Source: Undaria pinnatifida
Lineage: Eukaryota > Sar > Phaeophyceae > Laminariales > Alariaceae
Reading direction: 5' to 3'
Assembly (NCBI GenBank): GCA_012845835.1
Contig: JABAKD010000029.1
Coordinates: 7,998,048-8,062,047, forward strand
Length of the DNA: 64,000 bases
In this document: piece by piece, positions 1 to 64,000 of the stretch
How positions within the stretch are numbered: the stretch's first letter is position 1
How the letters are laid out: the number at the start of each line of letters is the position of its first letter
Program-made: the position numbers and the translations under genes
The notes under the pieces: model-generated
Database searches by the model: none
Seen by the model: the letters and a program-made list of their open reading frames with translations, nothing else
Told to the model about the DNA's origin: nothing

Positions 1-1100
1 AAGAGAAAAAAAAGAAAAAAAAGAATAAAAGAAAGGACGACAGCAAGCCATACTATCTCTTTCGCGCTCCCCCCATTGAACTCAACGAAAACAAACAAAG
101 CAGAAACAACCACTCCTTGTAGAGGGTTCAGGGCTATACTATTTATAGTAGCACACGCTCGCACTGGTACCTTGCCACACGATCTGCCATTTCGTTTCTG
201 CATTAACCTACAACTGTGTATCAGTACGGCTGCTCCCCCCTCCCGCCCTCCCGGTTTCCCTTGGTTGCTGCTCTTGGCGCCCTCTGCTGTGCGGCATTGC
301 CAGCTCTTCTCCGCCTCGCCCCTGTGCCATCTCGTCGTAAAACGGCCCGCCGCGTCGACGATCCCCCGGTGCCGCACTCGGCCATAGCAAAACAGTCTCT
401 ACTCCCAACAGTAAAGGAGAGCTATCCGTGGACCCCTCGGTTGCTTCGAATACCCTGATGTCGTCTACCGACACTGGGCTCAGTTCTTTTCTGGTCGGCC
501 TCATCCGGGGTTTACCCCACCAGCCGTCGTCCCGAACATCAGGCGATCGGTCAATCGCTTATAGCTTGTCCGTTGTACGGCTCCCGCAAAGAGGAGGCGT
601 CGTTTGCGGATCTATGCGGCCGTATTATAGTAGTACTAATAGTGGCTATCGTTCGTATTGCGGGTATTCGTGATTTGTTTCAGAGGCGCGATGAGAGAGC
701 TTGTGAGCGTGTCATCATGCCATCAATACAACATGACGAACCTGAAAAAATGTAAAAACACGAATGGATCCTTTGTTAAAGAAAAACGTCGAATGGCCGA
801 CTTTCTGGCAGGCAGGCGGGCAGGCAGGCCCAAGAGCAACAACGGTCAGGTGGGTACCTTGCCGCTTTTTCGACAGAATGGGTGACATTATCTTTAAATT
901 ATATATATATATATATATATACCGTAACCCTACAACCCTAAGTCAATGAAACTCAACCAACCAACCAATGTAGGGTGAACTCCCTTCGTCTCGAACGAAG
1001 TGTGCGTCAACCATCGTGTCGAAAGAGTGGCAAGCTATACTGAACGTCAGGTAAAAGCATATTTCAATTTGATTTCTTTGTGATACGATAGCATCATTGC
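1..1100. other. Unassigned A/T-rich and mixed sequence
   Basis: No gene is recognised. Short overlapping ORFs on both strands show no protein signature and no exon-like splice pairs. An (AT)n microsatellite lies at about 896-922. A (GGCAGGCGG)-like short repeat lies near 808-830. Confidence 0.5.
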
Positions 1101-1104
1101 AACT

Positions 1105-1640
1105 TTCCGGTTCGAGACGTGGGAGGTTTTACCCACAGCGGCTGTCTAACCAACCTGTGGTCACAAGCCCGTTCCCTTCTCCCCCCCGGTAATCTCCTTC
1201 ATTTTTATTGCAGCTAGGATAACCCCTTCACCACGGGAAAACCGTTTTTGGAGACTATTACATGTACTTGGAATTAGTACAGGAAGGGGATTGAGTTTCT
1301 AACATGGTTGAGCATTCCACCCGATCGTTGATGTCCATCCACCTTCATGTAACACAACAGGTATAATATACATAATCAATGCCACGAGCACTAGACTGCA
1401 CATCGTAAATCGCCTTTTTCTGCCTTCGCCTCAACTTTTTCGGCTCAAAACGTGGGAGGTTTTAACCCTCAGCGGCCTTGTGGACGAAAGCTGTGGTCCA
1501 TGGTCAAAGGCGTCGCCCTTTCCTTTCTCCCGGTGGGTGCTTGCCTTTTTTTTTCGTGAACATGATTCAGCATTCCCATTACTGCTCTTTGATTTTCGCC
1601 GCGTTCTGCCCACTCTCTCGCGTGCACTATTAACAGCAGC
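1105..1640 (-). repeat. Two diverged SINE-related fragments
   Basis: Segments at about 1105-1200 and 1440-1640 share the body of the SINE family seen intact at 10401, 52070, 52930 and 60405. The shared parts are a stretch equivalent to 'ggacaagccgtggtcac', a C-rich 'cccttctcccc' stretch, 'attcagcattccca' and 'gctctcgcg'. The tRNA-like head is not clear in either. They look like old copies; the similarity is by eye. Confidence 0.45.
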
Positions 1641-1934
1641 GACGGAAGAATGCCCAGAAAAATCCTATCTGTACTACACCATAAAACCAAAAACGCCAGC
1701 CTATATTCGAAACTCAGGGAAACCGCCAGAAAGATAACAGTGTATCCATCACCCGTGTATTAGATGCTAGATTGCGAGCAGGTAACCTGTATCGCAAGAA
1801 ATACTACTGTGGACAAGGTTAAAAAAGAAATCCCGAACGAATGAGCATCGTCCAAGTGTATACAGCATATCGCATGCTTGTTTTCCTTTATGTGCATGGT
1901 TGTGTACAGTTACTCGTTCCGGTTCAGTTGGGAG

Positions 1935-2470
1935 CGGTTCGGATCTTGCCAGTTCAAAATCTTTCGGTTCGGTTCGATCGAGCCAAATCGCACCATTCTG
2001 GAGTTGCAGGTCCCGGACCGAACCGAACCGAGACGAACCGAACCGAGCCGAGCTGAGCCGAGCACAAGAAAATAACCTAACTGAACCGAACCGAACCGAA
2101 CCGAACCGAACCGAACCGAACCGAACCGAACCGAACCGAACCGAACCGAACCGAACCGAACCGAACCGAACCAAACTGAACCAAACCGAACCGAACCGAA
2201 CCGAGGCGTACGGAACCGAGCCGAGCCGAGACGATTCGAGTCGAGCCGAGCAACAAAACCGAACCAAACCGAACTGAACCGAAGCGTACCGAACCTAGCC
2301 AAACCAAACCCAATCAAACCAAACCAAACCGACCCGACCCGAACCAAACCGAACCGAACCGAACCGAACCGAACCGAACCGAACCGAACCGAACCGGACC
2401 GAACCGAACCGAACCGAACTGAACCCAAGTACTTTGAAATGGCAAGGTCCAAACCGATCCGATCCGCAAG
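1935..2470. repeat. (CCGAA)n pentanucleotide array with inverted flanks
   Basis: Long runs of CCGAA at about 2083-2171 and 2337-2417 are joined by degenerate units. The left flank (about 1940-1980, 'cttgccagttcaaaatcttt') is the inverted, slightly diverged copy of the right flank (about 2428-2455, 'aagtactttgaaatggcaag'). The array therefore sits inside an inverted-repeat unit rather than being a free microsatellite. All six frames stay open through the array only because of the pentamer, so the Arg/Phe/Gly/Ser-rich ORFs here are not genes. Confidence 0.75.
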
Positions 2471-3740
2471 ATTTAGGAATGTGCAAGGCGAAACCACCGC
2501 ACCGTGGTTCCGTTGACAACCAACCATGGTCAGAAACAAACCATCCTACTCTTCAACTTGCCCACGAGTTGCAACCAACGTGCCGTAAATGACGCCATAG
2601 CCCATAACAGCAGCACAATACGTACCCGTAGCTCGTTCGTACGTAGCACGAACCCTACGGTCTACCTAACCAACACCACCCAGAAAGAAACAAAACCAAC
2701 GAACTTCAAGTGACCTCTACGTCAGGCAGGCCCGAGAACGCCAGAGTAAAACGAAAAGATAGTGATAATTTGATGTCGCGATACCATTGAGAAAAAGGGG
2801 GAAAAAAAAAGGGTAACGGCCAAAAACAGGTACACCCTTGGGCCTATTGATTCCAATAAAAGGTACACGATCTGGATACACGAGTAAAACACACTTCAGC
2901 AGCGGCGAAGCAAACATTATTACCCAAACTTGGCCGGTACGTTCCCTGTGCGACGTAGACGCCAAAGCCACCCACATCTTCCCCCCTTCCCCGCCTCCCC
3001 CGTCATCTCTCGTTTTCCTTTATCGGTCGAGGCCATTGAGCACTATGTATGTGCGTGCATGGTGAGTCGGGGTGGCGGTCGGTCAGGGCTAGGGCTAAGT
3101 TGGGGTTAGGGTTAGGGTTAGGGTTCATTGAAGTTGGGAGGGGGGTCGTCCAACGTGTTAATCACAACACGAAAAAGTCATGGCCAACCGTATGTGTTCA
3201 TCGTTTCTACGAATTCGTACATACGTCAATTTTGTGCCGTTGACCCCGATTAGCACACGATCATAACGCAGGCAAACTCAGGGCCAACGCTAGGTAGCAT
3301 AGCCCCTCCGTTTAGGAGCAAAATCCCGTAGCGGTTAAAACCGATGCCGGCTATTTCGGTGCCCATATGGGATAGTGCCTCAAAAACCCGACGTAAAGAA
3401 CGGCAATACCTGTTAGACACGTTGCACTGCGAACACGCTCCGCTCTGCCTGGAACGTCACCGACGACAGCAAATCGTACAACACACGAGAAGACACACCT
3501 CCTGCGATTATCTTTCACACTCGATTTTCTCCACAACAAAAGGGGGGGCGCACACAACCACACAACAACGAAAACGCGGGAGTTGGAATGATCCCGTTGA
3601 GATCATTTCGAAGAGGCATCGCTCTGCGTTTGCGCTTCCCCCGTTAGAGAAAATGAAAAAATTGCCTCGGAAATTGGTCGAAGGGGGTGTGTTTTCTTGC
3701 GTGTTATGCTTATGTGTGCGGTGCATTACACCTAATTAAG
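2471..3740. other. Unassigned sequence
   Basis: No convincing coding sequence. It contains an interstitial telomere-like tract (listed separately). ORFs on both strands are short and lack motifs. Confidence 0.4.
3084..3126. repeat. Interstitial TTAGGG-type tract
   Basis: The units agggct, agggctaag, ttgggg and three to four exact TTAGGG units follow each other. This resembles telomeric repeat, but it is short and internal. Confidence 0.7.
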
Positions 3741-3964
3741 CAAGGGATTTCACGGGCCATGATACAATCCACGGGTCGGGTCGGGAGGTTAAAAACAATT
3801 CGCGGGTCGAGTCGGGTCGGGTCAGGAGGCGTCCGAAATCTCACGGGTCGGGTCGGGTCGGATCGGATCGAGTCAGGTTTATTTTTTAAATCTCACGGGT
3901 CGGGTCGGGCCGGGTCGGGTCGGGTCAACCCGCGAGAAGCGATCCATCCCGTGAAAAAGCCCTG
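3741..3964. mobile_element. hAT-like MITE with a (GGGTC)n core
   Basis: The left end reads CAAGGGATTTCACGGG and the inverted right end reads CAGGGCTTTTTCACGGG. An 8-bp flanking pair, taattaag (3733-3740) and caattcag (3965-3972), matches at 6 of 8 positions. This fits the 8-bp target duplication and CAGGG-type ends known for hAT elements. The interior is almost entirely cgggtcgggt repeats with three 'ctcacgggtcgggt' restarts. There is no coding capacity, so it is non-autonomous. Confidence 0.65.
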
Positions 3965-3972
3965 CAATTCAG

Positions 3973-5210
3973 TGCTGGTAAGACGACAATGCGTGTGACT
4001 GATGCGTCTCATGCGCACATTTTGAGCAAATATCGGCGTGGTAGGGAGCACAAGGTAGAATAAAATGACATGTCTTTATTTTCATGGGATGCCACCGTAA
4101 AATATACTTGAAGCAAAATAGCAGCAAATATTCACCTTTTAGGGATGAACACTTGCAGCTTAATCGGCAAAAACCGAGCATTTGTCAAAGAGGTGGCATG
4201 CTCGGCTAAAAAAAAAACACGAGAAATCTAAAAAATAACTGCCTACCATGCATATGATAGAAAAGTATAGTGGAAACTACAGTAATAAATTTATAAAATA
4301 GATGTGATGTTAGATCTAGATCAAAATTCCCCGCCTAAAGTAAAAATATCAACACTTACCATTACAGTGAACAAAAAATAGGACCCCTCCTAATAAAAAC
4401 TCACCCATACAACAGTATATTACAAGTACCAACAACGCAGCTTGCAAAGACGAGTATTGACCCGACATTCGTCGAACTCACGGCTGGCGTCCTTGAAATA
4501 ATATTATCAAATCGGGACCTACAAGTATTCATACGTAAATCAGAGTAGACGAGTAGACAGATTAGATGTACCCCTGGGAGGTCATCGCCTTGAAACAGGT
4601 ATGATATGCTTTTCGCGGATGGCAAGTGCTCATGGAATGTGTTTTTGACTTGGACCCCCGAGTGTACCTTGTTTCGGACTCAAAGTGACGAGGTGTACCT
4701 TTTTCGGACCATATCCCGCAAAATACCGCTGACCTTATAATTGTTTGGGTTCGAAGATATTCTGTACCTGGTACTACTATGTACATGACAATATGTGATG
4801 TGGAGGTCAAACAGCTCCTGTCCTCTCTCCCTCTCACGCTACCATGGTGTGCACACCGGTGTGGATAGTATAGGATGTGCTTACCTGCTTGAACGACTAC
4901 CGGTACAATAAATAAACTGTTCTTTTTCGTTTACGACATAAAATTTAGCATCAAGTGTGGTAAGTCTCAATTATCCGCGCATATCAATCATGTCATGTAC
5001 TCCGGGGTACTATATTTCAGTACCAGGCACATGGGGCACACCTGATGCTGTGTATAGACTGGTGCGATATATCTGTGGTACCCGGTATATCTGCGGTGTT
5101 ATTCCTGCTATCATACGAATCGGTACCTGTGTATGTCTGTGTGATCTCGTACATCTTGTTGGTGTACCGCAATGGGCGGGAAATCGACCAGCATAAAAGC
5201 TGAAAAGTGG
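3973..5210. other. Unassigned sequence with one hairpin-family arm
   Basis: No gene is recognised. Positions 4437-4505 carry one arm of the 'gcaaagatgagtatcgac' / 'gtcgaactcac' hairpin family (full copy at 14397-14573). The rest is A/T-rich or mixed sequence with TACCTGGTA-type palindromes near 4770 and 5025. Confidence 0.4.
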
Positions 5211-5214
5211 GAAC

Positions 5215-5340
5215 ACTGAACCCAATGTGCAATAAACATGAAGGCGCGTACCGTGGGGGAAAAGGGAAGTCACATGCGACCACGGCTTGGCTGGCTTGCC
5301 CAGAATGTCTCCTAGGGTAAAACCTTTTGTGTACCAATTC
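5215..5340 (+). repeat. SINE-related fragment, opposite orientation
   Basis: The reverse complement resembles the SINE body: ggttttaccct, then gacaagccgtggtca-like sequence, a C-rich stretch, and a cattgggttcag-like stretch. It lies antisense to the 5880-6180 copy. Diverged and without a tRNA-like head. Confidence 0.4.
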
Positions 5341-5879
5341 AGCTGCAGAGTAAAAGCGATGATAAAAACAAAAAAAGGGATATGAGGGATGGAGGAAGGA
5401 AAAGGGAAACTACGTAGTAGAACCCAGGGGGAGAAAGTGATGTCAGCGCAGCATTGACCATAAGAAGAAACCCGGGCTGCAGGCTTGGACTCTATGGGGC
5501 GTATCCTGATTATCATGCATCATGCAAGCACTAATGTATCACGCATGGAGATCTCCGGCACGAGCGGGGATGGTCATAACACATGAAATGTGAGGAAGGA
5601 TGGTCATAATGCATGAAATATGAGGATGCTTGGATGCTACTCGCAACCTACCAACGCTGCGCCCACACACACGCCTCACATCTCACACCATATACCTCAA
5701 AGTTGCCGCACCTACAACATCCAACTCGAATTCCAAGTACTTTTTCACCTAAACGTGGGTGCAGTTCTACAGTGCTGCAGACTGCATCTCTAAAGTTGCC
5801 ATATTTGTCGTCGTTTTCCTTGAGTCCCAGATTGACATCTAGCATAGCACCAGCGCTTTACTCTCCAACTCAAATCGTC

Positions 5880-6180
5880 ATAGGCTTTACCCTCAGCAAT
5901 ATTGTGGACAAGCGGTGGTCACGGGTGTCCTCCCTTCTCCCTCTCGGCACGTGCCTTCATTTGTTGGTGTTGTGCGTAGGGTTCAGGGCTCCCATTTCTC
6001 AGCTATTTTTGCTCGTCGTTTGTATCGAACATTGCTAACCCACGCTCTCGCGCTTTCCGCTCGTCACTTTTTACGCCAACAAAAAATGTCCAAGGGCACG
6101 AGAAGGCACTAGCTGACACTTGAACCCACGACCTTGACGGTTGCAGGAGCGAGCTTCACCTACCACGTTAGCATGTAGGG
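5880..6180 (-). repeat. tRNA-headed SINE, diverged copy
   Basis: The body matches the SINE family (gtggacaagcggtggtcacgg, cccttctccctc, agggttcagg, cgctctcgcgctttccg). At the right, the reverse strand reads as a tRNA-like head: a 'tgctaacgtggtagg' A-box-like stretch and 'gtgggttcaagt' as a B-box-like stretch. The head differs from that of the four well-conserved copies, so this may be a sister subfamily with another tRNA head. Confidence 0.55.
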
Positions 6181-6510
6181 GCGAGGTTCAACTACTAGTC
6201 CATCGGGGGCGCCGACCATAGGAGCAGAGTACACGAAAAATAGCAGCATTATTCATAGTCCGTGTCCATATTGCTGTACCGAGTTTTCTTTTTTGTTACA
6301 ATATATTAGATGTTCGTAGTATTGCTAAAATAGATGGAGGTCCACCAACACATTGTTAATGTTGGTTCTTGTTTGAGTGTGCTCGTGTGGCGGTTACAAA
6401 CCCTTTCTGGGCTCGAGAGGGAAAAAATGACGAATAAAACTGATGATTGAAGGATCAGCCACACCAATCGACGCGGGCTGCTATGGTGAGGGGGCGACGC
6501 GTTGTATGTC

Positions 6511-6540
6511 TAGCCCTAGCCCTAGCCCTAACCCTAACCC
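6511..6540. repeat. Interstitial CCCTAA tract
   Basis: Five consecutive ccctag/ccctaa units, the complement orientation of the tract at 3084. Confidence 0.75.
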
Positions 6541-6973
6541 AAGGAGTCCCACCATACGCGCAAAGCACGAACTACCGTATAATGATATTTTTGTTGCGCG
6601 CACACAATGATAAGAAGACCGCATGCACAGTAAAACTGACGATGACAAGATCACCTGCACCAAGCCATGCTGGCTGCTTTGGTCAGGGAGCGATGCTTTT
6701 CGTGTCGAACCCCGATGCAGGGAGATGCAGGGCACGCGTGTAGCATGCACTATCGTACGTTGCGCACTCACACTGTGCTAAAGATCGCACTTCTCACTCA
6801 GCATTTGTTGTTACAATATCGCTGTGTACGTGGATTCCAACAGAGTTGACTCCTTGGGGACCTGGCCATAGCAACCGAAAACAAGCGGTCGCTCCTCATG
6901 TGCAGGAGCAGCCTGCACACAAGCTGTGCAGGTCGTTGGCAGATCAATTTCAACCTTGCACTGTGGCGTAGAC

Positions 6974-7017
6974 CAACCCTAACCCTCACCCTAACCCTCA
7001 AACCCTAACCCTAACCC
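6974..7017. repeat. Interstitial CCCTAA tract
   Basis: About seven ccctaa/ccctca units in a row, 430 bases from the tract at 6511 and in the same orientation. Confidence 0.75.
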
Positions 7018-8216
7018 TTTGGGGGCTCGAGGTTGCCAGGGGCACTCACGCGGCTCGTGTTTTGGTGGCGTTTTGTGAAAAAAAAAAAACTGAAAGGCCA
7101 GCCTCGACCAGTAAGACCAACGAACTGCCAATGACCTGCACAGTTTGTGTGCAGGCCGCTCCTGCACAAAGGGCGCGTCTGAAAAGCGACATTATCAAGT
7201 GCGGTATTATCACGCTGCTATTTAATAGGAAAAGCGTGGAGAAGTACAAGCACCATTATGCTGCCTGCGAGCGTGGCAGTGCGTCTACTGATTATGTTGC
7301 ATGTCGCGCACACACCCTACCCCTTACCCCTCAAGCCCGAGCTGCTTCATATGGCCAATGCTGCTACCCGGTATTACAATGCTGTAATCGTCGCTTTTCT
7401 TCGACGCGATTGTGTTCACCTCTTTTAAGTCTGAAACGAGAAGAGAGTGCTCGTATCATAGCATGATACGACCTAGAATACACACATACGTGAATCGAAC
7501 CGATACGTGTCGGCTTCTTTTTCGTCAGGTAAGTTGAAGTTATGACGATGGTAGGTAGTCATAGTTGAGGGCGGTGCATCGCGCATCACAAGTAACGCGC
7601 GGTCGTTCACAAAAGAAAACGGTTTTTCAGACGCGCCAAAGCGTTAAAAATTTCGAAGCACGAAGTTAATCAATTGTAGGTTATCGTGCCCGTCACCTCT
7701 GTGCTTGTGTTGCAAGTTGGGTGTTGTTTGAGTTGCGTTGTAGGTATTCATCGTACATATTAATAGTTACATTTTTTGTACTCCGCAAAAAAAAACTCCT
7801 GCGTACCGGCTGCGTTGCGTGTGTGCGTGTGGCCTTCTTTTCGCACACTGCCTGATACCTGGTACCTCGGGTACCTTTTGGATCTTCCTAGGGCTCCGCA
7901 CCTTTGTGTGACCACGGACTCTAGATTTTTTACAAGAAGAGTTAGTGGGAGACAACAACAACAACAACCTGGTACCTGGTTCGCACCAGTGCTTTTGCTG
8001 CACAGGACCATTACTAATAGCATGAAACCGGACACAATACAGCATACGACTTGCAGCATACTACTACGGCAAACCTGCGAACCTGTTATGTCTACAAGTA
8101 CAGTTGTACCTGGTATGTACGAAAAATACGCGACATTGCCGACTTCCACGTTTCGGGGACGAACTACTTCAAGTTAGACTTGGGTACATTCGGAAGCAAA
8201 AATTAGGGGGGACACG
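7018..8216. other. Unassigned; possible 3' flank of the small minus-strand gene
   Basis: No gene is recognised. The stretch contains several ACCTGGTACC-type palindromes (near 7855, 7968 and 8107) and a short (CAA)n run near 7955. The interval 7700-8216 follows the stop codon of the proposed minus-strand gene and may hold its 3' untranslated region. Confidence 0.35.
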
Positions 8217-8332
8217 CTAATTAATTTTGGGCCTCAGGTTCAACTTCTTAGGTGTGGCAAGGGCGTAAATGATAAAATGATGTTCCCATAACTCGTTGCT
8301 CAATAAGTATTCTGTCCTCGCGCGCTGCTGTG
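8217..8332 (-). CDS. Small gene terminal exon
   Basis: The acceptor is gcttgcaacag|CA, preceded by a pyrimidine-rich stretch. Two bases complete the codon split from exon 3, followed by 37 codons and TAG. The segment reads QQRARTEYLL ... LATPKKLNLRPKIN. Confidence 0.4.
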
Positions 8333-9508
8333 CTGTTGCAAGCACAGCGTAGCGGAACCAGCAATACAGGTTATGGTACTGGTGTTGAAGGAGTGGAGCA
8401 GCACCAACCAGCAGCGAAAATGGACCCAGGTCCCTGGTAGTAGACAAGACACAGCGAGGCAATTTTATTGTTCGGTACCATACCCGGCGAATGGCGGTGG
8501 ACAGCGTACCAAAACAAAACCAAAAACACCACAGATCCACACAACTAAGCTTGGTGTAGCACCGCATGTCGATCAAATCAAGTATCGATATGGGCGGAAA
8601 TATAATGAACTTTGAGATATTGCAACGTAATTAATACAACAATGCAACGTCACCTATAGTTCCATCCACAGTGGTATCCTACGAAGCATTTTTCCTTGCG
8701 TTTTTCCATCTTGTCAACGGCGGGGGTTCAAGTTTCTGTCTCACCCGTCTCGATGGGATAAAAAAACAGCTGATAGAAACGGTGAAGGATAGCCTCGCGG
8801 TCACGGTACTTGAACCTCTTCTTCTGGCGTGCAACACAGGGACGCGTGCCGGGCCTTCTTCTAGGATAGTGAAGATACATACCTGGTACCTTGCGCACGT
8901 ACGCATCCTTTTTTGCTTCCTGACTACTACGATGGGCTCTGGGCCCTGGGCTCCGGGACTTTGTCTCAAAATAACTTGTCGTGTTCACATGCTCGGATTT
9001 GAGATCATGGACGGATAACCCTCGGGGTCGGTATTTTTTATACTAAAAAAACAGACAAAAAAAGGGCGGGCAGAGTATCTGGCAGATATTCGATTGGTCA
9101 CCTACTACCTGGAACCGACGATCGGTATGTACGAATTTATATATTCGTTCCGTATGGACTGGGCAGGGTATCAACCACTAGACACGACCTGCCAGCCTGA
9201 GCGTGCAGCAAGTCACAGCTCGGTCTAGCGCTGATCGTGGTGTGCTGTCTAGGCGGCTGTGCTTCATACATGGGCAGAGATGGTGCAGACTGCATTCTGT
9301 TGTTCGCTACTCGTATGCTCTTGCAGACGAAGAACGCAAAACCCACATATTGTTTTCAAACCATGAAACGCAAAGACTTGACAGAAGTATTGGCCAACAG
9401 CAATTCTGCCTCGTGATACCCGAGGGTGGGATGACGCTCTTTGTCGCTGCTCTCGCCCGAGCGCATGTTCTTCGCTCCTAGGGTGCGTTTGTAGAGCGCC
9501 TGAGTTAC

Positions 9509-9545
<37 letters not shown>

Positions 9546-9781
9546 CCTGCACTCGGCGAGGCAATGCTCTTCTATCATCCAGCTTATTGTTTTCTCCTAT
9601 CATATCAAGCCAAGTGCTTTTTATCTTCTCATCACACATATCTGTACCAGACTAAAAATAGCACACATATCAAGCATACCTCCGGTTTGGCGTCTTTAAT
9701 CACGATGTCAGCGGCATCGACCTCCACTGGCGCCTCCCGTTCGCTCACGGGCACCTGCTCCGAAGACGACGTGCACCCCAT
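8217..9781 (-). CDS. Proposed small four-exon gene; N-myristoylation-type start
   Basis: Four exons on the minus strand join with matching phases: 9680-9781, 9383-9499, 8745-8823 and 8217-8332, giving about 137 residues ending in a stop at 8217-8219. The start MGCTSSS fits the N-myristoylation consensus (Gly2, Ser6) with Cys3 available for palmitoylation, so membrane attachment is inferred. The N-terminal 34 residues are acidic. The middle is basic (YKRTLGAKNMR, KKRFKYRDRE). The C-terminus contains two aromatic stretches (LHRFYQLFFYP, LWEHHFIIYAL) and ends basic (LRPKIN). Donors are gtatgc, gtcaag (weak) and gtgaga; acceptors follow pyrimidine-rich tracts. I do not recognise the family. The weakest point is the donor of exon 2; an alternative gtatca donor lies inside that exon but breaks the phase. 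Confidence 0.45.
8745..8823 (-). CDS. Small gene exon 3
   Basis: The acceptor is gttgcacgccag|AAG. There are 26 codons plus one base, starting KKRFKYRDRE and ending YPIET, with a strong donor gtgaga. Basic then aromatic. An overlapping frame (Ser/Thr-rich) is open but looks less protein-like. Confidence 0.4.
9383..9499 (-). CDS. Small gene exon 2
   Basis: The acceptor is ctcag|GCG after the CTG run. There are 39 codons starting ALYKRTLGAKNM and ending in ANTS, phase 0 in and 0 out. The donor gtcaag is non-optimal. The frame meets a stop 8 codons beyond the donor, so a splice is needed. Confidence 0.35.
9513..9547. repeat. (CAG)n / (CTG)n run next to a splice acceptor
   Basis: About twelve AGC triplets. 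On the minus strand this is a CTG run ending 14 bases before the proposed acceptor 'gtaactcag', so it would act as the pyrimidine-bearing tract of that intron. Confidence 0.8.
9680..9781 (-). CDS. Small gene exon 1
   Basis: ATG at 9781-9779 opens 34 codons beginning MGCTSSSEQ and ending KDAKPE. A consensus donor (GAG|gtatgc) follows and the phase is 0. The composition (acidic, Ser/Glu/Val) is ordinary protein. The opposite strand also has a short ORF here (Ser/Thr-rich), which I consider the shadow. Confidence 0.5.
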
Positions 9782-9910
9782 AGTGTGTCTCTCGAACAAC
9801 TCCCGGTACTAGTGCGGTGTTGTGCTGTGCTGTGTAGGTTGATGTGTGGGTGGGTACCGAAGTATAGGGTGGGTTTGTGTTTGATCAAAAATATTTCGAA
9901 TACGTAAAAT

Positions 9911-9958
9911 GTGAGTTCGACCAGTTGAGTGATCAATACTCAGCTTTGTAAAACTGTG
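9911..9958. repeat. Hairpin-family arm
   Basis: Reads gtgagttcgaccagttgag ... atactcagctttgtaaa, one arm of the family whose full copy is at 14397-14573. Confidence 0.55.
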
Positions 9959-10400
9959 TTCTCGTGTATTCTATTTTGTTTACGAGCAGTTTTCTCGCCT
10001 CTACGTTTTTCTTTGCATTTTGATGCCGGTTGCAGAATTATTTTTTTTCGCCATGAAAAATCGCTGGAAATCTCCAAAATGCACAATGAGAACTTGAAAA
10101 CGGAAAACACGTACAGGCGTGCGAGTATCGAAAAATAAAAATAAAAACAAAAGTGAATTCCGTTGGTCGTTCAACGCGTCATTTCACTGCTCTGCCACGA
10201 TCCATACTCACTGCACTCGCATTTTACTTCGGGCATTTCGGCCAGCGGCGATCTGTCTTCTTCTCCCTCTCTCCCGTCTCCCACGTCATGTACCTACGGT
10301 GCCATACATCCCTAGGACTCACACCGGTATAATATAGTCTCCCGCCCCCTCGCTCGTATCCACCACCTACCTGTTGTTGGCATTTTTTTTTTTTTTTCTC

Positions 10401-10692
10401 ACACATCTACTTTCCAGCTTCTGGACAAGCCGTGGTCACAGGTGTCGTCCCTTCTTCCCCCGGTTCTTGCCTTCATTTTTTATCGCGCATAGGGTTCAGC
10501 AATCCCACTGCTCGTCGATTTTTCATCGAGTGTTGCTAACGCACGCTCTCGTGCATTCCGCAAGTCAAATTGTGCACAAGAAAGGTTCCAACGAATTTAT
10601 TTATTATACGAGTATGCACTCGGCGGGGCTCGAACTCCCGAAACTGACCTATACCAGGCTCGAGGATAACCTGATACGCCACCGGGGCGACC
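10401..10692 (-). repeat. tRNA-derived SINE, copy A
   Basis: About 290 bases, well conserved with the copies at 52070, 52930 and 60405. Read on the minus strand, the head is 'ggtcgccccggtggcgtatc' followed by ctcgagcctgg and 'gggagttcgagccccg'. These give a tRNA-like A box (tggcgtatcagg type) and B box (gttcgag-ccc). The body ends in 'ccagaagctggaaag' and then an A-rich tail (the T-run at 10384-10397). This is the expected Pol III SINE layout. Confidence 0.8.
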
Positions 10693-11457
10693 GTCGCATA
10701 TACACCCCCCGCCGCATGTAACCATGTGAGGTCTGTTGCTACTATTCGAGTTACGAGTACTATTAATACCTGTACCAGGTACGAGTCATTTCATGGAGTG
10801 CTACAAGCGGCAGCAGCAGCAAGCACCAGGCGAATTCCGCACTACTTCTGACTTCTAAGTAACATATTTGGACGGTGGCACTTGAAAAAAAACAAATTAA
10901 AAATCGTTCATTATATTAATAGTTCGCTTCGAGAACCCCACAAGCGCCGTATAATAACCTGGTTAAAAAAAACGGTTCGGACTGCGCCGAACATTTTTTC
11001 CGATGCATTTCCGAACCGTTATGTTTTATCACGTCTCGGGTAGAGCTTCCATAGTAGCTAGTAGATAGAGCTGCTCAGAAAAAAACTGATCCAGGTCATA
11101 ACTCAGGGGTCCCCACCGTCTGCCATGAGCGCCGCTCAAGCTGGGCTGGCGGCAGCCGTGTCAGGGCCCGGCAACTACGAACGCGAAGTGTGTATTGGGC
11201 GGACAAAAGGCTAAAAATAAAGCGCCTGGAGGCTACATTCTACATTCACTCTCGCGGGGGTGTACAGAACAGTAACAACACCTCGCTGATGATGACATGA
11301 GAAGAAGAACCCCAGCAGGATATTATAAGCACGCAAACGACCGACGTTCAGAATACTGAAAAAGCTATGAGCTTGAAAGCAGCAGCTGAATCAATCATCA
11401 CAAGCCGAATGAGATTGGTGGGTAAAGGCACACAGCATCGGCAGCTTGTTGTCAGCT

Positions 11458-11493
<36 letters not shown>

Positions 11494-11849
11494 GAATGCA
11501 GATAGTATATGAAGCGACGTAATCTGTCACGTAATCACTGCCTTGCGCAGTGAAAAGAGGAACCACAACCGTTCTGGTGCCACGACGACGCCGCTGCCTC
11601 CTCAAGAGGTAAACTGCGCGGTCCGGATTGGGAATAGTCTATACTTCTACTACTGCTGTGAATGTTTACGCCTGTACAAGTACCGAGTTGTGTACAAAGA
11701 AGGACTCTCTCCACGCGTAACTCGTATTCCTGCAGTTGATGTGATAAGACTATACTGGGTATTATTGCTTGTTGCGAGACGTTGGTTGTTGATGTTTATG
11801 CACCGTCCGGTACCTGACGTGTAGCTGGTGGTATTAGACCTAGCACCAC
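10693..11849. other. Unassigned; contains a (CAG)n run
   Basis: No gene is recognised. A run of ten CAG triplets lies at about 11460-11491 and gives polyalanine in a minus-strand ORF that is otherwise unremarkable. A TACCAGGTACG palindrome lies near 10772. Confidence 0.4.
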
Positions 11850-12253
11850 GCGTATAGCAAGCCCCTACATATCTGTGACCTAAACTTGTTAATACCCTTC
11901 TTCCCCCCCCCCCACCCCTTTTTTTACCCCCGCTTCCTCTTGTTCAAACGCCCCACCTAACATCGAAATCTGCCAAAGTAATAAACACTTCCACGCACTT
12001 GATACCACCTCATTATCTTTCTAGAGTCATCCATGCCGCTGCTTCAACCCCCCCCCCCCCAACGCCCCCTCCTTCCCCACCCCCCGTGCCATCGCCTAAA
12101 CCTAGCACCACGCGTATAGCCAACCCCTACATCTATGCGACCTGAAGTTGTTCAAAAAACCCTTTTGCCCCAACCCCCCCTGCCCCCCCACCCCCTCGAA
12201 CACTCCGCCCTCTCCTTACTGGTTGTACGACTTACAGGATAGTCTATGGCCCA

Positions 12254-12574
12254 TCACGCGATTGTCAAGTGACAGAAGAACTGCCACAGGTTCTGCTTGG
12301 ACAAAACGATGACGACATCGTCATCGAGACGGACTGCATCGAGAAGTACTCCCACACCACCAGGGTTGTGGGTATGTGCGCAAGGCACCACTATACCACC
12401 CTCATGGTGGTAATCGTGCACTTCAGCATACAAGTGTGGAAGGAGGGCAGCAGAGTACACCTGGCCGGGGCGTGGATCTTCGCTTTGCAAGAGGTTGATC
12501 GCGACTTCGACTTCCACCTCCATGCCTTGACTCGGGTCGCCGACCACTACTTGCTTGCGTGGAGACGGAAGCAC
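12254..12574 (-). CDS. Unrecognised ORF, 106 codons
   Basis: Open minus-strand frame of mixed composition (for example GMEVEVEVAINLLQSEDPRP and AVRLDDDVVIVLSKQNLWQ). It has no recognised domain. It adjoins an LTR-like segment and may be a remnant of the neighbouring element rather than a host gene. The plus strand is also open over much of the same stretch. Confidence 0.25.
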   Translation of the reverse strand: MLPSPRKQVVVGDPSQGMEVEVEVAINLLQSEDPRPGQVYSAALLPHLYAEVHDYHHEGGIVVPCAHTHNPGGVGVLLDAVRLDDDVVIVLSKQNLWQFFCHLTIA

Positions 12575-12950
12575 AGCAACTGTTCAATGACACAGTTGAA
12601 CAGAAGGCGGAGTGGCAACAACAGCCCCGAGCTGATGTCCAGACAAAGTGCTGCCCTTTTGCAGTATGTCTCAGAAATACAAACATGGTGCGTTTATATA
12701 TTAATTTTTTAAGTATCTAGAGGAACACGGAGGGAACAACGACGAGAGAGGAGAGGATGGAGAGAATGGAGTGAGCAGGAGGTGGGTACGGATTATCACC
12801 TCATCACGCCTGCCCACGAGCCATGGTCTCCAACACCTTCCCGAATTACAACCCAAGAATTCTCAATTTTATTTAATCCAGATTCCTCCACAATGTCCCT
12901 TTCCAAGGAACTTAAATTTTCCACTTGATAATCTCTTTCTTATAATTAGC
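12560..12950 (-). mobile_element. LTR-like segment, pair of 21710-22050
   Basis: About 390 bases match 21710-22050 in order: a 'gtggcaacaaca' stretch, then gtccagacaa..tgctgcccttttgca, then 'ggagaggatggagagaa', then a 'ggtgggtacggatta' stretch, then 'caatgtccctttccaagg'. The pair flanks the nested copia region and may be its outer long terminal repeats. Fossil, diverged. Confidence 0.5.
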
Positions 12951-13210
12951 GATGTCAGAAAATAATGGTATCTACATGATTGTACCTATCGATTGAAATA
13001 TTCCATCTTTCGATCCATGTACAAAAACAAATTATGAAGTTTTTAACACGTTGTTTACTACACCTAAGAACTGGGGCGCATACTACATGTAACATCAAAC
13101 CTTCTAGAAAAACAAACATTACCAGGCGGGTGATATAAAGGGGTGTCTTCTCGCTGCAACCGTCAGATTCGTCCCCAGGCTTTATAGTGTCCGCGCACAT
13201 ATTGAGATGC

Positions 13211-13254
<44 letters not shown>

Positions 13255-14167
13255 ATCCCTCTTGTTTAAACGCACCACCTGGAATCAAAATCTGCCAGAG
13301 TAGTAAACACTACCAGCCAGCTGATATCATCTCATTATCCATCTAGCCATCCATGCCGTAGCTCCAACTCATCTCCCCTCCCCCCCCTTTTTTTTCCCGC
13401 CCAGTTCGTTCAAACGCCCCAATTTACAATCGAAATCGGCCAGAGTAATAGACACTAATAAGCCATTGATATCACGCCATTATCTTTCTAGCCATCCATG
13501 ACGTAGCTTTCATTCATCCCCCCTCCCCCCCTCCAACGCCCCCTCCTTCCCCACACCCCGCACGATCGCCTAGACCCAGCACCGCGCGTATAGTAGGCCC
13601 CTACATATACGATTAATACGCGCGATCGGAGGATCACACACCATGTTGCGAACATCAGTGTCGACCAAATCGTTGATTATAATATTATATGTGACCTAAA
13701 CCTCTTGAAAACCCCTCCCCCCCCCCCCCCCCCCCCCCCGTTTTTTTTTTTTTTTTTTTTTCCTCGCTTTCTCTTGCTTCAACGCCCGACCTACTATCGA
13801 AATCCGCCAGAGTAATAAACACTTCCACGCCCTGGATATCGCCTCGTTATCGTTTCAGAGCCATCCATGCCGCTGCTGCAATTCCCACCCACCCCCGTCC
13901 CCAACGCCCCCTCCTTCCCCACCACCCGCACCATCGCCTAGACCTAGCACCACGCGTATAGCCAACCCCTACATCTATGCGACCTAAAGCCCTCCCCCCC
14001 CGCCCCCGCCCCCCCCCCGCCACATTCCCCCCCCTCCCCCACAAGAAATATTTATAGTGTCCACGCACAAATTGACCTGCCCCACCCGTCCCCTCCCCCC
14101 CCCTCCCCCCCTCCCGCCCCTTTTGATCAAAATCAGGCCCCCACGCCCTTAAAAACTCCGCCCTCCC

Positions 14168-14573
14168 CTCACCGGACATTCGACTTACAGGATTCACTTG
14201 ATGAACTGATGCATTTCCTTCCACAGCTGTCAGATTTTGTCCCCCTCAGAAACGGGTTTTATAGTTTCCGCGCACAGACTGCCTAACATCACCCTGTTGA
14301 CCCTGATAGCTACACTGTAGTTGCAAGGGGAGTCGCCGACCTATATCCTTAATGAGGACACACAACCCGTAATACGCGCGATCGGTGTATCACACACAGC
14401 TTGCAAAGATGAGTTTCGACAAAGTATTCGATCTCACAGCTGGAGTGTAATTTAATTTTATAATAATCCATGGCTACCATTTTATAAAATTATTCTAATA
14501 ACGTCAGCTGTGAGTTCGACGAATTTAGGGCCGATACTCATCTTTGCAAAAGCTGGGTTGTTGGTACTTATCC
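14168..14573 (-). mobile_element. Hairpin MITE, full copy with 5' extension
   Basis: Positions 14397-14573 carry two inverted arms. Left: 'ttgcaaagatgagtttcgac' then tcacagctg. Right: cagctgtgagttcgac then gatactcatctttgcaa. The arms are separated by an A/T-rich loop. The segment to the left (14168-14396) matches 51745-51985 in reverse orientation: 'atgcatttccttccacagct', the 'aacgggttttatagtttccg' stretch, a gttgaccctg stretch, 'ggggagtcgccgacctatat'. The real element is therefore larger than the hairpin. Confidence 0.65.
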
Positions 14574-14759
14574 TGCAATACTCCGAGTGCGACTGCGCTA
14601 GTGCCCGTCGCATATTCGTTATTATAAGCTATGTTGAATATAAGCCTCTCTCCGTGTATCAACAAGCCTAGGCATTGCCACGGTGAATATTGCCAAAATT
14701 AGAACGAACCACCTACTATCAAACAATAGGATCTACTAGAAAACCAGAAGTATAGACTA

Positions 14760-15458
14760 GACTATTTACGTAACCCCTGCCCGAACGGAAATCGATGTGC
14801 CTTTCTAAACTCTTCCCATCAACGGATTTCGTCAGGATATCCGCATGCTGATCTTCTGACTGAATATAGTGCGCTGAGATGTCCCCGCTGGCAGCAATCT
14901 CCCTGAGAAAATGGTGCCGTACGTCAATGTATGTGCTTGCTGTTGGACGAGCTCAAGGGTTTTTTCGCTAGGTCTATCGCCCCCTTGTTGTCCTTGTACA
15001 CACCAATGCTCATTGGCCCCAGGCTGAGCATCAGAAACACCACACATATAATGCCTCTTTGACCCCGTCTGCCATGGCTACGTATTCCGCCTCAGTGGTA
15101 TATGGAGTGACGCACTTCTGAGTCCTAGAGAACCAAGACACTAGCGTACCTGCGTAGCGAACGGCTACACCAGTAACTGAACGTCTGTCCTCCGCCTGGA
15201 GGGCCTAGTCCCCGCGTCTACATACGTCTCCAAATCAAACTCCAAGTCCACAGATCCCAAGTCACCATCTCTCCTGAACATTGGCCTTAAGTCCGACTTG
15301 GAATTCAGATACTCGATTATCTTATGTGCGGCCTTGCAATGAATCGGCTTGGGTTCATCCGAAAACAGCGCGATTGCCCGAACTGCATTCAAGATATTGG
15401 GTCTCGTCTGGTTCGCGATCCACATCAGGCTCCCGACGATCTCTCGGAACGATACACC
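14760..15458 (-). mobile_element. Outer Ty1/copia fossil, RNase H end
   Basis: Minus-strand fragments of a copia polyprotein: the GSLMWIANQTRPNILNAVRA region that precedes RNase H, the IEYLNSKSDL stretch, and a C-terminal part around the HADILTK-equivalent position near 14830. It is broken, with several disabling changes, and old. The fragment stops where the long terminal repeat of the inner copia element begins (15459). Its upstream RT part is on the other side of that insertion (20600-21470). Confidence 0.6.
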
Positions 15459-15984
15459 TGTTCGTAGAGTTCGAGTCCGGATGCCCTGACCGCCACGCAG
15501 TCTGACGAATGCTTTTTTTTTCGTTGTATTAGAGGACAGAGAGGAGAGAAGGAGCAAAGAGCGGAGTGCCAGAGCTCTCCTCCCAAGAGCAAAATTGCAT
15601 TAAAACGCCTACGAATATGTGCGCGACTCTCTACAAGTTTTGTAGCCGTCGTGCCGTGACGATCGAAACCAACACTCTTTCTGGCTCTTTACATCAGTGA
15701 CGAGACCGATTGGGCATCCAAGACAACGAGCCAGGACCTAAAAACAGCCAACGACACAGTCCTGCAGGAGGAAACCCGGCCACCGAGTCAAACCCCGCTG
15801 TATAACTTACATCGTCTAAAACATTGCTGTAGTAACAACGGCCGCATTCAAACGATGACCATGGCCAGAAACTAATGCCAAGCAGCACCCTACCCACCCA
15901 TGCCCTTCAATGTAGCATGGGGCGGCGGCCTGACAAATATTCGTGGCATGGCTCAAACATGGTACTCATCGAATAATGCTCACA
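15459..15984 (-). mobile_element. Long terminal repeat of the inner copia fossil
   Basis: Starts TGTTCGTAGAG and ends tgctcaca on the plus strand (TG...CA), 526 bases. It is clearly homologous along its whole length to 62440-62980. Shared marks include ttagaggacagagaggaga, 'ctctacaa..tttgtagccgtc', 'ctctttacatcagtgacgag' and 'gacgatgaccatggccaga'-like stretches. A purine-rich tract (plus-strand ccccgtactcacc) adjoins it inside. No partner repeat is seen at the other end of the element. Confidence 0.75.
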
Positions 15985-18101
15985 CCCCGTACTCACCGTC
16001 CAACAGTAGCTTCAACAAAAACTTACGGTGAGATTTGAAAGGGGTTGCAGCAATGGATTTCGTTAGAATATCCGCGTGCTGCTTTTCCGAATCTGCAAGT
16101 TGAATGTCAATCTTCTTGGCACGAAGAAGCTCTCGGACGAAATGGAAACGCGCGTTTGTGTACTGGCGCCGCGCCGAACTAAGAGGATTCTCAGCCAGTG
16201 CCATGGCCCTCTGATTGATTTCAAAAACTCGGACACACGATCCACTCAGCTCTGGACGAATAAATGATAAGACTGCACCCGTAAATAGAGCCTCCTTCAC
16301 CCATTTACACAGGGCTACATATTCTGCTTCTGCTGTAGACAACGTGACGCACCTCTGCGTGCTGATTGCCCAACTGACGGCAGCACCCCCCAAGTTTATT
16401 ACCGTCCCCGACACCGAGCGCCTGCCCTTAGATTTATCGACGTAGTCGGCATCACCGTACGCAGTCAAAATCCAATCCCGAACCCCTCACAAAAGTCAAT
16501 CTCATACCCCTTGCCCCATGGAGATATGCCATGATCTTCAGAACTGATTTGCAGTGCCTGTCGGTGAGGTTGTGAGAATGGCGCGCCACAGCACACACCG
16601 CATTCGAGATGTCTGGCCGTGCCATGGTCGATGGCCACATCAGACCGCCCACAGCCTCCCTCTACGTCCAGTCTTCCTTTGGTTCGCCCTCCTCTCTTGG
16701 ATCTAGTTCAACGCCAGGGGTCGCGGCGATGTCAGAAGACGAGTTCGCACGGAACTGATTTAGCGTGTTTTGAACGAGTGCCTTCTGCGTGATCTCTAAC
16801 GTGCCCAGTTCTCAATTGCGCTTGAGAGCACAACCACTATACCAAGTTAATTCGCCGAGATCCTTCGTGTGGAATTTAGTATTTAACGCGGCATGGAAGT
16901 CTCTGCGTGCCTCGTCCGATCCTGCAATCATTATGCCATTTACATGAACGGCCATAATCAGTTCTACTTTGCCATCGACAACCATGCGAAAAACACAAGG
17001 ATCAGTCCTATACTTCTCCATACCGTATTCTACCACGGTATCTATTAGTAATCTGGTTCACTGCCGTCCGCTCTGTTTTAGGGTATATAATGATATGTTG
17101 AGGCGAATAATCTTTCCTGATATGTCACCATAACCATCGAGTAGTTTTATGTATATCTCGGCGTCGAGTTCGCGCGAACAAAAGCTTCTACAACGTCTAA
17201 ATGAAAAATCTTCAGGCCGTGCTCATTTGCAACGGCCGCCAGAATTTTGATTGATGCTGACGATGGAGTTGGTGCAAACGTTTGGGAGTACTCTACACCT
17301 TGCACCTGGCCAAACCCCTTAGCAAGAAGTCTCGCTTTTGTCTTCACTATCAGGCCATCTTTGTCAGTCTTACAGGAGAACACCCACTTCGCACCTACAG
17401 GTTTCCACCCTCGCGGCGGTGTCGTGGTTTCGTGTTTTCCAGTCGTTTTATGACCGTCCTTCATGGCCTCACGCCAAGCCGCTTTGTATTTTAAACGCTC
17501 TACGTATGCTACGGACTGCGGGGGAGGTTCTACATCTTCTGGGAAACCACTCGACATGCACGCGCTTAACTCCCCTTTATTTTCTTCCACAGCAGGTCCT
17601 CCAGCCATCATGACCATTGTGTCCTCCGTCGTCCAGGATGTACTCTCCAGTACTCCCAAACTCCACCCATTTTTGCACTACCGCAGGCATCGCGTCCTCG
17701 ATCGCACGCTGACGTTGAGCAGAGTCACCCTACAGGCGTTGACTCTGACCCCGGGCCCGGCCCCTTACTGGTGGGGGTAGCCGTCCCCAGCTGCTGAGCT
17801 CGTGAGCTGCCCTCCCCGACAGGATCGCGGGGAGATTATCGCCGTTCCCTTGGTCGGTGCCGGAGGATGCTGACGCGCCCGAGTCGCTTTCGGTCCTCCC
17901 TGCGGGGACCGAGGAAGCGTCCACCGCGCCCCCTTGAGACTCGTGAGTCCATCGTCTAGGCTGTTTCGACCCTTCCTGCCGGGACCGAGGAAGCGTCCAT
18001 CGCGCCCCCTTGAGACGAATTCATCGTCTCAACTGTTTCGTCCCTCCCCGCCGGGGCCGAGGAGGCGTCCACCGCGCCCCCTTGAGACGAATCGACGCTT
18101 T

Positions 18102-18330
18102 CTACTATAGAGGTGGCACTTTTTGGCTATTTTTTTCTGGATGATGGTGCTCCTTAACCCAATTTCGTCGGAATTTCAACAATTTTTCGCTTTTTTTTTT
18201 AATTACCTAGGCCATGGGATCGTTCATCGGCTTGCGTTTTTCCTTTATCTCAACATCAGTTTTTTGGGTGGGGAACAGAGCTCCTGAAACTAGGAGCCCG
18301 AGAAAAATATGATTGCCCCTCTATCGTACC
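18102..18330. mobile_element. MITE of the CTACGATAGAGGTG family, inside copia
   Basis: Starts ctactatagaggtggcac and ends cctctatcgtac, inverted ends of the family seen best at 28230-28558. Internal marks are 'tccttaaccc', 'tcgtcggaa' and gagctcctgaaactaggagc. It interrupts the copia fossil between its integrase and RT parts, so it arrived after the copia insertion. Confidence 0.65.
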
Positions 18331-19020
18331 ATGAGTCAATCCATCGTCTCGACTGCTCCGTCGCCAGCATCGCCGGCGTCAGTTGTCTCCTGTGAGCGCT
18401 GCCGCCAAACCGCGTGCAAATCAAACCCCCACGTCACGTCGAGGTCGTTCAGAAAATCCACACCACCTTCCTGCTCGTCCACCACCCCCCCCCCAACCTC
18501 GATCTGACGTGTTCTCGTCGTCGGCCTCGGACCTCCCCGCTTCCTGAGACAGGGAGCCATGCTTCTGGGCAGGTACAGGTGGCGCAGGCGACACGCGTTG
18601 CCAGGTGACATGACGCGTGATAAGCAGAGTATGGTGTTTGGTCAGCACTCGTACGGTGTCTTGGGGGTGGTCAGGCGCAGGGCCCAGGATAAAACACCCC
18701 TGTGCTTTCGCCCGGGACTTTTTTACCTTTTTCGTCTTGCAGTTGCCAGACGTGAGGAAAGGTAGAAGCACTACCGAGGGGGTTGTAACGTACCACATGT
18801 CGTACGGCGACTTGTTTTCTGGGTTAGCGGACATTGCTGCGCGGTTCAAAAGCATCGCACGCCCAGTGCGACGCTTCGGCCCACAACGATTCCGTTGCCG
18901 ACATTTGCGAGCCTGCATTCGACCCGCCACTGCGGCCGTCTCAATCAAACCCAGCGCGCGCTCGGCTACCCCATTGAATTGGAGACTGCCGGCCGTGGTG
19001 AATTCCTGTTTGATCGCGTG

Positions 19021-19260
19021 TTGTGATAGAAGTATCATCGCATTTTTCGTCTGACGTAGTTTCTGAATGACGGGTCTCCTTAACCCCAAATCGTCGGATT
19101 TTGTTCTTTTTTTTCGCATAATCATCGTTGTATACAAGAGGTGTTTTATTCGGTAGCAGTTCTATTTTTCTCCAAAAAACAACCAGTTTTTTTGGGAGAG
19201 GTCTTAAGCTACGAAAGTAAGGAAACCCAGAAAAAAGGTGGTACACCTCTACCCGAGTCT
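19021..19260. mobile_element. MITE of the CTACGATAGAGGTG family, inside copia integrase
   Basis: Carries the family interior in order: 'tttctgaatgacgggtctcc', ttaaccccaaatcgtcgg, 'cggtagcagttctatttttc', 'tttgggagaggtcttaagct', ending ggtggtacacctct. It lies within the integrase region of the copia fossil. Confidence 0.65.
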
Positions 19261-20599
19261 TTGATGCATCGCGATCTACATAGGCCGCCAAACTTTCCCC
19301 CGCGAAATCCACCGCCCCCATCGGATTGGACAATCACCACCTGTGCAGGGACACCGTCTGTACGAGCATCTGCGAGGAACTGCTCGAACATTTCCGCGGC
19401 GTCCGATTTGTGGCGCATATAATACACCCACATATACCGTGAAAAATCGTCGTGCACGATGAGAGTATGCCGCTTCCCCCTGTGAGACTCTACCACCTTA
19501 GGCCCACTCAAATCCACAAAAAAAACTCCCGAGCTTCTTATATGATCGTGTGCGTGGACTGCTTGATACCTCGGCGGAGACATTCGCCATGGAGCACCTT
19601 TTGCACTCCAGCAGCTTTCCCTCGAGAACGATCCCTTGCTGCTGCGCGGTCTTGCTGAGTAGTGATTCGTGGGAGTGTCCAGCCGCGCAGTGGTAGTCGT
19701 TCATGTTAACCACGGGCTTGTTGAGCAGTTTTCCCGGGGCGAGTACAGCACAAGCATCTTCCTCAGTGCCCGGTAGCCAAAAAAGGCTGCACAGGTTCCC
19801 GGTCAACGGAAACACGATCAAACGCTCAGACTTGATCTTGACTACAATCCCCGCGGACCGCCCTTCAAAGGAGTGACCGCTGTTCACGAGAGTGGGTAGG
19901 GAAAAGAGATGGTAAGGGAGGTCTGGCACGTGCGCAACATTCGTCAGCGTTACTCGCACGAAACCGTTTCCGCGCCGAAAAGCAAAGTTAATATCTCCAT
20001 ATCCCTCGATCGTGCGGGTTGAGCCGTCAGCAATACGCAGTTTCAAATTACATTCTCTGTAGTTAATCATGCAACCTGCTGAAGGCGTCATGTGAGTGGA
20101 CGCTTCACTATCGCAAAGCCAGGCCTCATCCCCTACCTGCCAAGCCGACTCCCCTTCCCATTTCCTGCCCAAAACATCACTGCACTCGCCTGCCTCTCCG
20201 GCCTTGAAAGCTGAAGCCTCAACCGTATCATCATCATCATCGTCGTTCGACGCCGCCAGCGCAGCTTCCTCTTTCGACGAGGGGCAGACATCAGCAGCGT
20301 GCCCCCGTCCGTGGCATCTGCTGCATAGCTCCTCCGTGCAGTCGACCCTCCAATTGCCCTTCTTACCACACCTGTAGCATCTCATCTCGGAGGTACCACC
20401 TTCGGCGGCTTTGGCGATGCTGCCATCACCGCCGGCAGCCGCGGCCGAGCCACCACCGTCCTCGTTGGTGTCTTTACCGCGTCGTCCTTGCCGTCCCCAA
20501 CATCCACCTTTTCCTTTACCGCTGCCTCCACCTTTTCTGCGGCCACTGCCGCCGCCGGCGAAGATAGCATGGCCGGCATGGCCAGCATTGGACCCCTTT

Positions 20600-21470
20600 T
20601 TTCACTTCTATCTCCTCCTCGCTCACGTGCCTGAGGTCAAAGGAAGGAGTATCGGGGATGGGGCTGGGCTTCGAGACGTCAAAACGATTTACACTCCGGA
20701 TGAACTGGGTCCGCGAAATCTCCGAAGTACCTTTCTCCCGGTCCCTCTTGTAGTCACTGCCCATGTACCACTCTACCTCCCCGAGATGTTTGGTGGGGAA
20801 CCTCTGGTTGGGGGCACTGACTACCACTTCAGTCACCTCCTCAGTAGCTGCAATCTTGATGTCGTCCACATGAAAGACCATCATCGCCACAACTTCACTA
20901 GCAATCATCAGTCGATATACACAGGGATCTATCAATCATTGCTCGAAACCCCACTCCACAAGGGTTGACGACAATGTTACAGCTGGTACCACCCTTGACC
21001 ACTCTGCTTCAGGCCGTAAAGAGCCTTGTTGAGGAGCACTACTTTCCCAGATACTGATCTACAACCGGGACGCAAACGCAGGTAGATAACGGTGTCCAAG
21101 TCCGACTGAATGAAAGCTTGGTCTGCATCTAAATGCCTCAGGTCCCAGTTCAGCTTGCTGCCATGGCCGCTACCAACTGCCGCTACCAACCTTCGATCAT
21201 GTCAAACACCGGGCTTAGCAACTCACGGTTCGTGATGCTCTCCACTAAGCAAGCCCATGCAATACGGGCTCGTCTAATACTCGCCTCACTGGAACCTTCA
21301 TCCAGTAAAAACCGAGAAGTCACGGAGGGATCGCCTACCGGTATGTCATTTACAGTCATAAAGACCTGCATACAATCATTTGACAGCGCAAAACAAGACG
21401 AGATTGCTACCCCTTGCACCCTCAACCTCACCAATAGTTCGCAGCAGACTATCGATGTTGACTCCATTTC
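20600..21470 (-). mobile_element. Outer Ty1/copia fossil, reverse transcriptase part
   Basis: Minus-strand fragments with copia RT hallmarks: LRHLDADQAFIQSDLD, LLNKALYGLKQSGQGWYQ, MMVFHVDDIKIAA and KHLGEVEWYMG. They belong to a different copia lineage from the inner element, which has its own RT at about 16800-17660. Broken, with several disruptions. The internal part upstream of RT is missing before the LTR-like segment at 21710. Confidence 0.65.
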
Positions 21471-21709
21471 TACGACCGCAAGCAGACCCTACCCGCTCAC
21501 CGGTCCCAGCACCTTCAGAACATGAGGGCTGGTCTCCACTGATAGACCCTTCTTGCAGTCCGCTAATGTCCTCCTAACTAGCCTCGATCCGCGACAGCCT
21601 TTCTTCATAGGTCCTAGCCTGCGTCTCGAGCAACGTCTTGAGTTTATCAACAATATTGTCTTCGTCCCTCATCTTAGAACAACCAGCCAAGTTCGAACTT
21701 CAGCCACGA

Positions 21710-22145
21710 ACGTGTTCAATGACAGAGTTGAACAGATAACGGAGTGGCAACAACAACATGTCCAGACAACATACTGCCCTTTTGCATCGTGTTTCAGAAA
21801 GAAAAATATGGTGTGTTTATATCTTGATTTTTCAAGTATCCAGGGGAACACGGAGAGAATAAGGAGGAGGGATTGGAGAGGATGGAGAGAACGGAGTGAG
21901 CACGAGGTGGGTACGGATTACTACCTCATCACGTCTGTCTGCCCACGCGCCATAATCTCCAGTACCCCCCCCTGAACCACAACCCAAGAATTATCAAAAT
22001 CCAGATTCCCCCGCAATGTCCCTTTCCAAGGAACTTTCCACTTAATCATATCGGTGGCTACCATATATCCCGCACTACCCCGAGTGCAACTGCGCAACTG
22101 CCCGTCGCTCATTCGTTGATATAAGCTATATTGAACAGCAATGCC
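21710..22145 (-). mobile_element. LTR-like segment, right side of the outer copia
   Basis: Matches 12560-12950 over most of its length. Its last 100 bases ('actaccccgagtgcaactgc' ... 'taagctatattgaa') match 14585-14640. Taken together the left copy appears split by later insertions between 12950 and 14585. Interpretation as long terminal repeats is inference. Confidence 0.5.
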
Positions 22146-23280
22146 ACCGCTCGTGAGGAAAACCCGACGCTCGCATGCATGTGTTCACGGACGGCTGCTC
22201 GAAACTGCGCGAGGGAAGGCGCATTTTCCTATTGATGCCCGACAGTGTGCGGTAGCTCGGCTTACTCGTCGAACATCAGATTGTGGCGACGTCTCACTTC
22301 AAAGGCTGTCACGACGGTATCGGCGGGGGGTGGCTAAGAATGCCATGAGCAACGCCGCATAAGAATCGCATCCCTTGCGCGGACGGCGAGGCGTGCCTCT
22401 TAGGGGAATACTTTCGCCACTTCGGGGGCAAAAATCGCTCGGGCTGCTTCGCAACGTGGTCTTCGTTCGCATCCGACATGTACATGTCAAGCTCATCGAA
22501 CCGCCACCCACGACATACAGGTCAAAGCTGGACCTCAGGGGCATCGATCGTATTCACTCCACGTATCTTTTCATCGGGCCCAACACGGGAAGGTGCGACG
22601 ACGCACCTACCACGACTTCAAACATGGAACAACAATTATCCTTGGCATCGGAAGTTATCTCGGGGAAGGTATGTGGGACGGTGCTCAACGTGATCAGGAC
22701 GGGTTCGTGGAAGACAGGGAAGGCGAAGAAGGGGGAGGAGGAAGAGGAGGACGAGGAGGAGGGGGGGGTGGGAAGAAGGCGGAGGATACCTCGGGTGGCA
22801 GCAGGGTTGGGAAGAGGAGCGCGAAGGGTAGAGCCTCTGAAGAGGAGTCGGAATCGGAGTCGGAAGGGGGGGATTCGGAAAAGGAACAGAAGGAACAGGA
22901 CCCTGTGTCGGGGGAAGAGCCAGCGGTTGTGTGAGTAATGTTCTTCTGAATCACCATCTCTGTCCACCTGTTCGGCATCTTGTTGTTGCTCCAACTGCCG
23001 GCTGCATCAATACGAGGGGTGCTATGCCCACAGCAAGTATCCAGGATTCATCCCAAAGTTCTACCGGGCGTAGTGCAGGAGCTAGTTGTCACGGATACTG
23101 GGGTGACTCCTGTGGTCACTGGTAAGGACCCTGCGAAAATCGTTGTCGGTAAGAGACAGAATGTCTGTTTGATGGCGAAGATTACTGGTACGCAGGCCGG
23201 GGTAGTCCTACTGCAACGGTACACAGAAGAACGGAGGGAGCAACGTGGGGGTGTTGTATTAAATGCGTGTTTTTTTTAGA
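22146..23280 (+). other. Unassigned region with overlapping ORFs
   Basis: Several plus-strand frames are open: a Glu/Gly/Lys-rich acidic-basic stretch at 22593-22934 (EEESESESEGGDSEKEQKEQ) and a mixed ORF at about 23070-23279 (for example VVTGKDPAKIVVGKRQNVC). Possible splice donors (SGK|gtatgt near 22669; gttgt|gtgagt near 22932) suggest an intron-bearing gene or its remnant. I recognise no domain and cannot fix an exon chain. Confidence 0.25.
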
Positions 23281-24879
23281 ACTCTACTGTTACTATGTTA
23301 TTATACACGTGAGAATGAGTTTAAGTATAATGTCAAATATTTGAGGTTTTTTGGAACGCGGCGGTGACGTAACACGACGATCTTGGCTGTATCTCTGAAC
23401 AATATATTCGGATTTGATTATTCTGGCGACGAATTCTTCATCCCCATCCCAAAGTCACCCTACTCTGTAATTACCAGATTGATCGGAGTATTTTTCAAAC
23501 ACGGGGATTTTTCGGTACTATCCCCGCATTCTACGTTTTGGCATATTGGCTGCTGGGATACGTTCGATTTTTTTATTTATAAGCCTTGACGTAACTTCAT
23601 ATCTACCAGTATGACATAGGGGCATGTGAAAACGAATCGGAGCTGGGGCGGGGGGGTGGTACCAAACCGCCCCCCCCAAAAAAATAAGTCAGGCTCTAGT
23701 ACGGAACGCGCCCAAAGGACACACCACCCATACATAGTATGAGCACCTACAGTATCTACCGGTGTGCATCGGGTACAGCAGTATGGTGAGAACAGGAGTG
23801 AACGTTGGCCCACGGGCTGGGTTTCTTACTCCACTGTTAAGGGGTCGCCTAGGGGGATGCACAGCTGTCGGTGTTGGGAAGCGTTGTCCTCATGGTTGCC
23901 GGTGTCTCTATCCGTCTCTCCTTTGGCTCGCTGCCTAGACACACGAGGCCGACATTACCAAAACTCTAGGGGGAAGTATAGGACAGGCAGGCAACGCAGT
24001 GACAAGGTGTGGGGAGTCCTGCCTGGACCATCTCCGTCGCTTACATTGTCGCCCGTCTATGATGACCTTTATGTGATGTGACATCTACAATCACGCCGTT
24101 TCACCTCAATCATGGCATGATTTCACGTCGAATATATAGACTATCCATCTACGGAGGGCACTCCGTAACATTAGCCCACCCTGAATAGCCGTAGATGCAG
24201 ATCACATGGCAATCAGAGGATGTCAACAAAACATCTAGACGTTGGAAAGGGGGTTGAAGACGCGGCTATTCGAAACAAAGGAGAACGAGGCAACAGATTC
24301 CCCCACACCTCGCAATGAGGCTAAGACGTCTCATTACAAGAGATGCAACCCTGTGATGGAGCTCACAACCGTGAGAGCTTGAGGTCAGGTACGTACTTGC
24401 GGTATACCAGTAGCAATCGGCCTACCAAAAACACGAAAGGCGAGGCCACTGAGCGCAAGGATGCAAAGGGAAGCAAGAGAAAGATATAGGCGCAGAAACA
24501 AAGTCAGAAGGGAAGGAATGAAAACGTGTCACGCTGTGAAGGCCAGAAGTGCACCGCCTTTTTAAGATCACGGAAATGTTTCGGAAAAACCTCCAAATAT
24601 AAGTTACGTGCTCGACGGGTACAAGAGGTACATATATATTCGGTTTTGTAATGTTCGATCTTATTTCGTTTTCGGCTGGATACTCGGTGGTTGTTACTAT
24701 CTCCTGAGCATCAAAGCTCTCTCCCCCTGGTGTATCTACAAGCTTGCATCACCTTCCGGCCCCTTTGATGACGTTTGAATGCTCCTTGTGCTGCACCCTA
24801 CCTTCTACTCCGGTGCGTGCGTTACCCCGCCCCCATCCCAACCCTACCCTACCCAAATATATATATATATATAGTGGTT
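23281..24879. other. Unassigned sequence
   Basis: I see no gene and no clear mobile element. ORFs on both strands are short and without motifs. An (AT)n run lies at about 24857-24873. Confidence 0.4.
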
Positions 24880-25450
24880 GGCCTCGGTTGGCACCGACGC
24901 TGTGAAATATTATGTGTATATTGGGGTTGGCGGTGGTTGGCAACCACGCTGTAAAACATGCCAACCACTGCGTGAGCTAGACAACCAGGGTACCGTTTTT
25001 TTGTATGTTCGTATTGGCAGTCGCCGCGATGGTTATCGAGTTAGATCATATTGTGTGGGGTGGAGAACCCCAACTCCGCACAACAAGGGGAATGATCGCA
25101 TCACGTAGTATGAATATGGTAAGGCACCCGCGAGGCAGTTTACATAGTAATACCCAGTGCTGCCGTCTCTGGAGTGGCCACACCAGAAAACAAGGAACTC
25201 ATTGGCGCTGTCATCCATACGCAAGAAAGTAGGCACAGGATGCCGAAGTCCGTCTTACGAGTGGTTCTTGGAAGGATGCAGTTCACCCTTCATGTGACTC
25301 GCCGAACACCTTACGGCGCTTTGCGCTTGGTGCAAGCAATATCTGCCTGTTTGGTGAAAACCCGACGTGCTCCGTCCCGGCATAGTAGGAATGCGAGGGT
25401 CTACGGTCATGCGACTACGGCCATGCACAAACTGAGTACGCCCCCCCATC
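24880..25450 (+). repeat. Dispersed repeat family R2, long copy 1
   Basis: Matches 28895-29330 in order: 'gatcatattgtg', 'ggtggagaacccc', 'aactccgcacaa', ggcacccgcgaggcagtt, ctgtcatccatacgcaagaa, 'gccgaagtccgtcttac', tcatgtgactcgccgaacac, 'gcgcttggtgcaagc', ggtgaaaacccgacgtgctc. The last 90 bases also occur alone at 29370, 46322 and 50655. No coding potential is recognised. Confidence 0.65.
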
Positions 25451-25588
25451 CCAACCCAATCCCGGACCAGCACAGACACCTCCCATATCCCAATCCAATC
25501 CCGGATCACCATGGACCCCTCCCCCAACCCTCACGATGAGCAGTAGGCTTCGCGTTTTTCACCTGCTGTGGCCGTGGGTGGTACAGTT

Positions 25589-25735
25589 ATGGTGAAGGAC
25601 GTTGACAGTATGTTCGAGCAAATCGAACTAATGCCCGGAGCGTATTTTTCGGCCGGGGGCGTGACGGTACTTGATCCACTAGAGAGAAAAAAAGAAGTCC
25701 GTGCCCCTAACATACATCGCCTCCCTCGGAAGTAG
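25589..25735 (+). CDS. Unrecognised 48-codon ORF, possible exon remnant
   Basis: ATG at 25589 to TAG at 25733-25735. The residues (MVKDVDSMFEQIELMPGAYF..., ending RAPNIHRLPRK) look like ordinary globular protein, and the frame stays open upstream for several codons. No domain is recognised. It could be a terminal exon or a fragment. Confidence 0.25.
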   Translation: MVKDVDSMFEQIELMPGAYFSAGGVTVLDPLERKKEVRAPNIHRLPRK

Positions 25736-26228
25736 AAACCCGTTCTTGGCTTATGGATTGCTATGAACTATTGTTCGGCCGCCACCACGCCTCATTCTCT
25801 GGGGTACCTCCAACCGTAGCAAGATATAGAGTTGTTTCGACCGTCTTCATGCTAAGATTATGGGATCTTCGACAGCCAAAGAGAGCTGTTTCGCATAGTA
25901 TCAACGCCTCCTGCAAATCTGGGCACACTTTGACATCGTTCCCGGGGGCTGGAAGGCATTACTACTACTGTAGATCCATACGGCCATGCACTTATTTGGA
26001 TAATTCCGCTACGGGCTGCGTCATTGCCACCCGCATTTAAAGGCGGCATACTGCATAAACTCAAACCTGGATACATTTCAGGATTGCAGGAGTAGTAAAT
26101 GGATCGCGTGCCAACGCGTGAGACCCCCACATATACAGTCCGCTGGACAGCCACCCCTCCCCATCTGTTAAGAATCTCCGTGCGGCAGCATCTGCATCGA
26201 CTACGCCGGACCTCGATCTGTGCATGTG

Positions 26229-26566
26229 CACGGTCTTCTTCTTTCTTGTTCTTGTTCTTCTTGTTCCTCTTGTTCTTCTTGTTCTTGTTCTTGTTCTTGT
26301 TCTTGGTCTTGTTCTTGTTCTTGTTCTTGTTCTTGTTCTTGTTCTTGTGCTTGTTCTTGTTCTTGTGCTTGTTCTTGTTCTTGTTCTTGTTCTTGTTCTT
26401 CTTCTTCTTCTTCTTCTTCTTCTTTTTCTTCTTTTTCTTCTTCTTCTTCTTTTTCTTCTTTTTCTTCTTCTTCTTCTTCTTCTTCTTCTTCTTCTTCTTC
26501 TTCTTCTTCTTCTTCTTCTTCTTCTTCTTCTTCTTCTGTTTTTTCTTCTTCTGCTTGTTCTTAGCA
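26229..26566. repeat. (CTTGTT)n then (CTT)n tract, strictly pyrimidine-biased
   Basis: A hexamer cttgtt array (about 26245-26398) passes into a nearly pure CTT array (about 26399-26536), with G only in the first half. The complementary strand is (GAA)n/(AAG)n. All six-frame ORFs here (poly-Lys, Arg, Ser, Leu, Phe) are artefacts of the repeat. Confidence 0.9.
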
Positions 26567-26599
26567 TGCTCTATATATCTTGTTATTTGCCAGTTTTGT

Positions 26600-27560
26600 C
26601 CGTATCCCAATCTTCAGTGAAGGCTTGATTGTTTTAGTACCATGTGAGCTCCATAGCAATGGACAGTGGCTGTCGTAGATTGCAACGGGAAGCTTGGCGG
26701 GCTAGGTATGTGCACAATAGGATTCCGCAATATTTTCCGCATAACATGGAAGTTAGTGGATACTGGCGCACACCGGGAACAGACAACTCCCCCGCCACCC
26801 CTCTACTGAGAGCTCTGTGCACACTGAAAAACACTCTAAAAAATGCCGCGTCATCTGTTACTCCGTGTAGATATGAGCATCGCTGAGTGGAGACGCAGCC
26901 CTCTTCCTTGAAGGCTCTCGCAAAATTTGCCCCGCAAAATGGAATTTGGTGGACACTGGCGCCCTCCGGGACACACAAATGCCTTCCCCCCCGCCCTTCC
27001 CTACTGCGCTCTGCGCACTCATATGAGGTAAAACGAACGTCGTGGATTTATGTCTCTGTGTAGCTTTGTACCAATGCCTAGTGTAGGGGTTCACTTTGGG
27101 TTTTTGTTCTTGCAGTAGCTCGGGGTCACTCGCGAGTGACTCCCCTCTTCCTTTGCGATCACAAGCTTTCGTGATGTTTCAATTTCGCGATATGAATCCG
27201 CAATTGAATGGTTAGCTACGCTGCGCCAATCAGATGGCCGAAAAATTGTTCGTCAATCGGGTACGGAGTCACTCGTGCGAGTGGCTAAAATCCAGCGGTA
27301 AACAAAGAGGGTTCAACATAACATCATCATAATATTCAGCATAACATCGTCATAACATCCCCCCTACCTACCGTGTAGCCTTGGTCTTGGGACGTCACTG
27401 AGTGGATACGCAAGAGTGGATACACAACCTTTTTCTTTTGAAGTCGTGAAGATTTCCATTTTCGCAGCCTTGCTTGCAGACTATTCGTATCAACACGCCT
27501 CCAACTCTGTGAATTGCCTACTACCTGCTGCATCACCACCTTTCTCTCGCTGCACGTTAG
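26600..27560. other. Unassigned sequence
   Basis: A local direct duplication is visible: 'ttccgcataacatggaagttagtggatactggcgcacaccggga' near 26739 and a related stretch near 26934 (gaatttggtggacactggcg). No gene is recognised. Confidence 0.4.
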
Positions 27561-27563
27561 TGG

Positions 27564-27945
27564 CATGGTGATGGTGGTGGTGGTAGAGGTGCTGGTGGTG
27601 GTAGTGGTTGTAGTGGTGATGGTGGCGGTGGTGGTGGTGGTGGTGGTGATGGAGGTGGTGGAGGTGGTGGTGGTGGTGGTGGTGGGCGGCGGCGGCAGCG
27701 GTGGCGGCGGCGTTGACGGTAGCTATTCAAGATTAACATTAGTGAAGCCTCTTTTCAAGAAGACTCTCCCCCCTCTAGTCTACCTTTTGCTGCTGAACCC
27801 CCCCCCCCGTGTTCAACTGCTTGTATTGGCAGGATCACATTGGTCTAGGTGGTGGTGGTAGTAGTGGTGGTGGTGATGGTGGTGGCGGTGGTGATGGCCG
27901 TGGTGACGGCGGTGGCGACGGCGGCGGCGGCGGTGTGGCGGTAGC
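27564..27945. repeat. Two (GGT)n-rich tracts
   Basis: GGT/GTG/GAT-type triplet runs at about 27564-27718 and 27846-27945 separated by unique sequence. ORFs reading polyvaline, polyglycine or polyproline are not genes. Confidence 0.85.
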
Positions 27946-28229
27946 CAGAGAGGGTCAGTTCAGAGCCTTCTTGTTGAAACTCTTTATCTCTATATTTTGT
28001 GGCTGACCCCCCCACCCCCGCGCGCTGCTGCTGCTGCTGCCGCGCTTATTGGGTCGGTGTCGGTTGAAAACGACGCCATTCAACACGCCGTTCACTACTC
28101 GAGCTAGAAATCCAGGGTACCCTGTTCTTTTTCTCGTTTTTTGTTTCGGCGATAACTGAGATGGCGATCGAGCTACTGGTAGAGTATTAATATTAGTTTT
28201 TCCCTCCGACGATATAGCATAGATGACGT

Positions 28230-28558
28230 GTGCTACGATAAAGGTAGCACTTTTCGCTTGAAGTTATTTCTGAATGACGAGGCTCCTTAGCCCAAAATCG
28301 TCCGAAATATGTCGTATGTTTTGCGTTATAAGGCTTAGTTTGGGTGAGCTATTGGTTAACATTTTGCAAGTGGTCAAACGGACTAATACCCCACAAATAC
28401 CTTAACATTTGCGTGCTTCTCGTCGTGTACCTGAGTCATGGTATTTTTCATCGGGTAGCAGTTTTAATTTTCTCCAAACCATTTCTTTGGGAGAGGTTTT
28501 GAGCTCCCAAAGTCAGGGGTAGCATTAGAAAACAAGTGGTGCACCTCTATCGTAGCAC
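28230..28558. mobile_element. MITE, CTACGATAGAGGTG family, full copy
   Basis: The left end tgctacgataaaggtagcac and the right end gtgcacctctatcgtagcac form terminal inverted repeats. The length is about 329 bases. Internal marks are tttctgaatgacgaggctcc, 'ttagcccaaaatcgtccg', gggtagcagttttaattttc and 'gggagaggttttgagctccc'. No coding capacity. This is the best copy of the family in the window. Confidence 0.8.
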
Positions 28559-28894
28559 GTGTCAGATGCATGTCCGTTTTTAAATCGAACATCATTCTAG
28601 AAAGCAGTACTACCTCTCTTACGATTCTCTGTCAACCATTTCCTCATTTCCTTTCCCATCATATTTTCATTTTAGCTCCTACTTCATTTCCCCACATCTT
28701 CTCATTTTAGCTATTGCCGATATAGTCTACCCTAATCCTCATCAACATTCCAACCTCAGGCCATTGGCCGCAGTCCTCCGGCTTCTTCCCCCGCCCTTCC
28801 CTTCGCAGCCTAGCGGCTTCTCAGGGCCAGTCTCTAGCTATTCACTCTGCGCGAAACCGCGACCTGAGTGGTCACAGAGATTATCTGAAAGAGG

Positions 28895-29440
28895 CCTTTC
28901 TTGCTGTAGATCGTATCGTGCGGGATGGAGAACCTTAACTCCGCGCAAGGGGGATACTACCACGTCGTGTGTATATTGTACGGCACCCACGAGGCAGTTA
29001 CATAGCATACATCCCTTCCTTGCTGTCTTGACAAGTGACCGCGCGCCAGGAAACGGACCACTTCATTTGAATCTGCCATCCATATGCAAGAAGGTATAGA
29101 TCTATACGCACGATCGTCAAAGTGCCAAAAGTCCGCCTCACAAGCTTTGTTCTTAGTAGGATAAAGCTCCCTTCATGCGACTCACCGAACACCCCACGGC
29201 GGTTCGCGCTTGGTGCACGCGATGTCTGCCTGGTCGGTGAAAACACGATGGTCTCCATCCCGGCATTGTACGGATGGGGGGCTCTATGTCCAAACGACTA
29301 CGGAGTACGACTGTGTGCATGGAATGAGTACACCCCTCCCTCCGCCCGCTCCATGGTACACGCAGTGTCTGGCTGGTCGGCGAGAACCCAATGTGCTTCA
29401 TCCTGATATTGTAGGGACGCGAGGGTCAATATAGTCCTCT
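28895..29440 (+). repeat. Dispersed repeat family R2, long copy 2
   Basis: Homologous to 25020-25450 with insertions. The end segment ('ctgcctggtcggtgaaaaca') is present and a second, partial end segment follows at 29368-29440. Confidence 0.6.
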
Positions 29441-30505
29441 ACGGAATTCAGCCATGCATGATGCGATGATCGTCCCCCCGTCCTCCTCCGTCCTGTGCTG
29501 CTGTTGTTATTATTGTATTGACGGAATTACATTGATGTAAAGTTATAAACCCTCGGACAGATCACGATCTACTATTAAAATATTGAAACATGCAGCACTG
29601 TAGACCGTCTGCATAGTAGATCCATAGCTAGCTGCCGTTATGAGATGCTGTGCAGGATCTGTATAGGTGGAATACAGATCCAACCCCTGAAGCATGTGCC
29701 AGATTATGCAGATCGTGCGCCCCCCACCCCGCAATATGGTCTAGACCATACTAAGCACAGATCTTCCTGTAAGACTTTCCCTGGGAGATCTAGATCGTCA
29801 AGTTGGGATCAATTATCTGCCCGCCGTATAGACTAAGTTTTTCAAGGTCGTAGTCACATCTCACACAGCTGACACGTATTTCACTCTTTAATAACAAAGA
29901 ACGGCGTACGCTGTATCTGTGGTAGTAGTGGCAGTGATGATGATTATGATCGTCCTATAGGCCCTAGAGCTCTACCTACCTGCGTTCGTACATGCCTCTT
30001 CAGTTTGTATAGGATGCTATTTCGCCATTATTATTACTGCTCCTATTCACACGTTTCCTTTTCGTAACGAACGGCACCAGAATGCTGTACGAAATAGTGA
30101 AAACTGCGAAAAAAAAACATGGTGCACGATGAGCTTTGTTTTGCGTTTGTTTCAGACATAACACATCCTCAAAGGTACCCAGAGGGCTTTCGGTCGATTG
30201 CCGCCTTATGCGCTACGACAGAGCGAGGAGCGCGTTTCTTCCTGTAGATCAATAATAATATACCTGGTACCTGGTATCATAGTAGGAAACGGCCGACAGG
30301 CGAGAAAGTTACAGCAAAACGAAACGAAAACCGTTTCAAAAATTAAAAAACGAATTCTAACACGATTTCCCATGCATCCAATCCCATGCAATGTTTAGGA
30401 ACTCCCAGAAAAAGCAAAACCATTGTAGGGGCACCCCTAGCAAGGAACGAACGGAGAACGTCACGTGTTACCCCGTCACATGGGGGTAGTCCTGCAAGAA
30501 ACAAG
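29441..30505. other. Unassigned; possible upstream region of TAF1
   Basis: No gene is recognised. The 130 bases before 30506 include acgtcacgtgtta and could be a promoter or 5' untranslated region if the exon at 30506 is real. A TACCTGGTACCTGGTA stretch lies near 30261. Confidence 0.3.
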
Positions 30506-30586
30506 ATGGCTGTTAAATATGAGCCTCAGCCAATGGAGGTCGATGGACCCGGCCCTCAACAGAGCTCTGCAGCTTCTGTAAACGGG
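30506..30586 (+). CDS. TAF1: Candidate first coding exon of TAF1
   Basis: The ATG has a purine at -3 and G at +4 (acaagATGG). It opens 27 codons (MAVKYEPQPMEVDGPGP...) ending in phase 0 at a GGG|gtgaga donor. The next proposed exon, at 34702, starts in phase 0 and has no in-frame ATG upstream of it. The link is inferred from phase and position only; 4.1 kb of intron would separate them. Confidence 0.4.
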
Positions 30587-31985
30587 GTGAGAATATAAGG
30601 CATTTTTGTGTCCTACCTTCATTTTTGAGTTTGCGTGTTGCCCCGCTGGGTGCCGTGGGCTTAAGACCCTACTGGGAGCAGCATGGCAGTGCTTCCTGTG
30701 GGACGGGGTGATGTGCTCAGCAATTCATGCTTCTGCTACCCGTCTCGGGATGGACCTGCTGCTGCTGCTGTGGGGAGTTGGCATCACGTGATGGTGGTGT
30801 GCGATGCATGGCACTTGTGATTGGGTGACACACTCCCAACCCTGCTCTAGTATACTGCTGATGCTGATGATCGGACCTTGACCTTTGCTTCGCACGATGT
30901 AGCGCCGACCCTTCCCAGTACCAGGTACCTGGTAGACATTAGAGGCAGGAGGTCTGTGGAGCAGCGCATCCTACCGAATAGAGGTAATCGTGTAGCCCTC
31001 GTAACCTCTCGCGACCCACCTCGGTTGGAACTGCTAGTGCTACGAGGGGTCATCATCGCGGCCGGCTGCTGTGCCATTCGTGGCGCTCACTATTCAATGG
31101 CATACTCCAACTCTTGCTTGAGCATACTCCTGCGGCTGCTGAGTGGTGTCACCCACTGCAAAATGTATCCAACATTAAATCCGAATATTTTGTCCCTGGT
31201 CGCATATACTACTGCAAAATGTATGCTACGTTATTTCCGAGTACTTTATCCCCAAAAACGTGGCTGCGCTACAAGTATGACGCCTGAAAAATCCCCTATA
31301 CTAAACCCCAGTAATTTCTCCCCCAAAACGGGTTTCCAGTTGTATAGGCGTTACTAGTAGAAGCCACCATAGACGATCGCAAGGGTCTGTGAAGCAGCAC
31401 AGCAGTCCACGAACAACGTACATGTGCACTCTTCCTCCAGGTTTTGACGCGCCACCCAAGCAAGGCACTATTTATCTCGCGCCATAGCAGCCAGCAGCTC
31501 GTACATCCTTGACATCACATTCGCGTAGTTTACACCCGTCTGGTTTCTGTGCCGCAATTCATTGGATTTGTGTTGATATGTAGTTGTTCTCATTCGTCGC
31601 CGCTATCTATTGCATCACCTGAAAGTCCATAGTTACTGGACAGCAGGACAGGCATTGTAAACACCCCTCACCCCCCCCCCCCCCGGACACCTCGTGGCAA
31701 CAACAACAACAACGACGACGACAATAGCGCGAGACCTTGGGACCCTTGACACTGCGGTACGCCTAGCCGTGAACAGCACCCAGTGGGCCATGGACGAGCG
31801 TAATGCGGGCCTGTTGAGCCGAACACCAACCCTTCTCGCTGTCGCTCACGGATGACGTACGCTTCAAGTCTCATCGATGCACCGATGCTCCCAGTACAGC
31901 GTACAGCAGTGTAGTTGTTATCTCTGAACTCCTGAGTCCAAACATAGTTGGAATACGAAAGGCTCCCGGTAATAACTAAGCAGCG

Positions 31986-32393
31986 TCAATTTGACGTCAA
32001 GGTGCAATTTCTTACTTTGTCGCCACCATGACCATTGGGCGCAGGCTGATATTCTGTTGTATGGGATTTGGTGTGCCACCCGACGCTGGGCACCGTTTCT
32101 TCGGTCAAATTTCTTATACATCGTGAGAAAACTAGCCTCAATTTTTGAACGAGTTTGTTAGGAGCGGACGCCAATGTGTTGAGATTTCCGAAAACAGCAG
32201 TACTGCGAATACTCGCCGTGTGAGAGTACACTACTATTAGCGGCCTAAATATTGCCGGTACTGGCACTACACCCTCGAAATACTTAAAGTACAGGCAGTC
32301 CGCCGCCGTGGCGGGGGTGAAGCGTTCTCGGCAAACGGCGTTCATAGAGGCGGACGTCCTGGAGCTGTCCGCTGAGTTTGCACGTTCGTACAT
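31986..32393 (-). CDS. Unrecognised 135-codon ORF
   Basis: Open on the minus strand with mixed composition (MYERANSADSSRTSASMNAV..., FKYFEGVVPVPAIFRPL). A gtaaga donor lies in an overlapping frame near 32012 (acaaa|gtaaga), so the region might hold spliced exons. No domain is recognised. Confidence 0.25.
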   Translation of the reverse strand: MYERANSADSSRTSASMNAVCRERFTPATAADCLYFKYFEGVVPVPAIFRPLIVVYSHTASIRSTAVFGNLNTLASAPNKLVQKLRLVFSRCIRNLTEETVPSVGWHTKSHTTEYQPAPNGHGGDKVRNCTLTSN

Positions 32394-32645
32394 AGCGTGT
32401 GCACGGGACTATCGAAGCCGAATCTACTAGGGGTCAAGGTACTATAGACATTTGGGTATCATAAGGACGACAAGAGTCCCGATGGAAGGATGCTAGCAAG
32501 AGACAAATATACTGCGCCCTGAGAGAAGGGAAAAGGGGTAACAAGTATGGGTGTGATCTCATGCCGCAGCGGAGAGGCCTCATTGATCCCGAACTATATA
32601 CGAGTTAAAGCGTCGGCGAAATGCTACAGCAGCAATCTTGGAGCA

Positions 32646-32676
32646 AAACCCCGGGGACGGAATAAGGCCGTCCCCG
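32646..32676. other. Strong GC hairpin
   Basis: ccccggggacgg, a 7-base loop, then ccgtccccgggg: a perfect 12-bp stem. A second hairpin, gcgttgatt / aatcaacgc, lies at 32892-32916. Both lie between the two copies of a 75-base direct repeat. Confidence 0.7.
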
Positions 32677-34701
32677 GGGTGGGAGAAAAGCCTGGTAACT
32701 GTACAGAAAAAGCAAGACGATTCCACTTGCATCGTCGGCTCCCGTGCACCAGCTAGAGAGAGTAGGAAGCGGATAGGGAAAAGAGATCATCTCGCCCGCC
32801 CATCATTGTGCGCGAGACACGCCGACAACGACATCAGTTTTGTTTTGTAGTGTTTATTTTAACGGGGTAACTACTCTCTGCGACGAGGTGCCGCGTTGAT
32901 TACCATAAAATCAACGCAGGGGTAGTACCCCTGGGTGATAGTCTCCGGCTAATCGCAGCAGAGAGGCCTCATTGATCCCAAACTACATACGAGTTGAAGC
33001 GTCGGCGAAATGTTAGCAGTATCCGTACTGCATAACCCCGAAAATGCTGCGAGTCCTGACATAGTGCGAGTAGTCTCAGTGCGCTCAGTAACTCGCACTC
33101 CTGTAAGCATCTGCGTTCCAGGTATTTTTTTGCCATCATTCGCCGTATAGCATATCTGGTATTTATAATCGGAAATAATATGCTTTCCCACCGGGAGCAA
33201 TTGTGCATCGTTGTAAAACGAGTTTCGACAAATTCTAGATCTGAGACGTCTTTTATTTTCGTCTATAATATGAAGATACAACTACTAGTAGCCCCAAATA
33301 GGACTCACCGATCTGCTGTGTACCCTTCACGAGGCTCCACGAGGTCATACACCTCGTAGGACATGATGCGTAGTACGTGGTACCAGGTACGCGCGAACGA
33401 TGTATCGCACGCAGCTTGCAATTATGAGTTTCAACTTGACTATCGATTTCACAGCGACGGAAGGGGGTCGTTTTCGTCTATAAAAGAATGGCACTGCTGT
33501 TGTTGGAAGGTGGGAGATCTGACTCGGTGGGAAAGCAAACCGGGGTCAACCGTACGTGAAATCAAGTAAGCGATGATATCCTTGTTCATCCGTATAAGCA
33601 TACCAGGTACTATGTATTGTACCTTTCGGGGCCCATGTACAGCTACAAAGCAAAGTATAAACGCGTTCTCATCATGGTGCGAGCGTGGAGCAACACCGGT
33701 AGTGCAAGCTGTGCGCGTGTATTACAGGCACACTTGCGTTGGAGTTCGACCGTGAAATCGTGGTCACCTAATCTAGCGGAGCCCGGGTTGTTTTTTCGTG
33801 CGAAGGGTGCTGCAATCGTCGGTTATATTTATCACTTTTTCCCTATGAAGCCTCGAAAAGAATTGTATGTGGGGACGGTGGCCGGGGTTGACGCTTTTTT
33901 TTCGAGATCTCCCAGAAGTATGCCGTTACCGGCTAGTAACATGTAGTGGTATATCAGGTAGTCCACATACACAGCAGCACCGGCCCCATGATATGAATCC
34001 GGGATACTCGTAGCTCACGGTTCGTCGGTTCCCGTGTTGATTTATTATGCGAGAAAGGGCGTGTTCCACAAGAACGTGCGGTTCCGACTCTTTACGTGGT
34101 AATAATCCGGAATACAGGCACAGGTTTCCTACAATTAGTCTATTTGTTTTATAATGGGTCTACACACCTACAGCAAGCACGCAGCAGTATGGACCCTCTG
34201 TTAAATACTGGCTGAGGCTTGGTAGATCGAAAAAGGGTGTTTTCCGTACAAACTTAGTGTAACCACTCCCGCATTTGTTTTTCCCCCGGGTGTGCCAGGC
34301 TGGATCTTGTAGGGCTCTTTCTTGAATATATCCTGACGCGTAAAGTCCTCGCGGACAGTATCAAGTGTTGCCAGTACTCGCGCTGTTAGAGTTGGCGGCT
34401 GTAAGTCGCCGACTACAAATCATTTATTAATTAGGTGACTGTTGCGGTTTGTTGCAGCGGCGCTAACTATCCGAATGCTTACGTCGCTTTCCTTGTTTGT
34501 AGGAAGGCTTGCTTGCTTGGTTTATCGTAGTTTTTTGTTTGCAAAATGAAGCGAATACCGAACACCTAGTACTGGTACGGGGTAAGCAAGCAGCTCCTCG
34601 GGATATGTTACTCCGGGTAAAACAATATCAACACCAACACAAACCTCAACTTCAACCCCCACGTCATCCAAAACCTCAACAACAACCCAATCCTTGCGCA
34701 G

Positions 34702-35081
34702 GTCGGCGGCGGCGGTGGCGCGGGAGCCGCTCCCCCCGTGGCGGCCGCAAGCGCCGCAGCAGCTGCAGGCACGGTAGCAGGCCTGGCAGTAGCAAGCGCG
34801 GCGACAGCAGCATCAGCAGTGAGAAAGACTGAGGAGGGTGCTCCGGCTCCAGCTCTAACTCCAACCCCGGCTCCAGCGGCGGCGGCAACCATGATAACGG
34901 TAGAGACGGCGGTAACCGGGGCGGGGGGAGGGGCGGGTGATGGGGTGGCGGTGGCGGAGACGGGGGCAGAGGCGGGTGGGGGGGCGGTGGTGGGGGGTGC
35001 TGAAGGCCTTCTGCTGTATGGGAAGTCGCGAGAGCCGACGGGGCTGGAGGGGGAAGATTACTTCCTCGAAGTTGTCCCCAA
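34702..35081 (+). CDS. TAF1: TAF1 exon 1 (or 2)
   Basis: Begins after an acceptor gcgcag with Gly/Ala-rich residues and ends LEGEDYFLEVVPK split before the last base, donor gtgaga. There is an in-frame stop at 34618-34620 and no ATG between it and the acceptor, so a spliced start is likely. Confidence 0.65.
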
Positions 35082-35093
35082 GTGAGACGATTT

Positions 35094-35143
<50 letters not shown>

Positions 35144-36419
35144 GGTGTTATTGCTGTTGTTTGCTGTTGTTGTCGTCGCCGTTGTTGTTATTGTTGCTGT
35201 TGCTGTTGCTAATGCTGTTGCTGTTGCTGTTGCTGCTCCTGTTGTTGGTGGTGTCGGTGTTGGTGCCGTTGTTGGTGTTGGTGTTGGTGCTGCTGCTGGT
35301 GTTGGTGTTGGTTTGTTGTGGCTGTTACTGATTGTGTTATTGTGTTGATCGTTTTTTTTTGTGTTGGTATGGTTGTCGTCGTTGGTGATTTGCGTGCATT
35401 CCGCGTGGAATCTACCACCCCTCCAGGCGCGCCCACGCAAATACTCGGTCGCTCGGTTCGGTTGTTCGGTATTTCGATCGTTCCCGTAACACCCGACCAT
35501 CTGAAACCGTTCATTATGATTTTTTTTTTGTGCAGGGTTGACGCCGTGGACTTCCACGACCCGGGAGAAGAAGAAAGCGGCAACTACGACCTCATCGAGG
35601 ACCTCGTCACCGAGGAGACGTACAAGTGAGAGAGGTTTCGCTTTCGGTTGGTCTTTCGGTTGGTCTTTCGGTTGGTCTTTCGGTTGGTCTCGGTGTTTCG
35701 AAGGGACGGCTGGGGGGGGGGGGGGGGGGTGGAGGGGGTGTTCAAGGGAAGGAGGGGGAAGAGGGGGGGGGGCGCGAGGGGGAGAGGGGGGTAGAGGCGA
35801 CCTTCCGAAATGGGCCAGACAGTAGGGGCGTCGTCAAAAGTATGACGGAGACAGCGCGATGAGAGCGTTTTTTTTGTCTTATCGTTTGCGACGGTCGTAA
35901 GTACCCTGCAAGTACAACCTTACCCGTCTTTGTGGTTTTCTGGCGGTATCGTATTTGGGCCCGATGTAAGATTCCCGCCGCAAGCTTCTGCGTCCTGTTG
36001 TTCTTGTTACTCGAACAGCAGTACAGCCGGCCGAGGCGCCTGTTTTCTTCGTCCGCTCGTTACCCCGCCCACCCACTAACGGTCCCTCCCTCCCTCCCTC
36101 CCCCCCTCCCCTCCCTTATTTGTATCTCCCGTGCTCCGAACCGCCGCCCGCAACCGAAACAATTATCTGCAGGGTTGCGAAAGACCAAGCGCTGGAGTTT
36201 TACGCGTCGGGAGATGGCCCTAGACTGGCGCGCGCGCGAGCGCGCGCGGAGCGCACCCTGAGCAACATTGAGCGCCGGTCTAGGCGAGGCAGGGGGGGAA
36301 GGTCGACCACTTCTTCCCGCAGACGGTCGTCTTCCCGCCGTCGCTCCTCTGCCAGCGGGGACAACAACAGCGACGGTGGTAACCGTAGCAGCTTCCGCGG
36401 GGGCGGCAGCGGTGGCAGC

Positions 36420-36455
<36 letters not shown>

Positions 36456-39400
36456 GGCGGTGGTAGCAGCGGCGACAACAACAGCAGTAGTAGTACGAGC
36501 AGTACCGATAGCGATAGCGGTAGCGACGGCGGGGGTGGCGACGGCGGTGGCGATGCAGGCGTTTTGTTTGGAGTGGCGGGGGCTGCGGGCAGTAGAGGGG
36601 GGGGGGCGGCGGCGGGGGCACGGAGGCGCAGCCGGCGGGCGCAGAGGGGAACGAGAAGAAGAGATATACTGGGCCAGAACGCCTCCAGGAGTTTTCGCTT
36701 CGTCGTCTTCGGACTCAGAATCGGATTCGGACGTCGATGGCGCCTTTGGTACCGCCTTCGGGAACGCCTATGGAAAGCCCTCCCGCGCCTCACAAAGGAG
36801 GAATGTTCCGGGTGCCAAACTTAGGGCGGTCCCCGGTGCCAAAATCAGGACCGTTCCGGGAGCCGGTTCTACCGGGGCCACACGACCGGCAGCTGAAGCA
36901 ACCGGTCGCTCTTCCCCGAGAGAGCGGGGTGCGGAAAGTGGTGGTGGTGGACTAGGCAACGGCGTTGGGGATGTCGGTACCGCTGCAGCTGCGACAGAGG
37001 GAGCGGTACCGGGGGCAGCGGTAGCAGCGATGGGGGCGGGGGCACCGGTGGCAGGTGCTGCTGTTGCTGCTGGTAAGGCTGACGAGGGCATCGGCGCGAA
37101 GGACGGAGAAGGTCCGCGGCGGGAGGCCAGCAACGGTAGCGGTGGTGGTGTCAGTAACGGGTGCCGTGATGGTAAAGGTAAAGATGAAATTAAATGTGAC
37201 GGTGAGGGTGACCGTGACGGTGACGGTAAATGTAACGGTTACGGTATCGGTAACGCCGCGGCAGAGAAAGCTGCGGCCGCTGACCAGAAGGAGAGGGGAA
37301 AGGAAAGAGCGAAAGCGAATGGAGCGGCAAGGGAAGGGCATGGAGGTGTCGATGGAGTTGCGGAGGAAGATGGAACAGCGGTGGCGAGTGATGACGACGA
37401 CGACGTCAATGACAGGAAGGGAGGGGGAGGCGAAGAGGAGGACGACTTTGACGAGGATGGGCAGAGGGTCGGGGGGAGCAGGGGGGGGGGAGCGGTGGCG
37501 CAGCTAGGCTTGAGGGCGGAGTTCATGCCCGTCTCTCAGGGAGAATGGGAGGCAGCGGTGTGCTTGGGGGACTCTAGCGATAGCGGTGACGGCGGCGGCG
37601 GCGGTGGTGGTGGCGGCGGCAACGGCGGCAGCCGTCCCACTCGACGGTGAGTGCTTGTGTTGTTTTTGTAGCGCTCTTTTTGTATCCCCCCCTCCCCCTC
37701 CCTAATTTTATTCTGCTATTTTTGTGTGCTGTGTCCCCCGCACCCCGGGGTGGGAGAATCTCGCGGGGGAGTGGTCGCGCATGTTGGGGCGTCCCTTCAT
37801 CAACTGCGTATGCTATTCAAGCCTGATTCTGAGAGTTTGTTCCCCGATCGCGGGTGCAGTTGCACAGCGGCTACGACAGCACCAGCTTATCGTGGTGCTA
37901 GTAGTAGTGGTGATGGCACTCGTGGTGGTAGTAATGGTGGTGGTGGTGGCGGCGGTCAATTCTCGTGTCCATACCTCGTAGTTTGTTTTGGTTTTTTTAT
38001 TTTATTTTCGAATTTTATTTTGGTTTTCATTTTTGTTTTGGTTTTCCATATACAGTCGTCCCCGCTTTAAAGACACTCTTCTTAAGGAAACTCCCCGCTA
38101 TAAAGACACATTTTTTTCCCAGAACATGGTGCCCCGCAGATGTACAATAATAAGGGGGGGGTACCTTTTCCACTTTGCGGCCCCCCCCCAATTTTTTTTG
38201 CTGGGGCAGCACACTGCTGTATAACATCGACAGCGGTCTGCTGCAGCCCGCACTACCGCGTGTGGGTATGGAGAGATTCCTCCCATCTGCTGGCGGGTCG
38301 TCAGCTGCCGGCTTGAAGCCATGTGGCGAACCCACGTGCCAGTCAAAGTCTCAACTCGTGTCAGGCAGTCAAAGTTTGGGATTTTTGCCTTTCTCGTGGA
38401 GTTAAATTTTGGTATTTTTGTTTTGTGTTTTTGCCTCGTGTTGACCTTTGGGGAAGAACGGCGGTGTCCTCTTTTCGGTGTATTTGCCCGATTTTTTTGT
38501 ATGTTGTGGTCTGCGCTACCGACCGTTTCCTAGTGTCCTTCTAAGGGGTCGACTGGGTTTGTTTGGTCCCTATGTGGCAGGTAACTTGCGTATATCGTAT
38601 CAGAGCTAGTTCCAACGAACTGATGTGTCTCAGGTGTGTTCGCGATATCTCGGGCATGATGTTCACCGTGAGGATAACGCCTTGACAATAAGAAAAGCCT
38701 GCAACAACACCAGCGCACTGCCGTACACATTACAGCAAGAGCCTGCATCAACAATAGCGCACTGCCGTACACATTACAATAGGTCGTGCTGCACTCCTTC
38801 CCGCGGTTCGGTGGTGGAGGGAAATTCAAAATGTGTAAAGTATTGGAGTGTACTACAGCAGTAGTGTTGCGGCCTTTCAAATCACGTGTTGTAGTTTCTA
38901 AGCAACACAGTTTCGTGGTCGCATTCCTGCTTCAAATGCGCGTATTTTGACATATGTTACACCTCCATTGGCCCCGGGGACGGTGAGTTAGTGGCCCCGG
39001 AATCCTAAAGACACTTCCCCGCGTTAAAGACACTCCCCAAAAAAAAAACGCGGTGTGTCTTTAAAGCGGGGTCGACTGTATATATATATTTTTTTCTGCT
39101 TTTTTTCAGCTCTTTTTTGTCCTTCCTTGATCCTTGTCCCATATTTCCTTTTTCTCTTTTCTCCTTTTTTCCCCTCTGTTTTTTGTTTATTTTTCAATTT
39201 TTTTGTCGTTTTTTTTTCCAGGGACGGTAAAGAAGCCGGCCCGGCCAAGCCGAGGTCTCCCTCCATGGCGTCGGCAATGTCGATCTCGGCCGACGAAGAC
39301 GAGGAGGGGCGCGCTGGCAAGGGAGAGGGGACGAAAGGAAAAGCGTTGAAGCCCTCCGACAGGAAGGAAGGGGTGAAGGACAAGGGATCAGTGCGAGAAG

Positions 39401-40111
39401 CACCAGGGGGAATCAAAGTCAACAGCAGCGGTGGCGGCAGTGGTGGCGGAGGCGGTGGGACAGAGGTAGATACTGTTGTTGTTGTCGTTAATTCTGCTCG
39501 GGTGGAAGGAGGGGGGGGCGTGAGGAAAGCGGGGGGGGGGAGAGAAGGCGGTGGGGGGGGGCGGACGGTAAGGGACAGAGGCTGCAGATGCAGTTACGAA
39601 AATCCCGACACATTCCTCGATAAATGGAGCAGTCATTTTAGTTCGTTCGAGACGCGTACGCGTGTCCCGTAGGGTGCGGTTTCCGGTCCCCTCCCTTGGT
39701 CCCCGGCTTTTGTTTTGTTTTGTGTTTTGCTCGAGGGTGACTTGAGTTATTTTTCCTCTCACGATATCTCGACCGTTCCTAAGTTCTCAAGCCTAACTCA
39801 GCCTCGCCCGGCGTAGCCTGCCTTGTGTTCCTTTCTTGCCGACCGTCTTGCTATCACTTGCCGTCGTTTTGCCTTGGCACCACGTGCACCCCTACCCCCC
39901 ACCGCCACGCCCATAGCCACCCCCAGCTCCACCCCCACCCCCACCTTCACCCGCACCCGCACCCGCTACCCACCCCTCCGCTGTCGCTGCTGCCGCACTG
40001 TCGAACTTCTGATGCCCCGGACATCCGATGCACCCCGTTTTTTGCGCGAAAACTCAACTGGGTGCTGCACGCCTGTGTTGTTGACGACCTCGATGATGAT
40101 GATGGTCATGG

Positions 40112-40142
<31 letters not shown>

Positions 40143-41532
40143 GATGCCGGCCACAGAAGAAGTCTGCGGGGCCCAGAAAGGTGTGCGGGAAGCAGGATTA
40201 GTGACGACTGTAGTGGTAACATTGCTGAGTCTAGCGCTTTACGATTAACCGTCCCCCCCCGTCACCCCCCCGTCTCCCCGTCTCTCACACCTCACCCCCC
40301 CCCCATCCCCTTTCCCAACCTAACCCTCCCCCCCCACTCCCGCCCATCTTCCTATGTTCAATCGATTTTTTTTTACATCAGAACGGCACCCCAGCGTCAT
40401 CAGCACTCGTGGTGGCAGCAGCATCCAAACCGGGTGCCTTTCCGGCCCAAGAGGGGGCCCAGTGGGTGGATCCCCCTTCAGTCCTCAATCCGCAGGTACT
40501 CGTTTCATTGCCGCTGGTGGGGGTCGGGGGTGGAGGGAGGAGTGATGGGGACGGGGCTTGGGGGAGGTGTTGGTGTTGATGTGGGGGGAGATGGTGGTGG
40601 AGGTGATATTATTAATAGTAGTGGAGGTGGTGGTGTGGGTTGTTGTTGGCGTTTTCGTTGGCATTGACGGTGTTAGCACCATTGTGTAGTGTTTTTGTCG
40701 AGCGTCGGTACATGTCGTCGACAACGCCGTTATCGTTGGCGTCGTCTGCCGGTTTTATTTTTCGGTCGTTTCGTGGTCGTGTGGCGTTGCGCCTCTCGCT
40801 TCTTATGGTCTCCATCCTGTGCCACCGCCGTCTCTGCTTCAGGTGGACAATGGGGGGTGGGAGGCGGAGGTGTTGCTGGACGAGTCCCAGAAGCTCCGGC
40901 GGCCGCGGCTCCCTGTGTATCTCGACGACCCCGATATGCTGTTCGGCGCCCTGCACACTCCCCGGCCGATGCTGAGAGTGCTGCAAACCGAGGCGCAGCA
41001 GGAGAATGTGAGTGCTGTTTCGTATTACTTACTTTCTTTCTTTCTTTCTTTTGCATGTTGTTCTTGTTGTTATTCTCGCTCTTGGTTGTCTGACTGATTG
41101 ATTTGACGGACTAGCTGGTCGAATTCGGGACTGATTGCTTAAATACTGCCTGACTTGACTTGACAAGGAATGGACTGACCGACCGAATACCAACCGACCA
41201 TCCGGATACCCACCCCTCCCCCCCCCCCACCCCCCCCACCCCCCCACCCCACCCACTCTCAGACCCACATTCTGGAGCGGACACGACTAGGCGACAGATG
41301 GCGGCCGAAAAGCAGAAGCGTCTGCAGTCTGCAGCCATGAAGACCGGCTACACCATCAACACGCTCGGGGAGGGCAAGGCCAGCAGAGCGGAGAGCCACA
41401 TCAGGTGGGTGGTGGCGGCGGTTGGGATAGGCATGAAGACGGGGGGTGGGGAGGGGTGAGGAGGGGATGGATGTAGCGGTGGTGGAATGGGTGGATGTGG
41501 TGGTGGCGGGGATGGGGGGGGGGGGGGGGGGG

Positions 41533-41571
<39 letters not shown>

Positions 41572-42838
41572 CGCGGAGCGGCGGGGGGGGGGGGGAAGGG
41601 GGTGGAGGGGGCGACGAGTGTTTTCGTTTTCTAGCTTTCTTGCGGGGGTCGGAACCGGAGCTGTTGGGTTCGGTTTACCGCAGGCTTATGACGCGCGGTG
41701 ATGTGTTGCTCTGTGTTTGCGTAGTAGGTACGACGTACGAAAAAAAAGGAACTTCGTTTTCCCATTGCCGCACGCACCCTGCGAGTGAAAAAACCATCCC
41801 AAGCACGCGTAATTTGCGCGGATATTAATGTTTGCAAATTAGGTTGTAGAACGAAGTTGCAGACTAGTGCTCGGCGATAAAGACGCAACAGTTATCTTGT
41901 GTCACCGACCGCAACCCCCTCCCCCCCCCCTCCTTTTTATCCGCTTTTCCCCTTCCCACTTCGCTCCTTTCCTCCCCCCTCTCCCCCTCCCCCCCTTCCT
42001 CCTTCACCCCTCCCCCCCCCCCCTCTCCCCCTCCCCCCTTCCTCCTTCACCCCTTCCCCCCTCCCTCACCCCTCATCCCCCCCCCCTCCCCCTTGTTTAC
42101 CCCGTCCTTCTCGTGCTCCACCGTATTTGTGTCTCCCGTGCTACCCGCTACCCTAAACTCAGGGCGGTCATCGTCCGACCGCCTCCCCACGCCTCTCCTG
42201 CGGAGGACAAGGTATGTAACCGGAAACGTAGCTTTTGCGGTATAGGCCCGTGAATAAGACATTGACGCATAAGAAATTACAAAATAAGAAATTGCATAAA
42301 AATAAACTATTGGGTGCCAAATAAGAAATTACCGAGTTAGGCCATCAGGATCTCTCTTCGGGGGACGCGAAGAAATTGGGATCAACAAATCGTGCTCAGT
42401 GGCGAGAGCTAAACTATTAACAAGTTCCTGTACAAAGGCACCGTAGCTCTCGCGAAGAACTCGCGCTGCTGGGCATTTGTACCTCTCGTCAACCCACCCC
42501 ACCCCACCCCACCCCACCCCACTCGACCCGACCCAACCCAACCCAACCCAACCCAACCCAACCCAACCCAACCCAACCCAACCCAACCCAACCCAACCCA
42601 ACCCAACCCAACCCAACCCAACCCAACCCAACCCAACCCAACCCAACCCAACCCAACCCAACCCAACCCACCCCAACCCACCCCAACCCCCAACTGATAC
42701 GTACTGCTGTGTTGCTGTTGTGGTGCTGCTGTCTCGGCAGTCCCAAATATTCGCTTTTTTTAAATATGTTTTTGCGGGAGATCAGGTAGTCGGGCGGGAT
42801 ACAAAAAAATCGGGCACACGACGATGCAAAGGGGTCCC

Positions 42839-42875
<37 letters not shown>

Positions 42876-44497
42876 GTTCCCTTCTGTTGCTACGTTTTTT
42901 TCTGATTATTCGAGCGAAGCGAGTTTCTAATCTACACCTGGGCCTCGCAATGTAGGCTCCCATGAAAAAAAATAGTTTGCGTGCGTGTCTTCGACTAAAC
43001 TTGATTTTAGTGTGGGATCATTTGATTTTATACTGCAGGTGGAGGCAGACCACCACGGAGCAACAAAGCACACACACACCCTTCATTTTTTATTTGGTAG
43101 TTCTTGGGTTCTACGCTCACTTTTCGTTCTTCGTCCGTAACATTTCTGCCTCCTTGATGTAAATTTTCGCCTCCGAAGGGAGAACTTGTAAATAGACATA
43201 TTTGGCTTTATAGTGAATTGGAACGTCGCTTCGCTTCGGGATAACCTATAGCACTATACAGTGCCCCCCCCCCGGTAAGGCGGTGGTGTGGTAGAGCAAT
43301 ACGACCGCCTTATACGGGGAACACGCCTTATTCATGGCAGGTTATCGGTGCAATTCCTCAGTCGCGCCAAGCGATTACCGCCTTATATCGGGATACCGCC
43401 TTATTGGGGTGCAGCACTAAATAGGGTTCCCCCTATAAAAGGCGTTGGTGTGGTAGAGCAATGTGACTGCCTTATAGGGGGAACCCGCCTTATTCACTCC
43501 AGGTTATTAGTGCGATTCCTCATTTGTGCCAAGCGATTCCCGTCTATCGGGATACCGCCTTATATTCGGGATACTGCCTTATTGGAGAACCACCCCTACT
43601 GTATGCTCAAGGCTGCCCAAGACTGGCATGACGGTACGATGCCAAGTCTTTTGCCCGAACATCCCCCCCTCGCTGTGCCGATGAACTAGTTAGAGTGAAT
43701 TTCGGCATATGAGGGAGACAATACGATGCATATTTTGGAGAGCTTTTAATAGTGCCGGTTTGTGGCAGCCCACTATACCGGCATTATACAGGGTACCGGC
43801 ACTATTGGGAAAATACGAAGTATACATTGGAGAGCTTTCAATAGTGCTGGTATGTGCCAGCCCAATATACCGGCATTATACAGGGTATCGGCACTATTGG
43901 GAAATGGTTACTGTAGAGAGTAACCAATTGTAATAATATATATGGTGCCAGTTGTGCCAAGCGATTTCACTAGCCCTACAGAGGGCAGCGGCACTATTCA
44001 ACCGGCACTGTATTGGGACCCCCCCCACACTGCAGTTTTTTTTAAGCTTCACGAATCTGGAATTATAGATTTGAGTGTTGTCCTTTGCTCTACATCCGAT
44101 TACACTACTATGCTCTAATCTTCTACGCTCTTGCTGTAGTACTACCCGCCGTGTCCTTATCTCTCTCCTGAATGACAGCTCATCGCCACCAAACTCGCTC
44201 TCTCGTACTCGTGTGTACCCCCTAGTAAACTTGGCTTCAAAATATATGGAAATCCATTCCCGCTCCACAAACCCCACATTTTCTACGTCAAATGGTACGC
44301 GTTTTTTTTTTCCCATACAGCAGTCGCAATGACCCACCGCTTTTACCGCCGCTGTGTTGTTCCGCAGGTGCTCATTGCCCCGCCGAAGAACTGGGAAGAG
44401 ATTCGCAACCTGCACCGCCCTCGAATGCCGCTCAACACACTCCTTCCGTCTCAGAAGTGAGTGTCCGTATGCCAGTTGTTGATGTTGATGTTGTTGT

Positions 44498-44544
<47 letters not shown>

Positions 44545-47500
44545 TTGTTGTTGTTGCTGTTGTTGTTTTCACATTGCAGAATGGGGTTAAGGGGGGGACA
44601 TGCCTCCTTAGGAATTGTACCCACATTTTGGTGACACCGTTACTTGGAATTTCAATGCCACAAAGTTTCGCGGTGTCGGAAGGGTAATCCGCCCCCCCAC
44701 CCCCCCCCCCTTTTCAAAAGGAGGTGTCCGTCGGTCAGCTGTTTTTTGTCGCCAAAAAAAAATATGGAAGGACCGGAACGGGGGGGGGGGAGAGGGGGGG
44801 GTCCCCCCAGTCCTCCCCTCTCCCTCCATTTTTCTCTTTCTTTTATTCTTGCCAATAAAATTATTTCGTCGCGTATACCTTGCGGATGATACAGATGTGT
44901 CGTGCGGCTTCCGAGGAAGCAGAAGACGGCAGGAGGGGGTCAGGCTGGAGGTGGTTTAGGCGCGCGCATCGGCGAAGTGGTTTCCATGCCCATGCACAGG
45001 GAGAAGGTCAGCAGGGGGGATGGTGGTGGTGTTCGTGGTTGGTGGTGGTGTGGCTGTGGTGGTGGTTTGGGCATACGGGTGTGGGGTAGGTCGTACACAT
45101 CTCTGGGGGGGGGGGGGGGGGCGCTGGGGTCGTGATTGGCGTGACACCCCTCTCCTTTCCTCATTGTTATTTCGTATACACTGGAAACCCCTAAGAATTG
45201 ATTTGTTCCCCCTAGACTCGCGGACAAGGCTCGTGAAGGTGGTGTACGTTAAAACCCACCTTATGATTTTACCTCCAACTTTCCCCTTCCCCTCTTTCCC
45301 CTTGTTTGGAATGCGCTGGAAACCCCTAATGCTGTTATAGGATTTGCTTCCCCTGGACTCGCGGTCAACGTTCGTGATGGTAGAGTACGTGGAGGAGCGT
45401 CCCCCTCTCGTGGGGTCGACGGGCATGGCCAGTACCATAATTACCTTCGTCAGGAGCAGCAGCCGCCGCGGCCTCGTAGGCAAAGAGGTAATGCTGGTGG
45501 TGGTGGTGGTGGTGTGGGGCTTTGGGGGTGTTTTATGAGCGCGTGATTTGTGTCTGCGTTTTGTGTCTATGTTTGTGTTTTTAAGCGTTCGTGCATGTTC
45601 ATTGTCCTTTGGCTGAAGCACAATAAATATTTTTTTCATGACTTTTGCGTTTGTTTTTTTGTTTTGACATTTGGTGGACTGGAGTGTTCCGAAACGTCTC
45701 GGGCAAACTGCCTTCGCGACCGCATCGCGCAACACAATCGCCTCATTGTGTAAAATGCCTAAAAACATTCGTCCACTGCGTGATATTTTTCCTTTTTGAT
45801 ACCACCCCGAAACAACAAGGGGGCAAGATAAGCAGTAACAAATTATGTAACAGAGTAATCTTGATGACCGCCCAAATCTTGGAGGTATCTCCATTAGGAA
45901 TGGAAAGCGGTGCTTCGTCTCGAAAGGGATGCGTGATCAATGGTCAAATGACTTCAAGACGAGCAAAAAATGAATACACCCTCCCCCCCTTTTCCCTCAC
46001 GTTCCCCGCGTCGTTTTTTCTCCCCGCGCTGCTCGGGTTTGGTTGCGGTCATGACCCCCCCCCCCTCCCTTTTTTTTCCTTGCGTTCCTCGCGTCGCTTT
46101 TCTCCTCGCACTGCTCGGGTTTGGTGTTCGGTCATGAGCAGGCTGTTCCGAACATCGGGCCGGGAAGTTTCGGCGAGAGAAGGTAAGAAGCGTGTCACGA
46201 TAGGCGCGCCGCGTGGGGTGACGGACCTCAGAATAATCAGATGCACCATTACCGTAGCTTGCGTGGTGAGGCAGTGCTACCCCCCCCCCCCCCCCCCCTC
46301 ACCTCCCCCTCCCCCCCCCGCTGTGAAAACCCGACGTGCTCCTTCCCGGAATTGTAGGGATGTGAGGGTCTATGGTCATACGACTACGGGTATGCACAAA
46401 CGGAGTACACCCCTCCCCCCCCCCCACACACGCCCCCTCCCCCGCCCCTTTGCCCCCCATTATCGACCCCTTTTACCTTCCTCCCCCCTCCCCCCACCCC
46501 CCTCTTCTGTTTTTTCGTACGACGGCCGTCCGTCTCGCAGGGAGCTGAGCCCGCAGGAAGACTCTCCGTTTTTGGGCGAGATCAGGCCCGGCTCGGAGCA
46601 GGCGGCCATCTGCAACGGTCTCTTCCGAGCGCCTATCTTCAAGCACAATGTAATAGCTGCAGTCTTAGGGCCGCGTTAAGTGCGGTAGTCTTTAGCGCGG
46701 CACCCCAGTTGGTGCAATGTAGTCCCGCATTAGTGCGGTACCCTTTAGTGCGGGACCCCAGTTTAGTGGCATGTAGTAACTGCAGTCGTAGCCCTGCGGT
46801 ACCCTTTAGTGCGGGACCCCAGTTGTGTGCAATTTAATAACTACACCCGTAGTCCCGCATCAGTGCGGTACCCTTTAGTGCGGGAGCCCAGTTTAGTGCA
46901 ATGTAATATCTACAGTCGTGGTCCCGCAGGAGTGCTGGACCCTTTGAGTGCGGGACGCCAGTTTAGTGCAATGTAATATCTACAGTCGTAGTCCCGCAGT
47001 AGTGCGGTACCCTTTAGTGCGGGACCCCAGTCTAGTGCGATGTAATATCTACACTCGTGGTCCCGCATTAGTGCGGGACCCCAGTTTAGTGCGATATAAT
47101 ATCTACAGTCGTAGTCCAGCAGTAGTGCAGTACCCTTCCTTCGGTGCGGGACCCCAGTTTAGTGCGATGTAATAACAACTTTGAATAGTCGTAGTACCGC
47201 GTTAGTGCGCTACTCTTTTGGTGCGGGACCCCAGTTTAATGCAATATAGTAGCTACCGACTGCCGGTTGTTCGGCCCTTGGGCTGCTCGGGCTGTTGCAG
47301 TCCCGCATTAGTGCGGTGCTCTTTAGTGCAGCACCCCAGTTTAATGTAATGTATTAACGACAATCTTTTCCCCGTATTAGTGCGGTACCCCGGTTTAGTG
47401 CGGTGAAAATCGCTGGTTACGTAGTTGTGGTCCCGCGTTAGTGCGGTATTCTTTGCTGCGAGGGGGGCAGTTTAGTGCGGTGAAATTGCCTGCCTCGAGC

Positions 47501-50500
47501 TTGTCCTACAGAGCGCCGCACTCTCCGGCGATAGTTTCGTTTCCATTTAGTGCGAGGCCCCAGTATAGTGCGGTGATGTTTTTTTGTTGCGATTACTGCG
47601 CTATCCCGGCATAACTCGGGCTCCCACTTTAGTGCGGTATTGGTATTGTCATCCGTCAAGGCACGGCACTAGTGACGGACCACGACTGTATAATATATAT
47701 ATATATATATTTTTTTTTAATGATTTCAAATACGGCAGCTAGCTGTGAGTTCGATCAGTTTTACGTTCGATACGATACTCATCTTTGCAAGCTGCGTGTA
47801 CATCCGGCCGCGTTTTATTTTACGATAATCTTTGGTGATGTTATACAGCAGTGGGTACCCCGATTTAAGAGCGCCCCGTGACAAGCCGAAACATACGCTC
47901 TTAATTACGCTTTGCTCGTATCTGTAGTGGCGTATGTATAGCTTTTAGTGTGGGCGGGACATGCCGATTTGACCGCTCTCAAGTCTCGAATGCTCTTATC
48001 CTGGGCGCTCTTAAATCGGAGTACCCACTTTACTGCCCGTCAGAGCTCATATTAATAGTACAGAGGTGGTAGCTGTCGCTGGGAAACACGTGCAGCAGGG
48101 TATTAGTTGTTGTTGTTGTTACTGTCGCCAATATGTCTGCCTTGGCTGATGATTCGGAGCATCTCATGAGAGGGGCGGCGTTTGGGAGCGGGGGGGGGGG
48201 GGGGAAGGGGGGGGACCGCGAGAGCGCAAGTTCTCCGTGTCTTTCCGCCCTCCCGGTTGATCTATGCACGGTTCCCTGTTATCATCTTTTGTCTCTGATC
48301 GTTCTCCCCTCCTTCCTTCTCGCCCTTCCCCCCTCTCGCCGCCTGCTTCCCTCTCGCCACTTCTCTTACCACTTTTTTGTTTGTCTCATGTGTTGTTCCA
48401 ATTTGATTTTTGCTGCGACAGGCACCTGATTCGGACTTCCTCCTTATCCGTGAACCGTTGAGCAAGAGGGAGAAGGAGCGGCTTTCGCAGATGCACAAAC
48501 AGAAGGACAAGGGGACAAAGGTAACAAGAATTACACATTGGAGTGGTGGTGGTACATCAAATTGGTGTGGTGGTAGCAGTAGTAGTGGAAAGTTTAATAA
48601 CAGCAGCAGTAGAGGTAGCAGTGGTAGCAGTAGCAGTAGTAGTAGGCACACGTAGAAGGACGGGGGTGGCAAGGTAACAATAAGGCGGTGGTGGTAGACA
48701 TGTGGGCAGGGGGGATTGGGAGGAGGGGGCGGGGGGGGGCGCGGTGGTGCCGGTGGTGGTGAGGGGGTGGTGGTGGGGGCGGGGGGGAATGGTGGGGAGG
48801 GGGGGGGGGGGGGGGGGAATGGTAGGGGTGGTGGTGGTGGGCGTGGTGGTTGTAGTGGAGGAGGTGGTGTGGTCGGGATGGTGGTGTGGTGAGGGTGGTG
48901 GGAGTTGTGGTGGGGGTTGTGGCGGTGGTCGTGTGGTGAAGGCGACCGGAGTGGTGGTGGTTGTGGTGATGGTTGTTTGTCGCGGTTTGAGTCTGTCTCT
49001 CGCTCTTCGTGCCCCTCTGTGTCTGCAGCTCCGTTCTAACTGCTGTTCTTTTCCCTCCCTCGCTCCTTTTTTTTCCGTTTTTTTTTCAAGACAAAGTTTT
49101 TCTATGGTGGCGATAAGAGTGGCGGCGGCAGCAGTGGCGGCGGCAGCGGCACCTCCTCGGCTACGGGGTCGGGTGGCTCTAAAGCGCCTTTCAGGCTGTC
49201 GCAATTCTACGTCATCCGGCCCATGCCTGTGTAAGCACACCAAGCAGTCTCTCTCGTGTTCTCTGTCTCTCTATATCTCTCTATCGCTCTCTTTCTATTT
49301 CTCTGTCGCTCTCTTCATCTCTCTGCCTCTCTCTACCGCTCTCTATCTCTCTATGTCGCTCTCTCTATCTCTCTGTCTCTGTGCGTATCGCTTTGTCCAT
49401 CTCTCCCTTTCTCTCTTTCTCTCTGACTTCTTTTTGTGCACAGAGCTAGATTATGCGGTTGTCGGTGTCGGCACCGGGTACCAGGTACATGGTATTGTAC
49501 TTGCTCGAAAGCACCTTTCAGGCTGTATGAGGATGACGTGATCCGGCCCATGGCTGTGTGAGCGTACCAAAGCCGCCTCTTTCTCTCCCTCTGCTTCTCC
49601 CTCTTGCTATTGTTATTACAGTGTATCTGGTATCTGGTAACGTTTTGTCTTACGCTTGTCAGGCGTAGTACTATGATAGCTATTTACTGTTTATTTTTAA
49701 CACCGTTCATGGTACTTTTTCGTGTGATCTGTTCGAACCCCCCCCCCCCCCCCCCCCCCACCACCACCCTCCCTTCGGCTGAATTATTTTACCAGCGTTT
49801 TTCTGGTGGGCCAGACCGAGCCGCAGATGGAGGCGCTTGAGCCGGTCAAGCCGTCATCGAGGGCCACACACGTGAGCGGGGAGTTGCACCTTTTTATATT
49901 TATTTATTTTACAGGGGACGGTTTTAGCCCCCCCCCCCCCCCCCCCCCGGACGGTGAAACAGGACGGGGATACGATAAGAAAACAGCTTCTATGTAGAAT
50001 ATGGAAGAAGCGTAATGAGCGCCCAAATGTTGGTGGTATCTCTATTAGGAGTAGGAACGGTGCTCCGTCTCGAAAGGAATGCGTTGTCAAATGGTCAATG
50101 GTCAAATGACTCAGGCAAGCAGCAAATGAGTACGCCCCCCCCCGCCCCCCACCCTCCCCTGTTTCAACGCGTTTTCTTTTACCCGTGCAGAACTGCCAAA
50201 TTTACCCTATACAAATTTCAATTAGTTTGTCACCCAAAACGGTCATGCTGCTCTGAAAGGGTTGAGTCTATTGAGCCGGCGAAACCGCCGTTGAGGGCCA
50301 CGCACGTGAGCGGGAAGTTATTATTTTCTATTTTTTTCGTAGTGGGGGATGATAATATTTATAGTCCCCCCTCCCTCCCTCCCTCCCCTTGAACGTTGTT
50401 TTTGTTAGGCCTAATAAGCCGGTGAAACCGTCGCAAGGCCACGCGCTTGAGCAGGGAGTTAACCGCCCCCCCCCCCCCCTCCCCCCCCCCCTTGTTTCTC

Positions 50501-53500
50501 TTTAGGGGATAACATTCGCCCTCCTCCCCCCCCCTCAATGCCGTGTTCGTTGGTCCTAGCAGGCGTTGATCATAGGCATGCCACCTTTGATTGGCGTGTA
50601 TTTGGTTAGGTATAACATCGTGTCAACCGCCCTTCCCTCTTCGTCCCCCTCTCCGCCGCTGCCTGGTCGGCTAAAACCCGACGTGCCCTGATATTATAGG
50701 GATGCGAGGGTCTGTGGTCCTACGGACTACCCCGGCATGCATGATATGATCCCCCCCCCCCCCCCCTCTGGTGCCCCGTCTCGACAGGGATGCGTGGTCA
50801 ATGGTAAAACGCTTAACGCAGGCGATAAATGAGTTCGCCCCCCCCCTGCCCTCCCCGTACTTGCCTTGTTTTCATGCGTTTTTGTTGTTGTTGTTGTTGT
50901 TCCAACCCCGTTTTCGGCGGTGATAGCTGAACATTGTAACGTTTCTGGCTAAGCGTCTGTTCGACACCACCAAGGTGGCGCAAGCCGGGAACGCGGGCAT
51001 CCCTTTCAAGAAAGTCTTGGACGAGGCGAAGTTCCTCTCCCTACCCAGGGCTAAGGTAAGGGCAGAGGGTTAGCGAAAAACGGGCGAGTCATCCCGCGCT
51101 AGGTAGGGGTGCAGAAGATTCTAAGAATTTTCCGAGCTCTCAACATGAGGGGCTAGCTCGATATATCACCCTAAACATGGCTTCGAAGGCATTCCTTCGC
51201 GCAAATCTGACCTACATTTTTCTATGCGCTAGAGCCCTGAGACAATGATATTCGTAAAATTAGCATATTAACCGATCGTTTCGACACTTGAGGCGGTTCA
51301 ATCGGCAAGGTATACCTTTTTTTTGGCCCATAAAAATGCAAGCCCCACCGTGGGTTGTCTCTGGTAGGGGTGGAGGTAGGGTCAGGGTAGGTAGGCGCAC
51401 AACTGCTACGATAAAGAGGTGTACCAGGTATACCCCTTTTTTGGCTGAAGTGTTTTCTGAACGTGCCTGAGGCCGGCTCCTTAACCCGTTTTCAACTCCG
51501 AGAAAAGAAAAAAATACCTGGTAATATTTTATCCAAGTGTTTTGCGTTTTGTCCCCTTGTCGGGACTGCGGCGTTATTGTAGAGGGGTTGACCGAAAATC
51601 GTGGGAATGTCAGTTATTTCTTGTTTTGCAATATATATCTATATATATGCGTATGTTATACTTCGAAGTATTAAAAATTGAAAATTCACTCCAGCTGTGA
51701 TATCGAATATTTTCGTCGAAACTCATCTTTGCGAGCTGTTTGTGTGCTACTCCTATCGCCCGTATTATTGGGTGCGTGTTCTCATTAAGGATATAGGTCG
51801 GCGACTCCCCTTGGAACTACAGTGTAGCTTGTACCAGGGTCAACAGGGTGATGTTAGTCAGTCTGCGCGCGGAAACTATAAAACCCGTTTTTGAGGGGGG
51901 CAAAATCTGACAGCTGTGGAAGGAAATGCATCAGTTTATCATGTATATCCTGTAAGTCGTATAACCGGTGAGGGGAGGGCGGAGTTTTAAATATATATAT
52001 ATATGGTAAAAGGCTGCCCTTTCAGTTTTACTCACTAAACGTGTATTTTCTTTTCTTTTCTTTTCTTTCACGCACATCTACTTTCCAGCTTCTGGGCAAG
52101 CCGTGGTCACAGGTGTCGTCCCTTCTCCCCCCCGGCTCTTGCCTTTCACTTTTATCGCGCATAGGGTACAGCAATCCCACTGCTCGTCGATTTTTCATCG
52201 AGTGTTGCTGACTCACGCTCTCGCGCTTTCCGCAAGTCAATTTGTGCACAAGAAAAAATCCCCACGAACTCATACGATTATGCACTCGGGGGGACTCGAA
52301 CTCACGAAACTGACCTGCACCAGGCTCGAGGATAACCTGATCCGCCACCGCGGCGACCTATGTAAAAAATGGCTATCCATTGGTGAAGATCCTCGGAAAA
52401 CAAACGGTACGCTAATGCTGTATAGCATGTGTCGGTAGGATTGTGGGCTCGCGTAAGGGTGGAAGTCAGGGCAAGGGTAGTGGTAAGGGCTGATCCTGCC
52501 ACGGCACAATCATCCCACCATGGTACACTCATATTCCAAGTGCAGCACCATATAGGGGTCACTATACAGCGCTATATCGGGGTTCCCCCAGTAAGGCGGT
52601 GGTGTGCGAGAGCAATGTGACCGCCTTGTTGGGGGAAGCCGCCTTATTCATGAAAACCTTGTTCCTTATTCCAGGCTCTGGATGCAATTTCCTCCGTCGT
52701 GCCAAGAATTTTTGACCGCGCCTTTTTTCGGGATACCGCCCTATGCAGACCCAGAGCGCCTTGTTACGGGAGCCCTGCTGCTGTAGTTTGTACTGCCGAA
52801 CGTCGTGGGTAGCCAAGCGGGGTCGACCCTTGATTTTCTGGGGGGAAACGCCACACGAGTTCCAAGTGTTTTTTTTCGCAAAAACGAGGACGCCGGGTTA
52901 ACTAGGCCAATAAGCTATATGTCCCACCCGGTCGCCCCGGTGGCGTATCAGGTTATCCTCGAGCCTGGTATAGGTCAGTTTCGTGAGTTCGAGTCCCCGA
53001 GAGTGCATACTCGTTTAAGTTCGTGGGGACTTTTTCTTGTGCACAAATTGACTTGCGGAAAAAATCGAGAGCGTGAGTTAGCAACACTCGATGAAAAATC
53101 GACGAGCAGTGGGATTGCTGAACCCTATGCGCGATGAAAACTAAAGACAAGAACCGGGGGGGAGAAGGGACGACACCTGTGACCACGGCTTGTCCAGAGG
53201 CTGGAAAGTAGAAGTGCGAAGAAAGAAAAAAAAAAACCACACCAACTCCAGGTAGTTTTTCGCGAAATGGAGGATGCCGTGCTAATACAGGGACAAAGCG
53301 TAGGTGTTAAGGCTATCCCACGCCAATTCCAAGCAGGTTTCGCCAAAACGAGGATAGGATGCGGTGCTAACGGGGGTTGAAAGGGTAGGGTTGTTCTACA
53401 CTAATTCCAAGTAAATTCGTCCCCAAAACGTCCCACACTAGTTCCAAGTCAATTTGTCCTCCAAAAGGGTTTTCAGTTGTAAAGGCGTTTAGGGTAGGTT

Positions 53501-56500
53501 GGCCAGGGGTCAGGGTAGGGTCAAGGGTGAGGGTCGCGGTAGGGTTAAGGGCAAGGGTGCGGATAAAGGTGGGGGTAGGAGTAGGCTAAAGGGTAGCGGT
53601 CAGGGTAGCCGCAGGGGTAGGGTAAAGGTGAAAGGTAGGGGGTCAGGGTAGGGGCAAGGGTAAGGGTAGGGTCAGGGTAGGATTAAGGGTAAGAGTGGGG
53701 GCCAGGGTGGGTTTAAGGGTAAGGTTAGGGGCCAAGGTAGGATTAAGTGTATGGGTAAGGGCCAACGTAGGATTAAGGGCAAGGGTAGGGATAAGGGTGG
53801 GTTAGGGAAAGCTTTACAGTAGGGGTCACGGTAGCCGTAGGGCTAGGGTGGTGGTGAAGGGTAGGGGTCAGGGTGGGGGTAAGGGTAAGGGTAGGTTCAC
53901 GGTAGGATTAAGGGGAAGGGTGGGAGCCAGGGTAGGATTAAGGGTAAGGGTAAGGACCAGAGCAGGTAGGGATAAGGGTGGGGGTAGGGGGTAGGGTCTT
54001 CTGTTGTCCAAGCAAGCAATAAAATCAATCAATCGATCAATCAAGCAACCAACCGTTCGTCCAATGACTCGGTCGATCAGTGAAGTGATAGACCAACCTA
54101 TCAATCACTCAACCAGTCAAATCATTTAAGCAACCCGTCAATCTGTCGATATTTAAATCAACCTGTCAATGAAATCAATACACCTACCAATGAAATCAAC
54201 CAACCAATCGATGAAGCAGTCAATCAATCCATCCATCTATCAAAATATATTTAGCTGAAGCCAACAAACCAATTCATTTACGGATGTCATCGCCCTCTTT
54301 CTTCCTCCGTTATTCATCAGTTCCAACCATCTGACCCCCTCCTCTTGTCTCAGAACGCGAGGAGGCATTGTTTCTAAAGGAGATGGTTCGCGAGATAGAC
54401 GAGAGATGCGACGTTGAGGACGACGTGAATAACCAGCCAACCCATCAACCAACCAATCAATCAATCAACCAAGCAATCAATCAATCAAGATCAATCAATC
54501 AATCAATCAATCAAAAACTTGTACTTCCAAATCAGCCACTTCAATGTATTTTTTATTAGTGCACCGCTCTCTCGTTTTCCTTCTTTGTTTTTCCCTTCTT
54601 GACCCTACCGCTCAACCATCTGACCCCCCCCTTCCTATTCCAGGACGCGACGAGGTATCGTCTGAAGGAGATGGTTCGCGAGATCGCCGAGAGACGCGAC
54701 GTGAAGGACGACGTGGACATGCCTGTTTCGACAGACAGCCTCTGGGCTGCGAAGCCTGACCTCGACATGCAACAAGTCACGGCACAGGTAGCATTTGGTT
54801 AGAGCAGGCTACTATACGTTAAGGTCAGGGTTAGGGTTAGGGCTAGGTTAGGGGACGGGCTGAGGTAGGGTTGGATGATGGGTTGGGCTAGGGGTGGGCT
54901 AGGTTAGGCCTCTGGATGGATGTGTGTGGTCGAGCCGCCGTGCGTCAAAATTTTGCACCGGACTGTGCTATAATCGAATGTTTTGTTTGTGTGTGTTGGG
55001 TGTGTGTTGTCGACCCGCCGTGTTGTCGAAAACATGGTCCGGAGCAGGTACCATAATCGATTGTTCCAAAATGCCGTTTGGCGTGTTAAGAGGGGGAGAT
55101 GAGAAAACTTCATGAATTATGCGACATGGATAAGGGTGGTACGCTTCATATTGGCGCGAAAACGATCGCTATCCCAGGCGTTAGATAGATGATGACCACA
55201 GACGATCAAAATGGAAGGGATAGGACAAGCATTTTTTTTGTCACATACCTGGTATGGCACAATCGTGATGAGCGCCTCTATTAGAAGTAGGAATGGTGAT
55301 CCGTCTCGAAGGGGATGCGTGGTCAATGGCCAAGCGACTCAAGGCAAGCGGCAAGTTAGCACCCCCCCCCCCCCCCCCCCCCCCTCCTCTCCGCCCCCCT
55401 CCGCCGCTACCGCCGCTGCTGCTACCTTAACCAAGACGAAAAACCTCGTTCCAACGCACGAAATGAATATAAAATCAAAATGTTTGCCTCCTGGAATTTT
55501 TTATCTTGAAGGCGGCCAAGCTGTTCAGAGCCGAGGACGTCTGCGCCCTGGAGAGCATGGTGTCCGCCTGGGCCCACCTTACGGAGGTCGGGGTGGACAC
55601 GCTTACGTCGCACGATGCTGTGGCCAAGTTCCTGATGAAGATCAAGAACAGACACGACGTGCTCCTGGCACAGGTTAGTGCTGGTGTTGGTCACGCACGC
55701 CACGATTGAGGCGGTACTGTTGGGGCGAAACTGTTTTATGAAGTTTCGTGGTTCCATAAGCCAACACCGTCGGGTATGTCATTCTCGTTGTGCAATTTGA
55801 ATATGTTGTGTGTCTGGAGTATACAAAATCGTTGGAAATGTCGTTGTCGTTTTACGATTTGAACATTTGATTGTGTACCTAAGAGGGTGTACAAAATCGT
55901 TGGAATTGTCTTTTCTCGTTTTGGGATTTGAACACGTTGTGTGCCCTAGGGTATACAAAATCGTTCGAAATATCATTCTCGTTTTGCGATTTGAACGTGC
56001 TGTATACCTTAGTATACACAATCGTTCGAAATGCCATTCTCGTTTTGCAATTTGAACATGTTGTGTACCTAGGAGGGTAGATAATATCGTTGGAAGTGTC
56101 TTTCTCGTTTCGCAATTTGAACATGTTGTACCTAGGGTATACAAAATCGTCGGAAATGTCATTGTCGTCATTTTCAATTTGAATATTTTGTACACCTAGG
56201 CTATGTGGGTTTGGTCATCGAGTTTCACGTTTAGTTTTTTTTTGCTCAAAATAAATTATATGGGTGAGGCATAGAGCCTCAGAAAATAAATGGCACACGT
56301 TTACCGTAGCCTGTGTCTGATGTTGTGGTTGTAGGGCTGCGGTTAGGGTTCGGTTGGGGTTGGGGTTGGTTGAGGTTGGAGTTAGGTTTCGGGTATATAT
56401 AGGTAGTGTTCAGGTTAGGGCTGGGGTTAGGGTTTGGGTCTGGGTTAGGGTTAGGTTGGGGTGTAGGATTAGTGTTAGGGCAGGGGTTAGGGTTGGGGTT

Positions 56501-59500
56501 GGGGTTGGGTTACTTTAGGGTTTGGGTTAGGGTTGGGGTTAGGTGAGGGTATAGGGCTAGTGGTCGGGTTATGGCTGGAGTTAGAGTATGGGTCTGGGTT
56601 AGGGTTAGGTTAGGGTGTAGGATTAGTGTAAGGGCAGGGGTTAGGGTTGGGGTTGGGTTACTCTAGGGTTTGGGTTAGGGTTGGGATTAGGTGAGGGTAT
56701 AGGGCTAGTGGTCGGGTCATGGCTGGGGTTAGAGTTTGGGGTTGGGTTAGGGTTAGGTTAGGGCGTAGGATTAGTGTTGGGGCAAGGGTTAGGGTTGGGT
56801 TTAGGGTTGGGTTACTTTAGGGTTTGGGTTAGGGTTGGGGTTAGGTGAGGGTATAGGGCTAGTGGTCGGGTTATGGTTGGGGTTAGAGTTTGGGGTTGGT
56901 TTAAGGTTAGGGTTAGGTTAGCGTGTAGGATTAGTGTTGGGGCAGGGGCTAGGGTTGGGGATGGGGTTACTTTAAGTACATGGCTAGTGTCAGGGTTAGG
57001 GTTGGAGTTTGGGTTAGGGTTAGGGCTAGGTTAGGGTGTAGGGTTAGTGTTCGGGTGGTTAGGGCTGGGGTTGGGGTTGGGGTTGACGTTAGGGTTGGGG
57101 TTAGGGTTGGGATTAGGGCTGAGGTTAGGGTTGGGGTTAGGGTATGGTGTAGTGTAGAGCGTAGGGTGCAGCGTAGCCTTTGCATGAGGCCGTCGCTAAG
57201 TTCCCGATGAAAGACCAAGAACAGACACGACGTGCTGCTTGTGGAGGTTGCTGCTCGTTCCTTTTTTTTTTTCTCTCTGCTTTTGGTTTGTTTTTTGCTT
57301 CTCCTTTTCTGCTTTTTCGTGTTTTTCGTCAAGGCGCTTTGTTGTTGTCGTATATACCTACGCCTTCCTTCTTTTTTTTTTTGACATTTCTTTCGGTCTT
57401 GCTCTTTCGTTTTCGTGCTTTTGTTATAATTTTCTGGCATCAGTTGTCGTTTCGTCGTCTCCCACTTTTGTTTTATTGTGTTGTGTTGTGTTGTGTTGTG
57501 TTGTGTTGTGTTGTGTTGTGTTGTGTTTATTTGTTTGTTTGTTTGTTTGTTTTGATTTGTTTCGTTGTCTTGTTTTTTGTTTTTGGTCACGCAGGTGAAG
57601 GGGATACGCGGTCCTCGTACTACAGTAGTAATAGTTGTTTTGTGCTGTTCGTTTTTGTCTTCCGTCCGGTCGCTGTGTGCTTGCGACAATTTTTTTCTTA
57701 GGGTTCGGTGTTTCGTTTTCGTTTTTTCATCTCACACCTTTTGTTTTGTTGTTGCTTTGCTTTGTCATGTTTTTGTCCACCCCCCCCCCCCTCTCTCTTT
57801 TGTTTTTTGACGCACAGGTGAAGGAGGTACGATCAGCATCGGCGGCGCTGAGCAAGCAGAAGAGTGCACTCACCAGGGCTGCGCGGGCGAGGGGGCAGCC
57901 AACCCCTAATGAGGGTGGCCTGGCAAGGCGGTTGGTGTGCATGGAGAAGCTCTCCGAGGTATGCCAAATGACGTGGCTTGGGTACACCAGCATGCACCAA
58001 TCAGATATATACCTGTCAAATATGCACCAATCATATGTATACCTGTCAAATATGCACCAATCAAATGTGTACCTGTCAGTAAATAAACTTACTAACTAAA
58101 AACGAGCGGCCGGTGTATCGCGCAGCTTGCGGAGATGAGTATCGACCCTAAATTTGTCGAACTCACCGGTGACGTTGTTGTAATAGTTTTGCACAGTATG
58201 CAACAATTAAGTGCATACCTGTCAAATATGCACGAGTCAAATGTGTAGCTGTCAAGAATGCAGCAATCATCGGCATGGAGAAAGTCTCGGAGCTATGATA
58301 CGTAACGAGGAATTGACAGGCCTTTGAATTGTCTACTCTTGAGCACCGGCCACCATATTTTTGTAGTTGGCGTTGTTCAACCAAAAACACGCACCAATCA
58401 AAAGGTATACCAGTCTAATACTGGTATGCGCTTATCAAGGAAGCACCGATCAGGCATGCACCAATGGAACGTACACGGATAAAACGTGCACCAATCAACT
58501 GCATGGAGAAGCTCTCGGGGGTATGGAACGTAACATTATGGTGTTTTGCGTTTTACCTACTTCTGGTCGGGTAGGAGTGATACGATAGAGGTGACCTTTT
58601 TCGGCCAACGTATTTACTGGATGGCGAGTCCCTTAACCCATTTACTTCCAGCCCCCTAAAATTCTCCCAGTCTAACTCAAAGTGTGCTGTCCCCATGTCG
58701 GGGCTAAGGCGCTAAGATGAAAGGGGTAAGGCCTTTTTTTTTGTTTGGGGAAACTTGCGTTTTTTGCGATACCCGTGCCAATCCACAACGGGTTTGTTCC
58801 ATCAAATTGCACTTTCAGTTTGGTCAAAATCCGTTTTTCGGGTGTGAGGTATAGCTGTCATTAAGTGAGGGAGCCCCATAAACAAAAACGAGGCACCTCG
58901 ACCGTAGTACGCCTGTAAGGAAAACACGCGTGGTACGATAGAGGTGAGCCACTTTTTTTTTCTAATGCTATTACCCCTCACTTTAGGAGCTTAAGACCTC
59001 TCTTCCCGAAAAACTGATTTGGAGAAAAGAAGAAAAAAATGTGCTACCGGACGAAAAAAACACCATGACCTCAGGTACAAGACGAGAGTCATGCAAGCAA
59101 AAGGAGATGGACGACATTCCGACGATTTGGGGTTAAGGAGCATGCCGCCCGTCATTCAGAAATCATTTTAGCCAAAAAGAGGTATACCTTAATGCGTCTA
59201 TCGTAGCACGCATCTAAGGAAAATATGTAGTAATAGTATTGAAACCGCCGAAGGTCACAGTCCAAGGCCAACCCAACCCAATCCACGAAAAATCAGCGAC
59301 CAAAACAGGTTCGAAATACGCTTTCGCCATTTTTTTTTTTTTTTTTTGTTCAACCGAAGTTTCTCATGGGTTGGTTCGCCCTGGGTTGGTTATGATATGC
59401 GTCGGCTTCAATGCTGTCCAGCCGGCCGCCCCTGTGGTCTAGTGGTGGAACCTCGGACGCTACTAAGGTTGGACTCAGGGTTTTTCAAAACTCGGTATGG

Positions 59501-61995
59501 AGATTCTAATTTTCTAGAGACACCAACTGCCGAGAGCGCTTTATAGCGTGGGTAAGCATAGTACGACGCTAGTCGGCGAGGGAAGAAAGTGCTGATTTAG
59601 TGTAATCCATGCAGCCTGCGTTGCTTCCAACGGCCGATGCTGTACACGTCAGTTTTTACTGGTCAATTTTTTCTCTCTGAAGTCCGAAAAAAACGTCGAT
59701 TATTGTTTTGTGCAAAAAATTTGCTTGTTTTTTGTAATAAAATGAAAAACGTCAGCTGTGAATACGACCGATTGAATGGTTGAAACTCAACTTTGCAAAC
59801 TGCGTGGTACATTAGATCTGTGTTTCATTTATGATATAGTGTTTGTGAGTTAAAACCTGGTTGTTAATACACAGCTTCACGATTTTTACGGAAGGTCGTT
59901 CGCGCGTGTTCTCCATGAAGGATTATAGGTCGGGGACTCCTCTGCACGTTGTCAGGGTCAACATGACAATTTTCTCTATTTTGTAAAAGCTAGGCGGCCG
60001 TGGGATTGGTGCCAAACGGGTTAGCGGTGCACCGTTTTTTTTTCTGAGGCTTTACACTTGATGAGCTTAACGCCTCTCCAAAAAAAAAGACTACTCGGGA
60101 GAAAAATAAAACTGCTACCAGATGAATATTCCAATGTAACTATTTATAGGCACTTGCACACGAACAAAAGTGAATAAAAAGAAGGAAAAAACAACGAAAT
60201 TTCGACGATTTTCAAAAAAAAAAAAAATCGAAACGAAACGAAATTCAGACGATCGATTATGGGTTAAGGTGTCCCGTCAGTCAGAAACCGTTCAGGGAAA
60301 AAAAAGGGCCACCTCTATTTTCGCACCGAGCGTCTTTTACTTCTCGGAGATAAGTTTTTGCCGTAGAATGAAAAAATAAAGAGCTCCTAAGGTGAGGAAG
60401 GCATATCGCCCCGGTGGCGTATCAGGTTATCCTCGAGCCTGGTATAGGTCAGTTTCGTGAGTTCGCACCCCGCCGAGTGCATACTCGTATAAATTCGTTG
60501 GGACTTTTTCTTGTGGACAAATTGACTTGCGGAAAGCGCGAGAGCGTGAGTTAGCAACACTCGGTGAACAATCGACGAGCAGTGGGATTGCTGAGCCCTA
60601 TGCGCGATAAAAATTGAAGGCAAGAACCGGGGAGGAGAAGGGATGACACCTGTGACCACGGCTTGTCCAGAAGCTGGAAAGTGAAAGTGTGCAAAAAAAA
60701 AAACAGAAAACGCATGTTGCGCCTGTGCCGCAGCGTGCGTGTCTTGTGGACTGTTTTATCTTTTCTTTTTTTTTGTGTGCCGTGTTTGGCGTCGTTGTCT
60801 TTTTCTTTTTTGGTGTGGGCCGTTTTTTGGCGGCGTTGGGTAACTTCGTGCCCCGCGTGTTTTTTGTTTTCGTTTTTTCGTTTTTGTTTTCGTTCTCGTT
60901 TTCGTTTTTTTTTGGCTTATTTTTTTGTTCCTGTCATTTCGAACAGACTGGAACCGAACCCGCTATTGCTATCACGCCCGTCCGTTGTTACATGCGCATA
61001 CGCGTAACCCCCCCATCCATCCCGTATCAGGTGTTGGGCGCTCAGCTAACGGAATTGAAGCGCGTCCGAGCCGTGGCGCAGTACATGCACAAGGAGCTGC
61101 AGATGGTGCCTTGGACCCTCACCTCCAACTACCTCAAACGCCACGGCCTAGGAGCTACACAGGTTTGAGAAAAACTGTAAAACGGTGGCACCCCTCTCCC
61201 CCGCCCCCCTCTGTCATGCCTCCGATAATAGATGAACTCCAATTACCTCAAGCGCCAAGGTCTATTGCGCTAAACAGTTTCGGGTCAAGGTAGTATAAGC
61301 ACTGCCCCCTCCCCACCCCTCCCTTGCCTCCAAAAATCAATGGCACCCTTTCCTGGAGAACTCCGTGTCGGCGCTTGCTCGTCAAATTTATTAGTGAACG
61401 AGACAGTGGTTGTTGTGCTGCATGCTGACGCTGTTGTTGTTGTTATTGTGGTGGTGGTTTAGCTGCGCTCAATCACCTTGTGCTCGGCCATCTTGCGTAT
61501 GCCGAGCCATCTTGATTGGGCAGGGTGCGAGCCTCCAGGATGAAAGATCCTTCGGGCTGTCTCATTCAACAATTGCGCTCGGTTACCAAACATCTTGCGC
61601 TCTCCCTTGTTTTTGGTTCAACCATACTTCAAACCGTGCTGTAGTCAACGGTACTGCGCTCAACCATCTTGCACTCGACCATGGTGCGCTCAACCGTCTT
61701 TACATGCCCAACTAGTTCATGCTCAACCATATTTTCCCTCAGACCATTTCTCTGTGGTGAACCATCTTCCCTCAAACCACTTATCTGCGACCGTCTGGTG
61801 ATCAACCATGTTGGAGCAGGGCGCCAGCCTCCTGATGCTGAGCGGGATGGGCGACCCTTCGGGTTGCGGCGAGGGATTCAGCTTTTTGACTCGGCCGGCG
61901 GAGCAGGCGAAAGCGTCGGCGTCGCTGACTACGAGCGAGAAGATCGTGGCCGAGAGGAGCGTCAAGAAGGTCACCGGTACCAACGGGGATCTGAG
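34702..61995 (+). CDS. TAF1: TAF1, TFIID subunit 1 (22 exons in window, 3' end outside)
   Basis: TAF1 is the scaffold of TFIID, which places TBP at Pol II promoters in the nucleus. Every splice joint below is GT...AG with agreeing phase, except one frame change inside exon 3. Recognised in order: an AVDF-x-D acidic segment (human AVDYSDINE), a Ser/Gly/Ala-rich expansion, and a QGEWE and a GGWEAEVLLDE segment (human WEDDIIWD / WEDNIIWDA). Then comes the DUF3591 core: LHRPRMP (FHRP), VEYVEERPPL ([10 protein letters not shown]), DSPFLG...LFRAPIF, SDFLLIR, VVFLVGQTEP, VCALESM, LQMVPWTLTSNYL, GDPSGCGEGFSF and KKVTGTNGDLR (KKTVTGTDADLR). About 1,440 codons are present. From memory human TAF1 reaches the same point near residue 1,100, so the N-terminus is expanded. 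The later C-terminal region (and bromodomains where present) is not in the window. Assignment of the family is secure; single exon edges could shift. Confidence 0.9.
35091..35336. repeat. (TTG)n tract in a TAF1 intron
   Basis: Degenerate GTT/GCT triplets over about 245 bases, filling most of the intron 35082-35535. Confidence 0.85.
35536..35625 (+). CDS. TAF1: TAF1 exon, AVDF segment
   Basis: Acceptor tttttgtgcag, donor gtgaga. Thirty codons: VDAVDFHDPGEEESGNYDL... . It corresponds to the conserved acidic AVDY-x-D segment of TAF1. Confidence 0.85.
35626..36172. other. TAF1 intron
   Basis: Contains four tandem copies of 'tcggttggtctt' near 35642-35690, a G-run at 35711-35729 and a pyrimidine-rich 3' part. 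No gene. Confidence 0.6.
36173..37646 (+). CDS. TAF1: TAF1 exon, long low-complexity plus WE segment
   Basis: Acceptor atctgcag, donor gtgagt. The 5' part is read in the frame VAKDQALEFYASGDGPRL then Arg/Ser-rich. The 3' part is read one frame on: EEEIYWARTPPGVF, acidic Ser/Asp runs, long Gly/Ala/Lys-rich stretches, then AEFMPVSQGEWEAAVCLGD, matching the W-E-x-D-I-I-W region. The change of frame falls at the G10 run near 36595-36606 and equals one extra base. A homopolymer length error or a very small intron are both possible. The rest of the chain needs the second frame at the donor. Confidence 0.7.
38053..39078. mobile_element. Pogo-like TIR element P1, about 1.03 kb, in a TAF1 intron
   Basis: Flanked by TA on both sides. 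The left end CAGTCGTCCCCGCTTTAAAG and the right end (reverse) CAGTCGACCCCGCTTTAAAG are inverted repeats. The match runs through 'gacac'. TA target and CAGT start fit Tc1/mariner-pogo type transposons. Further copies of the end motif lie inside (near 38092 and 39008). I see no transposase, so it is non-autonomous. Confidence 0.75.
39222..39465 (+). CDS. TAF1: TAF1 exon, charged linker
   Basis: Acceptor ttttttttccag. The first base completes an Arg codon, then DGKEAGPAKPRSPSMASAMS and Lys/Gly/Glu-rich residues follow to GGTE. Donor gtagat, phase 0 out. Linker sequence is poorly conserved in the family, so support is from frame and splice sites. Confidence 0.65.
39466..40381. other. TAF1 intron
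   Basis: Contains G-rich tracts, an (ATG/GAT)n run at about 40091-40145 and C-rich tracts before the acceptor. No gene. Confidence 0.6.
40382..40495 (+). CDS. TAF1: TAF1 exon
   Basis: Acceptor ttttacatcag, donor gtactc. 38 codons, phase 0 in and out: NGTPASSALVVAAASKPGAF ... WVDPPSVLNPQ. Confidence 0.65.
40843..41007 (+). CDS. TAF1: TAF1 exon, WEAEVLLDE segment
   Basis: Acceptor tctgcttcag, donor gtgagt. 55 codons including GGWEAEVLLDESQ, RRPRLPVYLDDPDMLF. It lines up with human [20 protein letters not shown] and LTLDPNDENL. Confidence 0.85.
41298..41404 (+). CDS. TAF1: TAF1 exon
   Basis: Acceptor taggcgacag, donor gtgggt, phase 0 in and 2 out: MAAEKQKRLQSAAMKTGYTI ... ASRAESHIR. An upstream acceptor (ctctcag at 41262) would give a frame with a stop, so the later one is chosen. 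Alignment to the LSNDEYY-equivalent region is weak. Confidence 0.6.
41513..41600. repeat. G-run in a TAF1 intron
   Basis: More than fifty G with two interruptions, followed by G-rich sequence. Length in the assembly is unreliable. Confidence 0.8.
42163..42211 (+). CDS. TAF1: TAF1 micro-exon, 49 bases
   Basis: Acceptor ctaaactcag, donor gtatgt. It restores the phase (2 in, 0 out) between its neighbours: AVIVRPPPHASPAEDK. It corresponds to the PAVELRQPFFPTH region. Confidence 0.7.
42491..42692. repeat. (CCCAA)n array in a TAF1 intron
   Basis: About 32 pure CCCAA units (42531-42668) flanked by CCCCA units. Repetitive Gly/Trp/Val ORFs here are artefacts. Confidence 0.9.
43259..43601. mobile_element. 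Pogo-like TIR element P3
   Basis: TA-flanked. The left end is CAGTG, then a C-run, then ggtaaggcggtggt. The right end reversed is CAGTAGGGGTGG, then ttctccaataaggcggta. The inside has a near-duplication: gtggtgtggtagagcaa and 'gcgccaagcgatt' / 'gtgccaagcgatt' each occur twice, about 160 bases apart. Confidence 0.65.
43720..44032. repeat. Related repeat with 'accggcactatt' ends
   Basis: Two direct copies of about 110 bases (43738-43815, 43828-43905) carry 'gccagcccaatataccggca' and 'tatacagggtatcggcacta' stretches. They are followed by gtgccaagcgattt, which is shared with P3 and P4. The right border is 'ccggcactgtattgggaccc' to ACTG. Confidence 0.55.
44368..44456 (+). CDS. TAF1: TAF1 exon, HRP segment
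   Basis: Acceptor ttgttccgcag, donor gtgagt. VLIAPPKNWEEIRNLHRPRM then PLNTLLPSQ. It contains the conserved (L/F)HRP of the DUF3591 start. Confidence 0.85.
44484..44572. repeat. (TTG/TGC)n run in a TAF1 intron
   Basis: GTTGCT-type triplets over about 90 bases. Confidence 0.8.
44895..45006 (+). CDS. TAF1: TAF1 exon, basic/Gly segment
   Basis: Acceptor gatgatacag, donor gtcagc. CVVRLPRKQKTAGGGQAGGG ... VVSMPMHREK. Equivalent to the KKK...ERQASGGGEMFFMRTPQ region. Confidence 0.75.
45181..45249 (+). pseudogene. Degenerate copy of the next exon's 5' edge
   Basis: About 70 bases repeat 45316-45390 with changes: ctggaaacccctaa, then gatttgttccccctagactc, then gtgaaggtggtgtacgt. It contains an equivalent of the DLLPLDSR start but not the rest of the exon. 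Confidence 0.75.
45341..45487 (+). CDS. TAF1: TAF1 exon, VEYVEERPPL segment
   Basis: Acceptor ctgttatag, donor gtaatg, 49 codons, phase 0 in and out. DLLPLDSRSTFVMVEYVEER then PPLVGSTGMASTIITFV. Matches human [20 protein letters not shown] / LMMQVGMATKI and is among the best diagnostic exons. Confidence 0.9.
45805..45990 (+). repeat. Intron repeat R1, copy 1
   Basis: Shares 'gaccgcccaaatcttggagg', tatctccattaggaatgg, 'tcgtctcgaaagggatgcgt' and 'tcaatggtcaaatgact' with copies at 49950, 50766 and 55255. It ends at a poly-C tract. Confidence 0.7.
46142..46182 (+). CDS. TAF1: TAF1 micro-exon, 41 bases
   Basis: Acceptor gtcatgagcag, donor gtaaga, phase 0 in and 2 out: AVPNIGPGSFGER. It supplies the phase needed by the next exon and fits the position of the GE-x-x segment before SPFLG. 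Confidence 0.75.
46322..46415 (+). repeat. R2 end segment in a TAF1 intron
   Basis: 'gtgaaaacccgacgtgctcc' to the 'cggagtacacccc' stretch, matching 25356-25450, beside C-runs. Confidence 0.65.
46541..46649 (+). CDS. TAF1: TAF1 exon, SPFLG / LFRAPIF segment
   Basis: Acceptor cgtctcgcag, donor gtaata. ELSPQEDSPFLGEIRPGSEQ then AAICNGLFRAPIFKHN. Human has TSPFLGSLHPGQ and ENNLFRAPIYLHK. Confidence 0.95.
46660..47688. repeat. Array of pogo-like ends, about 14 units of 60-70 bases
   Basis: Unit: cagtcgtagtcccgcattag, tgcggtaccctttagtgcgg, gaccccagtttagtgcaatg, taatatcta. Each unit holds the inverted pair gtcccgca / tgcgggac. The array begins CAGTCTTAGGGCCGCG. Its end, reversed, begins CAGTCGTGGTCCGTC next to TA, so the outer edges look like the inverted ends of the same element type as P1-P4. 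Units decay to the right. Confidence 0.75.
47736..47800. repeat. Hairpin-family arm
   Basis: agctgtgagttcgatcagtt ... gatactcatctttgcaagct. Confidence 0.6.
47846..48035. mobile_element. Pogo-like TIR element P2, 190 bases
   Basis: The left end is CAGCAGTGGGTACCCCGATT then taagagcgc. The right end reversed is CAGTAAAGTGGGTACTCCGA then tttaagagcgc. Preceded by TA. No coding capacity. Confidence 0.7.
48422..48520 (+). CDS. TAF1: TAF1 exon, DFLLIR segment
   Basis: Acceptor tgctgcgacag, donor gtaaca, 33 codons. APDSDFLLIREPLSKREKER then LSQMHKQKDKGTK. Human reads METDFLIIRTRQG at this point. Confidence 0.9.
48521..49090. other. TAF1 intron, G-rich
   Basis: AGT/GGT triplet and G-rich tracts at about 48560-48960, then a pyrimidine tract before the acceptor. 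No gene. Confidence 0.6.
49091..49230 (+). CDS. TAF1: TAF1 exon, FYVIRPM segment
   Basis: Acceptor ttttttcaag, donor gtaagc. TKFFYGGDKSGGGSSGGGSG, a Gly/Ser insert, then APFRLSQFYVIRPMPV. The end matches the YYIREL.. strand before VVGQ. The Gly/Ser insert is specific to this gene as far as I can tell. Confidence 0.8.
49477..49590 (+). pseudogene. Degenerate copy of the preceding exon's 3' edge
   Basis: 'aaagcacctttcaggctgta', then gtgatccggcccatg, then gctgtgtgagcgtaccaa repeats 49168-49245 (aaagcgcctttcaggctgtc ... ccggcccatgcctgtgtaag) about 330 bases downstream, across the donor site. Confidence 0.8.
49796..49871 (+). CDS. TAF1: TAF1 exon, VVFLVGQTEP segment
   Basis: Acceptor tattttaccag, donor gtgagc. 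VFLVGQTEPQMEALEPVKPS then SRATH. Human reads [20 protein letters not shown] then ANTH. Confidence 0.95.
49950..50140 (+). repeat. Intron repeat R1, copy 2
   Basis: 'gagcgcccaaatgttggtgg', 'tatctctattaggagtagga', 'ctccgtctcgaaaggaatgc', ending at a C-tract. Confidence 0.7.
50259..50460 (+). pseudogene. Two degenerate copies of the VGQTEP exon's 3' edge
   Basis: 50259-50320 (gagccggcgaaaccgccg, ttgagggccacgcacgtgag) and 50405-50460 (gccggtgaaaccgtcgcaag, gccacgcgcttgagcaggga) resemble 49838-49885 (gagccggtcaagccgtcatc, gagggccacacacgtgagcg). Both include the donor position. Confidence 0.8.
50655..50745 (+). repeat. R2 end segment
   Basis: ctgcctggtcggctaaaacc, cgacgtgccctgatattata, then gggatgcgagggtct; followed by a C-tract. 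Confidence 0.6.
50766..50845 (+). repeat. Intron repeat R1, copy 3 (short)
   Basis: ccccgtctcgacagggatgc, gtggtcaatgg, followed by a C-tract. Confidence 0.6.
50927..51055 (+). CDS. TAF1: TAF1 exon
   Basis: Acceptor cggtgatag, donor gtaagg, 43 codons, phase 0 in and out. LNIVTFLAKRLFDTTKVAQA then FKKVLDEAKFLSLPRAK. It is in the place of human IRDFLQVFIYRLF...IRMEDIKKAFP. Confidence 0.85.
51403..51580. repeat. Partial MITE, CTACGATAGAGGTG family
   Basis: Starts ctgctacgataaagaggtgt with ttttctgaacg and ggctccttaaccc as in the family interior. The right half is unclear. Confidence 0.5.
51690..51990 (+). mobile_element. Hairpin family with extension, reverse of 14168-14450
   Basis: Arm 'gtcgaaactcatctttgcga' followed by 'cattaaggatataggtcggc', 'gactccccttggaactacag', a 'cagggtgatgtta' stretch, then ctgacagctgtggaaggaaa. 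This is the same order as 14168-14420 in reverse. Confidence 0.7.
52070..52358 (-). repeat. tRNA-derived SINE, copy B
   Basis: Nearly identical in layout to copy A. The tail side carries a (CTTTT)n run at 52046-52069. It lies in the intron 51056-54643. Confidence 0.8.
52567..52783. mobile_element. Pogo-like TIR element P4
   Basis: TA on both sides. The left end is CAGCGCTATATCGGGGTTCC then cccagtaaggcgg. The right end reversed is CAGCAGCAGGGCTCCCGTAA then caaggcgc. The interior is shared with P3 (gtggtgtgcgagagcaatgt, cgtgccaag). Confidence 0.65.
52930..53236 (+). repeat. tRNA-derived SINE, copy C
   Basis: Forward copy starting 'ggtcgccccggtggcgtatc', with B-box-like gagttcgagtcccc and an A-rich tail at 53224-53236. 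Confidence 0.85.
53500..53995. repeat. Degenerate (AGGGTA)n-type satellite in a TAF1 intron
   Basis: Irregular units such as agggtagggtcaagggt and aagggtaaggg over about 500 bases. Telomere-like in composition but not in period. Confidence 0.7.
54325..54432 (+). pseudogene. Degenerate upstream copy of the next exon's 5' edge
   Basis: Matches 54618-54722 including the polypyrimidine tract and AG: 'ccatctgaccccc', cagaacgcgaggaggca, 'aaggagatggttcgcgagat' and gacgttgaggacgacgt. A two-base length difference takes the copy out of the TAF1 frame, and the spliced frame reaches a stop, so it is not a usable alternative exon. Confidence 0.85.
54644..54787 (+). CDS. TAF1: TAF1 exon, SIRKRLK-equivalent
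   Basis: Acceptor cctattccag, donor gtagca, 48 codons. DATRYRLKEMVREIAERRDV, then STDSLWAAKPDLDMQQVTAQ. Human: SESSIRKRLKLCADFKRTG... WWVLK. The Trp and the basic stretch line up. Confidence 0.85.
54822..54912. repeat. TTAGGG-like tract
   Basis: gtcagggttagggttagggc, then looser units. Confidence 0.6.
55255..55385 (+). repeat. Intron repeat R1, copy 4
   Basis: 'gatgagcgcctctattagaa', 'gatccgtctcgaaggggatg', 'cgtggtcaatggccaagcga'; followed by a 22-base C-run. Confidence 0.7.
55512..55673 (+). CDS. TAF1: TAF1 exon, VCALESM segment
   Basis: Acceptor tatcttgaag, donor gttagt, 54 codons. AAKLFRAEDVCALESMVSAW, then AHLTEVGVDTL ... FLMKIKNRHDVLLAQ. Equivalent to human [20 protein letters not shown]. 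Confidence 0.9.
55760..56205. repeat. Tandem array, about 65-75-base period, in a TAF1 intron
   Basis: Six or so units of tatacaaaatcgttggaaat, gtcattctcgttttgcgatt, tgaacatgttgtgtacctag. Divergence between neighbours is moderate. Confidence 0.85.
56335..57170. repeat. Long degenerate TTAGGG / TTGGGG satellite
   Basis: More than 800 bases of ggttagggttggggtt-type units with higher-order repeats of about 120-130 bases ('aggattagtgttagggcagg', 'agggtttgggttagg', 'gagggtatagggctagtgg' recur at 56465, 56617, 56767 and 56928). Confidence 0.85.
57180..57255 (+). pseudogene. Degenerate copy of the VCALESM exon's 3' edge
   Basis: 'gcatgaggccgtcgctaagt', 'tcccgatgaaagaccaagaa', 'cagacacgacgtgctgcttg' repeats 55611-55685 (gcacgatgctgtggccaagt, tcctgatgaagatcaagaac, agacacgacgtgctcctggc), 1.57 kb downstream. 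Confidence 0.85.
57476..57526. repeat. (GTGTT)n run
   Basis: About ten gtgtt units followed by tttgt units. Confidence 0.9.
57575..57620 (+). pseudogene. Degenerate upstream copy of the next exon's 5' edge
   Basis: ttttggtcacgcaggtgaag, gggatacgcggt resembles 57805-57835 (tttttgacgcacaggtgaag, gaggtacgatca), including the acceptor AG. Confidence 0.65.
57818..57958 (+). CDS. TAF1: TAF1 exon
   Basis: Acceptor ttgacgcacag, donor gtatgc, 47 codons. VKEVRSASAALSKQKSALTR, then LARRLVCMEKLSE. Frame and splice sites agree with both neighbours; sequence alignment to animal TAF1 is weak here. Confidence 0.75.
57985..58090. repeat. Tandem 28-base repeat after the exon
   Basis: atgcaccaatcagatatata and cctgtcaaat units, with further scattered copies at 58195-58265 and 58386-58500. 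Confidence 0.8.
58121..58190. repeat. Hairpin-family arm
   Basis: gcagcttgcggagatgagta, tcgaccctaaatttgtcgaa, ctcaccggtgacgtt; preceded by cggccggtgtatcgc as at 14380 and 33400. Confidence 0.7.
58260..58535 (+). pseudogene. Two degenerate copies of the preceding exon's 3' edge
   Basis: 58263-58305 (gcatggagaaagtctcggag, ctatgatacgtaacg) and 58495-58535 (gcatggagaagctctcgggg, gtatggaacgtaac) resemble 57939-57972 (gcatggagaagctctccgag, gtatgccaaatgac). Both are embedded in the atgcaccaatca repeats, so they spread with that unit. Confidence 0.75.
58577..58910. mobile_element. MITE, CTACGATAGAGGTG family
   Basis: Starts 'gatacgatagaggtgacctt' and ends gaggcacctcgaccgtagta. Interior gagtcccttaacccattta and gaggtatagctgtcattaag. 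Confidence 0.6.
58930..59209. mobile_element. MITE, CTACGATAGAGGTG family
   Basis: Left gtggtacgatagaggtgagc, right 'ggtataccttaatgcgtcta' then tcgtagcac. Interior (reverse of 28230) 'gacgatttggggttaaggag' and 'cattcagaaatcat'. It lies 20 bases from the previous copy. Confidence 0.7.
59428..59490 (+). other. tRNA-like fragment
   Basis: 'tgtggtctagtggtggaacc' resembles a tRNA A-box region and 'aaggttggactcaggg' loosely a B box. I cannot fold it as a full tRNA, so it may be a SINE head or chance. Confidence 0.25.
59747..59985. repeat. Hairpin-family arm with extension
   Basis: gtcagctgtgaatacgaccg ... 'tgaaactcaactttgcaaac', then 'ttataggtcggggactcc' and 'gtcagggtcaaca', as in the 51690 copy. 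Confidence 0.6.
60026..60328. mobile_element. MITE, CTACGATAGAGGTG family, diverged
   Basis: Interior features 'gagcttaacgcctctccaaa', 'ggagaaaaataaaactgcta', 'gacgatcgattatgggttaa', gtcccgtcagtcagaaaccg; ends ggtgcaccg / 'gggccacctctattttcgca'. Confidence 0.55.
60405..60702 (+). repeat. tRNA-derived SINE, copy D
   Basis: Forward, starting 'cgccccggtggcgtatcagg' and ending 'ccagaagctggaaagtgaaa' followed by an A-run (60693-60703). It lies in the intron before the LQMVPW exon. Confidence 0.85.
61031..61162 (+). CDS. TAF1: TAF1 exon, LQMVPWTLTSNYL segment
   Basis: Acceptor cccgtatcag, donor gtttga, 44 codons. VLGAQLTELKRVRAVAQYMH, then KELQMVPWTLTSNYLKRHGL. Human: [20 protein letters not shown]. 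Confidence 0.9.
61226..61275 (+). pseudogene. Degenerate copy of the LQMVPW exon's 3' edge
   Basis: aactccaattacctcaagcg, ccaaggtctattgcgctaaa resembles 61124-61165 (acctccaactacctcaaacg, ccacggcctaggagctacac), about 100 bases downstream. Confidence 0.75.
61466..61800. repeat. Minisatellite of 'caaccatcttgcgctcgac' type
   Basis: About a dozen irregular units of roughly 19 bases fill the intron up to the next acceptor. Confidence 0.75.
61508..61560 (+). pseudogene. Degenerate upstream copy of the GDPSGCGEGF exon start
   Basis: gggcagggtgcgagcctcca, ggatgaaagatccttcgggc resembles 61813-61866 (ggagcagggcgccagcctcc, tgatgctgagcgggatgggc, gacccttcgggttgc) with an internal loss. It includes the acceptor AG. 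Confidence 0.7.
61820..61995 (+). CDS. TAF1: TAF1 exon, GDPSGCGEGF / VTGTNGDLR segment
   Basis: Acceptor gttggagcag, donor gtaata, phase 0 in and 2 out. GASLLMLSGMGDPSGCGEGF then SFLTRPAEQ ... SVKKVTGTNGDLR. Human: [20 protein letters not shown] and KKTVTGTDADLRRL. These are the clearest family signatures in the window. The next exon (RLSLKNA-equivalent) is not found before 62440. Confidence 0.95.
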
Positions 61996-62439
61996 GTAAT
62001 ATTCGTAGAAAAGGACTTTTTGGGGGGCCTCGATCACTTTAACAAACACAAAAAACACGACAAATGCAAAAAATATTGCTAAACGTATGTACGATTTCAC
62101 AAGTGCTTGACACGGACACGTATATTTCTTTTTACGGTAGCACCGAAATTATTTTCCCACGAACGGTTGCATTGGGTTGACGACGTCGCCGCAATGTGCT
62201 ATGGTATCCCCTCTCTCCCGTTGCGGCGTTATGATTTATAGCAGTTGTCGCCTTTATAGCTATCAGGCGTTATCTATCGCCTGCACGAGCGAACGGCTCC
62301 GCCCCCCCCCCTTCTGTCAGACGGTATCCGGCGGCCAGCAAACTACTTATACGAGAGATGGACATCCAAGCAACGCTCGTGTGAGTGATGATTGCAGAGC
62401 TAGAGGCACCCCTGCGTATCAGTAGTTGGTCCCTAGGTT
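61996..62439. other. TAF1 intron, unassigned
   Basis: No exon continuing the DLR|R segment was found. Mixed sequence with an 'aaaacacgacaaa' A-rich stretch. Confidence 0.5.
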
Positions 62440-62980
62440 TGTTCGTAGAGTCCAAGCCCGGATGCCCTGACCGCCCCGCGGCCTGATAAGTTTATTTATA
62501 GACGTTGTATTAGAGGACAGAGAGGAGAGGCGGAGCAGAGAGCGGAGTGCTCGAACTCTCCTCCCGACAGCGTGTCAAAGATTCCGTAAAAACGCCTGCG
62601 AAGATATAAGCAACTCTCTACAACTTTTGTAGCCGTCGCTGCTCTGACGATCCAAACTAACACCCTCCCTGACTCTTTACATCAGTGACGAGACCGAATG
62701 GGCATCCAAGACAACGAGCTAGGACCTAAGAACAGCCAGCGACAGTCCCGCAGGAGGAAAGCCGGCCACCGGGTCGAACCCCCTCGTGTAACTCATATAT
62801 TCCGAACCATTGCAATTGTAACTATGGCCGCATCCAAAACGATGACCATGGCCAGAAACTAAAATGCCAAGTAGAGTCCTACTCACCCCGTGCCCCTCAA
62901 AGTAGCGTGGGGTGGCGGCCTGGCAAAAATTATTCGTGGCATGGCTCAAACACGGTGCCCATCGAAAAAATGCTTTCACA
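62440..62980 (-). mobile_element. Long terminal repeat of a third copia fossil
   Basis: TGTTCGTAGAG ... tgctttcaca (TG...CA), 541 bases, same family as 15459-15984. A purine tract (reverse of ccccttactcacc) adjoins it. Confidence 0.8.
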
Positions 62981-64000
62981 CCCCTTACTCACCGTCCAAC
63001 GGTAGGTTCAACGAAAAATTACGGTGAGATTTGAAAGGGCTCGCAGCAATGGATTTCGTTAGAATATCCGCGTGCTGCTCTTCCGAAGCTACAAGCTGAG
63101 TGCCAATCTTCTGCGCACGAAGTAAGTCTCGGACGGAATGGAAACATACGTCAACGTGTTTGCTCCGAGCAGAACTAAGATGGTTTTCAGGTGCATCTAT
63201 GGCCCCCTGGTTAACCTCAAATACTCGGACACACGATCCGCTTAGCTCTGGACAAATAAACGATGAAACTGCGCCTGTAAGCAGAGCCTCCTTCACCCCT
63301 TTGCCCAGGGCTACATAGTCTGCTTCTGCGGTAGACAACGTAACGCACCTCTGCGTGCTACTTGCCCAACTGACGGCAGCACCCCCCAAGGTAATTACCG
63401 TCCCCGACACCGAGCGCCTGCCCTTAGATTTGTCGGCGTAGTCGGCATCACTATACGCAGTCAAGTCCAATCCCGAACCCCTCACAAAAGCCAATCCCGT
63501 ACCCCTTGTCCCGTGGAGATGTGCCATGATCTTCAAAACTGCTTTCCAGTGCCTGTCGGTGGAGTTGTGAGAATGGCGCGCCGCAGCATGCACCGCGTGC
63601 GAGATGTCTTGCCGTGTCATGGTCGACAGCCACATCAGACTGCCCACAGCCTCCCTCTACGGCCAGTTTCCCTTTGGCTCGCCCTCTTCTCTTGGAGCTA
63701 ATTCAACGCCAGGGGTCGCGGCGGTGTCAAACGACGAGTTCACACCGAAACGAGTCAGCATGCTTTCAACGAAAGTCTTCTGCGTGATCTCTAACGTGCT
63801 CAGTTCCCAGTTACGCTTGAAAGCACAACCCAAGTGTGCCCAAGTCAGTTCGCCGAGGTTAATTTGTGGGGGATTTTCGTGGTTAACGCGGCATGGATGT
63901 CTCTGCAAGTCTCGCCGATCCTGCAATCACAATTCCATCTACACTGTTCCCTTGGTCGGTGCCTCTTGTCAGGGACGGCAGCACACGAGCTCAGCAGGTG
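62981..64000 (-). mobile_element. Third Ty1/copia fossil, RNase H and RT tail; runs off the window
   Basis: Same lineage as the inner element at 15985-20590 and less decayed. RNase H and the segment before it form one 220-codon frame (MGSLMWLSTMTRQDISHAVH ..., YADKSKGRRSVSGTVITLGG, HADILTKSIAASPFKSH). The end of RT lies at 63657-63926 (FGVNSSFDTAATPGVELAPR). It is broken (about one or two disruptions in the part visible). The 5' portion is beyond the right edge. Confidence 0.85.

Follow-up and report, generated by a model that had tools for sequence, protein, structure and literature searches.

Broken local copies of exon edges in the introns of TAF1 and unrelated genes of Undaria pinnatifida

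Results

The TAF1 locus and its repeats

The window, a stretch of 64,000 nucleotides from Undaria pinnatifida (GCA_012845835.1, contig JABAKD010000029.1), carries TAF1 in the region of 45–62 kb. The 554-residue join of the exon peptides, a query that included one peptide from ~40.8 kb, matched the Pfam family DUF3591 (E = 7.1e-48) and also the TAF1 chains in the PDB. The gene model consists of 12 exons from 45341 to 61996 with GT–AG edges, which were refined by eye, and a continuous reading frame. The positions of the exons and of the copies described below are shown in Table 1. A six-frame Pfam search of the window at 1–15 kb and 17–32 kb detected retroelement domains and a sub-threshold match named CDC45, and nothing else. 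Since these scanned parts offered no other usable gene, the test was continued at loci elsewhere in the genome. Rfam and tRNA scans of the sequence gave no match.

Several other repeats are present in the window. The stretches 15459–16944 and 62440–63943 are 83% alike and, judged by eye, presumably copia-like; Pfam RVT_2 and Pol_BBD domains were located on the minus strand within 17–32 kb. Long degenerate telomere-like arrays (GGGTAA/GGTTAG) occupy 53507–53955 and 56332–57167 inside TAF1 introns, and pentanucleotide arrays are found at 42490–42689 (CAACC, 94% matches) and 2013–2425 (CCGAA, 81%). A repeat family of ~80–130 bp with a poly-C end (45864–45987, 50015–50143, 50770–50846, and 55276–55374) precedes the acceptors of exons 2, 7, and 9 by ~80–150 nt and has one member in the middle of intron 6; another family, whose end is similar, occurs at 25354, 29237, 29369, 46323, and 50659. 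A dispersed element of ~305 bp is present at 10388–10690 (−), 52056–52358 (−), 52932–53236 (+), and 60406–60703 (+). It has tRNA-like A and B boxes, which give the orientation, and an A-rich tail; the exact consensus pattern of the boxes is seen in two of the four copies. From these features the element is likely a SINE. A genome search returned 4559 first-look candidates, and the 40 that were scored match at 91–100%; the table of the assembly paper lists only 326 SINE pieces (PMC7058681).

Table 1 Exons of the TAF1 model and copies of their edges (positions of the window).
Feature	Position	Strand	Basis and remarks
Exon 1 of the model (source)	45341..45487	+	frame and splice sites; Pfam DUF3591 for the joined exons
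Exon 2	46139..46182	+	exon model
Exon 3	46541..46649	+	exon model; last 4 bases and donor start the minisatellite array
Exon 4	48422..48520	+	exon model
Exon 5	49091..49230	+	exon model
Exon 6	49796..49871	+	exon model
Exon 8	54644..54787	+	exon model
Exon 9	55512..55673	+	exon model
Exon 10	57818..57958	+	exon model
Exon 11	61031..61162	+	exon model
Exon 12	61820..61996	+	exon model; start 61817 or 61820
Exon 1 5' edge, broken upstream copy	45167..45249	+	source 45302–45390; acceptor AG lost; self-BLAST, edge test
Exon 2 intron tail, copy	45979..46054	+	source 46059–46137, period ~80; self-BLAST
~69-bp minisatellite from exon 3 edge	46646..47486	+	repeat scan, self-BLAST
Exon 4 3' edge, weak downstream copy	48646..48683	+	score 26; GT kept
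Exon 5 3' edge, downstream copy	49503..49583	+	source 49176–49255; self-BLAST, edge test, genome search
Exon 6 3' edge, first downstream copy	50271..50337	+	source 49837–49905; self-BLAST, edge test
Exon 6 3' edge, weak second downstream copy	50400..50465	+	GT lost; ends approximate
Exon 8 5' edge, upstream copy	54324..54427	+	source 54613–54715; self-BLAST, edge test, genome search
Exon 9 3' edge, downstream copy	57182..57258	+	source 55610–55685; 1.57 kb away; self-BLAST, edge test, genome search
Exon 10 5' edge, upstream copy	57580..57608	+	score 28 unmasked; AG kept
Exon 10 3' edge, first downstream copy	58273..58298	+	score 30; GT lost
Exon 10 3' edge, second downstream copy	58500..58525	+	score 42; GT kept
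Exon 11 3' edge, downstream copy	61237..61280	+	GT lost
Exon 12 5' edge, weak upstream copy	61516..61570	+	score 25; right end approximate

Copies of exon edges in TAF1 introns

The 24 edges of the 12 exons were each searched with one 75-nt query at a cut-off score of ≥25. A same-strand copy was found on the predicted side of the edge's own intron at 11 of the 24 edges, namely the 5' edges of exons 1, 8, 10, and 12 and the 3' edges of exons 3, 4, 5, 6, 9, 10, and 11. Neither the wrong side of the own intron (0/24) nor the inverted orientation in the own intron (0/24) gave a copy, and comparisons with non-adjacent introns gave one same-strand match in 264 and five inverted ones in 264 (0/264 at ≥35). 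At each of the 11 positive edges, none of 300 shuffles equaled the observed score. Exons 1, 2, 5, 6, 8, and 9 also had direct pairs at their edges in self-BLAST. These results confirm the broken exon-edge copies that a sequence-only reading of this DNA had reported in the TAF1 introns. Its estimate of at least nine copies at seven exons was correct as to their presence and too low in number: nine exons (1, 4, 5, 6, 8, 9, 10, 11, and 12) together have ~12 copies, and to these are added an array from the exon 3 donor and an 80-bp repeat of the exon 2 intron tail. The array, which has a ~69-bp unit and begins 4 bases inside exon 3, repeats the exon 3 donor: another nine donor-like sites, each matching at ≥12 of 17 positions, were recognized at 46769–47347. 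The weak members by score are the 3' edges of exon 4 (26) and exon 3 (28) and the 5' edges of exon 12 (25) and exon 10 (28); in a masked iterated count, the exon 10 5' copy, the exon 12 5' copy, and the second exon 6 copy scored below 26, and they are seen in other alignments.

A search of the 511-Mb genome with the spliced TAF1 sequence, which passes over simple repeats and in which eight candidates were scored, returned the 12 exons and three of the local copies; elsewhere, a single 36-nt match to a Gly/Ser repeat was obtained. For the 5' edge of exon 8, the upstream copy was the sole other match found in the genome. Transposed or retroposed copies were therefore rejected for this gene, as its pieces are found only locally save for the 36-nt low-complexity match.

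Recurrence and polarity in other genes

Gene sets were collected genome-wide for the CCT/Cpn60 family (57 exon matches), kinesin motors (130), and dynein heavy chain (25). All of the CCT and dynein matches were used, together with 19 of the 130 kinesin matches, which came from five of ~46 clusters picked for their many matches; one kinesin match with internal stops was dropped. TAF1, ten CCT regions, and five kinesin stretches formed 16 gene regions with 88 exons and 176 exon sides. Low-complexity sequences and arrays were masked, and copies with a score of ≥35 were designated as strong, a cut-off set after the first scores had been seen.

Strong same-strand copies were present at 24 of the 176 exon sides, and all 24 derive from the part of the exon near the edge, with none far and none inverted. 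When TAF1 was left out, 17 of 152 sides had strong copies, every one near. At a lax score of 26 the counts were 31 near, 2 far, and 7 inverted exon sides, and nine settings of flank and padding gave 21–25 near, 0 far, and 0 inverted. Dynein had copies at two of 50 sides at score 35, both near, and 2 near, 2 far, and 1 inverted at score 26. At least one strong copy occurred in 8 of the 16 regions; one of the 24, in CCT region B, consists nearly entirely of intron tail, save 4% of the match. The pattern is thus shared beyond TAF1 and is no peculiarity of that gene. Random intron windows lacked such polarity (129 near and 97 far among 226; Fisher p = 7e-6 versus exon sides). The copying of 5' edges upstream and of 3' edges downstream, noticed earlier in TAF1, held for 24 of 24 strong copies and for 26 of 26 with dynein. 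The near-edge-only rule confirmed here is sharper than that earlier one and extends to unrelated genes.

The polarity is informative about origin. A tandem duplication that crosses an exon edge leaves an intact exon only at the outer end of the repeat, so that either the first part of the exon recurs upstream or the last part recurs downstream. A pasted fragment need not respect this rule. With the junctions outside TAF1 placed by eye, 23 of the 24 strong copies reached the junction within a base and the remaining one stopped 8 nt short; none was exon-internal. In looser alignments, 28 of 29 copies reached it within 3 nt. The apparent spacing of the copies ranges from 94 to 2187 nt. Some edges have serial copies (seven at one CCT edge and four at two others), which indicates that repeated events or array growth occur. 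In particular, an exon of CCT region C whose end lies at about position 6945 of the joined stretch is followed within ~700 nt by seven serial copies of its edge. Whole-exon copies, which free placement of the units would produce, numbered 0 of 24 versus 12 of 226 in intron windows; the difference is not significant (p = 0.61), and their absence was rejected as proof of selection.

Decay of the copies

The 29 copies are identical to their sources at 1256 of 1592 positions in the exon parts and 640 of 898 in the aligned intron parts. By codon position, the mismatches are 94/525, 98/536, and 144/531. Mismatch is thus ~18% at positions 1 and 2, higher at position 3, and highest in the intron, as explained by a free copy beside a constrained exon: positions 1 and 2 differ through changes in the copy alone, at position 3 the exon changes too, and in the intron both change. 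The third-position excess could instead reflect some coding constraint on the copies. Of the 29 copies, 21 retain the splice dinucleotide, which is near the ~18 expected by chance at ~79% identity. Seventeen of the 29 have a frameshift, 21 have a frameshift, a stop, or a lost splice site, and every strong copy is truncated; the eight that combine a splice site, an open frame, and no stop are themselves partial. In this light the copies look as though they drift neutrally. Across 26 copies, the mismatch at codon positions 1 and 2 covers a range of 0.03 to 0.41, and this continuous spread looks like a continuing process and no single burst.

Exon edges compared with intron background

Intron windows, which overlap, were taken from 15 of the 16 regions, one span being too short. 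Local same-strand copies were visible at 226 of 1800 window sides (12.6%) versus 24 of 176 exon sides (13.6%), and at 210 of 1680 versus 17 of 152 without TAF1; because both members of an intron pair diverge, which hampers detection, and because the windows overlap, this comparison covers visible copies only. The expectation of the sequence-only reading that exon edges would be more duplicated than random intron windows was not borne out, and equal rates were the outcome it had itself named as speaking against it. Exon edges as hotspots were rejected on these rates.

Within gene spans, 88 pairs were direct and 15 inverted, compared with 89 and 99 between genes at one cut-off; at E = 1e-4, the within-span numbers were 115 and 19. 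Recognizable local direct repeats make up 10.8% (masked) to 17.1% (unmasked) of the intron bases in 15 gene spans, and inverted local repeats 3.5% and 3.9%, respectively. The direct coverage is a lower bound and no proof of a main growth route; hence the earlier proposal that local tandem duplication is a main route of intron growth here was not demonstrated. The direct bias is weak in TAF1 introns (16 same-strand and 13 inverted among 120 window sides; 17.0% direct versus 10.3% inverted of masked intron bases), probably because dispersed repeats there face both ways.

Contiguity of the pairs

For spacings of ≤165 nt, the unit was matched over ≥70% of its length in 10 of 13 pair classes, or in 11 when counting the row at window position 43716, which was scored 0 by an interval artefact and contains a contiguous pair. 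Among the 24 pair classes spaced by >165 nt, the match extended over ≥70% of the unit in only 2, even at identities of 83–91%, and the others have an unmatched spacer. The rest of the unit exceeded every cross control in 9 of 28 edge copies. An increase of contiguity with identity was looked for in the pairs and none was seen, so the idea that contiguity rises with youth was rejected. Many of the long pairs therefore call for insertions or deletions at a later time, or for a mechanism other than tandem duplication, and a strictly tandem origin of the edge copies is favored and not proven.

Discussion

A model of local direct duplication

The same-strand, near-edge copies that reach the junction, their neutral-looking decay and spread of divergence, and their recurrence in unrelated genes lead us to a reading to which we assign a probability of roughly 0.7: short local direct duplications have left truncated edge copies that decay in lengthened introns. 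In this kelp, direct duplications, each unit measuring from some tens up to a few hundred bases, would arise throughout the introns. Where a unit crosses an exon edge, the exon would survive complete on one side, while the intron side would receive a truncated exon end together with its splice site. The intron would thereby lengthen and the truncated copy drift neutrally, while some edge units may multiply into several copies or a minisatellite. Such events could stem from error-prone repair that is unselected in introns and tolerated at edges only if an intact exon and splice site survive; by analogy with the proposal for rice, the route may be patch repair of nearby nicks or breaks. The edge tests and the divergence of the copies support the earlier suggestion of local same-direction duplication in which the exon stays intact and the copy decays. 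We infer that each event was strictly tandem, and likewise how much the introns grew: with uniform events, the proportion of edges that were crossed would equal the fraction of sequence added, at least ~14% (24/176), an estimate that spans only the time in which copies remain recognizable.

Weighing of other explanations

Local patch copying, in which template-switching break repair pastes a piece of 40–110 nt some 100–500 nt away and leaves the interval unduplicated, agrees with the observation that most longer-spaced pairs are short homologous patches whose spacer is unmatched even when they are young. However, it explains neither the near-half restriction of 24 of 24 strong copies nor the junction-reaching of nearly all copies, nor the strong inverted copies being found at 0 of 176 sides, and we regard it as rather unlikely. 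Exon edges might also be special initiation sites, where splicing- or R-loop-linked breaks seed arrays as at exon 3. The serial copies at several edges and the start of the 69-bp array 4 bases inside exon 3 fit this idea, but intron windows are duplicated as often as edges though their copies are harder to detect, which makes it very unlikely.

That the copies are functional, as alternative exons or decoy splice sites under selection, would be in line with the retention of 21 of 29 splice dinucleotides and the smaller change at codon positions 1 and 2 than at 3. This retention is nevertheless near chance, all strong copies are truncated, and most copies have a frameshift, a stop, or a lost splice site; we consider such a function highly improbable. 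Chance similarity, low complexity, or assembly error is scarcely credible. The region is indeed rich in simple repeats and the weakest edges score only 25–28, but the shuffle, cross-intron, inverted, and wrong-side controls and the polarity of the strong set speak against chance, and the copies differ from their exons by 3–41% at codon positions 1 and 2, unlike assembly duplicates. Local direct duplication remains the reading that we prefer.

Relation to known duplication processes

Tandem duplication of exon sequence is known from a further system; here, the copies adjoin their own exon and no new intron is inferred. In a rice study, which cites Vaughn and Bennetzen (2014), insertions stem most often from tandem duplication, and this is ascribed to patch repair (PMC7971508). 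Most of the rice insertions are direct tandem duplications and not made by transposable elements, and the kelp copies probably share this. The rice events are recent ones between varieties and the tandem share drops beyond 125 bp, whereas those of the kelp are decayed fossils, with the spacing given above, that are read at exon edges. A potato RdRp gene is described as having gained an intron by tandem duplication across an intron–exon boundary (PMC4974935). There too the duplication crosses an exon edge and duplicates the splice signals, but the potato gene gained a new intron, while here an old intron lengthens and the copy decays. As judged from the sequences, the copies examined appear to imply no new spliced intron within a former exon, since they sit in introns beside an intact exon. 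Fill-in by Pol alpha-primase at breaks is reported to give small tandem duplications (PMC8355091) and is a candidate route to the direct duplications seen here; it was demonstrated at CRISPR-made breaks in cultured cells, and for the kelp it is a candidate only. The duplication process thus belongs to a known type. Among the matches listed from titles and abstract beginnings of open-licence papers, none treated exon edges as a dated growth record or described broken copies of them as recording how introns grow.

Implications for intron growth in kelps

Mean intron sizes of 1,057 bp in Saccharina and 703 bp in Ectocarpus have been given (PMC4421812). Intron lengthening is usually told via transposable elements, since both members of an old local duplication erode. 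At an exon edge it is mainly one member that erodes, so that the record reaches deeper and the presumably derived copy can be told from its source; the intact neighboring exon is a built-in reference for how introns lengthen. It is possible, though we hold it doubtful, that recurrent local duplication, including edge-seeded arrays, is the main route of intron lengthening in kelps and that the edges are a self-dating record of it. If this were true, the rate, age, and direction of intron growth would be readable from one genome. If the pattern is genome-wide, a single annotated genome would suffice to estimate the rate of tandem duplication and to compare lineages. Finally, the duplicated splice sites are raw material that could give rise to cryptic splicing or to new introns.
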